Source of the DNA: Isosphaeraceae bacterium EP7 | GTDB lineage: Bacteria > Planctomycetota > Planctomycetia > Isosphaerales > Isosphaeraceae | DNA length: 64,000 bases | NCBI GenBank assembly: GCA_038400315.1 | Contig: CP151667.1 | Location: 2,553,174-2,617,173 of the forward strand | Direction of reading: 5' to 3' | Shown: positions 1-64,000 of the stretch, in pieces | How positions within the stretch are numbered: the first letter of the stretch is position 1 | Layout of the letters: each line of letters starts with the position of its first letter | Notes under the pieces: generated by a model | What the model was told of the DNA's origin: nothing | The model's database searches: none | What the model saw: the letters and a program-made list of their open reading frames with translations, nothing else | Made by a program: the position numbers and the translations under genes

Positions 1-854
1 CTGTTGAGAAAGCTACCTTTTCGCCAACACTTTCGGCAGCCGGCGGGCCATCAGGTGGATCATCGCCAACTTGACGAATGCTTCGCTGCTGGAGATCGTC
101 GCCTCGTAGCCCTTGCTCAGCCGGCGATTCCGGCCCAGCCAGGCAAAGGTCCGCTCCACACGCCAGCGGAACGCGTTCGGCTCGAACTTGCCGGCACCGG
201 GGCGCTTCGCCTTGATTTCCAGGCGAAGTCGGCTTCTGCGCCGCAGCGCAGCGACCCATTCGGCAATCCCGCCCTTGTAGGATTCTATCAGCGACGATCA
301 GCCGCAGCCGCATGAAGCGGTGCCGCAGCGGGGCCAGGACCAGCCTCGCCCCGTCGCGATCCCGGATGCACGCGGCGTGGACGACCACCGAGAGCATCAG
401 CCCCAGGCCGTCGATGAGGATGTGCCGCTTGCGGCCGGCGACCTTCTTGCCGGCGTCTTAGCCTCGGGGGCCCCTTTTTCCGTCGTCCTGACCGACTGGC
501 TGTCGAGGATGGCCGCCGACGGCTGGCGCGGCCGGCCGTGGGCCTGGCGCAGGTCGCCTCGGAGCAGGTCCATCAGGCGGTCGAAGGTGCTGTCGGCCTT
601 CCAGATGCGGAAAATACCAGTAGGCGGTGGCCCAGGGGGGCAGGTCGTGCGGCAGGGCACGCCACTGGCAGCCGGTGCGGAAGACGTAAAGCAGGGCGTC
701 GACGATGTCCCGCAGGTCGTGCTTGGCGGGCCGCCCGCCCGGTCTGGGCGAAGGGATGACGCGGCAGACCTGAGCCCGCTCGGCGTGGGTCAGGTCGCTC
801 GGGTATGCGGTTCGTGTGTCCATCCCGGATGGCTAGGTCAAGCTTGCCCAACAG
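1..854 (-). mobile_element. IS5-type insertion sequence, decayed, at window edge
   Basis: The element is bounded by an imperfect terminal inverted repeat. Bases 1-14 (ctgttgagaaagct) match the reverse complement of 841-854 (ctgttgggcaagct) at 12 of 14 positions. Between them lies a frameshifted IS5-superfamily transposase on the minus strand. Because the left repeat begins at the first base of the window, the true left end and any target duplication cannot be judged. No intact open frame remains, so it is probably not mobile by itself. Confidence 0.75.
13..823 (-). pseudogene. IS5-family transposase, frameshifted
   Basis: Reading from 823 leftward gives an IS5-type N-terminus ([19 protein letters not shown]), then the usual [10 protein letters not shown] segment. 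There a run of four T bases shifts the frame; the next frame carries [12 protein letters not shown] and the DDE-linked [15 protein letters not shown] second shift leads to [12 protein letters not shown], and a further one to the C-terminal [20 protein letters not shown] and [16 protein letters not shown] before a stop at 13-15. All conserved blocks of the family are present in order, so this is a recent, full-length but broken copy. A programmed shift at the first site is possible because IS5 relatives use them, but the number of breaks favours decay. No function for the host is expected. Confidence 0.8.
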
Positions 855-952
855 GCTTTTAGGGTCCACACATCGGATTGGCCGCGATCTCAATTGCGGG
901 CGACCTTCCGAGTGGAAGACTCTCATCTGGCCAATCTAGGTCACCGAGAAGG

Positions 953-2368
953 TCAGTCCGCGGAAATCGGGGTCGAAGGGTCGATGAGGGGCCAGCAGCA
1001 GGAGGCTAGTAGGAAGACAACGACATAGGTGGCGAAGGCCGCGTCGTATCCAGATAGGACGGCGACATGCCGATCGACGGCAGACAGTTGCGCGAGAGAA
1101 TTGTGTTGCAAGGCCACTTGTAATGTCAAGGATCGCTCGACCAGCGTGCCGGTCAGCCAGACCGCCATGGCAGAGCCTAGCGTCCCGATCGTGTTCATGC
1201 AGGCCGCTGTCACTGCGGCATGCTGTCGGCCGAGGTCCTGGCAAGTTGCCCAGGCCGCCCCCAGGGTGAGGTCGATGCCGAACGCGGCCAGGGAGATCAG
1301 AAGGCAGAAGGTCTGGACGTTCTCGGCATGACGGGCACCCCACCAGCAGAGTGCCCCCGCACTCAAGGCCGTGAAGCCCAGAACCTGCCTTGCCCGCCGT
1401 CGATCGCCCAGGACGCGAGCCAGTCCGTTGATGCAGAAGCCTCCCAGAAAGCAACCCGCCGCGCCCAACCAGAGAGGGGCCCCTTTATAGATCGCGCCGA
1501 GTCTGTCTCCAGTTTCGATGGAAAATCGTTCCTGGAGGTATGTGGGGAGATAGGTCAGGTTGAAGGCCCAGGCGTAATTCACCAGGAAATACATCAGGCA
1601 CAAGGCCCAGAGGCTTCGGCTGGTGAATAGACCCCTCCAGGGTATTGCACCGTGCAAGGACCGCGCATGCTCATGCGAGCCGATCAGGTCGCGTTCCGCT
1701 GCGTTGATGCCGGGGTGCTCTTCGGGCCGGTTGCGAAACCAGCGGGCGAAAGCGACGGTCCAGATCAGTCCGATCCCACCGAAGAGTAAAAAGGCCGGTC
1801 GCCAGCCCATCAGCGGGGCAGTCTCGGCGGTCCCTCCGACCAGGATCGCCCAGAGAAGCGGGGTCAGCCCGCCCATCACGCGACCCGCCATAAAAACCAT
1901 CCCCTGGGACATTTCCCAGCTTCGGGGGGGAAACCAATTATGGATGGCACGAGTGATATTCGGATAGGCACCCGCTTCGCCGGCTCCGAAAAGAAACCGG
2001 AGGGCGATGAGAGTGCCGAGCCCGCCGATGACCGTCCCCCCCACCCGCAGGCCGATGACGGCGGTAAGGGCCGTGCAGACCGACCACCAGGTGACGATAC
2101 GGATCAGCATCATTCGAGGTCCAAGCCGGTCGCCCATCGCGCCCGCCGGGATCTCGAAGACGGCATAAGCAATCGCGAAAGCGGTCATCGCCCACTTGAG
2201 CTGGGACACGTCGGTAAGACCGAGCTCGGACGCGATCGAGGGGGCCGCCGCGCCGAAGCAGGCGCGGTCGAGATAGGTGATCATCGAAAGCGTGCAGGCA
2301 AATCCGAGCACCCGATATCGGACACCTGTGGGAGATTCCGAATTCGTTGCGTTCGTGGGGCCGTTCAT
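953..2368 (-). CDS. MFS transporter, anion:cation symporter-like
   Basis: This 471-residue protein has the alternating hydrophobic segments of a 12-helix major facilitator. After helix 1 (residues about 17-35, with the YLDR motif) it has PAGAMGDRLGPR, the signature loop between helices 2 and 3, and later GAGEAGAYPNITRAIHNWFPP, typical of the ACS group that imports hexuronates, glucarate, tartrate and related organic anions. It acts in the inner membrane; the exact substrate cannot be read from sequence. I chose the ATG at 2368; the frame is open to a TTG at 2542, but that extension is charged, low in conservation features and would precede helix 1 by about 75 residues. It lies 274 bases downstream of the metallohydrolase gene on the same strand and may form the end of that operon or have its own promoter in the gap. 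Confidence 0.85.
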   Translation of the reverse strand: MNGPTNATNSESPTGVRYRVLGFACTLSMITYLDRACFGAAAPSIASELGLTDVSQLKWAMTAFAIAYAVFEIPAGAMGDRLGPRMMLIRIVTWWSVCTALTAVIGLRVGGTVIGGLGTLIALRFLFGAGEAGAYPNITRAIHNWFPPRSWEMSQGMVFMAGRVMGGLTPLLWAILVGGTAETAPLMGWRPAFLLFGGIGLIWTVAFARWFRNRPEEHPGINAAERDLIGSHEHARSLHGAIPWRGLFTSRSLWALCLMYFLVNYAWAFNLTYLPTYLQERFSIETGDRLGAIYKGAPLWLGAAGCFLGGFCINGLARVLGDRRRARQVLGFTALSAGALCWWGARHAENVQTFCLLISLAAFGIDLTLGAAWATCQDLGRQHAAVTAACMNTIGTLGSAMAVWLTGTLVERSLTLQVALQHNSLAQLSAVDRHVAVLSGYDAAFATYVVVFLLASCCWPLIDPSTPISAD

Positions 2369-2642
2369 CGCCGGGACTCGCAGATTGATAGGGGGTTCTC
2401 CATGCTTTGACGGAGCGAATTTCCAGTTCCGGGCCGATCGGGGACCGTGATTTACCCGTCCACGGTCGGACAATTCCCCAGGGCGGGTCCTTGTCGTTGA
2501 CGAGTGTTCTCGAAGTCGATGGCCGACAACCCTCGGGCCCAAAACATCCTCACAAAGAACCGATCGGCCTGGAGTCAGCGATGTCGACCAAGACTTCGAT
2601 CAGGCCGGTTGTGTCGTTACGGACGTTCGCATCACAACCGGA

Positions 2643-3674
2643 TCAGTTGGAGAGCACGCGACCGACGACCACGATATGCTGGCCTCGCGGGACCGGGGAG
2701 ACCCAGGCCTGGGCGAGGATCACCCCATCGACTCCAGCGACGACGGGCCACGGTTCCATGTCGATATGATCAAAATCGTGAAGCAAGCCGACGGTCTCGC
2801 CGCGTCGGACCGCCGTGCCACATTCGAGCAGGGGCTCGTAGTGGCCGTCAAACGGGGCAACGGAGAAACAGTCGCGGTCGACCATCTCCAGTTTTCGTTG
2901 CGTGCCATCCTTGTGGTAGCCGATAGGCTCGATCTCGCCGTGGAGTTGGCCTTGATGGATGGCCGCCGCGAGGACGCCATGCTTCCCGTATCGGACGCCG
3001 TCGACGTTCACGGCACGTCCCCAGCCGAGTTCGGTTCCAACCGTGATCTTACCGAGCCGCTCGGCCTCGCTGGGGAGTAGGCCCGGAGTTGAATTCTGGT
3101 AGACCATCAGGCAAGGGGTGCCGAACCAGCGAGCGGTCTCCTCGACCTGGGCCGCGAGGATGGGGTCGTCCAGGGGATGGTAGTTGGCACACAGAGCAAA
3201 CCGGGCCACATCGCCGCCGGAATGAAGGTCGATGACCGTGTGGACGCGAGGCCAGATGTAGGCCCGGACGAACGCGGCAATCCGATGGGTAATGCCGGCG
3301 AGAGAAGGTGTGACACCCGCCCCATCCACGAATGCCCGATTGAGGTTCACGCCATCAGCGTCTCGACTCTCACGGGTCCCCGTTCGAAATGCAGCGACAT
3401 TCAACACCGGGATGAAGATGATTCGGCCCCGGACCTTCTCGATCTGGATCTCACCCATCAGGTGCTTCAGGACCATGGGCCCTTCGTATTCGTTTCCGTG
3501 GTTGGAGCCGAATGCGACGAGGCCTCGGCCCAACTCGACTTCCGGACCCACCCAGACCGTAAGGGGGATGAGGTGATCGCCCCAGATACTGTCGTGCTCC
3601 AGGGCGACCCAGTAGTCACGCCTACCGGGAGTATCCAGGTCCAGCTGATCGGGGCGAACGATGAGGCGTGCCAT
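2643..3674 (-). CDS. Succinylglutamate desuccinylase/aspartoacylase-like metallohydrolase
   Basis: The 343-residue product belongs to the AstE/AspA branch of the M14-like zinc amidohydrolases, which remove acyl groups from N-acyl amino acids or related compounds. Visible zinc ligands are the H and E of NHGNEYEG (about residues 59-62) and the H of DLHSGG (about 150); TELGWG (about 218) offers the probable catalytic glutamate. The C-terminal part (EPLLECGTAVRRGETVGLLHDFD) resembles the beta-barrel end of this family. No signal peptide is seen, so it is probably cytoplasmic. It starts 33 bases after the DUF1501 gene and is followed by the MFS gene, suggesting it processes an imported acylated substrate. 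Family members of this kind are not specific enough to name the substrate, and astE or aspA should not be assigned. Confidence 0.85.
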   Translation of the reverse strand: MARLIVRPDQLDLDTPGRRDYWVALEHDSIWGDHLIPLTVWVGPEVELGRGLVAFGSNHGNEYEGPMVLKHLMGEIQIEKVRGRIIFIPVLNVAAFRTGTRESRDADGVNLNRAFVDGAGVTPSLAGITHRIAAFVRAYIWPRVHTVIDLHSGGDVARFALCANYHPLDDPILAAQVEETARWFGTPCLMVYQNSTPGLLPSEAERLGKITVGTELGWGRAVNVDGVRYGKHGVLAAAIHQGQLHGEIEPIGYHKDGTQRKLEMVDRDCFSVAPFDGHYEPLLECGTAVRRGETVGLLHDFDHIDMEPWPVVAGVDGVILAQAWVSPVPRGQHIVVVGRVLSN

Positions 3675-3707
3675 GTGATCGAAGTTCCAGCGTGAAGAGA
3701 AAGGTGG

Positions 3708-5144
3708 TCAGGCGACGATCGGTCGGACGACCTGCCCGTGAACGTCTGTGAGGCGGAAATCGCGACCTGCGTAGCGATAAGTCAGGCGCTCGTGATCGAA
3801 GCCGAGGAGGTGGAGGATCGTTGCGTGGAAATCGTGGACGGTGACGGGATTTTCCACGGCCTTGAATCCGAAATCATCCGTGGCACCATGGATCGTCCCG
3901 CCTTTAATTCCGCCGCCCGCCATCCAGACGCTGAATCCGTAGTGATTGTGATCGCGGCCGAGCGCGGCCTTTCCGTTGCCGTCGAGCTCGACGGTCGGTG
4001 TGCGACCGAACTCCCCACCCCAGATCACGAGCGTGTCCTCAAGCATCCCACGCTGCTTCAAATCGGTCAGCAGCGCGGCAATCGGCTGGTCGATCTCGGC
4101 AGCGAGCTTGCGGTGATTTTCCTCGATCTGGGAATGATTGTCCCAGGGCTGCCCGGCTCCGTGCCAGAGTTGGACGTAGCGGACTCCGCGTTCCAGGAGT
4201 CGACGAGCGATCAACGTCTGCCGCCCGTGCACCCCGTTTCCGTAGAGTTCGCGGATCGACTGGGGCTCCCTGCCGATGTCGAAGGCCTCAGCGGCCTCCA
4301 TCTGCATGCGGAAGGCCATCTCGAACGACTGGATGCGGGCGTCGAGTCGGGCATCAGCCCGATTTTCCCGATGCTTCGTGTTGAAGGAGCGGAGCAGGTC
4401 GAGCTGCTTGCGTTGTACGGCCGTCGTGGCGTGGGGGCTGCGGATATTCTCGATGAGCCTGTCGATTTGTGTGTGCTGGGGATCGATGTAGGTTCCCTGG
4501 TAAATCCCAGGCAGGAATCCCGACTGCCAGTTATCCGAATCCTTGATCGGGAGACCGCTGGGGCACATCGAGACGAACCCTGGAAGGTTCTGATTCTCGG
4601 ACCCGAGCCCGTACATCACCCAGGCTCCGACGCTCGGGCGCGAGAGCACCGAGTCGCCGCAGTTCATGAGCATCAAGGATGGCTCGTGATTTGGCACCTG
4701 GGCGACCATGGATCGGATGACCGCGATCTCATCGATATGCTGGGCCGTCTTGCTGAACAGCTCGCTGACCTCGATGCCACTCTGCCCGTATTTCTGGAAT
4801 TTGAACGGCGAAGGGAATGCCGCGCCCGTCTTGCGCTCCGTCGCGAAGGACTGAGGCGTGGGCTGGCCGGCATATTTCAGCAGAGCCGGCTTGGGGTCGA
4901 ACGTGTCGACCTGACTCGGCCCTCCGTTGAGGAAGAAATGGATGACACGCTTTGCCTTGCCCGGGAAATGGGGCGACTTCGGCACCATGCTCGCGACGCC
5001 TCGACCTCCGGCGGCGACGTCTGCGTAGGCCTTTTGGTCACTGAAGAGGTCGGCCAGGCCAAGGGCCCCGATGCCGAGCGCGGAACGCTGAAGAAGGGCC
5101 CTGCGGCTCATCCCCTGCGACGGTTCATGCGGCTGCTCTGGCAC
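3708..5144 (-). CDS. DUF1501 family protein, Tat-type signal
   Basis: The 478-residue product is a DUF1501 protein, a planctomycete-expanded group in the alkaline phosphatase/sulfatase superfamily fold. The N-terminus carries a twin-arginine stretch (SRRALLQRS, about residues 14-22) followed by a hydrophobic segment, indicating export by the Tat route. Family landmarks are HFFLNGGPSQVDTFDPKP (about 70-87), WGGEFGRTPTVE (about 374), the DHNHYG metal-ligand-like motif and the C-terminal TYRYAGRDFRLTDVHG. It begins with GTG at 5144, supported by aaggggag just upstream, and is only 18 bases after the PSD1 gene; this gene pair recurs at 60034-63986. The biochemical role of DUF1501 is not firmly established; a hydrolase working with the PSD1 partner on a polymer is inference. 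Confidence 0.9.
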   Translation of the reverse strand: MPEQPHEPSQGMSRRALLQRSALGIGALGLADLFSDQKAYADVAAGGRGVASMVPKSPHFPGKAKRVIHFFLNGGPSQVDTFDPKPALLKYAGQPTPQSFATERKTGAAFPSPFKFQKYGQSGIEVSELFSKTAQHIDEIAVIRSMVAQVPNHEPSLMLMNCGDSVLSRPSVGAWVMYGLGSENQNLPGFVSMCPSGLPIKDSDNWQSGFLPGIYQGTYIDPQHTQIDRLIENIRSPHATTAVQRKQLDLLRSFNTKHRENRADARLDARIQSFEMAFRMQMEAAEAFDIGREPQSIRELYGNGVHGRQTLIARRLLERGVRYVQLWHGAGQPWDNHSQIEENHRKLAAEIDQPIAALLTDLKQRGMLEDTLVIWGGEFGRTPTVELDGNGKAALGRDHNHYGFSVWMAGGGIKGGTIHGATDDFGFKAVENPVTVHDFHATILHLLGFDHERLTYRYAGRDFRLTDVHGQVVRPIVA

Positions 5145-5162
5145 GGCTCGCTCCCCTTAAGG

Positions 5163-8100
5163 TCAGTCGACGAACATCAATTCGTTCGCCATCAGAAGCA
5201 CCTGGGCCAGTTGCTCCCAGGGATTCAATTGGCGAGATGAGGGGCCAGCGAAATCGCGAGCCGAATTCCAGCTTGACGCAATGGCGGAGTCGCTCAATTC
5301 GCGAATCGTCGCGACCCAGGTATGCTGATCACTGTTCAGACCGCCGCGGTAGTCGACGCCGAAGTCAATCGTGTCTCCGACCTCGACGGCCACACGATCA
5401 ATGTTAAATTCCACGCGACTATTGTGGACCGGCGCCGACTTGAGAACACCATGACGACTGGAAACGACCCAGCCTCTGACGCCATCACCGGCGGCCTCGG
5501 CATGCACCAGCGTTGAGCCAATCGCGACGTTGGATGCCTTCGTCGCCGTCCATCGCCGGACGATGGCGTGCTTGAGATCGTCGCCGGGATGGCCACCTTG
5601 TGCGTTGATCCGAGCCCAGCCCAGTTTGGAGTCGGGCCACTGTGGGCCTCCTCCCCAAGCTGTCCCATTGAAGTGTGGCAGGTGAACGAAGTCGCGGGAA
5701 GGTCCCGTCGTGGGATCGACCTCGGCGTAGCCGTACTGCCAGGCAAGGGTCTCCGGTGAGACGACCGGACTCGCCTCTTCGACGGGTGTGGAGATGAATT
5801 GCCGACAGTCTGCCAGTTCCACCTCAGTCGGTTCGCGCTGATAGGTCGACTTGTAGAGTGATCGAATCGACGCTTCGGGATCGTTGATCGTCAGTTTATC
5901 CGCCAGGGCCTTGGCCCGATCTGCGATGAAGGGATGGTTCATCGCAAAGAGGGCCTGCTGTGGGACTGTCGTCTCGCTACGGATCGGCGTGTGGAGGTCG
6001 GGGTTGGCGAAGTCGAAGACGCGGAGGATGCTCGGCAAGAATTGCCGGTCAACCAGGCCATAAAGCGATCGACGGACGTTCGATGAGCCGACGGGAAATA
6101 ATTCCGAGGAGCGGCCGCCGAGGCGAGAGTCGAGTTCCCCGGTTACGGAGAGAAGCGTGTCGCGTGCTTCCTCGAATGTCAGTCGATGCGGATTCATCCG
6201 CCAGAGAAGTCGATTCTCGGGGTCGACGCTCTGAGTGAGCTCACGAGCTGCCGCGTCCGCAGGCTCGTCGGACCGCTGCTGGTACGCGGAAGAGAGCAGG
6301 ATCAGTCGATGAATGCTCTTGGTGCTCCAGCCATTACTGACGAGCTGACGAGCCAACCAGTCGAGTAATTCTGGATGGCTTGGCGCCTCGGCCCGGATGC
6401 CGAAGTCGCTCGGCGTGCGGACGAGCCCTGCACCGAAGTGGTGCATCCAGATCCGGTTGACCCAGACCCGAGCCGTCAGAGGGTTAGTCGGGGCGACGAT
6501 CACTCGGGCCAGTTCCAAGCGGCCACTGCCTTGCGAGAATGGCTTGCGATCCTGCCCCGCGACGACCTGGAGGAACCTCCGGGGGACCTCATCGCCTCGA
6601 TTCGCCGAACTTCCTCGCTTGAAGATGCGGGGCTCCTGAAGCTCTTCGCGATCGACGACTGCGACAGCATGAGCCGGGGATCTCGGCGACTGAATCAGCC
6701 ACCGATCGACCTCGCCCTGAAGTTTCCACATCTGAACGACGGTGGTCGAATCGAAGAACCACTCGGTTGTCACGATGGGCTCATCAGGCATCGAGCACGG
6801 GCCTCGATCCGAATACAGGACTTGTCTGAGCGCCTCGGCCTCGGGATCTTCCAGGAACTTGGGAGGCGTCGCCCCGGCTGCACCGGAAGGCTTCTGTACC
6901 TCTTGCCAAAGTCGATCGATCTCGGTAAAGACCTTGCCATAGCGCTCGGCAACCTCACCGATCGAGCTGGGAGGGGTCGCAAACGCCTCGGCGATCTTCC
7001 GATTCAGAGGGAGCAATCCAGGTTTATTTATGTTACCGGATTCGATTATTGCTTGCGCGGCGAAGTCGGCATCCGTCAATCTCGCAAATATGCGCCAGGG
7101 TCGGAAAATACGGTCGTCGGAATTCGCTGCGTTGGAGAGATAGGCCGTGAATCGACGCACGAACGCAGGATTCAGATCATCTTTTCCGAGGACCGTATCG
7201 AAGCCTTCCTGGGGTACCTTCGAAAGGTCCTTTTGCACGAGAAGGTAGGCCGCGACACGCTCTCTGACCCGCTTCATGGCCTCGGTCCGACTCGCTTCCA
7301 TGCCCTTCTTTAGGTTTTCGAGACGGGTCGAAAGTTCCTTCTCGAAGGCTACGTAGGCGGGATCACGCGACTCGGGTTCGTTGATCTGGACCAGACGTTC
7401 GGTGCAGTTCTGAAACACCCCGTAGAGTGAATAATAGTCGGCAGTCGGGATCGGGTCATACTTGTGGTCGTGGCAGCGGGCGCAGGCGACGGTCAAGCCC
7501 ATCGTTCCGCGGGAGAGGACGTCGATTCGGTCATCGATAATATCCGGTGTGATGCCCAGGAATCGACGACCAACGGTCAGGAACCCCATCGCCGCCAGGG
7601 CCGTTCGGTCTTCGGGTACGACCAGGTCCGCGGCGATCTGATTGAGGAGGAACTGGTCATAAGGCAGGTCTTCGTTGAATGCCTTGACGACCCAATCTCG
7701 GTAGGCCGGGGCCTGCACGAGGAACCGCTCTTCTCGCCCGTAAACATAGCCTTTTGTGTCTGCATAACGGGCCACGTCCAGCCAGTGTCTGGCCCATTGC
7801 TCACCGTATTGCTCGGACGCCAGCAGGCGATCGACCAGCTTTTCATAGGCGTCGGGGGATTGATCCTCGAGAAACGCAGTGGCCGCTTCGGGCGTTGGAG
7901 GCAAGCCGGTCAGGTCATAGGTCAGCCGCCGGATCTGGCGATACCGATCGGCCAGAGGCGAGGGCGCGAGGCCTTTCGCTTCGAGGGTCGCCTTGACAAA
8001 CGCATCCACCGGGGTGCGGCACCATCCTGTATCCTTGGGGCGGGGGATTGGCGGATCGGTGATCGGTTGGAACGCCCAGTGCGCAGCCCATGCATCCTTA

Positions 8101-8501
8101 CGTCGATCGACGACGGGCGTCAGATCTGCGGGCCATTTCGCACCGGCCGCGACCCATCGTTCCAGCGAGGCGATTTGCTCGGCTGAAAGCTTTCGGCCCG
8201 GCGGCATCTTGAGGTCGCCTTCGTGCCGAACCGCCTCGAGGAGGAGACTCTCGTCCGGCTGGCCTCCGATTACCGCCGGGCCAGAGTCTCCGCCATTCAT
8301 AAACGCTTGCCGTGTATCAAGCCGCAGCCCCCCTTGCTGCTTGTCGGCGCCGTGGCACTTCGCGCAGTTCTCGAGCAGGAGAGGGCGAATCTCTTTCTCG
8401 AAGGATTCGGAGTCCGCGGCCGCCTGGGCAAGCAGGCTGACCTGGAGCGAAGCGACAAAGGTCGCAGTCAAGCACACGATTCTGCACCGATCGTGGAGCA
8501 T
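5163..8501 (-). CDS. PSCyt1-PSCyt2(DUF1549)-PSD1(DUF1553) exported protein
   Basis: The product has about 1,112 residues from the ATG at 8501; this start gives a signal peptide (hydrophobic core CLTATFVASLQVSLLAQA), while the frame open to 8738 adds an unconvincing leader. Residues about 25-110 form a planctomycete cytochrome-c domain with a CAKCH haem site and a methionine-bearing loop (DLKMPPGRKL). DUF1549 follows with QWARHWLDVARYADTKGY and a second CARCHDHKYDPI motif; DUF1553 follows with VWVNRIWMHHFGAGLVRTPSDFG and HPELLDWLAR. A block of about 150 residues (starting ETLAWQYGYAEVD) is inserted before the terminal LNPWEQLAQVLLMANELMFVD. The protein is exported and probably redox-active; the substrate is unknown. 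It is first in the minus-strand operon. Confidence 0.9.
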   Translation of the reverse strand: MLHDRCRIVCLTATFVASLQVSLLAQAAADSESFEKEIRPLLLENCAKCHGADKQQGGLRLDTRQAFMNGGDSGPAVIGGQPDESLLLEAVRHEGDLKMPPGRKLSAEQIASLERWVAAGAKWPADLTPVVDRRKDAWAAHWAFQPITDPPIPRPKDTGWCRTPVDAFVKATLEAKGLAPSPLADRYRQIRRLTYDLTGLPPTPEAATAFLEDQSPDAYEKLVDRLLASEQYGEQWARHWLDVARYADTKGYVYGREERFLVQAPAYRDWVVKAFNEDLPYDQFLLNQIAADLVVPEDRTALAAMGFLTVGRRFLGITPDIIDDRIDVLSRGTMGLTVACARCHDHKYDPIPTADYYSLYGVFQNCTERLVQINEPESRDPAYVAFEKELSTRLENLKKGMEASRTEAMKRVRERVAAYLLVQKDLSKVPQEGFDTVLGKDDLNPAFVRRFTAYLSNAANSDDRIFRPWRIFARLTDADFAAQAIIESGNINKPGLLPLNRKIAEAFATPPSSIGEVAERYGKVFTEIDRLWQEVQKPSGAAGATPPKFLEDPEAEALRQVLYSDRGPCSMPDEPIVTTEWFFDSTTVVQMWKLQGEVDRWLIQSPRSPAHAVAVVDREELQEPRIFKRGSSANRGDEVPRRFLQVVAGQDRKPFSQGSGRLELARVIVAPTNPLTARVWVNRIWMHHFGAGLVRTPSDFGIRAEAPSHPELLDWLARQLVSNGWSTKSIHRLILLSSAYQQRSDEPADAAARELTQSVDPENRLLWRMNPHRLTFEEARDTLLSVTGELDSRLGGRSSELFPVGSSNVRRSLYGLVDRQFLPSILRVFDFANPDLHTPIRSETTVPQQALFAMNHPFIADRAKALADKLTINDPEASIRSLYKSTYQREPTEVELADCRQFISTPVEEASPVVSPETLAWQYGYAEVDPTTGPSRDFVHLPHFNGTAWGGGPQWPDSKLGWARINAQGGHPGDDLKHAIVRRWTATKASNVAIGSTLVHAEAAGDGVRGWVVSSRHGVLKSAPVHNSRVEFNIDRVAVEVGDTIDFGVDYRGGLNSDQHTWVATIRELSDSAIASSWNSARDFAGPSSRQLNPWEQLAQVLLMANELMFVD

Positions 8502-8816
8502 GATGAAGCTCGCTCGGACGCCCGGAGGGGGAAGGCGGGAGTTGATCACGACTGCGGGAGGGATTGCTGGCCGGAGTAGCGGCGGGCCTAAGATGGATTG
8601 TAGACAATCATCGATCATGTGGCGACAGGAATCCGGGTCGCTTCCGGAAACCTTACCAAAGCTCAAAACATGCCAGCCAAGCCAGGCTCTTCGTGCCGGT
8701 GAGGAGAATTCGGTCGGCAGCAGGCGAGCCAGAAGCAATCCGGCAATTGAGCTTTGCCTTAAACTGATGATGGAAAACGGCGTACGCTCGACCGACCATC
8801 AACGGGAGATAACCCG
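8502..8816. promoter_or_regulatory. Upstream region of the PSD1 operon, gene-free
   Basis: These 315 bases separate the PSD1 start from the first codons of the IS5-type transposase. They should contain the operon promoter, read leftward, and the left end of the IS5-type element near its right border. I could not pick out a convincing -35/-10 pair, and I see no inverted repeat matching the element's right end. Open frames crossing it are short and lack family motifs. Confidence 0.4.
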
Positions 8817-9170
8817 ATGCGTAAGCCCTACCCATCCGATCTCACCGACGAACAGTGCGCCATCATCGATCCGATCATCCCGGTCCACCGGGTGGGACGG
8901 CCGCGGCGGGTCGAGATGCGCGGTCCTCAACGCGATCTTCTACGTGACCCACTCGGGCTGTCTGTGGGGCATGCCGCCACTCGACCTGCTGCACAAGAGC
9001 ACCGTCTGCGACCACTTCAAGCGCTGGCGAGAGACGTCACCTTGCAGCGGATCATGGGCATGGATTCGCCGCGACGTTCGGGTCGCCGCCCGGCACGACC
9101 CCGCGCCGCCGCCATCGGCTGCCAGGCGGTCAAGGGGATCGAGGTCGGCGGTTCCCGTGTTTATTGACCT

Positions 9171-10213
9171 TCAGATGGTTAAATTCCGGTTCGGAAAGGG
9201 GAGATCCGACCCGTTCCAGAGCGACCGAATCAGCCCCGGATTGCCCCTGACACCCCGCAGATTCTCCCGGACCACCCGCTCCAGGTGGAGGACATCCTCG
9301 GGCACGAAGTTGGCCATCCGCCCGTGCTTCAGGTGGCCCCAGATCATCTCCACCGGGTTGAGATCCGGGGCGTAGCCGGGCAGGTGCTCCAGCGTCAGCC
9401 GGGGGTAGCGCCCCAGCAAGGCTCGGATCGCCGGCCCCTTGTGGTTGCTCCCCCCGTCCCAGACCACGATCACCCGGCCCTTCAGGTGCCGCAGCAGGCC
9501 CCGGAGGAAGGAAACCACCGCCTCGGCGTCGATGTAGCCCTTGGGATCGGTCTTCCAGCACAGCCCGAGCCGGCGCCGCCCCGGCGCGACGCTGATGGCG
9601 GCGATCGTCGAGACCTTCTGGCGATGTCGCCCGCACCCGGTCAGCACCGGAGTCTGCCCCTTGGGGGCCCAGGTGCGGCGGACCGCCGGGTTGAGGAAGA
9701 AGCCGCTCTCGTCGATCAGGACGACGTGGGACCCCTCGTCCCTCGCTTTTTTTCGATCCGGGGCCAGTCCTCGGCGGCCCAGCGGGCGATGGCCGGGTTG
9801 TCCCGCTCCACCGCCCGGACCTCGGGCTTCGGCGGCGAGGAGCCTCGCCGGGTGAGCCAGCCGGCCAGGTCGTTGGAGTTGAAGCGGACGCCGTACTTCC
9901 TGGCGATGACCTCGGCCAGTCGCCTGGTGGTCCAGAGGTCGGCCTTGTCGCCGAAGGCTTGCGGGCTCCTGGCCAGCCAGGACAGGACGGATTGCTCCCT
10001 GCGGCGGGTGAGCTTGGGGGCCGGCCCGGGGTGGGGCGTCGCCTTGAGGCCCTCCTCGCCGGCCTCGCGGTGGGCGGCCACCCACCCGCCGACGGCCCGG
10101 GTCGAGACGCCGAGAAAAGCGGCGACATCCTGCTGCTTCCAGCCCTCGGCGACCCGCTGCACGGCGAGACGTCGGCGGGCTTCGAGTTCGGTCGATGTTC
10201 CGGTGGGTCTCAT
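9171..10213 (-). CDS. IS630 transposase made by -1 programmed frameshift
   Basis: ORF A starts at the ATG at 10213 (MRPTGTSTELEARR) and carries an HTH region (KQQDVAAFLGVSTRAVGGWV) and the linker typical of IS630. It stops at 9716. ORF B, in the -1 frame, carries the DDE catalytic core: HVVLIDESGFFLNP (first D), VIVVWDGGSNHKG (second D) and LPGYAPDLNPVEMIWGHLK (third acidic residue E). The frames meet at A_AAA_AAG (9746-9752), the classic bacterial slippery heptamer. A -1 slip there joins EKK to ARDEGSHVV without loss of any conserved residue and gives a protein of about 347 residues, normal for IS630. The frame is open upstream to a TTG at 10249, but ATG is preferred because 10249 lies inside the terminal repeat. 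Confidence 0.85.
9746..9752 (-). other. Programmed -1 ribosomal frameshift heptamer
   Basis: Read on the minus strand the site is A_AAA_AAG in the zero frame (codons GAA AAA AAG CGA). It sits where the two transposase frames overlap, and a one-base backward slip moves ribosomes into the frame that holds the DDE motif. The same heptamer drives frameshifting in dnaX and many insertion sequences. A downstream stimulatory stem-loop or upstream Shine-Dalgarno-like sequence was not established. Confidence 0.8.
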
Positions 10214-10680
10214 CGCCGGAAAGTATCGGAAACGGACGCCATCCGACAAGAAGTTAGCCGCCTGAGGGGCAATAGGTCGGCGGCAAGAAGCTCTCGGGCC
10301 GCAAGCGTCATCTCATCGTGGACAGCCTAGGGTTGCTGCTCGCCGTGCTGGTCACGGCGGCGTCTGCCGACGACGGGACGGCGGCGCCCCGGGTGCTGCG
10401 CCGGGTGACGCCCGAGCATCGGTCGCGTCCGGAGGTCGTACGCGCCGACAGCAAGTATCGCGACAACTCGCTGGATGGCTGGCCGAGGCGGTCGAAGGTC
10501 GTCTATCGGGTCGAGGAGGTCAAACGCCCGGCCGGTTCGGCGGGATTGGTGCCTCTAGCGAAACGCTGGGTGGTGGAGCGGATGTTCGCATGGCTGGGGC
10601 GCTCTCGCCCCGACGGCGAGGGCGCCCGGAGTCGAGCGGGGCGATGATCAAGATATGCTCAATAAATATCACACAGGCGC

Positions 10681-11046
10681 GATCGAGTCTGAATCCCGGA
10701 AAGACGAATCCGTTCAACGATTCGAGAAAACGTCAGAGAGTTCCCGGACAGCCTTTCGCAGACAGGCAGGAATCCGATCGAATCGATTTATCCACCATAA
10801 TATTGCAGACAATTAATGGCCGATTGAATACAATCGGCCATCACTTCAGAGGCCGAACCCCTAACCTCACGTTCATTCTGCGATTTCGCCGCGGTGCCCT
10901 CCCGGGCAGGATTCGTCATGCGTCCAGTCGTTCCCCTAGATTCGACAATTCTAATTTACTCGGAGATCTCGGCGGCATGCGCTCGTGATATCCACGCAAC
11001 CGGATGCGTACGGCTCGCGATCGCTGAAGCGTGAAACAATTCAGTT
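10681..11046. promoter_or_regulatory. Gene-free region upstream of the GntR regulator
   Basis: This 366-base stretch has lower GC than its surroundings and no frame with recognisable protein motifs. It is the expected control region of the GntR gene that follows on the plus strand. Its clearest structure is the perfect inverted repeat at 10816-10841. Before the IS5-type element landed at about 8800-10680, this region and 8502-8816 were probably one shared divergent promoter region; that is inference from gene orientation. Confidence 0.45.
10816..10841. repeat. Perfect 11-base inverted repeat, 4-base loop
   Basis: The arms atggccgattg and caatcggccat are exact reverse complements separated by aata. 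It is not followed by a T-run on either strand, so a simple intrinsic terminator is unlikely. It lies about 205 bases before the GntR start codon and could be an operator, a cruciform or the relic of a mobile element end. GntR-family operators are usually shorter and closer, so assignment to this regulator is uncertain. Confidence 0.6.
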
Positions 11047-11730
11047 ATGAGCATGCAACCTACAATTCTAGCGGCCTCAGTCCCCGAGGGAGACAACCGA
11101 ATGGCGGCGGTCGATGCAGCGGCCGGTTCCTCGGGAGCCAGTCGCATCACGCAACAGTTGAAGGAGGATATTCTCACGGGTCGTCTCGAGGTTGGCTCGC
11201 GTCTGACCGAGGCGCAGGTTTCAAAGCGGTTCGGGGTAGGGCGGGGCCTTGTCAGGGAGGCCGTCCAGAGCCTTTCATTCCAGGGTTTGCTGATCAACCG
11301 CCCGAATCGGGGGGCGGTCGTTGCCCCCGAGGCTCCGCGCGAACTTCGCAACTTCATCGTCCCGATCCGGCGGACCGTCGAGATTTACGCGTTGCAGCTC
11401 GTCTTCGCCGAGTTGGAAATCGGCGATTACGTCCTTTGGGAAGAGATCCTCGGTCGCATGCGAAGCGCCTGTGAACGCGGCGATTACCACGACATCGCCG
11501 AAGCCGACATCGCATTTCACCGTGCTCTTCTGGAGCGAGCAGGCCAACCTGATCTGGTTCTGATCTGGGAAACCTTGGTCGGCCGCATCCGCTCGCACTT
11601 CCGTCGTACCCAGCGTCGTCGGGTCGAAGATGCGATGGAAATTTACGAGGAGCACCGCGCCATCCTCGAGGCGTTCCGGGGCAAAGATTTCGCGGCCGCC
11701 AAACGAATCCTTATGGAGAAAATCGTCTGA
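11047..11730 (+). CDS. GntR family regulator, FadR/FCD subfamily
   Basis: The 227-residue product has an N-terminal winged helix (about residues 33-92: ITQQLKEDILTGRLEVGSRL, TEAQVSKRFGVGRGLVREAV, then GLLINRPNRGAVV) and an all-helical FCD effector domain (about 100-225). FCD metal-binding positions appear in DIAFHRALLERA and EEHRAILEAF. Such proteins are normally repressors that respond to organic acids such as lactate, gluconate or hexuronates, which fits the MFS and PSD1 operon divergently placed upstream. The C-terminus stops at RILMEKIV, shorter than usual, exactly where a transposase remnant begins, so the last helix is probably clipped and the stop may come from the inserted DNA. Function may be partly impaired. 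A second in-frame ATG lies at 11101. Confidence 0.82.
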   Translation: MSMQPTILAASVPEGDNRMAAVDAAAGSSGASRITQQLKEDILTGRLEVGSRLTEAQVSKRFGVGRGLVREAVQSLSFQGLLINRPNRGAVVAPEAPRELRNFIVPIRRTVEIYALQLVFAELEIGDYVLWEEILGRMRSACERGDYHDIAEADIAFHRALLERAGQPDLVLIWETLVGRIRSHFRRTQRRRVEDAMEIYEEHRAILEAFRGKDFAAAKRILMEKIV

Positions 11731-11734
11731 CGGT

Positions 11735-12300
11735 CTCCTCGAGTGCTGGCCGTCCAGGGTCCGACGCTTGAGGATCCATAGCAGGCTTTCGGCCAAGTTC
11801 AGCCACGACCCGCCCACCTGCGTGTCCAGCGGCATGACCCCGTGGGCGAACAGCCAGCAAACCAGCTCCGGCGTCTTGTGCCCAGCCGGGTTGTTCAGGC
11901 CGGGAGCATCCATAGCGGCAGCGGTTTCACCAGCAAGATCGGCCGGATCGAGAGGCCTTGCTGCCAGCGTTCCCAGGCCCCTCGCCCACCTGATCCGGTC
12001 TCCTCGGGCGGATCGGGCACGCCGGCAAGGACCTCGCTCAGTTCCCGCTTGAGCCAAGGGCGAGGCACCGCGTTGGGGCACCACCGGACGCCCCGAAAGC
12101 GGACGCGGCCATCGCCCGGATGGAGCAGGGTCAACGCCTTGAGAGTCCCCGCGCGGAGGTATTCGTGCGGCAGTCGCGCCGGCTCGCCCTCGGGCCGCCA
12201 CGACTGGCCAGCGTACGGGACCGTCTGGTACGGCCCGGCTTGGTCGGTGCGCCAGACCGCCAGAGCCGACGACTCGCCGGTGCGGTAGGCGGTCTCGATC
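11735..12300 (-). pseudogene. Transposase remnant (DDE type, IS630-like)
   Basis: On the minus strand two overlapping frames give pieces of one protein: RTGESSALAVWRTDQAGPY and ALTLLHPGDGRVRFRGVRW in one, then after a shift near 11900 LNNPAGHKTPELVCWLFAHG, VMPLDTQVGGSWLNLAESL and ILKRRTLDGQH in another. The last part resembles the catalytic end of IS630-like transposases (PVGGSWLNMAE). The N-terminal half is absent and the C-terminal end is cut just beside the GntR stop codon. It is a dead fragment. Confidence 0.65.
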
Positions 12301-12304
12301 AGAT

Positions 12305-12318
12305 ATTTTCTAGGGCAG
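12305..12318 (+). repeat. Solo IS1595-type terminal repeat
   Basis: The 14 bases attttctagggcag are identical to 58187-58200, inside the left terminal repeat of the IS1595-type element at 58176-59003, and closely match its right end. The bases just before (gatcagat) also resemble that terminal repeat. No IS1595 transposase is present nearby, so this is an orphan end left by deletion or recombination. Confidence 0.6.
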
Positions 12319-12408
12319 TCGAGCCGGCTTGATCGACGGATGGCCATCAGTGATCCTGGTGTGGAAGCACCCGGGGACTCAACGATTTCACGACGCACCG
12401 CCCGACTT

Positions 12409-13350
12409 ATGCCGATCCGGGAGATCGAGCTGCAGGCCGTGACCCGGGCCTGTCCCGAATGCGACCGGCCCCTCTCGGCCGCCTGCAAGAGCCATCGGAC
12501 CCTGGCCACCCTCGACGGATTGATTCGACTCGCCTTCCAGGTCCGACGCTGCCGCAATGCCGAGAGCCCGAGTCACGACGTTTCGCTCCGAACTCGGGGG
12601 GGCTCGCCTTGCCGTGGCTCGAGTTCTGCCTCGATGTCATCGCCGCGATTGGCCGCCTACGGCACGCCGAGCATCGCAGCGTGCCCGAGATCCATGCCCA
12701 GCTGAACAGCCGTGGCGTGTCCATCTGCGTCCGGAGCGTCGCCAGCCTGCTGGACCGCTACCATGAGCTGCTCGCCCTCTTGCTCTCTGACCCGTCCCGA
12801 CTCCATCGCGTCACAGCCGAGGCCGGTCGGGTGATCCTGGCCGTCGACGGCCTCCAGCCCGAAGTCGGCCATGAGGTGCTCTTGGGGCATCCTCTCCGGC
12901 GAGGTCCTCCTGGCCAGGAGCCTGCTCTCCTCCTGCCGGGCCGATCTGGCCAGGCTGCTCGGCGAGGCCCTCCGGCCCGAGGAGGCCACGAGGACGACGA
13001 GGCGACGGCGATCCGGGGCTACTGCGCCGCGATCCGCACATCGCAGACCGACGATGGCCGGTCGCCGCTGGCGGCGTCGGACCTGGTATCGCGGGACCGT
13101 CTGGGGAAGTTCGCCGCGAGCCTGGATGAGGTCGCGTCCAAAAGGGGCTCACGAGGGAATTGACGAGGCTGCGGGCGATCCTGACCCGAGGCCTGGAGCC
13201 GACCGAGTCGGCGTGGCCCGAGGTGAGCGTGGCGGTCGGCAGGGTACATCGCGCGGCGGCGATCCTACGGAACAAGAAGAGGCTCGACGCCGCCGGGGTG
13301 CGGCGTCGGCTCGTCGGGCTAATGGGGGCAAGCGTAAGGCCTCATCCGAT
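12409..13350 (+). pseudogene. Transposase-like gene with frameshifts and core deletion
   Basis: Pieces in order are MPIREIELQAVTRACPECDR (a zinc-finger-like start with CPEC), SHRTLATLDGLIRLAFQVRR, then after shifts LDVIAAIGRLRHAEHRSVPE, VASLLDRYHELLALL and VILAVDGLQPEVGHEVL, then GEVLLARSLLSSCRADLARL, and later IRGYCAAIRTSQTDDGRSPL and LEPTESAWPEVSVAVGRVHR. I recognise this as a transposase-like protein seen repeatedly in planctomycete genomes but cannot name its IS family with confidence. Between LARLLGEAL and IRGYCAAI the central catalytic stretch appears to be missing, and there are at least three frame changes, so it is not functional. It ends about 50 bases from the stop codon of the convergent giant gene. 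Confidence 0.6.
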
Positions 13351-13403
13351 CAGAGTTTCCCGTCTGGTTTATCCGAGGGAAGCATGTCAATGCCCCGAGC
13401 GAA

Positions 13404-16400
13404 TCAGCCCGTGATTGGCTTGAGTGATCGCATCGGGATCGAGACGGTTGTTACTTGGGCCGCGCGCAAGCCCTGAATAGCCTGGGCACGCATCGCCGGT
13501 GTGAGACGTCCGAGGGGGCCCCTGGGATGGGCGAGGATCGGCTCGACGGCCCGTGGCACCAGCCCGGCGGCCCTGGAGGCCCTCGCATAGAACTCGTCGG
13601 ATGCGAGGACCTTCACCACGAAGCTCTCAGGCGTCTCGTGGCGGGCGACGAGACGCCGGATCCAGGGGCGGGCCTCAGCGGAGGATGGGGCCCGGCCGAG
13701 ATCGCCTAGATAGGTGCGCGTAACGAGCCGCGCGGTGGCCATCCGAGAGTTCAGGAAGGTACGAGCCAGGCCCTCCGAGTTGAACCGACCTCCGGCCAGT
13801 CGAATCCAAGCGTTGACCTCCCGCGGACTGGGATTCGTGCCGAGCACGTCCCGGTAGAGGCCACGGATGAAGGCGTCCGGCGATGTGTGGCTGGCCCGAT
13901 ATTCATTCGAACCGAGGAGCTTGGCCGCCAGAGCCGTGGTGCTCAGCCCTCCCCGCATGCTGGTGACCCAGAAGTCACGCTCGGCGGGCTGAGCGGCCCG
14001 CTTGAAGTACGACGTGTAGAACTGATCGACTTGAAGGCCGAGGTGTTCAGTCGAGTCGTAGAGGGCCCTGACCAGGTCCAGGCGAGTCACCCCGAAATCG
14101 AGTCGGGTGGTCAGCGTCTCCGCGACTTGCGAGGTGGGAGTCGTGCCGAAGATCACCTGATAAACCGCGTAGACGAAAGCCGTGGGCGAGGACACTGACG
14201 CGACGCTGATAGTGAAGGTTCGCGAGTCATGGATCGTCGACCGGAATGGGTTTGACACCAAAACGGTGACGGAATAGCTCCGGCCTCCCTGGAGGAGCGT
14301 CGGGGTCCAGGTGAAGGCACCCGTGGTGGGGTCGATGCTGGCCCCCACTGGCGCCCCCGGGGCCAGGCGATATCGCAGGACCGAGTTGCCCGCGGTTGCA
14401 GACTTCTTGGCGACAACGCCGACGGCCACGCCCGCGACGACCTGGACATCGGCGATGGGCGCGAGCAGCGTCGGGGCCATCCCGAAGGATCGGGCGGTGA
14501 TTTGGCTGGCACCAGCGACGGCCACGGCATACCCTCCCCCCGCCGGCCCGGTTAGGGCCTGGCCGTCGCCGGCGATGACTCGGACCGTGTACGTGCCGTC
14601 TGGCAGGCCGCTGAACGCGTAATAGCCACCCGCCGTCGTGACCGTGGACCGATCGACGCCGGGGTCGAAGATGCCGTTGCCGTTGAGGTCGAGGTAGACC
14701 GTCACGCCCGCCTTCCCGACCTCTCCGGCGTCCCGGACCCCCGAGCGATTGGGGTCGCCGTAGGTCGTGCCGTTGATCTGACCCAGCTGGACATTGTTAA
14801 AATTCTGGCTTGTCAAATTCACGATGCCCCCGCCGACATTGATCGAAATGGGCTGCGGGGTGATCGTGGACTGGTTCAGGAGGTAGCCGATCGATCCGAT
14901 ACTCGAACCGTTGTCGTCGCCGTAGAGGAGATCCGGCAGGCCGTCGCCATTCAGGTCGGTCGCGATCAAAGACACGGGCCCGGCGCCGGTGAAGACAGTC
15001 GGTGGGGAGGACGTGTCGAATCCGCCGGTCGAGCCGGGGTCGTTGAGGTAGATAGTCGTATAGGCGAAATTGTTCGGATAGGGGTTGCCTGAGTTGGGAT
15101 TCACGGGAAGGATCGCGAGATCGGGCAGCGAATCGCCGTTGAAGTCGGCCGCGACCAGGTTGGTCACGACCTGCGGGTTCGTGAGGCTGAGCGGTGCGAG
15201 GATCGCCTGGACCGCCCAGTTCTGAGTGCCCCCCTGCGAGAGGATCATCACCTGGAATGGAGCGACGCCAGAGACTACGGCCACGTCGGGCATGGAGTCG
15301 CCGTTGAAGTCGGCCACCGCGACGGGCCCGCCCCCGGGGTTCTGCGACGTGAAGACGGCGTAAGATGTCACGGAGCCGAACATGCCGGTCGCTGTACCGT
15401 AGGCGATGTAGAGGGAGTTCTGGTCGCTGGTGACGATGTCGGGGAAGGTGTCGCCGTTCATGTCGGCGACGGCGAGGCCGAATTGCTCGCCGCCCGCCGG
15501 AAAGACAAAGTTGGCCTGCAGCACCTGGGCGGCCCCTCCGCCGGGGAGCAGCACGACAATCCCGCCGCCGACACCAGAGATGTTCTCGTAGACGTAGGCG
15601 ACGCCGTTCGACTGTGAGCCGGAGACGAAAAGGCCCGACGCGCTGGCCATGGACACGATGCTCGATGGGAGGCCCTGCCAGTAGTTCGGGTTGTCGGTGA
15701 AATTTCCGAGGCCGTCGTTCTGCAGGAGCTCAACCGACCCGTCAACGTTGATGACGACGATGTCCGGTGTGCCGGGGCTCCGCACATCGGCCGCCACCAG
15801 TAGCTGGGTGTTTCCGGCGGCCGTGTTCACGGCATCCAGGTAGGTTTGGTACGAACCAGTCCCGTTCGAGAGCACAATGTCGATCGCGTTGACGTTGTAG
15901 GTTTGCTCGAAACTCAGGACGCCCGAGGCAAAGTCGATGATCCCGTCGTTGTTGAAGTCGGCGGCTGCCAGACCGCTGGGGTATCCTGATGATCCGAAGA
16001 GCTGGTTCGTGGTCCCAGGGAAGGAGAATGTTGCCACGACAGGGGACGTCTGCTGCCACTGGGTGCCGGGGGCCTCGGTGATCGTGTAGGGCCCCTGCGC
16101 CAGGCCGCTGAACGAATAGTTGCCCGAGGCATCGGTGATCGTGGTGGCCACGGCTTGCCCATTCTGGCTGAGCGTGACCGTGACCCCTGCGAGGGGTGTC
16201 TCCACCATATTCAGGCCGGCATCCGTCAGCCCGTTGCCCGTAATCGTCCCGCTCACCGTGACGTACGGCAGGACCCCGAAGTTCAAACCGGTGTCATGCT
16301 GGTAGGGGTTGTTGCCAATCGGCGAGGGAATCATCGCCTGCGTGGTCAGGTAGTAGGTCGCCGGGATCGTCGGGATCACGCTGAAGTTGGTGTTGAGCGG

Positions 16401-19400
16401 GACGTTATAGAAGATGTACCCGCCGGTCGCGTTGGTGATTGTGGTCGGCTCGCCCGGGTCAAACTGGCCATTGTTGTTGAGATCCAGCACAACCGAGATG
16501 TTGGGCAAGCCAGGATCGGACGGGTCGTTCGTACCGTCGTTGTTCAGATCCACGAAGACAATGCCGGAGACGCTGGCCAGTTCGTCGATGGCGAAGTCGA
16601 GGTCGACGGGGTTGCCCTGGCTCACGAAGACGCCCGGGTTCGTCGAGGCGGCGTCGAGCTGGAATCCCTGGGGGACCGTTACGTAGACGTTGAAAGTGCC
16701 GGTCGTCACTGGCGGCGAGAAGAAGGCATAAAACCCGGTCGGACCGGTGGTCGTGAACGGGTCGACGGTCGAATCGAAGACACCATTGCCGTTGACGTCG
16801 ATGTAGACCTGAATTCCGGAGATGCCGACGTTACCGTTTTTGGGATCCGAGACCGTCCCGCTCAGGATCGGCGTTGGCGTCAGCGAGGCGGATGTCGCGG
16901 AGAAGACCGGGACATTGAACCCGTCGTTGATCCTGGCATAAACGACGTAGGGGATGGGATAAAGGCCGTCCAGGTTCCAGTTCGCCGTCATGGCCGGGCC
17001 GGTGTAAGCCAGCACCGGCTGACCGCCGATGAGCGTCCCATTTCCCATGAGGGCCGCCGGCGTGGAATACAGGCTAACCGTCGTCTGGCTGGCGAAGGCC
17101 GAGTCGACCTGAGAGCCGATGCTGATGGTGGCGTTGCCCGACTGGGCCGGGCCGGGCTGGACCCCGCTGACGGCGACCAGCGGGCGGAACCTGTGATAGG
17201 TGGCCGTGATCGTTGGCTGGCTGACCGACTCGCCCGGCGCGGCGACCAAGGTGGTGACGATCGTGTAGGTGCCGGGCTTCAGCGATTGTGTCGGGTCGCT
17301 CGCCGAGGCGACGAAGTGGAGGGCGGCGGTCGAGGCGGAGCTGAACGCCGGGACCGCCTGGGCAACCACCGCGATGCCGGCCGGGTTCATCACGACCAGG
17401 TTCGAGGAGATCAGGCTCTGGCCCCAGTCGGACTGCACCGTCACGTCGGTGGCACCTGCCGAGAGTTGGTCGTCGCCGATCGTGAACGTGGTCGTGAACG
17501 TATACGTCTGGTTGGCAGGGGGAGGTGCCGGGGTGTTTTTCAGGTTGTTCACCGACTTGGTGCCGATCACCTTCACTGTCTTGGAGGCATCGCTGAATTC
17601 GTACTCGATGCCGATATCGAACTTGCGGACGATGTCCAGCTCAACCCAGGCCGCGACGAACCCGGTGGGATTGCCGTTGTTGCTGTTGTAGTCCATCAGG
17701 AAGTCGATCTGGCCGAGTTCCTTGCCGCCGATGAACGGGATGTGGGCTGGCACCCTCACGTCGGCCTGGGCGCTCAGGCTGAGCGCGAACTGGTCGTCGC
17801 CGAGGTCGTGGAACGTGAAGGACGTCGTCAGTTGAAAGACGTCGTCGTACATCGAGAACGACGCGGTGACCTGATAGAGCCCCTGCGCCCAGTCGAGCGT
17901 CACCTGACCGCTGCCCGTTCCGTAGAGGCCTTCCGGAAGCGTGGGGGTCGTCGTGATGGGCGGCGGGGTGGTCTGGCTGATAGCTCCGATCGCGAAGCCG
18001 GCGTCCAGTGTCAGGCCGTCCTTGTCAACGCTGAACGAGCCTGCGGCGCTGAAGATAGTGACGCTCGTCCCCGCGATCGACACCTCGCCACCGAAGTCGA
18101 TCCCCATGGCCCCGGACACGATCAGGTTGTTCGGCTGGTCGATATTCTGGACCGTCGCCGACATCATATTCAGGAACAGGCCCGTGTCGCCGATCTCGAT
18201 TCCCTCGCCGGTCGCCGCCGAGTACGAGAGCGAAAGCTCGTCAAGCTTGCCATTGACGAATGCAATGCTGCCGCCGATCGCCCATCCCTGGGGGAAGAGG
18301 ACCGAGACAACGACGCTGAAGGTCTCGTTGGGGGCATAATTGACATCGAGCTGCTCGATGGTGAACGCACCCAGCTGGACGTCGTTGAGGGCCAGCGTGA
18401 ACGCGCCAATGGAGACCACGCCGTTGTCGATGGTCAGGCCATCCTGGCCGCCCTGACCAAGGATCACGCTGGCATTGAAAAGCTCCGGGACCGTGATGCC
18501 GCCGGTGATCTGATAGATCGTGCTGCCCGGCTCGCTGACATAAACCAGGTTCAAGGCGTCGAAGTCGATTGCGAGGCCGAAGAGGTCGAGGTTGCCGTTG
18601 AGCGTCATATTGACGTACTCAAGAGTCCCCCCCACGATGACCAACCCTGCCGAGATGGACGTGCCGTTGTTGTCGTAATTCCCCTGTAGGCTAGCGGAGA
18701 TGTTGCTGCCGGACACTGCGATCGAGAGGGCCCCGGAGACGCTGTAAACCGAATTCGCCCCGGCGTCCTGATAGGAGAATGCGAGATCCTTGATGTTGAG
18801 GGTCAGCCCGGCGAAGACCGCCGTCCCGTTCAGGTCGAGGTTGAACGCCTGGAGCTGCCCTCCTTGCACGACCAGGCCCTGGCCCGGGAAGCTGGCAGAG
18901 AAGCTGATCTGCCCCGCGGTATCAGAGAAGCTGACCGGCCCCCCCGTGATCGCCACCTGCGAGGGTACGCCAACCCCCTGAGAGGCCGTATACGCCATCG
19001 TCAGTTTGTCGATGCTGAAGGCCAGGCCACCCAGACTGGCCGAACCGTTAATCGTCAGATCGAAATTCTGCAACTTCCCATTCGAGACGACGACACCGGC
19101 CCCAGGGAAGCTCGCCGACAGGCTCAACCCCCCCGCGGTGAAGGTGACCGGTCCACCCGTCAACTTATAGACTTTGCCGGCGGCCGCGTAATCGATGGCG
19201 AGGTTAGTGACGTCGAAGGTCGCGCCGGCGAGGCTAGCGTTGCCGGACAGCTGGAAGTCGAAGTCACTCAGCGTGCCGTTGGTGACGACCACTCCCGCGG
19301 CGGGGAAGCTGGCCGAGAAGCTCAGGCCGTCCGCGGTGAAGGTGGCCGGTCCACCCGTCAACGTGAAGACCTGTCCGGCGGCCGCGTAAGTGATGGCGAG

Positions 19401-20525
19401 GTTGGTGACGTCGAACGTCGCGCCGGCGAGGCTAGCGTTGCCGGTGATTGACAGGTCGAAGTCTTGCAGCGTCCCGCCGGAGACCTGCACACCGGATCCG
19501 GGTAAGGTCGCCGAGAAGCTCAGGCCATCGGCGGCGAAGGAGACGGGACCGCCCGAGATTGCGAAATAGGACGACACTGCTCCTTGAGATGGGGTGTAGG
19601 CGATCGCGAGATTCTGCGCACCGAATGTAGCGCCGCCCACGCTGACACCGGCGGACACGGCGGCATCGAAAATGGCAAGGCTGCCGTTGACGATCGTCAG
19701 GCCCGGTGCGGAACTCGGCCCGAAATCCGCAGTGAGTGAGAGGTCGCCCGAGGTGCTGGCGATCCCAGCGCTACCCCAGAGCGAGAAGACGTCGTCGGTG
19801 CCCGATGTGGAATATGAGACCGACAGTCCCTGCGCCGAGACCGTCAGGCCGGCGATCGAAAAAGTCTGGGTGAGCGTGGCGGACACGCCGGTCAGGCTGA
19901 TCCCGGAGTGGGCGACGTTCACGTAATTCGAATCGTCAACCTCGATCGTCAGGCCGACGAATGTCGGCAGCGTCAGAGCTCCCTGGAGCTGGACTCGTGA
20001 ATCCGTCGTGTCGATCGACCCCGGGTTGTTGAAGCGGAACTCATCGAATGCCAGGCTAGCACCGGCGACCGAAACAGCATCCCCGACGAGCGAGACCCCC
20101 GGCCCTACGAGGTCGCCGACGTTGAAGCTGCGAGTGCCCTGGAACAGGGGAACCAACACATCGCCTGCGTCGAGCTTGGTGCGGATCGTGCTGCCCGCGA
20201 TCTCGAATGTGGAGTCGGCCGAGCCCGTGTCGAACGAGACGGATCCATCGATCTCGACGAGCGGAGTGAAGGCCTCACCCTGGGTGGGAGCAAAACCGAC
20301 CTGAGTCGTGCCGGTGGCCGTGTACTGAGTGCCGAGAATATTGAAGTTCGCGGACGAGAACAGTAACGAGCCAAGCTGCACCTGGGTCGAGGCGAGCAGC
20401 ATTCGCTCCTCGAGCCCCTCCACACCAAGCTTCCAGCCCAGCTTGAGGCTGCGAGGTTGCCTCAACCCCCTGGGAGAGGCTGGACGACGAGGCCTGAGGT
20501 TCGGCGAGATCAAGGTGCGAGGCAT
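13404..20525 (-). CDS. LEPR-XLL-type giant surface protein with DUF4214
   Basis: The product has about 2,373 residues from ATG at 20525, preceded by a gcggag ribosome-site-like sequence; the frame is open to 20678 but that leader is less likely. There is no classical signal peptide. Instead residues about 35-46 (GLEERMLLAS) match the LEPR-XLL motif that begins many large planctomycete proteins. Residues about 275-720 hold tandem beta-rich units of about 75-80 residues with recurring LAGATFDVTNLAI and TGGP. SdrD-like B domains (VDLNNDGTNDPSDPG, YLDLNGNGIFDPG) lie at about 1220-1470 and again near 1920-1970, around a block of FG-GAP-type calcium repeats (VADFNGDSMPDVAVV, about 1520-1880). A He_PIG-like domain and DUF4214 (about 2120-2350) close the protein. 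Probably a cell-surface adhesin or matrix protein. Confidence 0.85.
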   Translation of the reverse strand: MPRTLISPNLRPRRPASPRGLRQPRSLKLGWKLGVEGLEERMLLASTQVQLGSLLFSSANFNILGTQYTATGTTQVGFAPTQGEAFTPLVEIDGSVSFDTGSADSTFEIAGSTIRTKLDAGDVLVPLFQGTRSFNVGDLVGPGVSLVGDAVSVAGASLAFDEFRFNNPGSIDTTDSRVQLQGALTLPTFVGLTIEVDDSNYVNVAHSGISLTGVSATLTQTFSIAGLTVSAQGLSVSYSTSGTDDVFSLWGSAGIASTSGDLSLTADFGPSSAPGLTIVNGSLAIFDAAVSAGVSVGGATFGAQNLAIAYTPSQGAVSSYFAISGGPVSFAADGLSFSATLPGSGVQVSGGTLQDFDLSITGNASLAGATFDVTNLAITYAAAGQVFTLTGGPATFTADGLSFSASFPAAGVVVTNGTLSDFDFQLSGNASLAGATFDVTNLAIDYAAAGKVYKLTGGPVTFTAGGLSLSASFPGAGVVVSNGKLQNFDLTINGSASLGGLAFSIDKLTMAYTASQGVGVPSQVAITGGPVSFSDTAGQISFSASFPGQGLVVQGGQLQAFNLDLNGTAVFAGLTLNIKDLAFSYQDAGANSVYSVSGALSIAVSGSNISASLQGNYDNNGTSISAGLVIVGGTLEYVNMTLNGNLDLFGLAIDFDALNLVYVSEPGSTIYQITGGITVPELFNASVILGQGGQDGLTIDNGVVSIGAFTLALNDVQLGAFTIEQLDVNYAPNETFSVVVSVLFPQGWAIGGSIAFVNGKLDELSLSYSAATGEGIEIGDTGLFLNMMSATVQNIDQPNNLIVSGAMGIDFGGEVSIAGTSVTIFSAAGSFSVDKDGLTLDAGFAIGAISQTTPPPITTTPTLPEGLYGTGSGQVTLDWAQGLYQVTASFSMYDDVFQLTTSFTFHDLGDDQFALSLSAQADVRVPAHIPFIGGKELGQIDFLMDYNSNNGNPTGFVAAWVELDIVRKFDIGIEYEFSDASKTVKVIGTKSVNNLKNTPAPPPANQTYTFTTTFTIGDDQLSAGATDVTVQSDWGQSLISSNLVVMNPAGIAVVAQAVPAFSSASTAALHFVASASDPTQSLKPGTYTIVTTLVAAPGESVSQPTITATYHRFRPLVAVSGVQPGPAQSGNATISIGSQVDSAFASQTTVSLYSTPAALMGNGTLIGGQPVLAYTGPAMTANWNLDGLYPIPYVVYARINDGFNVPVFSATSASLTPTPILSGTVSDPKNGNVGISGIQVYIDVNGNGVFDSTVDPFTTTGPTGFYAFFSPPVTTGTFNVYVTVPQGFQLDAASTNPGVFVSQGNPVDLDFAIDELASVSGIVFVDLNNDGTNDPSDPGLPNISVVLDLNNNGQFDPGEPTTITNATGGYIFYNVPLNTNFSVIPTIPATYYLTTQAMIPSPIGNNPYQHDTGLNFGVLPYVTVSGTITGNGLTDAGLNMVETPLAGVTVTLSQNGQAVATTITDASGNYSFSGLAQGPYTITEAPGTQWQQTSPVVATFSFPGTTNQLFGSSGYPSGLAAADFNNDGIIDFASGVLSFEQTYNVNAIDIVLSNGTGSYQTYLDAVNTAAGNTQLLVAADVRSPGTPDIVVINVDGSVELLQNDGLGNFTDNPNYWQGLPSSIVSMASASGLFVSGSQSNGVAYVYENISGVGGGIVVLLPGGGAAQVLQANFVFPAGGEQFGLAVADMNGDTFPDIVTSDQNSLYIAYGTATGMFGSVTSYAVFTSQNPGGGPVAVADFNGDSMPDVAVVSGVAPFQVMILSQGGTQNWAVQAILAPLSLTNPQVVTNLVAADFNGDSLPDLAILPVNPNSGNPYPNNFAYTTIYLNDPGSTGGFDTSSPPTVFTGAGPVSLIATDLNGDGLPDLLYGDDNGSSIGSIGYLLNQSTITPQPISINVGGGIVNLTSQNFNNVQLGQINGTTYGDPNRSGVRDAGEVGKAGVTVYLDLNGNGIFDPGVDRSTVTTAGGYYAFSGLPDGTYTVRVIAGDGQALTGPAGGGYAVAVAGASQITARSFGMAPTLLAPIADVQVVAGVAVGVVAKKSATAGNSVLRYRLAPGAPVGASIDPTTGAFTWTPTLLQGGRSYSVTVLVSNPFRSTIHDSRTFTISVASVSSPTAFVYAVYQVIFGTTPTSQVAETLTTRLDFGVTRLDLVRALYDSTEHLGLQVDQFYTSYFKRAAQPAERDFWVTSMRGGLSTTALAAKLLGSNEYRASHTSPDAFIRGLYRDVLGTNPSPREVNAWIRLAGGRFNSEGLARTFLNSRMATARLVTRTYLGDLGRAPSSAEARPWIRRLVARHETPESFVVKVLASDEFYARASRAAGLVPRAVEPILAHPRGPLGRLTPAMRAQAIQGLRAAQVTTVSIPMRSLKPITG
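18560..19700 (-). repeat. Protein-coding tandem repeats, about 75-80 codons each
   Basis: Within the LEPR-XLL gene successive units share the pattern SFP..G..V.NG.L..FD...SGNASLAG followed by ATFDVTNLAI.YAA.G and TGGP..F. The two central units are close at the DNA level (for example, gacgtcgaaggtcgcgccgg and gacgtcgaacgtcgcgccgg), while outer ones have diverged. They probably build a repetitive beta-sheet stalk. Confidence 0.7.
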
Positions 20526-20912
20526 CGAGTAGGCTCCGCGGAGGGCTGGCACTGAGTGGAGAGTCAAGGGAGAATGGGCGTCAGGAGATGCCGATCCGCG
20601 ATCCGGTTTCGGGGCTTTTGGCAGACTAGACTGCGGCGCCAGGTGGCGAGCGAGAACTCTCGGCCCGGTCAGCTTCACCCCGGGATTGAATCATTTGACC
20701 GGGCAGTCACAGATCTACCCGGTCTGCGGTAGTCGCAGTCGTTGGCTGGTAGTCCCGTCGCGACTTCGCGGCTCGATTCCACATGCACAAAGTCAGCGAA
20801 TACGAGGGAGTCACCCCTTTTCTGCAAAACCTGACAGCGCGTGCTATTTTTTCTGGTGGAGGTCGATTCGTGGTGGACGAAACCCACCTGAGTAAGGGGT
20901 TGCGGAGTTGTA
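20526..20912. promoter_or_regulatory. Divergent control region, giant gene and sigma factor
   Basis: This 387-base gap separates the start codons of the minus-strand LEPR-XLL gene and the plus-strand ECF sigma gene and must hold both promoters. A ribosome-binding sequence (gcggag) lies 5-10 bases before the sigma factor ATG at 20913. I could not identify promoter boxes reliably. Short open frames here lack family motifs. ECF genes are often autoregulated, so a target motif of this sigma factor might be found here. Confidence 0.45.
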
Positions 20913-21527
20913 ATGGATGAACGATCGCTCTCGAGAACAAGTGCCAGCCTCCTTGAAAGGCTCCGGGGCGAGGCCGCAAACCCAGTCGACTGGGCCGTCT
21001 TCGTCGGGAGATATGGCCCGCTGATCTATGGTTGGTGTCGCGGCCTGAAGTTGCAGGAGGCCGACGCTCAGGACGTGACCCAGGACGTACTGACCAGGCT
21101 GGTGTCCAGGCTCCGCTCGTTCCGATACGACCCGTCGCAGAGCTTCCGTGCCTATACCAGGACGCTCACCCATTACGCCTGGTGCGACTTCGTCGAGTCG
21201 CGAAGGCGCCCCGGTGCGCGAGGGAACGGTGATTGCCGGTTCCTCAATCAACTCGACCACGTCGTCGCGCGGGACGACCTCCAGACGCAACTCTCCGACG
21301 CGTTCGATCGCGAGGTGCTGGAGATGGCGATGGAGCGGGTCAAGAACCGGGTCGAGACGAGAACTTGGGAGGCGTTCCGGCTGACGGCGATGGAGGGGTT
21401 CGCCGGCACCCAAGCCGCCGAGAAGGCCGGCATGGGGGTAGCTGCCGCGTTCAAGGCCAAGAGCAAGGTCCAGCAGATGCTGCGTGAGGAGGTCCGCCGG
21501 ATCGAACAGGACATGGCGGCTCTATGA
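20913..21527 (+). CDS. ECF-type RNA polymerase sigma factor
   Basis: The 204-residue product has the two-domain ECF layout. Region 2 spans about residues 20-95, with LQEADAQDVTQDVLTRL (the DAxDxxQ-like core-binding helix) and FRYDPSQSFRAYTRTLTHYA for promoter melting. Region 4 spans about 135-195, with WEAFRLTAMEGFAGTQAAEK followed by a helix-turn-helix. It resembles the planctomycete ECF groups that are genetically linked to Ser/Thr kinases. Its stop overlaps the kinase start by four bases (ATGA), so translation is probably coupled. It should direct RNA polymerase to a small regulon under control of the neighbouring kinase; the regulon is unknown, though the divergent giant gene is a candidate. 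Confidence 0.9.
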   Translation: MDERSLSRTSASLLERLRGEAANPVDWAVFVGRYGPLIYGWCRGLKLQEADAQDVTQDVLTRLVSRLRSFRYDPSQSFRAYTRTLTHYAWCDFVESRRRPGARGNGDCRFLNQLDHVVARDDLQTQLSDAFDREVLEMAMERVKNRVETRTWEAFRLTAMEGFAGTQAAEKAGMGVAAAFKAKSKVQQMLREEVRRIEQDMAAL

Positions 21528-24500
21528 ACGGGACTACCTGCCCCGCACCCGACCTGCTGGCCAGAATGTTGCAAGAAGAATTGCTCCCCGGTCAGTCCGA
21601 GGATGTCGAGCGACACGTCGCTGACTGCCCAACCTGTCAGGACATGCTCGAAGCTCTGACCGACGACAAACGTTTCCTCCCCGGTCCGGCCCTAATTCCC
21701 GGTGATCCGGACTCCTCTGCGTTTCTCCGCCGTCTCATGGGCCGCCCGCCAGAGGCACGCTCGGGCCAGCGCACGCCGCTCGCGCCCACAACTCTGGGCG
21801 ACGTGCTTTTACATCGGAGAGGGGGCCTCCCGGACATCCCCGGGTACGAGATCCTGGATGAACTCGGGCGAGGTGGCATGGGCGTCGTTCTCCGCGCGCG
21901 CGAAGTCCGCCTCAATCGGATCGTGGCGATTAAGATGCTGCCGCCGGGCGGATTGACGTCTCCAGAGTTGATCTCGCGATTCAAGGGTGAGGCCGAGACC
22001 ATCGCCCGGCTGGAGCATCCCAACGTCGTCCGCATTCACGCTGTCGGCGAGCATGAAGGCCTCCCTTATTTCGAGATGGAATATATGGTCGGCGGCACCC
22101 TGGCCGACCGTCTCGATGGCACTCCATGGGCCCCGCGAAAGGCGGCGATTCTTGTCGAAGCATTGGCCAGGGGGGTCGAGGAGGTTCATCGGCTCGGCGT
22201 CGTGCATCGCGACCTGAAGCCGAGCAATGTGCTGATGAATCTCGATGGCTCACCGAAGATCGGCGATTTCGGTCTGGCCAAAGATCTCGCCGACGATTCG
22301 GGCCTGACCGGGACCGGGGTCTTGCTCGGCTCCCCCATCTACATGGCCCCCGAGCAGGCGGAGCACGGGGCCCGGCAAGCTGGAACGGCGGCCGACGTCT
22401 ACTCGCTGGGCGCGGTACTTTACGAAGTCCTCACCGGACGGCCGCCGTTCCGCGGTGCAACCATCTTCGAGACCTTGCGTCAGGTCCGTGTTAACGAACC
22501 GGTCTCCCCCTCCAGTCTTGTGCCGGGGCTGCCTCGCGACGCCGATACGATCACACTGAAGTGCCTGGAGAAGGCCCCTGGCCGCCGCTATGCCTCGGCC
22601 GGAGAGTTGGCCGAGGACCTACGACGATTCCTCGATCACAGGCCGATCTTGACCCGTCGCACCGGGCCCGCCGGGCGTCTCCTCAGGATCTGCCGCCGCA
22701 ACCCCTGGCAGGCCGGGCTAGTCGCGGCCATTGTCGTTCTGCTCCTGACCATCACGGGGGTCTCGATTACCGCGGCAATTCGGGTCGCACACCTGGCCTC
22801 GCAAGAGCGCAGGACCTTCTACTTCGCCCGAATGAACCTCACCCAGCTCGCCTGGGAGTCGGCTGACATACGCAGGATGCGCGACCTGCTCGCCCCGTAC
22901 GGGCGAGACTTAGGCGCCGACGACCTCCGCGGCTTCGAATGGTATTACTGGTGGAGGCTGGCTCACCGGACCTCGGCCGAGTTCGCGGGCCACCGCGGCC
23001 TGGTCATCGCCGTAGCCTACTCGGGCGACGCTCGGACCCTCGTCACGGCTGCGCAGGAGGGGGTCATCATCGCATGGGACCTCGCCACCGCAACGGAGAA
23101 AGCCCGCTACAAATCGGCTCGCAAGATCCTCTCGCTGGCCGTTTCGTCCGACGGTGAGAAGATCGCGGTCGGCTGCACCGACGGCTCGATCCTGATCTGG
23201 GGACAGGGCGATCGCGCCCCTCGACCTCTGCCCAGAGTCGACGGCAAGGGAGTACTCGCTCTGGCCTTCCTGGATGGGCACAGGTTGATCTCTGCCCAGG
23301 ATCAGAACCTCGACCGCGTCTGGGATCTCGATTCGTGGCGACTCGTCCGCGAATACTCCGGCCCGCCCCTGGCGGCCGGCCCGCTTCCCGACACTCACTA
23401 TCGGATCCACGCATTCTCGGACGACGGCCGGTTGATGGCCGTCGCCGGCCTTAACGGCACGGTCCTCGTGCGCAAGACCTGCTGCGCCGGCGAGGCGACG
23501 CCATCCGTCGTGGACTCGTTCCGCGTCGGCGAGGTGGCCGCGAGATCACTGGCCTTCTCCGCAGATGGGAAGTCCCTGGCCGTTGGGGGGGAGGACCGTT
23601 CGATCACGATCCGCGATCTCGTGCGTCGGGAATCCCGAGACAAGCTCAGGAGCCATTCGGCCAGCATCTGGGGACTAGCCTTTTCTCCCAACAGTCGACG
23701 CCTTGCCGCGGCCAGCTTCGACAACACCATCACGCTCTGGGACGTCGAGACAGGCCGACTTGAAGCGACCCTCAAGGGGCACAGCGGCCCGATCAATAGC
23801 CTTGCCTACTCACCAGACGGTCGATCGATTGCCTCGGGGAGCAACGATGCCAGCGTGAAGCTGTGGAGCATGAGTACCGAAGGGGCAGACGCCCCCGTGG
23901 CTAGCCATTCTGCCGGCCTTGTTGTCGTCGCCTACTCGAGCGACGGCCAGGTCCTGGCCGCGGGTTGTCGCGATGGAAGGATCGTCATCTGGTCCGCCTC
24001 GAGCGGCGAGCGCATCGCTCAGATCGATCCGGCGCCGGAGAACCCGTCGGGCCATGCCGGCGAAGTCACCGCGATCCTCTACACCCCCGACGGCAAGACG
24101 CTCATCTCGGCCGGAGAGCATAGCCCGATCCGATTCTGGGACGCCAAGACTCTAACTCCCCAGGGGTCGATGGGTCGAAGTTCGCCCCCTGGGACAAAGC
24201 CAAAGTCTTACGTCTCGCTAGCCCTCTCCTCCGACGCAACGAAGCTATTGTCCGGCTGCGACGACGGCGAAGTTACGCTCTGGGGCCTCGCCGAGAGGGC
24301 AGCCCTATCCACCTACCCCGGCCGATCCAAGACCCTCTCCGCCGTCGCCATCTCGCCCGACGGCCGCACACTGGCCGCCGCGAATGGAGGCAATCGAATC
24401 GACCTCTGGGACGCCGCCGGTTCACGCCAGGACGGCGGCCTTGATCGAGCCGGCAGCGACTTCCGCTCGCTGGCCTTCACGCCTGACGGCAAGACGCTCT

Positions 24501-24832
24501 TCTCGGGCGATGCCGAAGGGCGCCTGATCAACTGGGACGTCGGCAGCAAACGGGCCAGGTCTGTCGCCCTGGCACACACCAATCACATCACCTCCCTCGC
24601 GATCCTCGATGGAGGCCGTACCATCGCCAGCGGTGCTAGAGACGACATGATCCGACTCTGGGATTACGACTCCGGCGAACTGAAGTCGACTCTCAAAGGA
24701 CACACCGGCAACGTCATGTCCCTCGCTGTTTCCCCCGACGGGATGTCCTTGGCATCCGCAAGCCTGGACAGGAGTGCTCGCATCTGGAGGGCGGCGACCA
24801 GTGCCGAAACCCGTCTGTGGCTCGGCCCTTAG
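21524..24832 (+). CDS. Membrane Ser/Thr kinase: zinc-finger, kinase, TM, WD40
   Basis: The 1,102-residue protein starts inside the sigma factor stop. Residues about 20-42 contain an HVADCPTC motif, the H-x3-C-x2-C pattern of anti-sigma zinc-binding domains. The kinase domain (about 106-375) has GRGGMG, catalytic HRDLKPSN (about 228) and DFGLAKD (about 247). A hydrophobic segment (LVAAIVVLLLTITGVSI, about 398-416) crosses the membrane. The rest (about 480-1100) is a WD40 beta-propeller with about 14 blades bearing repeats such as SLAFSADGKSLAVGGED and AYSPDGRSIASGS. The layout suggests a cytoplasmic anti-sigma/kinase part and an external sensing propeller. The reading ends WLGP just before IS630-derived sequence, and its TAG stop appears partly supplied by that element, so a few terminal residues may have been lost. 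Confidence 0.9.
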   Translation: MNGTTCPAPDLLARMLQEELLPGQSEDVERHVADCPTCQDMLEALTDDKRFLPGPALIPGDPDSSAFLRRLMGRPPEARSGQRTPLAPTTLGDVLLHRRGGLPDIPGYEILDELGRGGMGVVLRAREVRLNRIVAIKMLPPGGLTSPELISRFKGEAETIARLEHPNVVRIHAVGEHEGLPYFEMEYMVGGTLADRLDGTPWAPRKAAILVEALARGVEEVHRLGVVHRDLKPSNVLMNLDGSPKIGDFGLAKDLADDSGLTGTGVLLGSPIYMAPEQAEHGARQAGTAADVYSLGAVLYEVLTGRPPFRGATIFETLRQVRVNEPVSPSSLVPGLPRDADTITLKCLEKAPGRRYASAGELAEDLRRFLDHRPILTRRTGPAGRLLRICRRNPWQAGLVAAIVVLLLTITGVSITAAIRVAHLASQERRTFYFARMNLTQLAWESADIRRMRDLLAPYGRDLGADDLRGFEWYYWWRLAHRTSAEFAGHRGLVIAVAYSGDARTLVTAAQEGVIIAWDLATATEKARYKSARKILSLAVSSDGEKIAVGCTDGSILIWGQGDRAPRPLPRVDGKGVLALAFLDGHRLISAQDQNLDRVWDLDSWRLVREYSGPPLAAGPLPDTHYRIHAFSDDGRLMAVAGLNGTVLVRKTCCAGEATPSVVDSFRVGEVAARSLAFSADGKSLAVGGEDRSITIRDLVRRESRDKLRSHSASIWGLAFSPNSRRLAAASFDNTITLWDVETGRLEATLKGHSGPINSLAYSPDGRSIASGSNDASVKLWSMSTEGADAPVASHSAGLVVVAYSSDGQVLAAGCRDGRIVIWSASSGERIAQIDPAPENPSGHAGEVTAILYTPDGKTLISAGEHSPIRFWDAKTLTPQGSMGRSSPPGTKPKSYVSLALSSDATKLLSGCDDGEVTLWGLAERAALSTYPGRSKTLSAVAISPDGRTLAAANGGNRIDLWDAAGSRQDGGLDRAGSDFRSLAFTPDGKTLFSGDAEGRLINWDVGSKRARSVALAHTNHITSLAILDGGRTIASGARDDMIRLWDYDSGELKSTLKGHTGNVMSLAVSPDGMSLASASLDRSARIWRAATSAETRLWLGP

Positions 24833-25088
24833 AGCGATTTTCATTAACTCTGGCGGTTGACGCGGTTATTTCTTCCCGTCGGGTGGATACGGATGATGAA
24901 GACCCATTCGATGAACCTACGAGAGTGGGTCGTGGCCGCTTGAGACGCCGGCGACGCGAGCCGCGAGCAGATCGCCGCGAGGTTCTCGGTCAGGCTCTCC
25001 TGGATCCGCGACCTGCTGCGGAAGCCTCGAAAGACCGGCTCGATCGCCTTGCGGCCCCGCGGGGGCGGGCGCTCACCGGCTCCGCGAG
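24833..25088 (+). pseudogene. IS630 remnant: left end and transposase N-terminus
   Basis: From the TA at 24830-24831 the sequence continues gagcgattttcattaactct, which looks like an IS630-type end, although no matching right end is found. At 24896 a transposase frame starts MKTHSMNLREWVVAA, has an in-frame TGA, then runs DAGDASREQIAARFSVRLSW, IRDLLRKPRKTGSIALRPRG and GGG to about 25085. These are the helix-turn-helix and linker of an IS630-type transposase. Everything downstream, including the DDE domain, is missing, and the PEP-CTERM gene follows immediately on the other strand. This is a truncated, dead insertion. Confidence 0.7.
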
Positions 25089-25096
25089 GCGGGTCA

Positions 25097-25786
25097 TCAC
25101 CCAGGAAATCGGAGACGCGTCAATCGCCCGGTCGAGAGGGCGGCGACACACGCCAGGCCGGTCGCGAGCAGGACGATCCCTCCGGGCTCTGGGACGGCCG
25201 CCAACGTCACACCATCGAGGGTCACGGACGATCCGGTGGCGGTTCCTCCCGAGAGGAGACGGAAGAGGATCCGGGCGTTCTGGCCTCCGAGCGGGCCGGC
25301 GATCGCGACCGAGATCGTCAGAGGCAGAGCGTCCGCCGCCGGGGAGACGGTCACCCCCGCCGCTGCATCTCCCTGACTGACGCCGGAGACGAGGTCTCGT
25401 ATGTAGAACGAGTCGGTCATGCTGTCCACGGTCGGCACGAGCGAGAGGGACGTGAGGGGGTCGATCAGGGCGGCACCAAAGGCATTCGGCGGATCGCCGT
25501 CGGACTCGGACGTCAGTCCCGCGATCGTAAACGAGAGGGAAGGGGCCCCGACGGGGAGGGTGAAATCCTGGTAGAGGAAGACTTCCTGATCGATCGGATG
25601 TTCGGCAAGGGTGACCTTGCCGTTCGAGACAGTCACGTAGGACGGATCGGAGACGACCCAGCCGAAGAGGCCATTCGAGAAGTCGCCGTTGACCAGCTCG
25701 CCCCCCTGGGCCGGGGTGAGACCGGCCCCGAGGAGTGAGATCACCGAGGCGATGAGCCAGGCTCTCGCAGGATATCGCATGTTCAT
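25097..25786 (-). CDS. PEP-CTERM sorting-domain protein, secreted
   Basis: The 229-residue product starts at the ATG at 25786, chosen because caggaatttttg provides a ribosome site and the following MNMRYPARAWLIASVISLLG is a signal peptide. The mature part (about 27-190) opens with GGELVNGDFSNGLFGWVVSD, a choice-of-anchor/carbohydrate-binding-like beta-sandwich start. The C-terminus has VPEPGG, a hydrophobic helix (IVLLATGLACVAAL) and a basic tail (RLTRLRF), the standard exosortase-recognised PEP-CTERM signal. It lies 105 bases after the giant gene on the same strand and could be co-transcribed with it. No exosortase is present in this window. Confidence 0.88.
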   Translation of the reverse strand: MNMRYPARAWLIASVISLLGAGLTPAQGGELVNGDFSNGLFGWVVSDPSYVTVSNGKVTLAEHPIDQEVFLYQDFTLPVGAPSLSFTIAGLTSESDGDPPNAFGAALIDPLTSLSLVPTVDSMTDSFYIRDLVSGVSQGDAAAGVTVSPAADALPLTISVAIAGPLGGQNARILFRLLSGGTATGSSVTLDGVTLAAVPEPGGIVLLATGLACVAALSTGRLTRLRFPG

Positions 25787-25890
25787 CAAAAATTCCTGTT
25801 GCAGTGTGGATCGGACCGGATGAAGAATCGGACGACGATCGGCCCGCCATGATACAGGACGCCGTGGAGGATGCAAGCAATCGCGGAGGG

Positions 25891-28800
25891 TCAGAGCCCC
25901 CACCAGCCCAGGGCGATGTCGGAAAGCAACTCGGTGGACTGGAGTGCCCGCTCGACAACCCTCGAGCCGGGCCGGACAGCCTCAATCACAGACCCGTCAG
26001 AATTCATCGACCCCGAGGCCGTCTCGACCCTGACGGCCTGGTAGCGTCCCGCCCCGACCGGCCTGGCCGAACTCGGGGCCGACGGGATCCGCCGACGCCA
26101 AGCCGGTCCCGTGGGAACGGTCTTCCGGACCGATGCCGCCTCGGCGAAGCTCGGGGTGATCACGGGGTCGGTCGGCCAGACCGAGGGGGGGGCGAGGGTC
26201 GCGATGAGAGGGGCCGCCCCTCCCGAGGGCGCGACGACTGCGAAGATCGCCGAGCCTGGTTCGAGAAGGTCGCGATCAGCGGCCAGGTCGAGCACACCGC
26301 CGCCCGAGCCCGCCCCAAGGGCGACTAGTCGCATCTCTAAAGGAGCGGCGGAGGGAGACAGGGCGACTTCCGGCACTGAGGGCATGCTCACCGAGGTGCC
26401 GAATGCCCCCGACATGACCACCGGCGCGGGGGCCGATTGCAGCCAAGCCGAGTTGGGGAGGGGGTGGGCGGGGGTCCCCCGCGTGTCTCTCTGATTGACG
26501 TAAAGCTCGATATACCAGCCGAGGTAGCTCTTGATCTGGTCAAGGCCAATCTCGTGTTCGGGGATGTCGAATGCCATCCAGAGAGTCGCGGCCTCGGCCT
26601 GGGTGACGTGGTTCGTGGCGTTCTTGCCCCCCGCCATGAAGCCGAGGTCGTCGGTGAAGATCGGCTCCTTCGCGGCGTTGTACTCGTCGAACAGGCCGAG
26701 GTTATGGCCTAGCTCGTGGCCGATGGCGTAGCCGAAGAACTTCCCGAGGTTGGCGAGCGAGGCCGGCGAGAACTCGCCGAAGGTCTCGGAGAAAAGGTAC
26801 AGGACTTCTCCCAGGACGACCTGATTCGCAATATTTCCCCCGGGCCAATCCGCCAGGGCCCCCCCACGCTCCGGGTTCGTGGCCTGGTCCATGACGAAGC
26901 GGATCGAGGCAAGCGAGATGTCGGACCTTAACTGGATATCGGCGTTGGAGAGGTCGTCGACTTTCTCGATGACCGAACTCCACGCCTGGTCGATGAGGGC
27001 GGCGCTGCCGACGTCGGGAACGTAGAATGCGAAATAATTGATGTCGTTGCTCCCGCCCGATTCGAAGGAGATTGCCCCTTCTTCAGCGAACGGCTTGTAG
27101 ATATCCCCGGTGAGCGACTGGTCGAGCCCGCCGAGGAATAGCTCCCAGTCTTCGTCGACAATCTGGAGGGAGCCAGTGAAGGTGAAGAGGTCCTGGATCG
27201 GCGCGAACCACGGCAGATAGACATCGGGGTTGGCCGATGCGAAGTAGACTTCGGGGTTGAGCAGGAGGGCGGTCAACTCATTTCGGAGGGAGTCGAGGTT
27301 GAGATTGACGGTCTGCCGCTCCGTGGCCCGCGCGGAGAGATCGACGGCGCCGATCTGCTTCCCTCGGAGATAGAACTTCGCGATCCCGTCGTAGGAGCCT
27401 TCCTGGTCGGAGGAGAAGCCGAGAGCGTAGAGTCCGGTGGACACCTCGGAGGCGGCGAATTTGGAGTTGGCGCCTTCGATCTGAATCCCAACCTCATGGC
27501 ACCCGTCCCCTTCGAGGGAGACGATGACCTCGCGGGTGTGCCCGGCGAGCGTGTCGGCGAACTTGAGTTTCCCGTCGTTCATGTCCTCGTCGCCGGCATC
27601 GACGAGCCGATAGACGCTGAGCTCGTCCTTCAGTTCCTTACCGACCTGACTGCCGGTCTGACTCACGAAGATAGGCCGGCTCGACACATAAATCTGCGAC
27701 CAGAGGAGCTGGTCGTGGGCGATCCCCGCGCCCTGGTCGTTCAGCGTATCGAAGTAATTTGACGCGAGTTCGGTCGTAACGGTGAAGGTGAGTGACTGGC
27801 CCGGGGCCAGGCGGACTGGGGCAGCGAGAATCACATGGGAGGCGCTGTCATTGAGAGCAGTGACGACCCCGCCGGGGAGCCCCGCGATCGACCGAATGAA
27901 GGCGTTGGCACCCACTTCGATCCGAGTGATCTCCATCCCGGTGTTGCCGAGCGGGTTGGTGATCGTGAAGGTCCGCGAGACGTCGCCGGGCTGCGCGAGG
28001 AAGACGGTGTGATCCTTCATCTCGAAGCTGTCGTCGGTGATGTTCAGGCCCTGTTGGAAGAAGATCTCGTCGAGCAGGATCTTGCTATGAACCTTCCCGG
28101 CGGAGGACCTGAGAGTGAACTTGAGCGTGCCGATCTTGCCTCGGACCTCGTCGGGGAGCTTCAGCAGGTAGGTGTCGAGGCCGGCCGCGGAGACATTGAT
28201 GACAGTCGTGTTGAGGCAATCGCCCGCGTTCAGCTCGTGCATCGTCCCGTCGTCGGTGGTGATGACGATCCGGAGCTCGTCGAGGTCGCTCGCCTCGAGG
28301 ACGTTCATGGAGAACCGGAGCCCCGCCGCCATCTCGGGGATATACATCCAGTTGTGGACGATCGAGTTGCCGGTGAAGCGATGGCTGAGCTCGACCGCGT
28401 AGTTGTTATTTCCCGTGTCCTGGAGCCGGCCCTTGCCCTCGACCTGGTCGTCGGAGAGGTCCAGGGAGGTACCGCTGAAACCGCCATGGAACGACCAGCC
28501 CGGCATGGCATACAGCCGGCTGGCATCCGCCAGGGAGAAGCGAGTGGAGCTTAAGCGGTCCTTTTCGGTCAGATACCACGTGCCCGACTCGAAGTCGCCG
28601 TTGAAGATGCTCTGGACGGGGGCGAACTTCGTGCCCGCGGTGTCAAAGACGAGGCTCTCCAGGGGGGAGACGCGTGCATTCGGGTCATCAGAGTTTGTGT
28701 TGTCATAGTAGACTTCCAGCCGATTCCCCGAGACCGGCCGCTTGTCGTCGCCGCCGCCGAGGCGACTGTAGAACCACCCGACTCCGATCCCCTCCTGGGG

Positions 28801-31800
28801 TGCTGCGTCTGGCACGCTCGCGTACTGCGCGGGCACGTACCAGGGTTTCGCGTTAAGGCTGTCCACAATGTTCTTCACATTGTCGGAGGCGATCTTTACG
28901 ACAGCGTCCTTGACGCTCCGATATCGGGCTAGCCGGACCATGAAGCCGCTCGAAGCCAGGAAGACCAGGGAGTCGACAAGTCGGCGCTGAACTAGCTCGC
29001 CGTCGGGCCCGGACTGGAACTGGAGAAGGTCCATCGCGGTCGTGCCCGCATACCATCTCCACGCCCGGCTGTGCGGGCCCACGAGCGGGAAGCCCACTCC
29101 GGCGCCCAGGGAGAGCCGGATCTCGCCCGCGTCGTCGCGAGTAAAGCCCGACATCCCGTTGAGGAGGAGGTTGAGGTCGGCACCGTCGCCAGTCTTCGGG
29201 TCCTTATCCGGGTGAAGCGGGTCAGCTCCCGGCGAGAGCGTCCGGCCGTTGGGGGTGAGGCTCCCGACGATGAGATTGTCCTCGGCCAGGCTCTGATAAT
29301 AGTTGTCGGCGAACGCGACGTTGTCCCAGACGTGGACCATCGGCTCGTGGAAGTTATCCCACTGGGCCACCACGGGCAACTCAAGGTTCGGCTGATTGAA
29401 GTCGTGGACGTCCAGGGTGGTCATCTGGATGTCGATCGCCTTGCCGTCGACCCGATTCTTTGGGAAGTAGGTCGCGAACCGCTGGATGAGTTCGCCGGTG
29501 ACGACCGTTCCCCGGCTGTGCCCGATGAAGTGGAGCGCCGACTGGAAGAGCTTGCCGTCGATCCCTGCGGAGGCGTCGAGACGGACGAGCGCCGCGAAGA
29601 GGGCATCGGCCGCGGCCTCTGAGAATCCGGAGTCGTCGATGTCCGACTCGGCGACCCAGTCGGAGACCAGCACAAGCGCCTCGCCCAGCTTCGGTGTCCC
29701 CCCTTCCCAGGTTCCGTTCTGCTTGTTGTAGACGAGCACCACGCCACCGCCGGCCGAGGTCGCGATCTCCTTGCCGAGTTCGACGAACTGATTCGCATCC
29801 GAGATCGAATTCCCGAACGCGGCGAAACCATGGGTGATGATCGTCACCCCGTTGAAGGGACCGGCGAGCTTCACCGGTGCCGTGCGGAAGGAGTACCACT
29901 TGCGAGAGCGGTAGCCGTCGGCCGTGGTCGTCTCGACCCCCCAGTAATACACCTGGCCCGCCGTCAGGCGTCGGCCGGTGGGGAGCTTGTACTCATAGAC
30001 GCCATCCCCGGCGGAGGTGATCCCGAGGCTGACCCCGTTGAGGATGCGGTTGGGGTTGAGGTCGAGAAGCTCGAAAAGATCCTCGGGGAAAAGCCCCTCC
30101 CCCGCCGGGGAGGTGCTGAGGTAGAGCTTGGTCTCGACCGGCTGCCGTCCCCCCTCGATCTTCCAGCGGAAGAGCGGCTCCAGGACGTTGCCGGTGCCGA
30201 CCGGTCCGAGCAATTCGAGTACGTTGACTGGGGTCGCCAGGCCCCTGGCCCCACCGAGACTCAGCGGGGCGTTCGCTCCGCTGTAGACCTCATAAACCGG
30301 ATCGGCGCCCTTCGTGCCCCCTTGTAGGGCATAGGCGGCGTGGAGGTCGATGGCCGCGTTGTGCAGCAGGTTTCCGGCGGCATCCTTCACCCGGCCGTCG
30401 ATGATGTCGTTGATGCCGTAGCGGGTCATCAACGATGCGTTCCTAGGGTCGCTCACCGCGGCGTCGATCGCCGTGACGTCGTACACGAAGACCGCCCCCA
30501 GGCCGCCACCCGCGATCGGGATCGTCGGCATCGAGGCGTAGAGGTAGCGGCCGTCGCCCGAGATCGCCAGCTCATACTGGAAGCCGGCGGGAATTGGCCG
30601 GGTGGCCGCCACGAGTGTCGCGGCCCCGAGAGGGTCGCGGATGATGCCGATGTTACTCCCGGCCGGGTAGTCTTCTGGTTCGAAGTGATTATGGCTGGGG
30701 ATTTCCATGTCTGGAGCGTTGTAGCCCATGACGAACGCATACTTCAGGTCGGGTGTGACGACCACCGAACGCACGTTATTGACGTCGAACGCGTCCTCGG
30801 AGCTCCCGAGCGCCATCTGGACCGAACCGGCGAGGCCCCACGCCCCTCCCTGCTTCTTCAAGACGTTGAAGCCCGAGAGGTCAGAGAGATAGTCGGTGAA
30901 GACGATCGCGTTGGGGTCGGAGGTCGAGGTGACGCCGAAGGGGGACGGGCCGACATCGATCGCCGTCTTCTTATCGAGCAGGCCGAGGAGCCCGCCGCCG
31001 AGCTCGATCACGAAAATTCGCCCCTTCTCGGAGGGGGCGTTGCGCTCGTAGCTGACCCGGGCCGGGGCGGCGACGAACAGAGTCTTCCCGTCGGTGCTGA
31101 CCGCGATCCCCCGCAGTCCCTTGGGCGCCGGGCCGACGTCGATCGTTCGGTCGAGTGAGTTGTAGTCCCTCGACGTCGGCGAGATGTCGATCACGTAGAT
31201 CGTCCCGGTGATCGAGTCCGTCACGTAGGCGAACTCGTCGCGGCGGTCGATGACGATGTGAGAGGGGGACGCATTCGGAAGCCGGATGCTGTCGATCACG
31301 TCGGGCGTGGAGGGATCGGCGTCGATCCGCTGGAACGCGACGGTGTCGATGACGTCGATCGTCCCGTCGCTGCGGAGGACGTAGGCCCGCGTCCCGTCGT
31401 TGGTCGCCGCTGTCATCTTCGAGAAGCCCGCGCCCGACAACGCGACCTGCGCCACCGGAGCCTGCGTGCGAGAGTCCAGCACGAGGAGATCCTTCGACCC
31501 GGCCGCATAGCTATAGTCGGAGGTCGCGGGGACCTGGGCCTTCAGGCTCGTCATGATCAGGTCCGGCAGGATCGCCTGCTTGATCGTCCGACGGACCGTG
31601 ATGTAGGCGACACCGAGCGTCACGCCGTGGGGGAGGACCAGGCGGATCTCCTTGCCATCGGGGCTCACCGATTCGATCTCGGCCGTGATGTCGAGGGCTC
31701 CTCGGCGATAGAAGACCTGGTTCAAGAAGTCCAGATCTGCCCCCCCCATCTCGAAGTGAACCTTCAGCTCGTCTTTCCTGGCCCCGAACGCCTCACCGGT

Positions 31801-34800
31801 GATGACGAGCCGGGTCGTGCCGGGGGCCGAGGTGAGGTCGACCCGAATCGACGAGATCCGTGGGGTGTCGGCCTCGGGCATCAATCCCACACCGGTGGGG
31901 ACCGTCACGCTGATGGCGGTGGCGCCCGGCTGGGCCTCGATGACGAAGTCCCTGATCACCGGTGCCCCCGTGCGAGGGATCGCCACCAGCCGCATGTCGT
32001 TGGAGCCGACCGGGATGTCCATGACGAAGCCGGCGAGCAGGCTCATCGAGACGCCCACGCCGATCCCGCCCGCCATGTTGGAGATCAGGTTGAAGGACGA
32101 GCCGCCGTCGTTGATGCCGGTCGTGAACTCGAGCCGCCCCTTCACCTGGCTGGTCGCTTCGGGTGCCATCCCCCACATGTAGGTGCCCTTGATCCGGACG
32201 CCGTCGTAGGGGGGCGACGTCGTCCGGGCGAAGCCATCGGTGCCGACTACCCCGACCTCGACCTGGAACCAGACCGGCATCTCGGTCCCGTCGCCCTTCG
32301 GCACCGCGCCGGCCCGGTAGACGAAGATCTTCGAGCCCGGCAAGACACCCGGCCCGACCGGGATGGCGAGCTGCGCCGGCTGGAGCAACTCCTGGTCGCC
32401 GACGTCGAGCGCGACCGCGCCGACGAACTGGATGAAGCTCGGCAACGCCATGGGGAGGTCGGCCTTCGAGACGGCCTCGATGCGGACCGTGGCCGGCGAC
32501 GTCAGGGCGCCTGGGGCGATCGTCACGAGCGAGCCGTCGGCTCCCCGGACCGCCCCGCCGCCGGTCCCGACCACCGCCGGGCCGGTCCTAGCGGCCTCGA
32601 CATGGACCTCGATCAGACGCTCGGACGGGCCGTTGATGACGGTCACCGTCGCCGAGCCCGCCGCAAGGCCACGCATCAAACCGTCGGGGCCGACCTCCAC
32701 GACACGGGGATCGCTCACGTAGTAGCGGGTGCCCGAGGCGGACGAAGTCAGGTCCTTCGAGCCGTCGAGGGTAATCTTGAGCTGGCGGCCGGAACCGCCG
32801 GTAGCCAGGGTCACCGCATCGGGGTAGACGTCGAGGCCGAACCAGTAGAGGAGGATCTGCTCGCCGGCCGGGGCGCCGACGGCCACCGCCGTCGCGGCCT
32901 GGAGTCCCTTCGCCGAGACAAGCAGGGCCGACGTCCCGTTCGCCAACGCGGTCACAACTCCCGACGAGGAGACCGAGATCACGCCGGGGTCGGAGACGGC
33001 GAAGGTCACATACGAGCCGGGGAGGACGACTCCCTGCTGGTCGGCGAAATCCCCGACCAGGACCACGGTCGTTCGCCCTCCAGCGTCGAGCGAAAGCTCT
33101 CGGGTCGTGATATCGAGCCGAACGAGCGGGGCATCGCTGACGTTTACCCGGACGATCCCCGGGGTCGAGGTGCCGTAGCCGTCATCGGCCACGTACCAGA
33201 AGCTGGCCGCGCCGGAATAGTCGGCATCTGGGGTGAAGGTGATCGTCTTGCCGTCGGCCTCCAGCCGGGCAACGCCGTGGTCGGCTCCCACAACCCGGAT
33301 AAAGACCGGGTCGTCCTCGGGGTCGGCGGCCTTCGCGGCGGCGTCGTACGAGAAGGAGAGGCCTGTGTGCGTCAGAACTTCGCCCGCCGTGACGGCCGGT
33401 GCCCGGTTGGCCGCGAACCCGAGATTGCTCCCCAGGATCTGGACGTCGGCGGCGTCGATCACCCCGTCGAGGTCGGTGTCGGCCCCGACGAGATAGCCGA
33501 ACTGCCCCGCTGAGGTTCCCTGCGCGGAGGCGATGAGCTGCCCATCGACGCCGTCGACCATGCCGTCGCCATTCACGTCGCCCGCGGCGAACATCCTGAG
33601 CGTGTAGCCCCCCGACGTGCCGCCGAGGCCCGCCACTTCGAGCAGGTGCTGCCCTTCGCGATCGATCGCGAACAGGGCGAACGCCGAATTTGCGCTGACC
33701 CGACTGATGAGCGGGGTCAGGCCGGGGATCGATGGGACCGCAGGCCGCAGGCCGCTCCCGGTCGGAGTGGTGATCTCGATGCCTATCAGGATCCGACCGT
33801 CGGCGGTCGCGCGGAGTTCCGACGGACGGACGCCGAACGCGAAGCGGGCGGTCGCGCCGGCGGCCAGGGTGCCTGATGTCGTCGAGGAGAGGTACTGGCC
33901 CGAGCCGCCGAGATCGGCGGTCAGCGGCTGGACCTGCCGGACCGGACCGTACACGACGACCTTGCCTTCGGAGGCCGTCGAGGCGTTCACCAGGTTGAGC
34001 AGGTGGGAGCCGGGGGCATAGCCATAGCGTCCCGAACGGCCGGTCGCGATGTTCCTCGCAGAGATCAGGTTTCCGCCGGCGTCATAGCCGTAGATCAGGC
34101 GAGTTCCATTGGGTGCGACGATCGAGACGATGCGGCCGGCCTCATCGTGGACGAACTGCACCGCCTCGCCCGTCGCGGCGTCGGCGATGCCGGCGTCGCT
34201 AACGAGGAACGTCTGGCCCCCCGGCAGGTTGATCTCGCGGGCCGTGCCGTCGGCGTCAAGCTGATAGGCGGTGCCGTCGGGCGCCCGGAGTGTGTACGCC
34301 TCGGCGTTGAATTCGGGAGCAGCCGGGTGATAGGGGCGGGCCGTCTTGATCTCGTAGAAGCGGTCGCCGACCCGGGTGAGGATTGCCGGGGAGGCGTCGA
34401 GTCGGTAGTCGTTGCCCGCGTCGGGGGTGAAGCTCGGGACGTAATAGGTTAGCCCGGAGACCGTGCTCGACTTAGGGGTGAAAGTGAAGCCGAGCCGACG
34501 CCCGTCGGGGACGGTCAGGTAGACCCTCGTCCCGGCCCGGAACGGCGTGTAGACGCCGAGCGCTTCGCGGCCGGTCGGCTCGACGCCAGCCTGGAGGTTG
34601 AACTCGACGTTGGACAGCCGCCATCCTGGCCCGAACGAGCCGGGACGTCCCGCGTCCAGCGAGTCGTAGGCCCGCACCAGGCTGAGGCCCGTCCCGCCCA
34701 GGGTAACCGCGAGGTCGGTTTCGGAGTGAAGGAACTGAGCCGGCTTGGATGCACCGGAGATCTCGACCGTGACATCAGCCGTCTTCGAACGCCCGCCGAT

Positions 34801-37800
34801 ATCGGCCGCGGTGAGCCTGAGGCGGTAGAAGCCGTTGGCGAGCGAACCCGGATCGAGCCGGGCGAGGACGCCATCGGACCTCGAGTCGTGTCCTCCCGCG
34901 ATACGAAGGAAGGTGTCTGAGCCGAGGGGGGCCAGCTCGAGGGTCCATTCGTCCAGGTTGGTGTCGAACGCCCGGCCGATCAGGTCGGTGGGGGCGGTGA
35001 TCTTCAAGCCCTGGAGGGTAGGGCTGAGCGCGACGTCGGGCGAGGCGAGGTCATTCGGGTCGCGGACCTTGAGGACGGCCTCGGCCGTTCCGATCAGGCC
35101 GTCGGCGTCGGTCGCGGTGGCGTGAAGGATCAGCCGCCCGAACCGGCCGGCGACCACCTCGGCCCGCCCCTGGGCGTCGATCGGCACGGGGACGCCGTCG
35201 ACGGTCAGGGTCAACCCGACGATCTGGGCCAGGCTCCCGGCGATCGCGTGGACAAGCACCCTCTGGCCCGGGACGACCGGGAAACTTGGGGTCAGCTCGA
35301 TGTGGACCTGGGGCTTCGGAGGGGCGATGGAGGCGCGGAGCAGGACGGTCCGGCTCGCGGTCGCCTCGCCGTCGGTGGCCGAGAAGGTGACCAGCGTGTC
35401 GCCCGCCTGGCCCGCGCCCGGCCTCCAGCGAACGTGTCCGGTGGCCGGGTCGAGCATCGCCCCCTGCGGGAGCCCCTGCGCCGCGAAGGTCAGGGTGGTC
35501 CCGGCGTCGGCGTCGGCCGCCACCAGATCGAATTCGAGCCATTCGCCCAGAGTTGCACTGTGGTGCGACGCGTCGAGGCTGGGGGCGCGATTGACGTTGT
35601 CGATGAAGAGCATCACATCGACCATCGAGGTCAGGCCATCGGGGTCGAGCGCCCGGAACGCCAGGAGATAGTCTCCGGCCTGCTCGAATCCCGGGGTCCA
35701 GAGGAACCGGCCCGTCCTGGCGTCGAAGCGGGCTCCGTCGGGGAGCGACGACGCGACCGAGTAGGTCAGCGGGTCGGCGTCGGGATCGGTGGCGACGAGC
35801 GTGAACTGGAGCGGCGTCCCCTCTCGCCCCGATTGCGGCGCCAGCGGCGTCAACGTCGGAGCCTGGTTCGTGTTCGTGACCTCGACGCGGAACGTCTGCG
35901 ATGCCGTGCCGTGGCCGTCACTCGCCGTGACGACAATCCCGGCATAAATTCCGGCCTGGAACAAATTCGGTGCCCAGGAGAGGCGCCCCGTGACGGCGTC
36001 GAGCCTCGCGCCCGCCGGGAGGTTGCGGGCGGAGTAGGTCAGTCGGTCGCCGTCGGGATCAGCGGCGGAGAGGTCGAGGACCAGGGGCGTTCCCTCGGCG
36101 ACGGTCACGTCACCGACGGCGGCCAGCGTCGGTGCGGCGTTGGAGGCGCGGGCGACCAGGCGGAATGTCCTCGATGCGGACACGGAGGAGGCAGGGTCGC
36201 CGTTGCCACCGTCGAGGACGCGGACCGTCACGTCGTAAATGCCGGCCTGCCCCTGGTTCGGGGTCCAAATCAGCGTGGCCTCGCCGTAAATCGAGGAGGG
36301 CTCGATCCGGGCGCCGGCGGGGAGGCCGTCGGCCTCGAAAGTGAGAGACTCCTCGTCGAGGTCGCGAGCGAACAGGGCCAGTCGGAGCTCCTGGCCGATC
36401 ACGGCCACGGTGTCGCCGACGTGACCCAGGCTCGGGGGATCGTTGGGGGAGACAACCGTGACGATGAACGTCTGCTCGGCCGACAGGGCAGCCCAGGCGC
36501 CGTCTCCGTCTCCCTCGTCGGTCGTCCGCAGAGTGATCGTGTAGTTCCCGCGGTGTCCCGTCCCCGGAGCGAATCGAAGCAGGGCGGTCCCGTCGCCGCG
36601 ATCGACGAAGGCAGCGAAGGGGGGGAGCCCGAAGCCGGGCAGGCCGGCGGCCGCGATCGCGACCGGGTTGCCGTCGGGGTCGATGACACGAATGGGCACA
36701 TCGAGGACACCGCCGCGGTCGACCGAGACGTTGGCGATCGGCGCGAAGACCGGCGGCCGGTTCGTATTCAGGACAGTGATCGGGACGACAACGGTGGTCG
36801 TCAGAGGCATGCCGGTGCCGTCGCCGTCGTCTCTGGCCGAGATCGTGATGGAGTAGCTTCCGGCAGCAGAGTACCCGGGGAGCCAGGTGATCATTCCCGT
36901 CGCGGGGTCGAAGGCAGCCCCCTGCGGGAGCCCCGTGACGGTGTAAGCGACCAAGGACGACGTCCCCTCGAGCGGGGTCAGAGTCCCGTCGGGGAGCCGG
37001 TCCTGCGGGATGTGCCCGGGGTTGTCCGGGTCGGCCGCGAAGGCGCGGAAGCGGAGGACCTGGCCCTCGCGGACCTGCCACCCGCTCAGGTCATCGAAGC
37101 TCGGGGCCGCATTCGCGTTGAGGACCGTGACGTTGAACTCTCGAGTCGTCGAGAGCGAGCCGTCGGTGACCGTCACCGGGATCTGGTAGGTACCGTGCTG
37201 GAAGTAGCCGGGGGTCCATTCGAGCACGCCGGTCAGCGGGTTGAGGGTCGCCCCCGCGGGGAGCATGGAGCTGTGATAAACGACGGCGTCACCCTCGGTG
37301 TCGTCGGCGATCATCGCGATCCGGAGCCGGTCCCCTTCGAGGATGGTCCGGTCGGCGGGGCGCACCAGCGTCGGCGCCTGGTTCGTGGGGGCGATCACCA
37401 GGGTTGTTGACCGGACGACGCGGTGGATGCCGTCGCCGACGATCAGGCGGACGTCGGGATAGGTGCCGGCCGCGTCGAAGCCCGGGGTCCAGATCAAGGC
37501 CCGTTGCATCGGGTCGAAGACGGCGCCCGGGGGGAGGTTCTCGGCCCAGTAGGTCAGCAGGTCTCCCTCGGGGTCGGTGGCCTGGAGGGCGATCTCCAGC
37601 GGCATCCCCTCGCGGCCCTCGATCTTGTCCGGCAACGCCGCCACGACAGGCGCCAGATTCGTGCCCGAGACGTCGATCGTGAACTCCTGGGTCGCCGAGC
37701 GGCCCTTCGAGTCGTAGACCTGGAGGACGACCGTCGCGGCGATCGGCGAGGCGACCGTGGGGAGCCACCGGACCCTACCGGTCGCCGAGTCGACCGTCAT

Positions 37801-40800
37801 CCCGTCGGGCCCCGAGACGAGCAAGTAACCCAGCTTCGTGCCCGCGGCCCCGGCGGCAGAGGCCTGATAGTCGTAAGGCTGGCCGACCTGGGCGGTGAGT
37901 GCCGGCGCGGACAGGAAGGTCGGAGCCGCCTCCGGGAACGGAAGGGCAAGCACCCCCGACTTCCACGAGAGACGCCCCCCGGAGGGATTCGAGAACGTGA
38001 TCGACCGAGGCGAGGTGGTCTGGCCGGGACCGAGCAGGCCCCCGAGAACCTGCGTGCTGAGGTCAATCCACCAGGCGCCGTCGCGGTAGACGGCCCCCGA
38101 GGAGACCGGCTCGACATCGAGCGGATTCAGCCCCTCCAGTGAGAGCCAGATCGCCGGTTGCAGGTTGCTCGTCGAGTTGTTCGTGACCGTCACATCGTAG
38201 GTAATGGTCTTGTGCGCCGCATCGGCCCGGCCGCGTGAGAGCTTGACGGCGACCATCGTCGAGAAGTCGTTGACCGCCCGGAAGGTGCCGGCATACTCCT
38301 CGGCCAGAGGAAGGTCTTCGACGCTACGGAGAGAGGTCAGGACGCGCAGCACATAGGTGTCGGGCGCCAGCGAGTCAAAGACCAGCGAGGCGGTCCGGCT
38401 GCCACGGTCATAAGCGACCGAGCGGATCGTCACCGCCCCCCCCGAGGCGCCAACGAGCCGGTAGTTGGCCGGGTTGAGGACCGATCGTGGGTCGGTGGCC
38501 GTCCCCACGAACATGTCGCGGTCGAAGGTGACGCTCACCGAACCCATGGGGAGCGGGACCACGCCCCCTGTGGGGGGGTTGGTCGAGGCGACCCGGGGGG
38601 CCATCACCGGGCTCAAGACGTCGACCTGGCCCGTCTGGCTGATCAGCACCCGTCCGTCGGAGGTCGTGCGAACCACGTCGCCACGCGTCCCACCCCGGGC
38701 CACCGCGACCCGACGCAGGCTGGCCAAGTCGACCATGATCAGCTCGCTGCCCACTCCCGCGCGGGGCCCGGCGTTGTTCGAGACGAAGAGTAGGCCGGCG
38801 AGGTGGGTCCCCGCCTTGCCGAAGGCGATCGAGTCGACCTGTGTCTTCAATTCGAGCATCAGCTCGGGCCGGACCCTCGACGCGGTCAGGTCGAAGCGGA
38901 GGACATTCCCCCGGCTCGGCCAGCTCGCCGCCCACAGGCTGCCGTCGGGGGCGAATGCTAGGCTGCCGACACGGACGTCGGAGAGGTGGCGGAAGGTTGA
39001 GGTGGCCGGGTCGAACGTCTCGATCCCCTTCCCGGAGGAGACGAAGATCGTCCCGGTTCCCGGCTGGATTGCCAGCGCCTGGGTAAGACCGTCGCCGAAG
39101 CGCCCGAGGATCGCGCCGGTGTCGGGGTCGAGCCTCAGCAGCGGGCCTCCACCGGTCGTGGCCCAGAGCCCGCCGTTGGCGTCGAGCGCCAGGTCGAAGA
39201 TCGGCAGCGGGAGCGTGGCGAACGCCTCGCCAACCTGCCCACCGGCCGCCGAGAGCCGGAATAGGAGGTTGCGCCCCGGCCCGCCGCTGAGGATCACGCT
39301 GCGATCGGGAAGCTCGACGATGGCCATCGGGCCGATGCCCGCGTGGCTCTGCGCGATGCCGGTCGCGAACGAGGCGCCCACGAAGGGTCGAATGAGTTCC
39401 GTGAAGCCGGACGGGCGTGTGCCGGGCACGGCCGCGGGGATGGCCCGCTCGGCCTCAAGGTAGAGTGGATTGCTCGACGGTTGGCCGATCGGCGCCGGCG
39501 GGCCGGGGTCGAACTCGGTGGTCTCGGGGACCGACGGGAGGGCGCCGAGGTTGGCCCCCGATCCGTCGTCGGGCGCCTGCACCCCGGCGTCGGGCTTCTC
39601 GCGATTGCCGGCCTGGTCGGTCGCCAGCACCAGGAACCGATACTCGTGGCCCGCCCGACCCTGATAGATCGCTTCGGTCGCGGTCGTCTGCCGCAGCCAG
39701 ATCCTGTACTCTCCGCCATCCTCCGAGACATAGACCGTCGCGTGCCGGACGCCCGAGCCGGACGCCTCGTCGACCGAGGACCAGCGGACCTGGTAGTCCG
39801 AGCCACCCTCGACGATCGCCTCCACTATCACTGTGGTCCTCGGCGCCGCGCCATCGACCAGGGCGACCAGCACGTTGGTGTCCTGCGGCGGGGCGTTGTC
39901 GAGGAGGACCCTCGCTTCGGCACGGATCTCGGTGCCGGTGGCGATCCCGGCCTTGGGGACGGCCGTGTAGCCGACGAATCCGCTCCCCGACCCCTTGGCG
40001 TCGTTGGGCCGGAGAAGACCCGCGTCGACATCCTCGAGGACCTCGCCGGTCTCGGGGTCGATCGCCTGGATCAGCCAGGTGGCGGTGTTCGACTGCACGT
40101 CGAGGCCGGCGCTGACGCGGAGGATGAACCCCTTGGTGCGGATGAAGTCGAAGTCGCCCTGGAAGATCCCGCGTCCCGAGGGGATGTGGACCTCAATGTC
40201 GCCAATGCGGAGATCGCCGAGGCGGAAGCTCCGCGGGTCGAGATCATCATCGAGTTTTGTGACGATCCGGATCTCGTTGGCCGAAGTCGCCGACTGTGCC
40301 GGGTTCTCGAACCGGATCGTGTACGGGAGCGCCTGGCTAGCCGGGACGAACCCGTTCGCGCCGTAGCCGATCGGCCCGGTCAAAGTCGCCAGTGGGGTCG
40401 AGGAGCCCGCCGTGCTGAAGTACGAGGCGAAGTCGGGGGGAACCGGCGGGTTGCCCGGGGGGATATCGAGCTGGAGGTCACCGAACGGCACGTAGACGTT
40501 GAATGACTCGAAGTGCGTGGGATGCGAGAGGTTCAAGTCGAATTCATCGATCGGCTGCGCCGGCGAGATCAGAGGATCGGTCGAGGTGATCGGGCCGAGG
40601 AGGTTCGGGTCGTTCCCGTACCATTCGCGGACCTGCTCGAAGAACTTGACGAGGTCCCCCTCCGAGCGAATCGGATCCCCCGCCGGACCGATCAGGAGGC
40701 CTGAGCTGAGCGTGGCCACCAGGCTGACCAGCCTCGGATCGGTCCGGATGGGAGGCGCCTGATCGACGGGCCGGAGCAGCCCGACCTCTTCGAGCGCCGA

Positions 40801-43800
40801 GAGGAACGCGGTGGTCCAGGTATCGGAGTCGGCCGCGAGGAGCACGAGCGTGCGATTGGCGGCCGGGTCGGCGAGGATCTTCTCCCTGAGCCGGAGTGCG
40901 TCGGCGGTCTGCCGGGCGATGAATTCGTCGCGGGTCAGCGCCGTGGCAGTCGCCACCAGGTGGAACTGGAAGGCGACCTTCTCGGGCTCGAGCGCAAATT
41001 CCTCCAGGAATTCGGGATCTTCCGCGAGCCGTTCGAGCAGGCCGGGATAGATCACCGTGTTGAAGGTGCGCCCGGCATAACTCCGCGCGTAGAGGTCGAA
41101 GGCGTAGCCGGGCGCCAGGTTGTAGCCGCCGGTGTTGATCGTCGAGTTGAGGCTCGCCCACGGGACGTCGCCCAGATCCGCCGACCCGGGCCCACCCGCG
41201 AGATTTTGGAAGAAGTCCAGGTAGCGCAGGCCCAGGTTCGGATTGATCCCCAGCTCGGGGACGCCGAACGCGAAGTAGACATAGGGGGCGTCGACGTTGC
41301 TCACGCTTTCGAGCGAGAAGCCATAGGTCCCGGTCTGACCGGGGGCGAGCACCCGGGGGCCCCCAAGCCCGATCCGGACGTCGGTCTCCATCGCCGTCTC
41401 GACGAGGTAGCGATAAGGGGAGACCGCTGTGTCGCCGTTGGGGTTGACCACCCGGATGTCATAGAGCCCGTGCGGCGCGTCGCGGAGGTCGAAGGTCGCA
41501 ATGATCTTCGTGCTGTCGACGACCTCGTAGCGGGTCGGCTCGTACTCGGCGAAGCCCGGGCGGATGAGCTTGACGATCGCGTTGGGCTGGAACTGGGCGC
41601 CGAGGATCGTGGTCGTGACCCATCGCGAGTCGCCACCGGCGTCGGGGGAGACGGCGGTGATCGAGAGCGGGAGCACCTCGGCCAGGAGCGTGGTCGGAGT
41701 CGACGGGGCCGGCTCGGAGTGACCGCGGACCAGGATGTAATAGGTCCCCGGCCGGGTTAGCGGGATGATCACCGTCTGATTCGGCGCCAGCGGGCCCTGG
41801 TACGAGGCGTCGTAGGTGATCCCGTCGGGGACGTCGCCGTAGCGGAGGAATAGCTCGTTGGCCGCGTTCTGGGCGGGCGTCGTCAGCGTCACCCGCAGAG
41901 TCTGGCCCAGCCCGACGACGACCTTGTAGAGCCGCTCATCCCCGGTGGAGAGGGTCGTCTCCAGGGGGATGTTCAGGTGCAACTCGTCGACGGTGACGTT
42001 CAGGGGGTCGGCGGAGGCGGTCCGATTATTCGACTCGTTCGTCCCCTCGTAGACCTCGTTGAAGATGTCGGGACGGACGATGATCCGGTACTGTCCCGGC
42101 CGGGCAGGGGGCAGGGTCGCCCGAAGGGCCGCCTCGTACGAGCCGCCCGACAGGAGAGTGCCGGAGTGAGAGACCCGGCCCAGCAGCCTGTCGTTGACGT
42201 CCCAGACGGCGTCCTCGGAGAGGTAGACGGCGTCGGTCCAGCTCCCCTCGGCCTGGAAGTCTCCCCGGTTGAAGACGGTCCAGGTGACGTCGACCACTTC
42301 GCCCGAACGTGCCGAGCCGGGCAGGCGGATCGTGTCGACCTGGAGGTCGGAAGGGGGGGGGACGTCGAGGATCATCGGCCTCGGGGAGGGGGAGGCATTG
42401 TTCCCCTCCTTGTCGAGCTCGAATACCACGCCCCGGGCCCGCCCACGCGATGCGTCGGTGTATACGAAGACGTAGAACGGGCCCGCGAGGTCACGCGGGG
42501 CGCGGAACGTCAGAGTCTCGGTGTACGAGCCCCCCGACGCGAGCCCGCCGGTGTGGCGGATCGAGCCCAGATAGCGGTCGCTATCCAGGTCGAGGAAGGC
42601 GTCGCGCGACAGGTAGATCAGGTCGTCCCAGCTCGACTGCTTCGGCGGCGTGTCGCCGGCGCCGGCGTTTCTGACCGTGTAGGTGACCTCAAAGGCCTGG
42701 CCGATCAGGGTGTGCTCGGGGGCCGATACGGCGGTGACTAGCAGGTCGGGCGGGGTCCGAAGTTCGATCGGCTGCGCCGACGCGGTGATGTTGTTTCCCT
42801 CGTCCGCGAATTCGGGCACGCGAGCCATGCCCACGGAGATACCGTACTCGTACCGGAGCGAGGGATCGGCCGGGGGGACAGGCCCTGTGATATTCGAGTC
42901 AACGAAGACCAGGAGATAGAAATCCCCCTCGATGCCGTCGGGGAGGTCCACGTCGAGGCTCGCGTCGTATGAGGCCCCCTTCGCGAGGCCCACGGAGCGA
43001 ATCCAAGAGCCGAGGAGCTGGTCGCCGGAGTCGAGCGACGCGTCGCGAGACAGGTAAACGCGGTCAATCCATTCCAACTGCCGCGTGTCGCGGGTGCCGA
43101 TGTTGGTGACCGTCCAGGCGACCCGGACCCGGTCGCCCGACAGGGGCGTCCCCCCCGGCGCAATCAGGTCGGTGACCTTTAAATCGGGCTCGCGATAGAC
43201 CACCGGCAGGGGTGCCATACCGAGGTTGTTCGACGCGTCTTCATAACCCCGGGAGATGAAGGAATCGCGGCTGATGTCATTGTAGCCGCCCCGTTCTCCA
43301 TTCGATCCGTTCGGGTCGGTGATGACGTAGATGTAGTATTCGCCCCCGATCCCAGCGGGGAGCGTGAATTGCGCAGACTGCGTGTAGCTCTCGCCGGCCC
43401 CGAGGGTCGGCTGATTGCCGCGAATGACCGAGCCAATGTGGGTTGCCCGGCCTGGGATGAAGGTGTCGTCGGGCGAGAGGTAGACGTAATCGGTCCAGTA
43501 CCGCGTCCCCGACCAGGTCTCGGCGCCGGCGTTCTTGACGGTCCAGGAGACGGTCGTCTCCTCGCCGGAATAGCTCACCGGCTCGGTCCGGATCGACTCG
43601 ACGAGGAGGTCGGCCGGGTCGCGCCGGACGACGCTCGTGCTCCCATGGCTGACGTTGTTGTTGCCATACGGCCCCTCCCAGACCCCGGCTCCGGTGACGA
43701 CGATCACGTACTTGCCCGCAGCAACGGGCGTCAACGCGAAGGTCGCTTCCGCCGCATAGCTCTGGCCTACGCCGAGCTTGCCGGTGTGCTGGATCGAGCC

Positions 43801-46800
43801 GAGATACCAGCGCTCCGCGTTCGGCGTGGTCAGGTCGGGGAAATCCGAGAGGTAGACCGCGTCATACCACGAGCCCTCCTCGGTTTCATTTCGCCCCTGG
43901 TTGGCGACGGCCCAGCGCACCGTGAACGAGTCTCCGCCGACAGCCTGCGCCTGCGGAGTCACCGTGGTCACGACAAGGTCGGGCGGCGGCGTCAGCAGCA
44001 CCTTGATGGCCCGCGCCTTGTAGTTGTTGTTGTCGAGCTCGTTGGGGTCGTCGGTGTTGATGACGTTGCTGAAGGTGTCCTCCAACTCGACGTCGTACGT
44101 GTCGGCCCAGGGGGTGATGTAGAGCTCGCCCGAGACGCGCCTCGGCAGCGTGATCCGGACGACCTGCTCGTAGCTCTCGCCGACCCCGAGCCTCCCGGAG
44201 TGCGCGACCTGGCCGACCACCATGTCGTACTGGACGTTGTCATCGGTCTTGAACTTGCGGGGATCGGGCCGGACCTTATTCACCGCGAGCCAGATCGTGT
44301 CGGTCCAGTTCGCCTCGTACGTCGGGTTGGCGCCCCGGTTGGTGACCCTGAATCGGACCTCGATCTCGCTGCCGTCGAACGCCTGCGAAGGCACGACGAC
44401 GTCGCTGATCACAAGGTCTGAGGGGGGGAGGGGGTCGACGTAGATCTCCTGCACGAAGACGTTGTTGTCCTCGTTAGGGAACTCGTTGACTGCGGCCCCG
44501 GAGTCGGCCCTCACGATCAGGAAGGCCGGGCCTCGATACCGCTTCGGGACGACCAGCCCCGGCGTCTTCGTGCGGTAGGTCTCGCTCGGCAGGAGCGCCG
44601 AGCCGTTCTCCATGGTCCCGATCAAGATGTCGTCGCCCGAGATGACGCCATCGAGTGAGAAGTAGACCGAGTCGGACCAGCGCGGGGCGGTGGTCGGGAC
44701 GGTCCCCTGATTGATGACGACGAATTCGAGCGAGACCGTGCCGCCGGCCTGAACCCGGCCCGGCGCGGTCACCGAGCTGACCTGAAGGTCGGGGTGGGGG
44801 GCCAGCCGGACGAGCGTCGTGGCGTCGTCGGCCGTCGTGTTGTTGCCCGAGGCCCCGTGCTCGTAGAGGGAGAGTCCGGAGTTGGTCGTCACCTCGAGGC
44901 GATAGAGCCCCTGGATGTTCTCAGGGAGCGTGAACTGCTCCGAGCGAGAGTAGGTGCGCCCGGCCTGGAGCCCCCCTCCAAAGCTGAAGGAACCGAGCGG
45001 GATCGCACCCGTCCCGTCCACGCGACGCAGGGAGAGCGTGTCGGTCCAGGTGCCGATCGCGTCGCCCGGCCCGGCGTTGCGGACCGTCCAGGTCACGTCG
45101 ATCTTCGAGCCCGAGACGACGTCCGCGGGGGCGATGATGTCGGTGACCGTCAGGTCGGGGGGAGGCGTCAGGGTCACCTCGATCGGACCACCGACCCGGG
45201 TATTATTCTGGGTGTACTCGAACTCATAAGGCCCGCCTGTCGCCACCACGACGTAGTACGTCCCGCTGATCCCGTGGGGGAGGACCGCGGTGGCGGTGCG
45301 CTCGTAGCTCGCGCCGACGGCCAGGTGGCCGCTGTGGTCGAAGCTGCCAAGCGAGATCAGGCCGGTCTGTCCCGTCGGGTCGGTCGTCAGGTAGACCGAG
45401 TCTCGCCAGGATGGCGTGCTCGTGAGCCCGATCCCCTGATTGGCGACGGTCCATCGAATCGTCAGCGACTTGCCGCTCTGCCCGGAGGCCGAGGGCTCGA
45501 CCTGGCCGACAATCAAGTCGGCGTAGGGAGACGGCACGACGTCGAAGAAGCCGGGGGCTCGGCCAGCGTTGTTCCCTTCGTAGTCGAACTCGTCGACCGC
45601 GTTGTTCGCGTCGGCCTTGACGAAGAGGGTGTACCGGCCCTGGAAGCCGGGCGGAAGGCGGAACGTCTCCGACGCTGCATAGCTCTCGCCCACGCTGAGG
45701 GCCGACGGACGCTCGAAGCGGCCGAGAACGATGTCATCGCCGTTGCCGACGACGGTGTCCTTCGAGGCGATGACCACGTCGACCCAGGGCACCGCGCCGC
45801 TGGGCCCGGTCCCCTGGTTGGTGACAGTCCATCCGACCGTGACGCGCACCGGGTCGCCGATCGTCAGCGGTGGGGCGGTCACCGCCGAGGTGACGAGGTC
45901 GGCGAACGGGGAGGCGGCGATCCGGGTCTGCGAGGATGCCGCGACGTTCGACTCGGCCCCCGGCTCGTAAATCTGGTCGCCCGCGTCGGCGACGACGAGG
46001 AACCGATAGGTGCCTCCGACTAGCGTGCGCGGAAGGGTGACAGTCCGCGTGACCTCGTACGAGGAGCCGGCCACCTGCGGGCCGGTGTGGTCGACCTCGA
46101 CAAGCAGCATGTCCCCGTCGTCGACGGTCGCATCGCTCGACAGATAGACGCGGTCCACCCAGGTCCCGAGGGCAGGGGCCCCTCCCTGAGAGGAGACCGC
46201 CCAGTGGACGACAATCTCATCGCCGGCGACGGCGATCGCCGGCCCCGTGATCGTCGTCGGCTTCAGGTCGGCGTTCCGAATCGCCAGCGGGACGTGAAGG
46301 GAATTATTCGACTCGCCGGAGTGCTCGTAGACCTGGCCGTCGGCGTCGGCGACGACGAGGAGCCGGTATCCGCCGGCCGTCACCCGGGGAATGACCACAT
46401 CGGCGAACGCCTGGTACTGGGCGGCCGAGGCGAGCGAGCCCGAGCGGGCGACGGCGGCGAGCAGGGTCGCCCCCTCGACCCGGCCGTCGGTCGAGAGGTA
46501 GAGCCGGTCGACCCAAGGGCCAGCCGCCGCGCCAGGGCCCGCGTTCGTGCCGGTCCAGCGCACCCGGATCGTCTCGTCCGGCTGGGCCGACGCCGGTACG
46601 GAGATCGACTCGATCTTCAGGTCGGGGGGCGGGGTCAGCGTCACGGCGATCGGGGACACGGTGCGCCCCGCGTTGTTTCCCTCGGAGTTCCCCTCGTCGA
46701 TCGCATCCTCGGCATCGGCGATCACGAAGATGTGGTACGAACCCGAAATCCCCTCGGGGAGGACGAAGCTCCCCGAGCCGGTGTAGGACCCTCCCGCGGC

Positions 46801-49800
46801 CAGGGCCGACGTGCGGGCGACTCGGCCCAGCTCGACGTCGGACGGGTCGAGCACCGCATCGGCCGAGAGCACGATCCGGTCAACCCAGGACGAGGCGCGG
46901 GCGGAGGCGGTCCCGCGATTTCCCACGACCCAGGATACGCTGACGGCCCGCCCGCTGGCGGCCGTCCCCGGTGGGGAGACCGAGTTGACGACGAGGTCGG
47001 CGAGCGACCGGGGAGTGACGCCGAGAATCACGCCATCGGAGAGGTTGTTCCCCTCGCCTGTCCCCTCGTCGAGCGTCCCCGAGGCATCGACTCGGAGAAT
47101 GAGCCGGTAGGTCCCGTCGAGCCCGCCGGGGAGAGTCACCGTGCGCGAGACGGTGTAGGACTGCCCGGCGCCGAGGGCCCCGGAGCGCTCGACCTCGATG
47201 ATCGCCACCTCGGGACCGGGTGTGGACCCGTCGCGAACAAGTACGATCCGATCGAGCCACCGTGAGACGCCCGGGGCGGCCCCGCCGCCGTTCTTGACGG
47301 TCCAGGTGAGGGTCACTTCCGCCGGGTCGCCGATCACGCTGGAGGCGGAGGCAGTGAACGTCTCGACGGCGAGGTCGGGCCGCGCTGCCTGGCTCGGGAC
47401 GATCTCGGCCTGGACCAGGTTGTTCCCCTCAGCGGCCTCGTGGCCCTGGGCGTTGAACTCGTAAAGCCGGTCATCCAGGTCGGTCGTAATCTCGACGGTG
47501 TAGCGGACCCCAAGCTGCAGCGACAGCTCAAGCGAGCCGGCCCTCGAGGCCCCAACGGCCAGCCCCCCCTCGACATTCCGGGTCGTGCTGGAGACGAGGC
47601 CATTGTTGTCGGCACGACGGACAATGATCCGCTCGCGCCAGCCCTCCGAGGCGACGCTCGATCCCCGGTTGAACGTCCGCCAGGAGAGGGTCAGTCGGCC
47701 CGAGCTATCGGCAGACGAGCCCGAGACCCCCTCGACAACGAGGTCGGCGTACGGCGAGCGGGTGATGTGGAAAGTCCGCGCCGAAGCCCTCGTGTTGTCC
47801 CCCTCGTTGAAGAACTCGTTCACCTCGTTGAACGCGTCGGCCGCGACGAGGAGATAGTAGTCGCCCTCGATACCGTCGGGCAGGGTGAGCGATGAGCTCT
47901 CCGTCCGGCTCGCGCCGACGGCGAGCGACCCGGATCGGGCGAACTGGCCGAGCGGGATGTCGTCCGCGTCGCCGTAGATCGCGTTCTTCGAGAGGACGAC
48001 CCGGTCCGACCACCCCCCGGCGGTCGCCAGGTTCCCGGAGTTGGTCACGGTATACGTGAAGGTCACGGCCTCCCCGCTCTTCGGGGCGGCCGTCGTCGGC
48101 AGTTCGACGGAGGATACGACCAGGTTCGGCACCGTTGCCGCGCCGGAGGGGCTGACGACCACGTCGAGGACATACAGGGCAGTCAGGCCCCCGGTGCCGT
48201 CCCGGCCCCAGACCACCGCGAAGTATGTCCCCGAGCGGGTGATCCGCACCCGGGCGAGGGCGTCCCCAGAAAGCCCCCCCAACTCCTCGACGAGGTAGCC
48301 GCTTGCGGCGTCATAGAGGCTGACGGCGGGAACCAGCCCGCTCCCCGCCGGGGTCCGTACGGCGAGGGAGACCGTCTGGCCCGCCTCGATCCGGCCGAGC
48401 GCGTAGGTGTCGATGTCACCGGGGAGCAGAATCACACCCGCCGTGCTCGCCAGCCTCGTGTTGCCGCTGGTCTGGAGGGGCAACGCGGTCGACTGGGTGA
48501 GCGAGTCGCCCGGGTCGACCGCCAACGTCAAGGGCGCCGACGCCAGCGAGGCTCGGAACCGGTACTCGCCCTGATAGCCGTAGTAGCCCTGACTCAGTTG
48601 GATCGTGTAGGTCCCGTCGCTGGGCAACGACACCGGGGCGAGCTGGGACGGGTTCTTGTACGCCGAGAAGGAGGCGATGAGCCGTCCATCCGGTCCGAGA
48701 AGCGAGAGGTTGACGGAGGTCGTCGAGAAACTCTGCGTGACGGAGTCGATCGCCTCGGCGACGATCGTCGCCTGGTCCCCCGCCTTACCGACGAACTTCC
48801 AGGTGTCGAGGTCCCCCGCGATGATGTAGCCGCGACCAGCCCCTGAACTCAGCCCTGTGAAGGTCGTCGTCAGGGGGAGCACCGTGGCGGTCCCGGCCGA
48901 TTCGTTGGGCTCAGCCTCGGCGGTGAAGCCGGCCAGCGCCTCCACGCGGAACTCGCGGACGAGCGGGGCGGCCAGCGGGTTGCCGACCCGGTCCCTCAGC
49001 CCCGCCTTCGCCGTCAGCCGGTACGACCCCGGCGCCAGCGGCCTGGCCGGCGCGAAGCTGGCGGAGGTCCCGCCCGTGTAGGGGGGCGAGGCCGACAGCG
49101 CGATGACCACGTCATCGCCGGTGCCGAACGACCCGTCGGGGCCGGCGGAGCGGAGCTCGACGTTGGACGGGTCGTTGACCGCGGCCGGGTCCATCTCCTC
49201 GGAGAAGCTCAGACCGACGGAACCCACAAGACGGGACGTCGTACCCCCGGGCTCCGGGAGGTTGCTCAGGCTCACCGTTGGCGCCACCCGGTCGGTGACG
49301 GAGATCGACAGGAGATACTGCGAAAGCAGGCCGAAGGTACCCCCCGACCTCTGGAGAGAGGCCGAGTACGATCGGGGGGTGGCGCTGGCCGGCACTGTGT
49401 ACGTCAACGTGGTGACGCCCGACGCGGAGGAGGCGACCTGGGTCTGACTGAAGCCCTCGATTTGGAGAATGGTGAGGAGGGCCGACAGCCCGCTACCGGC
49501 GGGCTTCGCCAGGGTCAGCGTGATCACCTGGCCGGCGTTCAGAATTCCCAGTGAAATCGTGTCTGATTCATATTCATTATTAAAAGAACCTACAATGGTT
49601 GCGTTGAGCGTCCGGGTCGAGGAATCGGCGACGAGCTTGACGTCCCCCTCGGCCTGCAGCGGGGCGGCCACCAGCGAGGCGCGGAACCGGTACTCACCGG
49701 AGTAGCCGTAGTAGCCCGGCTGCGCGCGGATCGTGTACTCGCCGTCGGCGGGCAGCACCAGAGGCGAAGAGAGGGATCCGGACCGTGAGGCGGAGAACTG

Positions 49801-52800
49801 CCTGAGGTAGGAGCCGTTGCCGTCGTAGACGTAGAAGTCCACGTAGGTCGTGTAGAAGCTGACGGCGGCGGAGTCGGGGGCCTCGGCGGAGACGGCCAGA
49901 CGCTCCCCAGCCTTCCCCGTGAACTTCCAGACGTCAACATCCCCCGCCGACAGATGGCCACGCCCCAGCCCCTGCCGGAGCCCGGTGGACAACGAGGCGA
50001 AGGGGAGCGCCGTGGCGGTCGCGGTCGACTCGTTGGGCTCGGCCTCGGCGGTGAAGCCGGCCAGCGCCTCCACGCGGAACTCGCGGACGAGCGGGGCGGC
50101 CAGCGGGTTGCCGACCCGGTCCCTCAGCCCCGCCTTCGCCGTCAGCCGGTACGACCCCGGCGCCAGCGGCCTGGCCGGCGCGAAGCTGGCGGAGGTCCCG
50201 CCCGTGTAGGGGGGCGAGGCCGACAGCGCGATGACCACGTCATCGCCGGTGCCGAACGACCCGTCGGGGCCGGCGGAGCGGAGCTCGACGTTGGACGGGT
50301 CGTTGACCGCGGCCGGGTCCATCTCCTCGGAGAAGCTCAGACCGACGGAACCCACAAGACGGGACGTCGCCTGCCCCGGGGCGGGCAGACCCGGGGCGGA
50401 GACGACCGGCGCCACCCGGTCGGTGATGGAGATCGACAGGAGATACTGCGAGAGCAGGCCCCAGGTCCCGTCCCCGGCGCGGACGACCAGGATGTATCGG
50501 CCGTCCTCCCCGGCGGGCACGGTGAAGGCGAGCGAGCCCTCTCCCGGCCCGGCGGCGGCGACCTCCTGGCCGTCGTCCTCGCGGACGATGGCCAGGGAGG
50601 CCACCAGCGGGCTCGCCGAGGGACGGGAGAGTGTCAGAGTGATCGCCTGCCCGGCGTTGAGGAGCCCGACCTCGAATTGGTCCTCCTCGTACTCCTCGGT
50701 GATCGCGCCGGCGACGGTCATGCTCAGGCGCTTGGCGGCGACGTCGGCGACGAGCTGGGCGTCCCCCTCGGCCTGCAGCGGGGCGGCCACCAGCGAGGCG
50801 CGGAACCGGTACTCACCGGAGTAGCCGTAGTAGCCCGGCTGCGCGCGGATCGTGTACTCGCCGTCGGCGGGCAGCGCCAGCGGCGAGTAGAGGGACCCGG
50901 ACGGCGAGGCGGAGAACTGCGCCAGGTACGAGCCGTTGCCGTCGTAGACGTAGAAGTCCACGTAGGTCGTGTAGAAGCTGACGGCGGCGGAGTCGGGGGC
51001 CTCGGCGGCGATGGCCAGACGCTCCCCAGCCTTCCCCGTGAACTTCCAGACGTCAACATCCCCCGCCGACAGATGGCCACGCCCCAGCCCCTGCCGGAGC
51101 CCGGTGGACAACGAGGCGAAGGGGAGCGCCGTGGCGGTCGCGGTCGACTCGTTGGGCTCGGCCTCGGCGGTGAAGCCGGCCAGCGCCTCCACGCGGAACT
51201 CGCGGACGAGCGGGGCGGCCAGCGGGTTGCCGACCCGGTCCCTCAGCCCCGCCTTCGCCGTCAGCCGGTACGACCCCGGCGCCAGCGGCCTGGCCGGCGC
51301 GAAGCTGGCGGAGGTCCCGCCCGTGTAGGGGGGCGAGGCCGACAGCGCGATGACCACGTCATCGCCGGTGCCGAACGACCCGTCGGGGCCGGCGGAGCGG
51401 AGCTCGACGTTGGACGGGTCGTTGACCGCGGCCGGGTCCATCTCCTCGGAGAAGCTCAGACCGACGGAACCCACAAGACGGGACGTCGCCTGCCCCGGGG
51501 CGGGCAGACCCGGGGCGGAGACGACCGGCGCCACCCGGTCGGTGATGGAGATCGACAGGAGATACTGCGAGAGCAGGCCCCAGGTCCCGTCCCCGGCGCG
51601 GACGACCAGGATGTATCGGCCGTCCTCCCCGGCGGGCACGGTGAAGGCGAGCGAGCCCTCTCCCGGCCCGGCGGCGGCGACCTCCTGGCCGTCGTCCTCG
51701 CGGACGATGGCCAGGGAGGCCACCAGCGGGCTCGCCGAGGGACGGGAGAGTGTCAGAGTGATCGCCTGCCCGGCGTTGAGGAGCCCGACCTCGAATTGGT
51801 CCTCCTCGTACTCCTCGGTGATCGCGCCGGCGACGGTCATGCTCAGGCGCTTGGCGGCGACGTCGGCGACGAGCTGGGCGTCCCCCTCGGCCTGCAGCGG
51901 GGCGGCCACCAGCGAGGCGCGGAACCGGTACTCACCGGAGTAGCCGTAGTAGCCCGGCTGCGCGCGGATCGTGTACTCGCCGTCGGCGGGCAGCGCCAGC
52001 GGCGAGTAGAGGGACCCGGACGGCGAGGCGGAGAACTGCGCCAGGTACGAGCCGTTGCCGTCGTAGACGTAGAAGTCCACGTAGGTCGTGTAGAAGCCGA
52101 CGGTGGCGGAGTCGGGGGCCTCGGCGGCGATGGCCAGACGCTCCCCAGCCTTCCCCGTGAACTTCCAGACGTCAACATCCCCCGCTGTGAGAAACCCTTG
52201 CCCGGCACCCCATCGGAGGTCGGCGGGTCCGGTAGTCAGGGTCAGGGGAGTGGCATTTGAAGCCGTGTTGTTCGGCTCGACTTCCCGCTGGAAGCCGGAC
52301 TCCGCGGGGCTCAGGACACGGAACTCGCGAGTGAGGACCGAGCTCGCCACCGGGTTGCCCGCGCGGTCGGTCAGGCCCGAGCTGACCTTCAGCCGAAGCT
52401 TGCCCGGAAGGACGGGAAGGTTCCCCACGGTATACGTCACCGAAGCAGACGGGGCGGTCGTCTCGGAGGGGATAAGCGTATAGAGGATATCGTCGGCCGT
52501 GTCGAACTGGTCGTCGGACCCGGCCGCGCGGAGTTCGACCAGCGACCCGTCGTTCAGCGTCGAGGGGGCCATCAACTCGGAGAACGTGAGCGTGAACTGC
52601 CGGAACGACGGAACCCCTGTCCCGTCGGGGGGGAGCGTGGTCGAGACCAGCGTCGGAGCGGTCCCATCGGCCAGGAGCACGTTGAGGAGGTACTGCGCCT
52701 GCATCCCCAGCCGGGCCAGGCCCTCGACCTTGACGTAGTAGGTCGCATTGGTGGCGACGAAGCTGAGGGCGCCCGAGGTCCCGGAGGCGATTGGCGTGGT

Positions 52801-55800
52801 GCCGCCGACCTCCAGGATCGAGAGCCTCACGTCGCCTGGGGAGAGTGAGCTCCAGGGCGGAAGGACGAGGTTCAAGCTCACGGCCCCGCCCACGGCGGGC
52901 ACATCCAACTTGAACATGTCGACCGAGGAAATCCCCGTCGGGAAGGCCCCGGCGACGCGGGCCTGCAACCCCCCCCGGTACGCCTCGAAGTTCGTGATCG
53001 GCGTCGCCGAGGCTTGCGAATCGTTCGATTCCTGCTCAAGCTGAGCGCCCCGGACCGGCCGGGCGAGATCGAGGCGGAGACGGTAACGACCCTGCCCTCC
53101 AGAGACGCGCACGAGGAAGGTACCCGGAGTTGGGATCTTGAAGTTCGCGACCTCGGCCGCCGACCCGCTCGTGCTCGTCAGGACGCTCCCGCTGATACTG
53201 AGAAGCGCGATCGTGAAGTAGCCCGACGACCCATCTCCTTCGAGCCGGATCGTGACCCGATCCCCAGCCTCGGCATCGAAGCTCCAGTGGTCGAGGTCGG
53301 CGGCGTTCGCGATCGAGCCGACGCCGAGGGCCGACGAGATCCCGGACCCAGGCGCGAGCTCGACCGCCACCAGCGGCGATGCGCCTGCCGGCGTGTCGTT
53401 CCCGAGCCTCTCGATTGTCCCGCCGGGGGGCGCCGCGACGGAGAATCGCCCCTCATAGGGCTGCGCGACGCGACCCGCGCGGTCGGTCAGGCCCGATGCC
53501 CGCAGGCGATAGAGACCCGGCTGGAGCGGCGAGGTCGCGATCGCCAGCGAGGCCGAGGCGCCGTCCAGGGACGCCGCGATCGGGATCGACGCGTCATCGC
53601 CGGTGCCGAGCAGGCCGTCGGCTCCCGCGGAGGTCAACACAAACTGCGCCCCCCCCAGCAAAGAGGCGAGCAATTCCTCATTGTAGGTCAGGGTGATCCG
53701 GTCGACCGCCGACGCCACCACGCCCGGCCCGGCCAGGGGCGCAGTGCTCACCGTCCAGGGGGACCGGCCGGCCGCCTCGGCCCCCAGGTTAATCGTGCCG
53801 TCGAAGTGGTTGGGGGTCGCGTCGGCCACGACATTGCCCGTGCCCGCGTCGAAATTCCAGGCCCCGACGAGGCCAGCCTCCGCCCCGGAAACCGGAAGTG
53901 TCCTCCGGTCGCGGACCTCCGCGGCCGTCCGGGCCCTCGACCAGATTCGGAGAGCATCGACCTGGCCAGCCCAGGGCGAGGCCCCTTCGGCCCGGCCGAT
54001 GCGGAGCGGCCCCTCGACCCGCGGCACGGCCACAGTCGAGGTGGCCGTCCCATTCTCCTGGCCATCCCTGTAGAAGCGGTAGGTCTCGCCCGACTTCACC
54101 AACGCCAGGTGGTACCAGGAGTCGAGCGAGGGCGTCCAGGATGACGAGGAGAGCGTCACATCGTCGCCAATCTCGGTCCGGATCCGGAACACGGTCGATC
54201 CCGCGGACGTCCCGGATGCCCGCGCGAAACCGAAGACCCAGCTATCCTTGGCGGCATCCGGCCCCTCGTCCTTGCCGACGAGCGCCGCGATCGTCCCGTC
54301 CGGCAGGGCCGAGAACTTCACCCAGGCTTCGATCGTGGCCTGCTCGCCCGGGTCGAGCGAACGTACGGGGGGATCCGCCACGAGGACCTGATCGTCGATG
54401 CCGTCGAACGTCAAGGCCGAGCCGGCGCCGTCGGCCGGGAGCGAGGTGCCCGCGATCGCCGGGGCCGAGCCATCGGCGATCGCAACCCGGAGGAGATAAG
54501 TCGACCGTAGCCCGGCTGTCGAGGTCGTGTTGGCGGCCACCCGAACCTGATAGGACCCGTCGGCCGTCGCGGTGAAAGTCGCGTGATTCGAGCCGACGGC
54601 CTGGGCCACGACGGCCCCGTCGGGCCCGATCAGCCGGATCATCGCGTCGAGCGTGCTGAACGACGGGAACGCAAGCGACAGGTCGATCGCATCGCCCGTA
54701 CGGAGCTGGCCCAGGCGGTAGAAGTCGACGTCCGAGGAGGTCACGATCGAGCCCGAGACGCTCCCCGTCGCGCGTTGATTGCCGGCCGGGGTGAGTCGGA
54801 TCGGACTGGCCTGCAGCGAGGAATCATTCGACTCCTGCTCGGCGGAGAAACCTCGCGACAGATCGACGCGGAGGGCGTACGGGGCCGACGTGATGATACC
54901 CGGGGTGTTGTAGTAGGTCCGGGCCCGGAGGTAGTATGTCCCGTCGATCGTCGCCTGGAAGGCGGATCGGGGACGCGAGGCGGGGAATCCATAGTAATCG
55001 TCGGCCTGGACCAGGAGGGTGCCGGCCGAGTCGCGCAGCTCGAACACGAGCGAGTTGGAGTAAGTGCCCCCTTCGCCCGCCACGCCGATCCAGTCGCCGG
55101 CCTTGGCCTCGAACCTCCAGAAATCGACGTCGCCGCCAACGCCCAGCGAGCCGATGCCATACATCGAGAAGAAGCCGGACCCGGTGGGCGACTCGGTGGG
55201 CACCAGCGGCGTGGCCCCTGCCGCCGTGTCGTTCCCCTCCCCCTCGATCTTCCCCCCCTCGGGTGCCTTCACGGAGAACCGCCGTTCGAACGCGGGCGCC
55301 TCAAGGCCCGCGCGATCGGTCAGCCCCGACGTCAGGAGTCGGTAGGAGCCCGGCTGAAGTGGGCCCCCCACGATCGTCGCGATCACCTGATTCCCCGCGG
55401 CCATCGTCGGGACGAGGGCGATCGCACGGTCATCGCCCGTGCCGAACGAGCCGTCGGCGCCGGCCCAGGTGAGGGCGAGGTTGGCCGGGGTTGCGGAGGA
55501 GATCAGCAACTCCTCGCTATAGGTCAACTTGAACGAGTCGACCGCCTCCACGACGCTCGCCCCCTCGCCCGGCAGCGAGGATCCGAGCAACGCCGGGGCC
55601 GTAACATCAGCGACCTCGACCGAGAGGAGATACTGGGCAAAGATCCCGGCCTCTGCCGGCCCCGCTTCGGTGGTGGCTGAGACGCGGGCGAGGTATTGAT
55701 CCGCAGCGGCGACCGTGAAGACCGCGTGCGATGCCCCGACGGTCGAGGCTACGACCTGGCCGGTCGAGGTGCGGATCAACTCGACGCGAGTAGCGAGCGA

Positions 55801-56514
55801 ACTCCCCGGGATCGGCGTGGCCACGAGGTCGATCTTGTCTCCGACGCCGAACCGGCCAAGGTCAAAGTGATCGACATCCCCATCGCGGAGGATCGCCCCC
55901 GAGGCCCGACCCGAGGCTCGGCCAGCCCCCGCCTTCGTCAGCTCGATCCGGGAAGGCCCGTAGACATAGTCATTGGACTCGACCTCGGAGAGGACGCCCC
56001 GGCCGACATCGACGCGGAGCGAGTACTGATCGAGACTGTCGCCATACGTCCTCGCCCGGACCAGGTACGTTCCATCCGCGGCCGCAACAACGTTGGCGAG
56101 CGTAGGGATGCCGCCGTAGTAGTCGTAGACCTGCCCCAGCGACGTCAGGTTTGGATCCAGGAGCTCGAGAATGACCGATTGCCCGTAAAGGCCCCCCTCG
56201 GCCGCCACGGTGAGCCGGTCCCCCGCCTTCGCGCTGATGCTCCAGTAATCCTGGTCGCTGTAGGGGGTGATCGCCCCCCGGCCAGCCGCCGAGAAGAAGC
56301 CGGACCCGGGAATGGGCTCGGTCGCCACGAGTGGAGTCGCCTGGATGGGGAGGTCGTTCGGCTCGAGCTCCTGGGTGAGCGAGAGCATCATCAGCTGCTC
56401 AAGGCGCTCGACGCCGGGGTGCGAGACCCGGGGAGCTCGCCGGGGTGCCTTCCCCTTCCGGCCCGATGACGACTTCTGGTTGAGGCCCTTGCCCAATCCG
56501 ATGGATCGCGACAT
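25891..56514 (-). CDS. Giant mosaic surface protein, about 10,207 residues
   Basis: One uninterrupted frame of 30.6 kb. I prefer ATG at 56514 (MSRSIGLGKG), with ATG at 56559 as the alternative. The N-terminus is basic and carries VERLEQLMML, like a degenerate LEPR-XLL. Approximate residues: 48-2795 PPC and SbsA-like Ig modules (ELEPNDLP, RAGLEAPAFERRF) with a LamG domain at 700-910; 2797-4844 sixteen CARDB domains (each opening like PDLKVTDL); 4940-5040 IPT/TIG; 5730-5970 propeller-like; 6205-7060 He_PIG/cadherin-like repeats; 7252-7540 RHS-like segment (YGYDAGGNLISA); 7639-7702 dockerin-like EF hands (GDVNGDGMVD); 8320-8670 YncE-like propeller; 8886-9090 alpha/beta hydrolase with GHSRG; about 9933 HELGHNLGLFDEYN metalloprotease motif. 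Probably exported, over 1 MDa, for binding or degrading macromolecules; the role is inferred. Confidence 0.85.
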   Translation of the reverse strand: MSRSIGLGKGLNQKSSSGRKGKAPRRAPRVSHPGVERLEQLMMLSLTQELEPNDLPIQATPLVATEPIPGSGFFSAAGRGAITPYSDQDYWSISAKAGDRLTVAAEGGLYGQSVILELLDPNLTSLGQVYDYYGGIPTLANVVAAADGTYLVRARTYGDSLDQYSLRVDVGRGVLSEVESNDYVYGPSRIELTKAGAGRASGRASGAILRDGDVDHFDLGRFGVGDKIDLVATPIPGSSLATRVELIRTSTGQVVASTVGASHAVFTVAAADQYLARVSATTEAGPAEAGIFAQYLLSVEVADVTAPALLGSSLPGEGASVVEAVDSFKLTYSEELLISSATPANLALTWAGADGSFGTGDDRAIALVPTMAAGNQVIATIVGGPLQPGSYRLLTSGLTDRAGLEAPAFERRFSVKAPEGGKIEGEGNDTAAGATPLVPTESPTGSGFFSMYGIGSLGVGGDVDFWRFEAKAGDWIGVAGEGGTYSNSLVFELRDSAGTLLVQADDYYGFPASRPRSAFQATIDGTYYLRARTYYNTPGIITSAPYALRVDLSRGFSAEQESNDSSLQASPIRLTPAGNQRATGSVSGSIVTSSDVDFYRLGQLRTGDAIDLSLAFPSFSTLDAMIRLIGPDGAVVAQAVGSNHATFTATADGSYQVRVAANTTSTAGLRSTYLLRVAIADGSAPAIAGTSLPADGAGSALTFDGIDDQVLVADPPVRSLDPGEQATIEAWVKFSALPDGTIAALVGKDEGPDAAKDSWVFGFARASGTSAGSTVFRIRTEIGDDVTLSSSSWTPSLDSWYHLALVKSGETYRFYRDGQENGTATSTVAVPRVEGPLRIGRAEGASPWAGQVDALRIWSRARTAAEVRDRRTLPVSGAEAGLVGAWNFDAGTGNVVADATPNHFDGTINLGAEAAGRSPWTVSTAPLAGPGVVASAVDRITLTYNEELLASLLGGAQFVLTSAGADGLLGTGDDASIPIAASLDGASASLAIATSPLQPGLYRLRASGLTDRAGRVAQPYEGRFSVAAPPGGTIERLGNDTPAGASPLVAVELAPGSGISSALGVGSIANAADLDHWSFDAEAGDRVTIRLEGDGSSGYFTIALLSISGSVLTSTSGSAAEVANFKIPTPGTFLVRVSGGQGRYRLRLDLARPVRGAQLEQESNDSQASATPITNFEAYRGGLQARVAGAFPTGISSVDMFKLDVPAVGGAVSLNLVLPPWSSLSPGDVRLSILEVGGTTPIASGTSGALSFVATNATYYVKVEGLARLGMQAQYLLNVLLADGTAPTLVSTTLPPDGTGVPSFRQFTLTFSELMAPSTLNDGSLVELRAAGSDDQFDTADDILYTLIPSETTAPSASVTYTVGNLPVLPGKLRLKVSSGLTDRAGNPVASSVLTREFRVLSPAESGFQREVEPNNTASNATPLTLTTGPADLRWGAGQGFLTAGDVDVWKFTGKAGERLAIAAEAPDSATVGFYTTYVDFYVYDGNGSYLAQFSASPSGSLYSPLALPADGEYTIRAQPGYYGYSGEYRFRASLVAAPLQAEGDAQLVADVAAKRLSMTVAGAITEEYEEDQFEVGLLNAGQAITLTLSRPSASPLVASLAIVREDDGQEVAAAGPGEGSLAFTVPAGEDGRYILVVRAGDGTWGLLSQYLLSISITDRVAPVVSAPGLPAPGQATSRLVGSVGLSFSEEMDPAAVNDPSNVELRSAGPDGSFGTGDDVVIALSASPPYTGGTSASFAPARPLAPGSYRLTAKAGLRDRVGNPLAAPLVREFRVEALAGFTAEAEPNESTATATALPFASLSTGLRQGLGRGHLSAGDVDVWKFTGKAGERLAIAAEAPDSAAVSFYTTYVDFYVYDGNGSYLAQFSASPSGSLYSPLALPADGEYTIRAQPGYYGYSGEYRFRASLVAAPLQAEGDAQLVADVAAKRLSMTVAGAITEEYEEDQFEVGLLNAGQAITLTLSRPSASPLVASLAIVREDDGQEVAAAGPGEGSLAFTVPAGEDGRYILVVRAGDGTWGLLSQYLLSISITDRVAPVVSAPGLPAPGQATSRLVGSVGLSFSEEMDPAAVNDPSNVELRSAGPDGSFGTGDDVVIALSASPPYTGGTSASFAPARPLAPGSYRLTAKAGLRDRVGNPLAAPLVREFRVEALAGFTAEAEPNESTATATALPFASLSTGLRQGLGRGHLSAGDVDVWKFTGKAGERLAVSAEAPDSAAVSFYTTYVDFYVYDGNGSYLRQFSASRSGSLSSPLVLPADGEYTIRAQPGYYGYSGEYRFRASLVAAPLQAEGDVKLVADSSTRTLNATIVGSFNNEYESDTISLGILNAGQVITLTLAKPAGSGLSALLTILQIEGFSQTQVASSASGVTTLTYTVPASATPRSYSASLQRSGGTFGLLSQYLLSISVTDRVAPTVSLSNLPEPGGTTSRLVGSVGLSFSEEMDPAAVNDPSNVELRSAGPDGSFGTGDDVVIALSASPPYTGGTSASFAPARPLAPGSYRLTAKAGLRDRVGNPLAAPLVREFRVEALAGFTAEAEPNESAGTATVLPLTTTFTGLSSGAGRGYIIAGDLDTWKFVGKAGDQATIVAEAIDSVTQSFSTTSVNLSLLGPDGRLIASFSAYKNPSQLAPVSLPSDGTYTIQLSQGYYGYQGEYRFRASLASAPLTLAVDPGDSLTQSTALPLQTSGNTRLASTAGVILLPGDIDTYALGRIEAGQTVSLAVRTPAGSGLVPAVSLYDAASGYLVEELGGLSGDALARVRITRSGTYFAVVWGRDGTGGLTALYVLDVVVSPSGAATVPNLVVSSVELPTTAAPKSGEAVTFTYTVTNSGNLATAGGWSDRVVLSKNAIYGDADDIPLGQFARSGSLAVGASRTESSSLTLPDGIEGDYYLLVAADAFNEVNEFFNEGDNTRASARTFHITRSPYADLVVEGVSGSSADSSGRLTLSWRTFNRGSSVASEGWRERIIVRRADNNGLVSSTTRNVEGGLAVGASRAGSLELSLQLGVRYTVEITTDLDDRLYEFNAQGHEAAEGNNLVQAEIVPSQAARPDLAVETFTASASSVIGDPAEVTLTWTVKNGGGAAPGVSRWLDRIVLVRDGSTPGPEVAIIEVERSGALGAGQSYTVSRTVTLPGGLDGTYRLILRVDASGTLDEGTGEGNNLSDGVILGVTPRSLADLVVNSVSPPGTAASGRAVSVSWVVGNRGTASARASSWVDRIVLSADAVLDPSDVELGRVARTSALAAGGSYTGSGSFVLPEGISGSYHIFVIADAEDAIDEGNSEGNNAGRTVSPIAVTLTPPPDLKIESISVPASAQPDETIRVRWTGTNAGPGAAAGPWVDRLYLSTDGRVEGATLLAAVARSGSLASAAQYQAFADVVIPRVTAGGYRLLVVADADGQVYEHSGESNNSLHVPLAIRNADLKPTTITGPAIAVAGDEIVVHWAVSSQGGAPALGTWVDRVYLSSDATVDDGDMLLVEVDHTGPQVAGSSYEVTRTVTLPRTLVGGTYRFLVVADAGDQIYEPGAESNVAASSQTRIAASPFADLVTSAVTAPPLTIGDPVRVTVGWTVTNQGTGPSGAVPWVDVVIASKDTVVGNGDDIVLGRFERPSALSVGESYAASETFRLPPGFQGRYTLFVKADANNAVDEFDYEGNNAGRAPGFFDVVPSPYADLIVGQVEPSASGQSGKSLTIRWTVANQGIGLTSTPSWRDSVYLTTDPTGQTGLISLGSFDHSGHLAVGASYERTATAVLPHGISGTYYVVVATGGPYEFEYTQNNTRVGGPIEVTLTPPPDLTVTDIIAPADVVSGSKIDVTWTVRNAGPGDAIGTWTDTLSLRRVDGTGAIPLGSFSFGGGLQAGRTYSRSEQFTLPENIQGLYRLEVTTNSGLSLYEHGASGNNTTADDATTLVRLAPHPDLQVSSVTAPGRVQAGGTVSLEFVVINQGTVPTTAPRWSDSVYFSLDGVISGDDILIGTMENGSALLPSETYRTKTPGLVVPKRYRGPAFLIVRADSGAAVNEFPNEDNNVFVQEIYVDPLPPSDLVISDVVVPSQAFDGSEIEVRFRVTNRGANPTYEANWTDTIWLAVNKVRPDPRKFKTDDNVQYDMVVGQVAHSGRLGVGESYEQVVRITLPRRVSGELYITPWADTYDVELEDTFSNVINTDDPNELDNNNYKARAIKVLLTPPPDLVVTTVTPQAQAVGGDSFTVRWAVANQGRNETEEGSWYDAVYLSDFPDLTTPNAERWYLGSIQHTGKLGVGQSYAAEATFALTPVAAGKYVIVVTGAGVWEGPYGNNNVSHGSTSVVRRDPADLLVESIRTEPVSYSGEETTVSWTVKNAGAETWSGTRYWTDYVYLSPDDTFIPGRATHIGSVIRGNQPTLGAGESYTQSAQFTLPAGIGGEYYIYVITDPNGSNGERGGYNDISRDSFISRGYEDASNNLGMAPLPVVYREPDLKVTDLIAPGGTPLSGDRVRVAWTVTNIGTRDTRQLEWIDRVYLSRDASLDSGDQLLGSWIRSVGLAKGASYDASLDVDLPDGIEGDFYLLVFVDSNITGPVPPADPSLRYEYGISVGMARVPEFADEGNNITASAQPIELRTPPDLLVTAVSAPEHTLIGQAFEVTYTVRNAGAGDTPPKQSSWDDLIYLSRDAFLDLDSDRYLGSIRHTGGLASGGSYTETLTFRAPRDLAGPFYVFVYTDASRGRARGVVFELDKEGNNASPSPRPMILDVPPPSDLQVDTIRLPGSARSGEVVDVTWTVFNRGDFQAEGSWTDAVYLSEDAVWDVNDRLLGRVSHSGTLLSGGSYEAALRATLPPARPGQYRIIVRPDIFNEVYEGTNESNNRTASADPLNVTVDELHLNIPLETTLSTGDERLYKVVVGLGQTLRVTLTTPAQNAANELFLRYGDVPDGITYDASYQGPLAPNQTVIIPLTRPGTYYILVRGHSEPAPSTPTTLLAEVLPLSITAVSPDAGGDSRWVTTTILGAQFQPNAIVKLIRPGFAEYEPTRYEVVDSTKIIATFDLRDAPHGLYDIRVVNPNGDTAVSPYRYLVETAMETDVRIGLGGPRVLAPGQTGTYGFSLESVSNVDAPYVYFAFGVPELGINPNLGLRYLDFFQNLAGGPGSADLGDVPWASLNSTINTGGYNLAPGYAFDLYARSYAGRTFNTVIYPGLLERLAEDPEFLEEFALEPEKVAFQFHLVATATALTRDEFIARQTADALRLREKILADPAANRTLVLLAADSDTWTTAFLSALEEVGLLRPVDQAPPIRTDPRLVSLVATLSSGLLIGPAGDPIRSEGDLVKFFEQVREWYGNDPNLLGPITSTDPLISPAQPIDEFDLNLSHPTHFESFNVYVPFGDLQLDIPPGNPPVPPDFASYFSTAGSSTPLATLTGPIGYGANGFVPASQALPYTIRFENPAQSATSANEIRIVTKLDDDLDPRSFRLGDLRIGDIEVHIPSGRGIFQGDFDFIRTKGFILRVSAGLDVQSNTATWLIQAIDPETGEVLEDVDAGLLRPNDAKGSGSGFVGYTAVPKAGIATGTEIRAEARVLLDNAPPQDTNVLVALVDGAAPRTTVIVEAIVEGGSDYQVRWSSVDEASGSGVRHATVYVSEDGGEYRIWLRQTTATEAIYQGRAGHEYRFLVLATDQAGNREKPDAGVQAPDDGSGANLGALPSVPETTEFDPGPPAPIGQPSSNPLYLEAERAIPAAVPGTRPSGFTELIRPFVGASFATGIAQSHAGIGPMAIVELPDRSVILSGGPGRNLLFRLSAAGGQVGEAFATLPLPIFDLALDANGGLWATTGGGPLLRLDPDTGAILGRFGDGLTQALAIQPGTGTIFVSSGKGIETFDPATSTFRHLSDVRVGSLAFAPDGSLWAASWPSRGNVLRFDLTASRVRPELMLELKTQVDSIAFGKAGTHLAGLLFVSNNAGPRAGVGSELIMVDLASLRRVAVARGGTRGDVVRTTSDGRVLISQTGQVDVLSPVMAPRVASTNPPTGGVVPLPMGSVSVTFDRDMFVGTATDPRSVLNPANYRLVGASGGAVTIRSVAYDRGSRTASLVFDSLAPDTYVLRVLTSLRSVEDLPLAEEYAGTFRAVNDFSTMVAVKLSRGRADAAHKTITYDVTVTNNSTSNLQPAIWLSLEGLNPLDVEPVSSGAVYRDGAWWIDLSTQVLGGLLGPGQTTSPRSITFSNPSGGRLSWKSGVLALPFPEAAPTFLSAPALTAQVGQPYDYQASAAGAAGTKLGYLLVSGPDGMTVDSATGRVRWLPTVASPIAATVVLQVYDSKGRSATQEFTIDVSGTNLAPVVAALPDKIEGREGMPLEIALQATDPEGDLLTYWAENLPPGAVFDPMQRALIWTPGFDAAGTYPDVRLIVGDGIHRVVRSTTLVIAPTNQAPTLVRPADRTILEGDRLRIAMIADDTEGDAVVYHSSMLPAGATLNPLTGVLEWTPGYFQHGTYQIPVTVTDGSLSTTREFNVTVLNANAAPSFDDLSGWQVREGQVLRFRAFAADPDNPGHIPQDRLPDGTLTPLEGTSSLVAYTVTGLPQGAAFDPATGMITWLPGYSAAGSYSITISARDDGDGTGMPLTTTVVVPITVLNTNRPPVFAPIANVSVDRGGVLDVPIRVIDPDGNPVAIAAAGLPGFGLPPFAAFVDRGDGTALLRFAPGTGHRGNYTITLRTTDEGDGDGAWAALSAEQTFIVTVVSPNDPPSLGHVGDTVAVIGQELRLALFARDLDEESLTFEADGLPAGARIEPSSIYGEATLIWTPNQGQAGIYDVTVRVLDGGNGDPASSVSASRTFRLVARASNAAPTLAAVGDVTVAEGTPLVLDLSAADPDGDRLTYSARNLPAGARLDAVTGRLSWAPNLFQAGIYAGIVVTASDGHGTASQTFRVEVTNTNQAPTLTPLAPQSGREGTPLQFTLVATDPDADPLTYSVASSLPDGARFDARTGRFLWTPGFEQAGDYLLAFRALDPDGLTSMVDVMLFIDNVNRAPSLDASHHSATLGEWLEFDLVAADADAGTTLTFAAQGLPQGAMLDPATGHVRWRPGAGQAGDTLVTFSATDGEATASRTVLLRASIAPPKPQVHIELTPSFPVVPGQRVLVHAIAGSLAQIVGLTLTVDGVPVPIDAQGRAEVVAGRFGRLILHATATDADGLIGTAEAVLKVRDPNDLASPDVALSPTLQGLKITAPTDLIGRAFDTNLDEWTLELAPLGSDTFLRIAGGHDSRSDGVLARLDPGSLANGFYRLRLTAADIGGRSKTADVTVEISGASKPAQFLHSETDLAVTLGGTGLSLVRAYDSLDAGRPGSFGPGWRLSNVEFNLQAGVEPTGREALGVYTPFRAGTRVYLTVPDGRRLGFTFTPKSSTVSGLTYYVPSFTPDAGNDYRLDASPAILTRVGDRFYEIKTARPYHPAAPEFNAEAYTLRAPDGTAYQLDADGTAREINLPGGQTFLVSDAGIADAATGEAVQFVHDEAGRIVSIVAPNGTRLIYGYDAGGNLISARNIATGRSGRYGYAPGSHLLNLVNASTASEGKVVVYGPVRQVQPLTADLGGSGQYLSSTTSGTLAAGATARFAFGVRPSELRATADGRILIGIEITTPTGSGLRPAVPSIPGLTPLISRVSANSAFALFAIDREGQHLLEVAGLGGTSGGYTLRMFAAGDVNGDGMVDGVDGQLIASAQGTSAGQFGYLVGADTDLDGVIDAADVQILGSNLGFAANRAPAVTAGEVLTHTGLSFSYDAAAKAADPEDDPVFIRVVGADHGVARLEADGKTITFTPDADYSGAASFWYVADDGYGTSTPGIVRVNVSDAPLVRLDITTRELSLDAGGRTTVVLVGDFADQQGVVLPGSYVTFAVSDPGVISVSSSGVVTALANGTSALLVSAKGLQAATAVAVGAPAGEQILLYWFGLDVYPDAVTLATGGSGRQLKITLDGSKDLTSSASGTRYYVSDPRVVEVGPDGLMRGLAAGSATVTVINGPSERLIEVHVEAARTGPAVVGTGGGAVRGADGSLVTIAPGALTSPATVRIEAVSKADLPMALPSFIQFVGAVALDVGDQELLQPAQLAIPVGPGVLPGSKIFVYRAGAVPKGDGTEMPVWFQVEVGVVGTDGFARTTSPPYDGVRIKGTYMWGMAPEATSQVKGRLEFTTGINDGGSSFNLISNMAGGIGVGVSMSLLAGFVMDIPVGSNDMRLVAIPRTGAPVIRDFVIEAQPGATAISVTVPTGVGLMPEADTPRISSIRVDLTSAPGTTRLVITGEAFGARKDELKVHFEMGGADLDFLNQVFYRRGALDITAEIESVSPDGKEIRLVLPHGVTLGVAYITVRRTIKQAILPDLIMTSLKAQVPATSDYSYAAGSKDLLVLDSRTQAPVAQVALSGAGFSKMTAATNDGTRAYVLRSDGTIDVIDTVAFQRIDADPSTPDVIDSIRLPNASPSHIVIDRRDEFAYVTDSITGTIYVIDISPTSRDYNSLDRTIDVGPAPKGLRGIAVSTDGKTLFVAAPARVSYERNAPSEKGRIFVIELGGGLLGLLDKKTAIDVGPSPFGVTSTSDPNAIVFTDYLSDLSGFNVLKKQGGAWGLAGSVQMALGSSEDAFDVNNVRSVVVTPDLKYAFVMGYNAPDMEIPSHNHFEPEDYPAGSNIGIIRDPLGAATLVAATRPIPAGFQYELAISGDGRYLYASMPTIPIAGGGLGAVFVYDVTAIDAAVSDPRNASLMTRYGINDIIDGRVKDAAGNLLHNAAIDLHAAYALQGGTKGADPVYEVYSGANAPLSLGGARGLATPVNVLELLGPVGTGNVLEPLFRWKIEGGRQPVETKLYLSTSPAGEGLFPEDLFELLDLNPNRILNGVSLGITSAGDGVYEYKLPTGRRLTAGQVYYWGVETTTADGYRSRKWYSFRTAPVKLAGPFNGVTIITHGFAAFGNSISDANQFVELGKEIATSAGGGVVLVYNKQNGTWEGGTPKLGEALVLVSDWVAESDIDDSGFSEAAADALFAALVRLDASAGIDGKLFQSALHFIGHSRGTVVTGELIQRFATYFPKNRVDGKAIDIQMTTLDVHDFNQPNLELPVVAQWDNFHEPMVHVWDNVAFADNYYQSLAEDNLIVGSLTPNGRTLSPGADPLHPDKDPKTGDGADLNLLLNGMSGFTRDDAGEIRLSLGAGVGFPLVGPHSRAWRWYAGTTAMDLLQFQSGPDGELVQRRLVDSLVFLASSGFMVRLARYRSVKDAVVKIASDNVKNIVDSLNAKPWYVPAQYASVPDAAPQEGIGVGWFYSRLGGGDDKRPVSGNRLEVYYDNTNSDDPNARVSPLESLVFDTAGTKFAPVQSIFNGDFESGTWYLTEKDRLSSTRFSLADASRLYAMPGWSFHGGFSGTSLDLSDDQVEGKGRLQDTGNNNYAVELSHRFTGNSIVHNWMYIPEMAAGLRFSMNVLEASDLDELRIVITTDDGTMHELNAGDCLNTTVINVSAAGLDTYLLKLPDEVRGKIGTLKFTLRSSAGKVHSKILLDEIFFQQGLNITDDSFEMKDHTVFLAQPGDVSRTFTITNPLGNTGMEITRIEVGANAFIRSIAGLPGGVVTALNDSASHVILAAPVRLAPGQSLTFTVTTELASNYFDTLNDQGAGIAHDQLLWSQIYVSSRPIFVSQTGSQVGKELKDELSVYRLVDAGDEDMNDGKLKFADTLAGHTREVIVSLEGDGCHEVGIQIEGANSKFAASEVSTGLYALGFSSDQEGSYDGIAKFYLRGKQIGAVDLSARATERQTVNLNLDSLRNELTALLLNPEVYFASANPDVYLPWFAPIQDLFTFTGSLQIVDEDWELFLGGLDQSLTGDIYKPFAEEGAISFESGGSNDINYFAFYVPDVGSAALIDQAWSSVIEKVDDLSNADIQLRSDISLASIRFVMDQATNPERGGALADWPGGNIANQVVLGEVLYLFSETFGEFSPASLANLGKFFGYAIGHELGHNLGLFDEYNAAKEPIFTDDLGFMAGGKNATNHVTQAEAATLWMAFDIPEHEIGLDQIKSYLGWYIELYVNQRDTRGTPAHPLPNSAWLQSAPAPVVMSGAFGTSVSMPSVPEVALSPSAAPLEMRLVALGAGSGGGVLDLAADRDLLEPGSAIFAVVAPSGGAAPLIATLAPPSVWPTDPVITPSFAEAASVRKTVPTGPAWRRRIPSAPSSARPVGAGRYQAVRVETASGSMNSDGSVIEAVRPGSRVVERALQSTELLSDIALGWWGL
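49922..52159 (-). repeat. Two near-identical 1,119-base tandem units, in frame
   Basis: Within the giant gene, 49922-51040 and 51041-52159 are almost base-for-base the same: for example 50231-50824 and 51350-51943 translate identically over 197 codons in the opposite frame as well. Each unit encodes 373 residues: a PPC-type domain (AGDVDVWKFTGKAGERLA), a second PPC half and an SbsA-like Ig domain ending VREFRVEALA. Differences cluster near the outer edges. A diverged third unit lies at about 48850-49921, with patches (about 48920-49225 and 49655-49740) that remain nearly identical to the other two. The unit length is a multiple of three, so gain or loss of a copy keeps the frame. Confidence 0.9.
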
Positions 56515-57017
56515 GTTTGTCGATGGCTCCCAGCGAGGTGCAGCGTTCAATCGGATCATCGCGCAGAGGCGCGGGTCATCACGAACCCAGCCATCGGGGA
56601 AATCCCGGAGGGGTGGGCTTGGAGGGGAGAAACTCGTGCCTTCAAGCCTATGGAAGGCCTACTCTTCGCGGACGGGTAGGGGGCCGTCCATGCTTCGAAT
56701 CCCTGGGGGATCGAGAGCATCGAAGATATCGGTGCCGATCGAGATAGAGGGCCAGGCCAGGGCTGTCATAGCCCGGCATTGTGCCTTATCTTTACGGGAT
56801 TCGGACGGTGAGTACTCGCCGGAGACTGCCTGCGAAACGCGGCCACAAACCAGCCGGACTGGATTCTTTCCTGCTTTTGGTCGGGGGCTCCTCGACATGA
56901 GACAGGGGTCTCACTCAAGTCAGTCCGCAGTGATCTTGGACTCGAAAAGTTCCGAAAAAACTCGTCTGCCGGCTTAGAAGCCATATCACAACTGTCTGGC
57001 GGCAAATTGCTCGTAGG
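56515..57017. promoter_or_regulatory. Upstream region of the giant gene, no gene seen
   Basis: About 500 bases lie between the preferred start of the giant gene and a plus-strand transposase remnant. The region must hold the promoter of the giant gene, read leftward. Open frames across it have no recognisable motifs. A small hairpin (gggct-gtcat-agccc, near 56760-56780) is present but too short to interpret. No tRNA or other RNA gene is visible. Confidence 0.4.
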
Positions 57018-57392
57018 GTGAGGCCCGAGTACAACAGCTCCTCGATCGAAAACATCGACGTGATCGAGGCCGAGGACGCCGGCACCCCGCCCCGCCCCGA
57101 GCAGCTGAACTTGGACAGGGGCTACGACGTCTGCCCGTTGCGGATGCGGCCGGTCGGTCGTGGGATCGAGACGATCTTGCCGCATTGCGGGTATCGCAAG
57201 TTGCCGAGGACGCAGGACGTCTGGATGCTGAGTCGACTGAGGAGGCTTTGCGAGGTGGATCAGCCCTTCGCATGACTGAAAAACGACCGTCGTCTGGTGG
57301 TCCGGTACGAGCGGACGCCGCGGATGTACCGGGTATTCTTCCACCTCGCCTGCCTCCTGATCGAGATCCGCAGGTTAAAATTCGGCTTCTAG
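57018..57392 (+). pseudogene. IS4/IS5-superfamily transposase C-terminal remnant
   Basis: The plus strand reads RPEYNSSSIENIDVIEAEDA, LNLDRGYDV and later, in another frame, LKNDRRLVVRYERTPRMYRV and FFHLACLLIEIRRLKFGF before TAG at 57390. These match the middle and end of IS5-superfamily transposases (the LDRGYD motif and the terminal VRYE...FHLACLLI helix). The N-terminal half is absent and the region between the blocks is frameshifted, so this is a dead relic. Confidence 0.7.
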
Positions 57393-58033
57393 AAAGCTCT
57401 CGATTCATCGAGAAAATGCCGCCATTCACGCTCTCGTGTATTTGTTCGAGTGATCTTACGAGGGCGGCTCTGGCGACCGCAAGAATAAATTTCACGATTA
57501 TTCATGCGATCACGTCGCTCGCTGGGCGTGATGAATAGTGTGGCAAGTCCAAATCAACGAGCCTTGATGATTTGGAGATGGAGAATTATTGCGTCGGGGC
57601 CCGCGTTTCAAGCTTCGCACGTCAGTTTGGGGTGCGGTCGGAAAGACGCAGGGAATTGGCCCACAGCGGTCTCCGACCATTCCCAGCCAACAGTGTCGTT
57701 TAGAGGTGAAGACGGCATCGACTCTGACCGAGTTCGTCTCGGCCCGAGAACCTCCAACAGGCCCTCGGGCGGTCTCGGGCTGGAGAATGAGTCGATTGTG
57801 GCCGTCCCCAATGTCATAAAAATCGTTCGCAAGGGGCAGGCTCCACGAGAATCAGCCCTTAGTCCCCCCGTATTCGGCGATCTTGGCCCGGCACCGCAAG
57901 CGAGGCAGGCTGAAATCGCGATCGATGCCGATTCGGGATGCTGGCTTGGCCGATATCCTCCGGTTCTCGGGATTCATCCGCAGGCCAACCTGTCCGGTCG
58001 GCTTTCCTGGCGTCCTACCACCGGGAGGTCGCC
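57393..58033. other. Gene-free stretch between transposon remnants
   Basis: These 641 bases contain no frame with recognisable motifs. The first part is richer in A and T than the window average. The right part should contain the left end of the IS630-type element that follows, but I could not pair it convincingly with a right end. I see no RNA gene, CRISPR unit or terminator here. Confidence 0.4.
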
Positions 58034-58175
58034 ATGCACGTCGAAGCCCACCAGACTGCGGACCAGTTGGCCGACCGCATCCGCGCCGAGCTACACGCTC
58101 GTGTCGCCCGACGACTGATGGCCCTCCACCTGGCGTTGCTCGGCCAGACCGCCGCCCAGGTCGTGCCCCTGGTGC

Positions 58176-59003
58176 GGTGATTCGGAATTTTCTAGGGCAG
58201 CCGATAGGCTGCTCTCATGGACCTGAACCACTGATCGCCACCTCGTTGGCCTGCTGTGCTGGGCCTGCCATGCCGCGACCGGGGCCAGCAACGCCCGGCA
58301 GCGTCAGTGCCCACGCAGCCGCCGCAAGTGGAGCTACGATCGCAAGCGGACCCGGTGGGAGCTGCTCAAGGCCTTCTGCCTCAACGCCACAGCCCATCAC
58401 GCCTCCTGCTCCGCCCGCTGCGACGATCGGACTGCCTATCGGGCCTACATGCACTTTCGCCTCGCCCTGGGCAAGATGACCGCCGAGGAGAACAGGCCCC
58501 TCCTCGGCGAACTGGAGTTGGACGAGTCAAACTTCGGCGGCAGGCGCAAGGGCAAGCGGGGCCGTGGTGCGGCCAGGAAAGTGGCCGTCCTCGGCGTCCT
58601 GGAGCGGGCCGGGCGGGTCTACACCGTCATCGTGCCCGACCGCAAGAAGGAGACCTTGATGGCCAAGATCGAGGCCTCGACGGTCAAAGGCTCGGTGTTC
58701 TACACCGACGAGCTCATGAGCGACAACGACCTGAGCCGATTCGGCAAGCACGTCCCGATCGACTACTCCGAGGCCTACGCCGAGGGGCCGGCGCACATCA
58801 ACGAGATCGAGGGATTCTGGAGCGATGCGAAGGGCATGCACCGGCCCTGCCGCGGAGTTGATCGGGAGAACTTCCCGGTAGACCTGTCCGAGTACGAGTT
58901 CCGATTTAATCACCTTGACGAGCATCTTCTGGAGATCCTCTTCAACAGGCTATACAGACCGGAACTCATCAAGGGACGCTGCCCTAGAATATCCTTAATC
59001 ACC
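58176..59003 (+). mobile_element. IS1595-type element, 828 bases
   Basis: Ends form an imperfect inverted repeat of about 26 bases: 58176-58201 (starting ggtgatt and ending tctagggcagc) against the reverse complement of 58978-59003, with about 22 matches. The flanks cctggtgc (58168-58175) and ccgagtgc (59004-59011) match at 6 of 8 positions, consistent with the 8-base target duplication of IS1595 after some mutation. It is inserted within an IS630-type transposase on the same strand. The encoded transposase appears damaged, so the element is probably immobile. Confidence 0.82.
58217..59003 (+). pseudogene. IS1595 (ISXO2-like) transposase, frameshifted, no own stop
   Basis: A likely start is MDLNH at 58217, after which one extra base shifts to DRHLVGLLCWACHAATG, a zinc-finger-like N-terminus with CWAC and CP. 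The same frame then runs without a break: KRTRWELLKAFCLNATAHH, LLGELELDESNFGGRRKGKR (first acidic residue of the DDE core), TVKGSVFYTDELMSD (second), AHINEIEGFWSDAKG (third acidic region) and EYEFRFNHLDEHLLEILFNR. The expected terminal stop is missing; translation would continue through the right end into the host element as far as 59522. The one-base shift at the start and lack of a stop indicate decay, though the catalytic domain itself is intact. Confidence 0.75.
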
Positions 59004-60033
59004 CCGAGTGCTCTTCTCCGAGCGTCAGGTGTATGCTTGGGTCGCCCGCTACAACGCCGACGGGCCCGACGCCCTGGACGACCGACCCGGACGCGGCCGC
59101 AAGGGGCCGCTCACCGACGACGAGCCACAGCGGCTCAAGGCCCGACTCCTTGCCGGGCCGACCGAGGCCGACGGCGTCTGCACCCTCCGCGGAGAGGACT
59201 TCCGCCGCATTCTCCACGACGAGTTCGGCGTGGTCCGTTCGCTGCAAGACGTCTACGACCTGCTGCATCGCCTCGGCTTCGAGCCCCTGCGTCCCAGGCC
59301 GCAGCACCCGGGCGGCGACGCCGAGGCCCAGGCCGCCTTCAAAAAAGTCTCCTCGAGCGGGTCACTGCCGTCGCCGAGTCACATCCCGGCCGGCGAGTCG
59401 AGGTCTGGTTCGAGGCCGAGGCCCGCTTCGGCCAGAAGGGAATGCTGACGACGGTGTGGGCCGACCTCGGCAGCCGACCCACCGCGCCGAAGCAGAGGCC
59501 TACGGCAACCTCTATGTCCTGACGGTCGTCTGCCGGGCCGATGGGCTGATCAGCCGTCGGCTCAACGCATCGGTAGTCCAGGTGATGGTCGACGGCCTGT
59601 CGGCGACGATCCCGGCCGGCGTCCACGCGGTGCTGGTCTGGGACGGGGCCGGCTACCACGTGGCCAAGGCCCTGCGGATGCCGGCGAACCTGACGATCCT
59701 CGGCCTGCCGCCCTACTCGCCGGAGCTGAACCTGGTGGAGCGTCTCTGGCTGGACCTGCGGCAGCACCACTGGTCGAACCGGCTCTACGAGGACGTCGTT
59801 GCCGTGGAGGAGGCGGCGATGGCCGGGTGGAGGGTCGTCTGACTGGACCAGGCCAAGGTCAGGAGCATCTGCCGATGCGAGTACGTCGAGCCAGGAAGTT
59901 CATTCCTGGGAAGCGTATCATGCCAGGCGGAACGCTGATCTCGGATTGAGCGATTCGCCCCCACTCTATTGGGATGGATGGGTCCGGTGCATGGCGCCTC
60001 GGGGCTCGTGCCATGGGGGCGTTGTCTGAAAGG

Positions 60034-61452
60034 TCAGGCGAGAATGTCGTGGACGACTCGGCCCGCGACGTCGGTCAGGCGGAAGTCGCGGCCCGCATAG
60101 CGGTAAGTGAGCTTCTCGTGATTGAGCCCGATCAGGTGGAGGATCGTGGCGTGCAGGTCGTGAATATGGACTTTATCCCGGACGGCGTAGTAACCATAGT
60201 CGTCGGTGGCGCCATACTGCATACCCCCCTTCACTCCACCTCCGGCCATCCACATGGTGAAACCTTCAGGGTTGTGGTCGCGGCCGTCCTTGCCCTGAGC
60301 GGTCGGGGTCCTGCCGAATTCGCCGCCCCAAAGCACCAGCGTATCGTCGAGTAGGCCCCTCGCCTTGAGGTCGCGGATCAGGGCTGCAATCGGGCGGTCG
60401 ACCTCACGGGCGTTCTGCTCGTGGCCGTTCTTGAGGTCACCGTGCTGGTCCCACTGCACGGCGGCGTTGCTGTGGGTGGCCTGCACGAACCGGACTCCGC
60501 GTTCGGCGAAGCGGCGGGCGAGCAGACACTGGCGGCCGAAGTTCTCGGTGACCGGGTCGTCGATTCCGTATGCCTTGAGGGTCGCGGGCGACTCGCCGGA
60601 AATGTCCTGGATCTCGGGCATCTCGGTCTGCATCCGGAAGGCCAGTTCGAACGACTCCAGGCGGCCTTCCAGCTTCTGGTCGGGTCCGGTCCGATCCAGC
60701 TGATCGCGGTTGATCTCCGCGAGCAGGTCGAGCTGGGACCGCTGCTGGGCGGTCGAGAACCGGGGGCTCTGGATGAATCCGACTCGGGCCTCCTTCGCGG
60801 GGACTCCGGCGTTGCCCAGGGGCGTTCCCTGGTAGGGGGCAGGCAGGAAGGCGGAACTCCAGTTCGAAACGCCGCCGTGGGCCAGGGTCGGGCAGATCGT
60901 GAGGAAGCCCGGCAGGTTCTGGTTCTCGGTCCCCAGTCCGTAGGTGATCCACGATCCCATGCTCGGCCGGACGAAGTTGTCACTGCCGGTGTGCATCTTG
61001 AGCAAGGCCCCGCCGTGGGCCGCGTTGGTACCGTGCAGGGAGTTGATGATGCAGAGGTCGTCCACGCACTGGGCGACGTTCGGGAAGAGATCGCTGACCT
61101 GGATCCCGCACTCCCCATAGGGCCGGAATTTCCAGGGGGAGCCCAGGAGCATGCCGGTCGGGGCGAACTGGACCCGGGGCTTCTCGAACGGCAACGGCTT
61201 GCCGTCGTCGCGCTGGAGCAAGGGCTTGTAATCGAACGTGTCGATGTGCGAGGGGCCACCCTTCATGAACAGGAAGATGACCCGCTTGGCGCGAGCGGGG
61301 AAGTGGGGCGTCCTGGACATAAGAGGATCGGTAGACACCGGCCCGGCTTTCGCCTCGGCGAGCATCGCGGCCATCGCCAGGGAGCCGAAGCCCGCGGCAC
61401 TCCGCTGGAGCATTTGCCGACGGGAGACGAGCGGTTGCAAGTCCTGGTCCAT
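60034..61452 (-). CDS. DUF1501 family protein, Tat-type signal (second copy)
   Basis: The 472-residue product is related to the DUF1501 protein at 3708-5144. A twin-arginine stretch (SRRQMLQRS) and hydrophobic run (FGSLAMAAMLAEAKAG) begin it. Shared landmarks are FMKGGPSHIDTFDYKP, WGGEFGRTPTAQGKDGRDHN and TYRYAGRDFRLTDVAG. I chose the ATG at 61452 because gggag lies eight bases upstream. A second ATG at 61473 overlaps the stop codon of the PSD1 gene as TAATG, which would allow coupled translation; either is plausible. It probably acts outside the cytoplasmic membrane with the upstream PSD1 protein. Its enzymatic activity is not established. Confidence 0.9.
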   Translation of the reverse strand: MDQDLQPLVSRRQMLQRSAAGFGSLAMAAMLAEAKAGPVSTDPLMSRTPHFPARAKRVIFLFMKGGPSHIDTFDYKPLLQRDDGKPLPFEKPRVQFAPTGMLLGSPWKFRPYGECGIQVSDLFPNVAQCVDDLCIINSLHGTNAAHGGALLKMHTGSDNFVRPSMGSWITYGLGTENQNLPGFLTICPTLAHGGVSNWSSAFLPAPYQGTPLGNAGVPAKEARVGFIQSPRFSTAQQRSQLDLLAEINRDQLDRTGPDQKLEGRLESFELAFRMQTEMPEIQDISGESPATLKAYGIDDPVTENFGRQCLLARRFAERGVRFVQATHSNAAVQWDQHGDLKNGHEQNAREVDRPIAALIRDLKARGLLDDTLVLWGGEFGRTPTAQGKDGRDHNPEGFTMWMAGGGVKGGMQYGATDDYGYYAVRDKVHIHDLHATILHLIGLNHEKLTYRYAGRDFRLTDVAGRVVHDILA

Positions 61453-61472
61453 CTCAAGATCTCCCGTGAGCA

Positions 61473-63986
61473 TTATCGAATGTACACGAACTCGTTTGAA
61501 GCCAGAATCACCTGACAGAGTGCTTGCCAGGCTTCCGTGCGCCGCTCGTCGTTCGAAACGCCCGGCCCGTCGTGGCGTAGGCGTTCGAACCGTTCGAGGA
61601 ACGCGAGGTTCCGACGCGACTCCTCGGGCGCGGGAGAACGTCCGAGGGTCTGTTCATAGAGCTGTCGGATCCGACCTGCGTCGTCGGTCTGGGGGCGTGT
61701 AATCAGGTCCGCGGCCAGTGTCCGTGCCGCCTGGAGGACCAGATCGCTGTTGAGCATGAAGAGGGCCTGTGGGGCAACGGTCGTCGTGGCCCGATCGCCG
61801 TTCATGACGTTGCCGTCGGTGGTGTCGAACAGTTGGAACATGTTGTACAGGTGGTTGCGGACGATCGGCAGGTAGAGCGAGCGGCGGCGGGTCTCGTAGC
61901 CGGTCTTGTCGCGCGAGGTGTGATCGAAGAAGTAGGCGCGATTGTCCACCTGAAGCAGGGAGCCGCCCATCGTCTCGTCGAGCGAGCCGCTGACTGCAAG
62001 TAGGGCGTCGCGGATCTCCTCGGCCTCCAGTCGGCGGACGTCCCAGCGCCAGTAAAGCCGGTCTTCCGGGTCCTTCTGAAGCGCGTCAGCATCAGGCTCG
62101 CTGCTCATCTGGTAGGTCTTTGAGAGCATGATGAGCCGGTGCATCGCCTTGACCGACCAGCCTTCGGCCACGAAGCGGCGGGCGAGCCAATCCAGCAATT
62201 CGGGGTGAGTCGGCAGGGCGCCGTTGGTGCCGAAATTGTCGGTCGTGCTCACCAGGCCTCGGCCGAAATGCCAGCGCCAGATCCGGTTGACCATGACCCG
62301 GGAGGTCAAGGGATGCTCCGGCTCGACCAGCCATCGCGCCAGCTCTAGCCGTCCGCTCTTTGAGCCTCCGAAACTCGGCGGGCTAGCCTCGCTGAAGACC
62401 TCGGGCGCACGTCGGGGGATGACCTTACCCAGGGTCAGGTGGCTGCCCCTGATGTGGACGGCCACGTCGGTGGCGGTTCCCTCGGTCACACCCATCGCCG
62501 ACGGCATCACGGGCGCGGCCTTCTCCAGCGTGGCCAGGTCCGCACGCAACTTCGTGAGCCGGGCTTTGGTCTCCTCGGGATAGAGCGTATCGAGCTTCTC
62601 GGGAAGGGTCGCGCCTTCGGCCTTCGTGGCGCGGACATGCTCGTCGGCGGCGGTGACCTGGCGGGCGATCTCGGCCTTCGCGGCAGCGACCTCAGCCTCA
62701 TGAGCGGCGTTCCGAGCCAGTTCGGGCTCGGTGGCGAGCGTGTTCTCGTGCCAGCGAGCGACCGTCGTGAAACTGTCCATCGTCTTCGTGCTCTTGAAGA
62801 CTCCGGCGAGTGCGTAATAGTCGGCCGCGGTGATTGGATCAAACTTGTGGTCGTGACATCGAGCGCACCCAATCGTCAGGCCGAGAACCGCCCGACCCAG
62901 GGTGTCGATCTGCTCATCGATGATGTCCATCTCCATCTTCGTCTTATCGACCTCGGCCAGCACCTTCGGCCCGAGCGTGAGGAAGCCGGTGGCGATCAGC
63001 CGCTCATGCTGAACCTCGACGGAGTCGGCCTTCGGGAGCAGATCGCCGGCCAGTTGCTCAACGAGGAACTGGTCGTAAGGCGTATCGCGATTAAACGCGG
63101 AGACGACGTAATCGCGATAGCGCCAGGCATTGCCGTGGGCCACATTCTCGTCCAGGCCGTTCGAGTCAGCATAGCGTGCGACATCGAGCCAATGCCGTCC
63201 CCAGCGCTCCCCATATCGTGGAGAGGCGAGCAGGCGTCCCACGACCCGATCGAAGGCGTCCGGAGCATCGTCCGCCAGGAACGCGTCGACTTCCTTCGAG
63301 GTTGGAGGCAAGCCCGTCAGGTCGAACGTCGCACGTCGGATCAGGGTCCGCTTGTCGGCCGCCGGAGCCGGCTTCAAGCCCTGGGCTTCCAGTTGGGCCA
63401 GGATGAACTGATCGAGGCCATTCCCGGGCGAAATCGCGGATGAGACCGGGGGGGGCGTCGGATTGCTAGGAGGCTTGAAACCCCAGGCTGCCTTATTACG
63501 CTCGCCATCACTTGCCGGCTTCGTGGAGGCCGCCAGGTCCATCGCCGGGGCAGGAGCCCCCATCACGACCCATTCGGTCAGAAACTCGATCTGGCGATCA
63601 TCAAGCTTGCCCTTCGGGGGCATCTGGATGGATTCGTCCTTGTAGCGGACCGCGGTGATCAGCAGGCTTTCTTCCAGATTGCCCGGCACGACGGCTGGTC
63701 CAAGGTCGCCCCCCTTCAGCCAGTCGGCCTTGTTGTCGAGCCTGAGGTTCCCCTTGATCCGCTTGCCCTCCGCCGAGTGGCAGGAATAACAATGCTCAAC
63801 GAGCAACGGGCGGATGTTCTTTTCAAAGAAGGCGACGCCATCCGGGGCAGACTCACTCGCAATCGCCGGACTTGTAAGAAGCCCGAAGACCGCGACGATC
63901 AGACGCGCGGGAAGCCCCTTCACTAGGCGTCCCCACACGCCAGGCGCGCGGAAGTCGTTATGAGGACCGTTGAGCGTAATAATCAT
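61473..63986 (-). CDS. PSCyt1-PSCyt2(DUF1549)-PSD1(DUF1553) protein (second copy)
   Basis: The 837-residue product has a signal peptide (LIVAVFGLLTSPAIAS), a cytochrome-c-like domain with CYSCH (about residues 66-70) and IQMPPKGKL as the distal methionine loop, DUF1549 with RWGRHWLDVARYADSNGLDE and CARCHDHKFDPI, and DUF1553 with VMVNRIWRWHFGRGLVSTTD, HPELLDWLAR and the terminal WQALCQVILASNEFVYI. A coiled-coil-like alanine/glutamate-rich stretch (about 425-490) lies between the last two. Unlike the copy at 5163-8501, no beta-sandwich insert precedes the terminus. It stops next to the DUF1501 start. The ATG at 63986 lies 14 bases from the window end, so a further upstream start cannot be excluded. 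Confidence 0.88.
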   Translation of the reverse strand: MIITLNGPHNDFRAPGVWGRLVKGLPARLIVAVFGLLTSPAIASESAPDGVAFFEKNIRPLLVEHCYSCHSAEGKRIKGNLRLDNKADWLKGGDLGPAVVPGNLEESLLITAVRYKDESIQMPPKGKLDDRQIEFLTEWVVMGAPAPAMDLAASTKPASDGERNKAAWGFKPPSNPTPPPVSSAISPGNGLDQFILAQLEAQGLKPAPAADKRTLIRRATFDLTGLPPTSKEVDAFLADDAPDAFDRVVGRLLASPRYGERWGRHWLDVARYADSNGLDENVAHGNAWRYRDYVVSAFNRDTPYDQFLVEQLAGDLLPKADSVEVQHERLIATGFLTLGPKVLAEVDKTKMEMDIIDEQIDTLGRAVLGLTIGCARCHDHKFDPITAADYYALAGVFKSTKTMDSFTTVARWHENTLATEPELARNAAHEAEVAAAKAEIARQVTAADEHVRATKAEGATLPEKLDTLYPEETKARLTKLRADLATLEKAAPVMPSAMGVTEGTATDVAVHIRGSHLTLGKVIPRRAPEVFSEASPPSFGGSKSGRLELARWLVEPEHPLTSRVMVNRIWRWHFGRGLVSTTDNFGTNGALPTHPELLDWLARRFVAEGWSVKAMHRLIMLSKTYQMSSEPDADALQKDPEDRLYWRWDVRRLEAEEIRDALLAVSGSLDETMGGSLLQVDNRAYFFDHTSRDKTGYETRRRSLYLPIVRNHLYNMFQLFDTTDGNVMNGDRATTTVAPQALFMLNSDLVLQAARTLAADLITRPQTDDAGRIRQLYEQTLGRSPAPEESRRNLAFLERFERLRHDGPGVSNDERRTEAWQALCQVILASNEFVYIR

Positions 63987-64000
63987 AGCGATCTCATCGC

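Follow-up and report, generated by a model that had tools for sequence, protein, structure and literature searches.

A giant gene of Isosphaeraceae bacterium EP7 shares a colinear core with giants of other phyla and has a candidate export route

Giant genes of 5-36 kb are already known in planctomycetes, Isosphaeraceae included (Kohn et al. 2016, PMC5177795; Ivanova et al. 2017, PMC5352709), and both of these reports cite Reva and Tummler 2008. As that earlier survey is cited in PMC11573180, bacterial giant genes would be strain-specific. In contrast with this description, the giant gene reported here, found in a stretch of 64,000 nt (the window), is colinearly conserved across phyla. Also known is the N-terminal motif described by the NCBIfam model NF012209 ("LEPR-8K", LEPR-XLL domain-containing proteins), which is common to five homologous giants; however, the model covers this 24-residue motif only and is silent on the shared core and on the exporter, and the window copy is too degenerate for it. 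Type I secretion, with a C39-peptidase ABC transporter and HlyD, is likewise a known system, and its genes follow the giant in Calothrix and Plectonema but were not found beside it in the planctomycete and proteobacterial loci tested, barring chance-level matches to ABC ATPases. Finally, a DUF6531/RHS remnant is shared with the Rhs and polymorphic toxins, reviewed in PMC3482391, and a full Rhs core is present in one relative, G019. Compared with these toxins, the giant differs in having a CARDB/He_PIG stalk, a conserved hydrolase and no variable toxin tip. What is added here is the colinear core shared across phyla, together with the exporter cassette. A literature search whose reach left out subscription journals and preprints returned no papers on CARDB together with He_PIG, none on the PqqD-SecA-HlyD set as a unit and, judged by titles and abstracts, no relevant paper on CARDB giants and horizontal gene transfer.

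The giant gene occupies positions 25891-56559 on the minus strand (10,222 codons counted from the first ATG) and is the longest open reading frame of the window. The original prediction of a genuine giant gene, drawn from a 30.6-kb open frame, is borne out, the translation having a single stop, at its end, and a coding signature in every block; the start proposed there, at 56514, corresponds to Met16 and is an alternative start. In every 500-codon block the GC content of the second codon position is the lowest, that of the third position being 0.80-0.95. The longest stop-free run in shuffled sequence is of 340 codons on average and 495 at most, and the best antisense run is of 829 codons. Moreover, pN/pS is below 1 in every block of the comparison with Aquisphaera insulae (one pair compared), and this is the sole claim made on selection because synonymous sites in that pair are near saturation. 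The contig has a length of 7.0 Mb and the assembly is 99.9% complete. One weak spot of this assembly is an in-frame tandem duplication of 1,119 nt (unit 1, aa 1455-1827, 51079-52197; unit 2, aa 1828-2200, 49960-51078; both on the minus strand), whose units are 99.3% identical and adjoin a third, diverged one. The number of units could be misassembled here, and the N-terminal region of the giant seems to grow by tandem duplication. Such a near-identical repeat would fit an assembly or annotation artefact fusing several genes, but the coding signature runs unbroken along the frame and colinear intact frames are present in many separate genomes; the artefact was rejected for these reasons and is regarded as extremely improbable.

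The domain order originally described was recovered by Pfam, with matches to PPC, Big_5, Laminin_G_3, CARDB, He_PIG, DUF6531/RHS and Dockerin_1; all the features of the giant given below lie on the minus strand. The N-terminal region (aa 61-2800, 48160-56379) consists of PPC and Big_5 repeats with one Laminin_G_3 domain (aa 720-882, 53914-54402, E 2.5e-25), and separate strong matches to it were found in planctomycete relatives only. It is followed by the CARDB array (PF07705, aa 2806-4870, 41950-48144), where the sixteen units of the original prediction agree with our count of about 16, made from 14 motif matches, including one away from a unit end, and completed by eye in the translation; Pfam reports 14 overlapping stretches. 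The central core module of 867 aa (PPC-IPT-unannotated-Ig, 39457-42057), used as the query that found the cross-phylum relatives, gave an AF2 model of β-sandwich folds with a pLDDT of 84, and this model resembles the Ig-type arrays of integrins, macroglobulins, adhesins and mastigonemes. Next come a first propeller-like region (aa 5720-5990, 38590-39402), with a weak Reg_prop match and repeats read in the translation, a He_PIG/cadherin-like Ig array (aa 6205-7085, 35305-37947, E 2e-85), a degenerate Rhs segment with DUF6531 and a single RHS/YD repeat (aa 7276-7503, 34051-34734), a dockerin type I domain (aa 7659-7711, 33427-33585) and a second propeller-like region with SGL and YncE-type matches (aa 8350-8710, 30430-31512). 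The IPT and propeller assignments are based on weak matches, the model and colinearity with homologues. The dockerin clears its cutoff genome-wide and is one of three in the genome. No cohesin was found there by Pfam, the same search being positive in one of 14 control genomes; for this reason, the dockerin does not belong to a scaffold of the cellulosome type here.

No Pfam match was obtained in the last ~1,700 aa, whose reading is based on family alignments, sequence motifs and fold searches. An α/β-hydrolase-type domain (aa 8895-9330, 28570-29877) is indicated by the family alignment, a partial AF2 model and Foldseek, and carries the motifs GHSRG (Ser 9015), TLDVHD (Asp) and GPHSR (His 9163). 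The best Foldseek match is the cell surface hydrolase 3lp5, with weaker matches to PETase, cutinase and lipase, all obtained with a model of mean pLDDT 53.7 that is confident in its first half only. The motifs agree with this first half of the fold, and the triad was assigned by motif because the second half is modelled without confidence; a profile search of solved structures gave nothing usable for this domain. According to the family alignment, 10 of 15 members, with the window copy among them, retain both Ser and His; the nucleophile Ser is replaced in the other five, three of which also lack the matching His. It follows that the domain can be maintained as a pseudo-enzyme. Also, no member has lost His while keeping Ser, which marks the two residues as functional and speaks for catalysis on some target. 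Further on, a metzincin-like protease domain (aa 9770-10050, 26410-27252) bears the motif HELGHNLGLFDEY (H9948, H9952 and D9958), of the sought form HExxHxxGxx(H/D). A Peptidase_M10 (matrixin) match is present in eight of 12 family members and the window copy has no Pfam peptidase match; the profile search of solved structures returned weak matrix-metalloprotease matches for the protease alignment. In the window protein, as in the majority of full-length members, the motif lies close to the C terminus; three cyanobacterial frames have it close to the N terminus. The proposed scaffold with two enzyme heads thus stands in part: the protein is probably a secreted scaffold with two enzyme-type domains at its C-terminal end, but "enzyme heads" has to be qualified, given the members with a replaced hydrolase nucleophile.

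A comparison with other genomes places the gene in a family. Residues from ~2,811 to ~8,500-10,019 align colinearly with other giants over 5,000-7,500 residues each, at 37-54% identity, the main BLASTP alignments being at 37-44% (12 genomes read at length) and that of a second Aquisphaera gene at 54%. The aligned giants, with frames mostly of 10,000-13,100 codons, belong to planctomycetes, cyanobacteria and alpha-, beta- and gammaproteobacteria, and some are on plasmids; the alignment with the Accumulibacter giant reaches aa 10019 and so takes in the metzincin-like domain. Accumulibacter (L193-L196, G070:C3) has a 12,263-codon giant followed by a 6,383-codon core-bearing frame, which ends early. 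Within the taxonomic family of the window, homologous giants were found in three other genomes among the 45 searched, namely Aquisphaera insulae, one copy of which is an intact frame of 11,156 codons, and two further ones. Having a colinear core that extends from CARDB to hydrolase for more than 5,000 residues, the window giant is a member of what we call the CARDB-core giants. The order of modules, considered unusual in the original prediction, is not so, because it is kept colinear across three phyla in full-length genes.

The reach of this family became visible with the core module, a first scan of genome contigs with the hydrolase-protease region having found no relatives. Alignment of the core against one genome per species gave 121 relatives, of which 80 loci were kept, at 41-64% identity and from Planctomycetota, Cyanobacteriota, Pseudomonadota, Lentisphaerota and Nitrospirota; in nearly all of these the frame stays open over the whole of the stretch that was fetched, as a rule about 22 kb. 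The core is found on plasmids of Anabaena, Calothrix, Rhizobium, Mesorhizobium and Pseudosulfitobacter, and no relatives of the giant were found in phage records or viral contigs. In the core tree the phyla interleave, with several separate positions required for the rows of planctomycetes and of proteobacteria; this is in keeping with transfer between phyla, with ancient paralogy as an alternative. As read from these alignments, the conserved colinear core comprises the CARDB array, the central β-sandwich module, a propeller, the He_PIG array, the degenerate Rhs segment, the dockerin-like site, the second propeller and the hydrolase-type domain, accompanied by an N-terminal extension that varies with lineage and by a zinc-protease motif at the C-terminal end; the proteobacterial giants also have an exporter-type operon linked to them.

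At its N terminus, the window protein has a degenerate LEPR-XLL-type motif, VERLEQLMMLS (aa 50-60, 56380-56412), in a position like that of LEPRLLLS in the homologues. NF012209 matches five homologous giants at 29-35 bits (cutoff 17) and gives no match to the N terminus of the window giant. With a regular expression widened to admit the window and Aquisphaera forms, a LEPR-like motif was found in all 15 of the non-cyanobacterial giants whose N terminus is visible and in none of six cyanobacterial ones, a count that excludes two motif-less frames of uncertain true start (L092 and L109). Its background is 0.0015 per 350 aa, and it occurs hardly anywhere else in the giants.

In proteobacteria, the giant often heads an operon with genes for DUF3467, GAF-HlyD, PqqD/intramembrane-protease/HlyD and a short SecA. 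For example, most or all of these components follow it in Sphingopyxis, Sphingobium, Aurantiacibacter, Roseisalinus, Pseudooceanicola, Pseudosulfitobacter and Chromatiales; in Mesorhizobium, DUF3467 and an adaptor come after the giant, and in Accumulibacter the PqqD and short SecA genes are upstream of it. Matches to HlyD models and to a model of an intramembrane HExxH protease were also obtained with the PqqD protein. In Calothrix and Plectonema, the giant is followed by a PPIC isomerase gene as well as by the type I secretion genes already mentioned. Among 299 Sphingomonadaceae genomes, a close exporter (E <1e-150) is present in three, two of which have the giant core; in the third, the exporter lies directly after a different LEPR-XLL-type giant of 10,078 codons. 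At E 1e-3, BLASTP gave no match between this other giant (L226-L228, G267:C1:1019788-1050021) and that of the window. The link to this candidate exporter is strong on genomic grounds in proteobacteria. However, the exporter is unlinked in the stretches read around the giants of Aquisphaera, Phycisphaerae, Comamonadaceae, one betaproteobacterium and Anabaena, and no exporter component was found in the 64-kb window or within 20 kb on either side. In the window genome (G000) the components are encoded elsewhere on the chromosome, the PqqD gene in an operon with two HlyD-type adaptors and the short SecA at another site, so that for this organism a link to the giant is putative. Of the 45 genomes in the window's taxonomic family, 42 (G000 among them) carry the PqqD exporter gene, with or without the giant core, which suggests a general system there at best. 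That the PqqD/intramembrane-protease/HlyD protein, the GAF-HlyD adaptor and the short SecA export megadalton LEPR-XLL proteins, and that exporter and giant moved together between phyla, is a tentative proposal to which we give slightly less than an even chance.

With regard to the adjoining genes, directly downstream of the giant lies a gene for a 229-aa secreted protein with a PEP-CTERM-like C-terminal tail (25097-25786, minus strand). This protein resembles a domain inside other giants, located after the protease in several of them, and is possibly a split-off part of the giant or an anchoring partner. A second large gene of the window (13404-20678, minus strand) encodes 2,424 aa with SdrD_B, FG-GAP and carboxypeptidase-regulatory domains and has a LEPR-like motif, GLEERMLLAS, near its N terminus. 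An IS1595-type transposase gene (58449-59522, plus strand) is found 1.9 kb upstream of the giant.

Taken as a whole, we consider it probable that the gene encodes one exported protein of about 1 MDa, forming a filament with distal hydrolase and protease, and that its family has probably spread between phyla partly by horizontal transfer, sometimes via plasmids. The LEPR-XLL-like N terminus would mark the giant for export through the PqqD/intramembrane-protease/HlyD and short-SecA machinery, the β-sandwich arrays (CARDB, PPC and He_PIG) and the propellers would form a long surface or secreted filament, and the hydrolase and protease, at its distal end, would act on an extracellular target or take part in filament processing. 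A reading that has a real, if lesser, claim is that of a cell-surface adhesin or matrix filament whose hydrolase and protease merely process or release the filament itself. The likeness of the central module to Ig-type arrays of adhesins and related proteins is in its favor, as are the retention of the hydrolase domain in the third of members that lost the nucleophile, the HExxH motif present in most members at varying sites, and the related domain borne by the PEP-CTERM-like neighbour. Nonetheless, the conservation of Ser and His in two-thirds of the members, with His lost only along with Ser, argues for catalysis on something.

The Rhs segment raises another alternative, a polymorphic-toxin-like giant derived from Rhs, whose stalk would present a C-terminal enzyme acting on competing cells. 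Besides DUF6531 and the RHS repeat of the core, this could account for the relative G019, with its full YD repeats and Rhs core, for C-terminal ends that vary among relatives beyond the hydrolase, and for the tandem of giant and second core-bearing frame in Accumulibacter. We regard it as unlikely: the YD-repeat shell, Rhs core motif and variable tip of Rhs toxins are lacking from the window giant, where the segment is a remnant with one RHS repeat (G019 alone showed the full set), the hydrolase is conserved and not polymorphic, and no adjoining immunity gene was recognised in an unsystematic look at the loci examined. A similarly low probability is given to the scaffold first envisaged for this gene, capturing and degrading polysaccharide or prey with docking through the dockerin. 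It would explain why a LamG-type lectin domain, a dockerin, a hydrolase and a protease are joined in one chain, but the genome has three dockerins only and no cohesin match, and no CAZyme catalytic domain is found among the Pfam matches of the giant.

Returning to the exported filament, the middle of the giant recurs domain for domain in other genomes, often beside apparent export machinery, which suggests a member of a travelling family and not a local oddity. With a colinear core of 6,000 residues across several phyla, often by an exporter, such giants could be traced as a family, their secretion route tested and their partners predicted, which bears on how bacteria may carry proteins of more than 1 megadalton across their envelope.

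Follow-up and report, generated by a model that had tools for sequence, protein, structure and literature searches.

Slipped exchange is a known route by which bacterial surface proteins change length. Repetitive, length-changing surface proteins have been described mainly in human pathogens, with immune pressure as one usual reason, and giant genes were reportedly the subject of a study by Reva and Tummler in 2008. Among the closest described systems are the Periscope Proteins (Whelan et al. 2021, PMC8201768; review PMC9704523). These are long proteins of the cell surface in which near-identical domains are repeated in tandem and in frame, and high DNA identity is proposed to drive repeat gain and loss by intragenic recombination (PMC8201768, PMC9704523). 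The screen for these proteins used a threshold of repeats longer than 50 residues with at least 80% identity (PMC8201768). Planctomycete giant genes are described as exceeding 5 kb, encoding surface-type domains, and lacking an assigned function, the largest named being about 36 kb (PMC5352709, PMC5177795), and 16-36 of them are given for each of four Isosphaeraceae (PMC5352709). A literature search, with most subscription journals outside its scope, found no paper that deals with recombination among the modules of giant proteins in planctomycetes.

The window analyzed here, a 64-kb stretch of DNA from Isosphaeraceae bacterium EP7, contains a minus-strand open frame of 30,669 bases encoding 10,222 residues. 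Residues 1 to about 2,800 are taken up by modules in the order Ma, Mb, Mc, U1, U2, U3, U4, built from PPC (PF04151), a beta domain in second place, and the Ig-like Big_5 (PF13205); CARDB, He_PIG, Big_9, Big_2, and other domains lie C-terminal to the module region. Genes near the giant gene encode PSCyt1/PSCyt2/PSD1 and DUF1501 domains, which point to a planctomycete. The gene and its modules are as follows.

25891-56559, minus strand: giant gene, with an N-terminal leader, modules of PPC, probable PPC-like, and Big_5 domains, a CARDB array, Ig-like domains (He_PIG, Big_9, Big_2), and other domains
55249-56370, minus strand: module Ma (PPC, probable PPC-like, Big_5), 34-35% amino acid identity to U1/U2
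53389-55248, minus strand: module Mb (PPC, probable PPC-like, Big_5), with a Laminin_G_3 insert (residues 720-882) that interrupts Big_5
52285-53388, minus strand: module Mc, 32% amino acid identity to U1/U2
51166-52284, minus strand: U1, 373 amino acids, putative older parent and source of the U2 body
50047-51165, minus strand: U2, 373 amino acids, putative hybrid product with a U3-type head and a U1-type body
48919-50046, minus strand: U3, 376 amino acids, putative older parent and source of the U2 head; a mosaic relative to U1
48151-48918, minus strand: U4, the last module, shortened and lacking Big_5; the CARDB array comes next

In its natural register, each of U1, U2, and U3 has three domains: PPC, the second beta domain, and Big_5. 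The second beta domain of U2 had no Pfam match above the cut-off. A fold model of U2 was all-beta with three apparent domains, of moderate quality (mean pLDDT 74.1, pTM 0.41), and aligned with PPC-like or other tandem-beta structures, including the DeCLIC N-terminal domains and the tandem collagen-binding domain of ColG. The model indicates that the second domain is probably PPC-like, a term we use with reserve because the whole-model TM scores of the best structure matches were low, mostly 0.2-0.26. When the sequences are compared by eye, the LamG domain of Mb appears to be placed after the first strand of Big_5.

A sequence-only reading of this DNA had described two nearly identical 1,119-base units, and this holds: 49922-51040 and 51041-52159 differ only at 50979 and 50985. 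At an offset of 1,119 bases, the full match covers 1,173 bases (49894-51066 versus 51013-52185) with 2 mismatches, which leave exact runs of 1,085, 5, and 81 bases. No longer exact direct repeat exists in the window, and all exact direct repeats of at least 30 bases in the window lie inside the U array. Elsewhere in the same genome, the loci matching PPC and CARDB (about 3-4 kb each, array-overlapping loci aside) contained no exact direct repeat of at least 40 bases, in a check that covered these match loci rather than the whole genome. The unit edges originally given (49922, 51041, 52159) are arbitrary; the domain register places U1 at 52284-51166 and U2 at 51165-50047, and moves the third unit from 48850-49921 to 48919-50046, where it has 1,128 bases.

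In the domain register, DNA identity is 96% for U1/U2, 84% for U2/U3, and 80% for U1/U3, and amino acid identity over 373 aligned residues is 94%, 80%, and 74%, respectively. The claim that U1 and U2 resemble each other much more closely than the modules around them do was borne out, since in codon-aligned DNA the identity of Ma, Mb, Mc, and U4 to U1-U3 is only 46-57%. Within the tract that U1 and U2 share, there are no synonymous differences and two that change a residue (Thr/Ala and Gly/Ser), which supports the proposal of a very recent duplication. The unit lengths are divisible by three and the frame is continuous, which supports the further suggestion of in-frame length change.

Of the 47 differences between U1 and U2 in the 1,119 columns of the domain register, 45 fall in the first 99 bases, and this packing is a clue to the mechanism. 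The first 99 or so bases of U2 are U3-type, and almost all of the remainder is U1-type. Where the three units are not uniform, in 223 columns, U2 agrees with U3 in 47 and with U1 in 176, and none of these informative columns is unique to U2. Ordered along the coding strand, they comprise 45 U3-like columns (3-99), 2 U1-like (154, 157), 2 U3-like (181, 187), and 174 U1-like (237-805). This pattern has 4 runs, compared with a minimum of 54 in 5,000 shuffles, and one switch accounts for 221 of the 223 columns. The sequence features that bear on the switch, and on exchange with U3, are the following.

51013-51066, minus strand: 54-base block of U2, the same in U1 (52132-52185) and U3 (49894-49947), at unit positions 100-153; most likely exchange site
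50930-50978, minus strand: 49-base block common to U1, U2, and U3, at unit positions 188-236; alternative exchange site
50979 and 50985, minus strand: sole U1/U2 differences outside the head, where U2 has the bases of U3
48914-49241, minus strand: 328-base stretch of U3 (including 5 bases of U4), found without a mismatch at 50042-50369 and 51161-51488 as well; putative older exchange or conversion tract
49641-49756, minus strand: 116 bases of U3 that recur unchanged at 50760-50875 in U2 and 51879-51994 in U1

On this sequence evidence, the mosaic structure of U2 is the footprint of an unequal but in-register exchange involving U1 and U3, and the giant protein probably gained an extra 373-residue block recently by slipped exchange between two older neighboring blocks. 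The mosaic itself is directly visible; we infer a two-unit ancestor in which U1 directly adjoined U3. Copies of the chromosome would have paired one module out of step, or a replication fork would have slipped, and the exchange would have taken place inside a block identical between U1 and U3, leaving a third, hybrid unit (U3 head, U1 body) with register and frame kept. Either RecA-type recombination or fork slippage would fit the sequence. The mechanism is ordinary, while the anatomy is unusually clear and the breakpoint is still readable. An illegitimate duplication by end joining or a mobile element, independent of the older modules, is very improbable: an ISXO2-like transposase domain encoded at 58449-59522, about 1.9 kb upstream of the start of the giant gene, might point to such an event, but the endpoints fall at homologous module positions, in an identical block, with the register kept.

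The 1,173-base match is equal in length to one 1,119-base period plus the 54-base block. Were U1 and U2 instead two old units homogenized by recurrent gene conversion, the number of units not having changed recently, conversion would have to span the whole period of about 1.1 kb and end exactly at the exchange footprint, and the relation between match length and identical block, together with the match of the U2 head to the U3 head, also argues against it. We consider this unlikely, even though conversion-like patches do occur between U3 and U1/U2, the two U1/U2 differences lie no more than 6 bases apart (a chance of about 1.2% for two random sites), and U2 has the U3 bases at both 50979 and 50985, as a short conversion patch would give. 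Gene conversion had been proposed at the outset as an ongoing process; between U1 and U2 it is possible for these two clustered differences.

Columns 154/157 and 181/187 depart from a single switch and call for a further two switches or else two subsequent mutations. Under an exchange between U1 and U3, they could have been caused by two later substitutions in U1 or by two in U3, the exchange in the latter case lying in the 49-base block (188-236); a short mismatch-repair or conversion patch would also explain them. The same columns bear on whether U2 is an artefact of assembly or polishing, the true locus being U1 followed by U3 with the repeat loop walked twice. Such a loop would close at the identical block, as is observed. 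However, U2 combines U1-like bases at 154/157 with U3-like bases at 181/187, as neither parent does, and a simple loop in the assembly graph would hardly yield a switch across the mere 23 identical bases between them. The genome is in 5 contigs for 7.2 Mb, as long reads would give, and a comparable arrangement exists in the single-contig genome G309. We therefore regard an artefact as quite unlikely, and return to unequal exchange between U1 and U3 as the preferred origin of U2.

U3 retains what appears to be an older layer of the same process. It had been described as identical to the other units only in patches, and the patches shared with U1 indeed measure 323-328, 116, 54, and 49 bases. 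Their clustering is not random, as 0 of 10,000 column shuffles came up to the real alignment in longest run or in sum of squared runs. In the identical blocks of U3 the synonymous sites are also identical, so selection at the protein level alone would hardly be sufficient, which argues for earlier exchange or conversion among the units. By comparison, the five 20-codon blocks of codons 141-240 show 47-60% identity between U3 and U2. The sequences indicate that U1 and U3 exchanged or converted tracts before U2 arose; sharp borders separate identical from about 47-60% identical sequence, synonymous sites included. For U3, then, the earlier proposal of conversion is supported in the form of conversion or older exchange.

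Third-position GC is highest in U1 and U2 (0.92 and 0.946) among nine gene segments, the others having 0.78-0.89, and where U2 and U3 differ, U2 has G/C against A/T in U3 80 times and the reverse 31 times. We do not claim GC-biased conversion, which was dropped because the array of G309 is no richer in GC than the rest of its frame (0.566 versus 0.581).

A search of a class sample with the module alignment, scoring 4 candidates per genome, matched at least 8 of 397 genomes at E 1e-30, our own genome included. Stretches from all seven other matching genomes were compared, these being whole genes in some cases only. In the stretches compared, three of the seven (G309, G361, and G134) have tandem copies longer than 900 bases at 83% identity or more in a module-bearing frame and the other four have none; of these, G001 has one tandem copy of 417 columns at 78%, and G033, G068, and G353 have no tandem copy of more than 43 columns. 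Near-identical modules are therefore not shared by all relatives. At E 1e-20, a search of 45 genomes of the family gave matches only in G033 and G001 besides our own, which is the sole representative of its genus in the comparison set. A C-terminal query of 869 residues matched 3 of 59 genomes including our own, the other two weakly. A search of a genome-contig collection found one distant locus, and a plasmid collection gave no match.

G309 is a one-contig genome (7.48 Mb) from another family of the same class. Its frame encodes 5,215 residues, with units of 514 residues (1,542 bases), and its middle unit has 98% and 82% protein identity to its neighbors, with a partial unit at 68%. The middle unit is a hybrid in which one switch fits 434 of 440 L/R sites, with 8 further columns unique or unresolved. 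Judged by its sequence, G309 is one independent case of a comparable hybrid unit. G361 has two units of 524 residues that are 90% identical in protein (tandem modules about 91%), and G134 has repeats of 2,211-2,214 bases at 83%, in a frame with FG-GAP repeats, Big_5, and PPC. C-type lectin domains occur inside the units of G309 and G361; by eye, the lectin seems to sit ahead of the final strand in the second beta domain. At E 1e-40, the unit is absent from the two other genomes of the G309 genus and the two of the G361 genus. Copy-number variation between strains of our species, which had been called likely at the outset, may occur; the comparable hybrid in G309 and the less similar tandem modules of G361 and G134 give it indirect support.

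The giant protein is probably exported. No anchor or export family was found in its N-terminal 853 or C-terminal 1,369 residues, and residues 1-80 had no match to PF07595, the planctomycete extracellular motif, at E up to 1. The G309 protein scores 24.2 bits against PF07595, just under the cut-off of 25.5. The frames of both G309 and G361 start near an LExRxLL-type motif; the giant protein has VERLEQLMMLS, which by eye resembles the planctomycete extracellular motif. The modules may act as spacers in a filament that is extracellular or on the cell surface, in which case a gained unit would lengthen the filament by three domains with its ends unaltered. Since related modules sometimes carry lectin-type domains, duplication could also multiply binding sites.

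Taken as a whole, this explanation (exchange between U1 and U3 giving the hybrid U2, an older exchange, and spacer modules of an extracellular or surface filament) has in our estimate a probability of roughly 0.7. The exchange would show concretely how giant genes of planctomycetes grow, and a planctomycete case with a readable footprint and one hybrid relative raises the question of whether length tuning is a general device for adhesion or filament length in environmental bacteria. A broader and doubtful idea is that planctomycete giant proteins with PPC/PPC-like/Big_5 modules and CARDB domains form an unrecognized surface class, whose length and number of inserted binding domains (C-type lectin, LamG, FG-GAP) would be tuned as whole cassettes undergo in-register unequal exchange again and again. 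Populations would then vary internally outside any setting of host immunity.

Like the Periscope Proteins, the giant protein has tandem, near-identical, in-frame repeats, and the identities of U1/U2 (94%) and U2/U3 (80%) reach the Periscope threshold while that of U1/U3 (74%) falls short. It differs in having two near-identical units and one mosaic, in an array near the N-terminus of 10,222 residues, and in its unit, a three-domain cassette of 373 residues in which near-identical domains never directly adjoin. The repeat domains of Periscope Proteins fold individually and form a rod; the U2 model offers three apparent all-beta domains for comparison, at moderate model quality. Periscope Proteins have a surface anchor and a functional tip, neither of which was identified here, and their repeat number varies between strains, whereas the giant protein is known here from the sequence of one strain. 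By analogy, it probably works like a Periscope Protein, for which length variation is the defining trait. As a 30.7-kb gene with surface-type domains it resembles the planctomycete giant genes longer than 5 kb and is near the largest sizes named; internal near-identical modules are not treated in the portions of those accounts drawn on here (PMC5352709, PMC5177795). Its nearest counterpart is the G309 protein, related at the profile level only (145.5 bits) and different in its 1,542-base unit with a C-type lectin. Both have PPC/PPC-like/Big_5 modules, a shortened last module, and then CARDB domains, in G309 after an N-terminal motif, and in both a hybrid middle unit lies among near-identical neighbors.

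Both in the giant gene of this window and at the loci of two relatives, L089 and L088, modules seem to have lectin-type domains nested within them, as follows:

Window 53389-55248, minus strand: module Mb of the giant gene, with a LamG (Laminin_G_3) domain inside its Big_5 domain.
L089 9472-11013: module with a C-type lectin inside the second beta domain (the middle, PPC-like domain).
L088 10549-12120: module with a C-type lectin inside the second beta domain.

Beyond the module-bearing frames of both relatives are more tandem repeats, at L089 17359-18096 and L088 14200-15479, with spacing of about 183 and 342 bases (84-93%).

The GC content of the window peaks at 50001-52000 (0.737), and parts of the near-identical neighbouring modules U1 and U2 of the giant gene have a third-position GC as high as 0.99. 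An antisense open frame of 768 residues (49954-52260, plus strand) spans both units, and is most likely a by-product of the high GC.

The window has a second large gene (13404-20678, minus strand; 2,424 residues), with FG-GAP, SdrD_B and DUF4214 domains and a 198-base tandem repeat (2.4 copies, 78%). An ISXO2-like transposase domain (DDE_Tnp_IS1595) occurs at 58449-59522 on the plus strand, on the upstream side of the giant gene and about 1.9 kb from its start.

The last 1,369 residues of the giant protein had no Pfam matches at an E value of 0.01. Near its C-terminus, at residues about 9946-9960 (window about 26680-26724, minus strand), is GHELGHNLGLFDEY, which is similar to a zinc-metallopeptidase motif.
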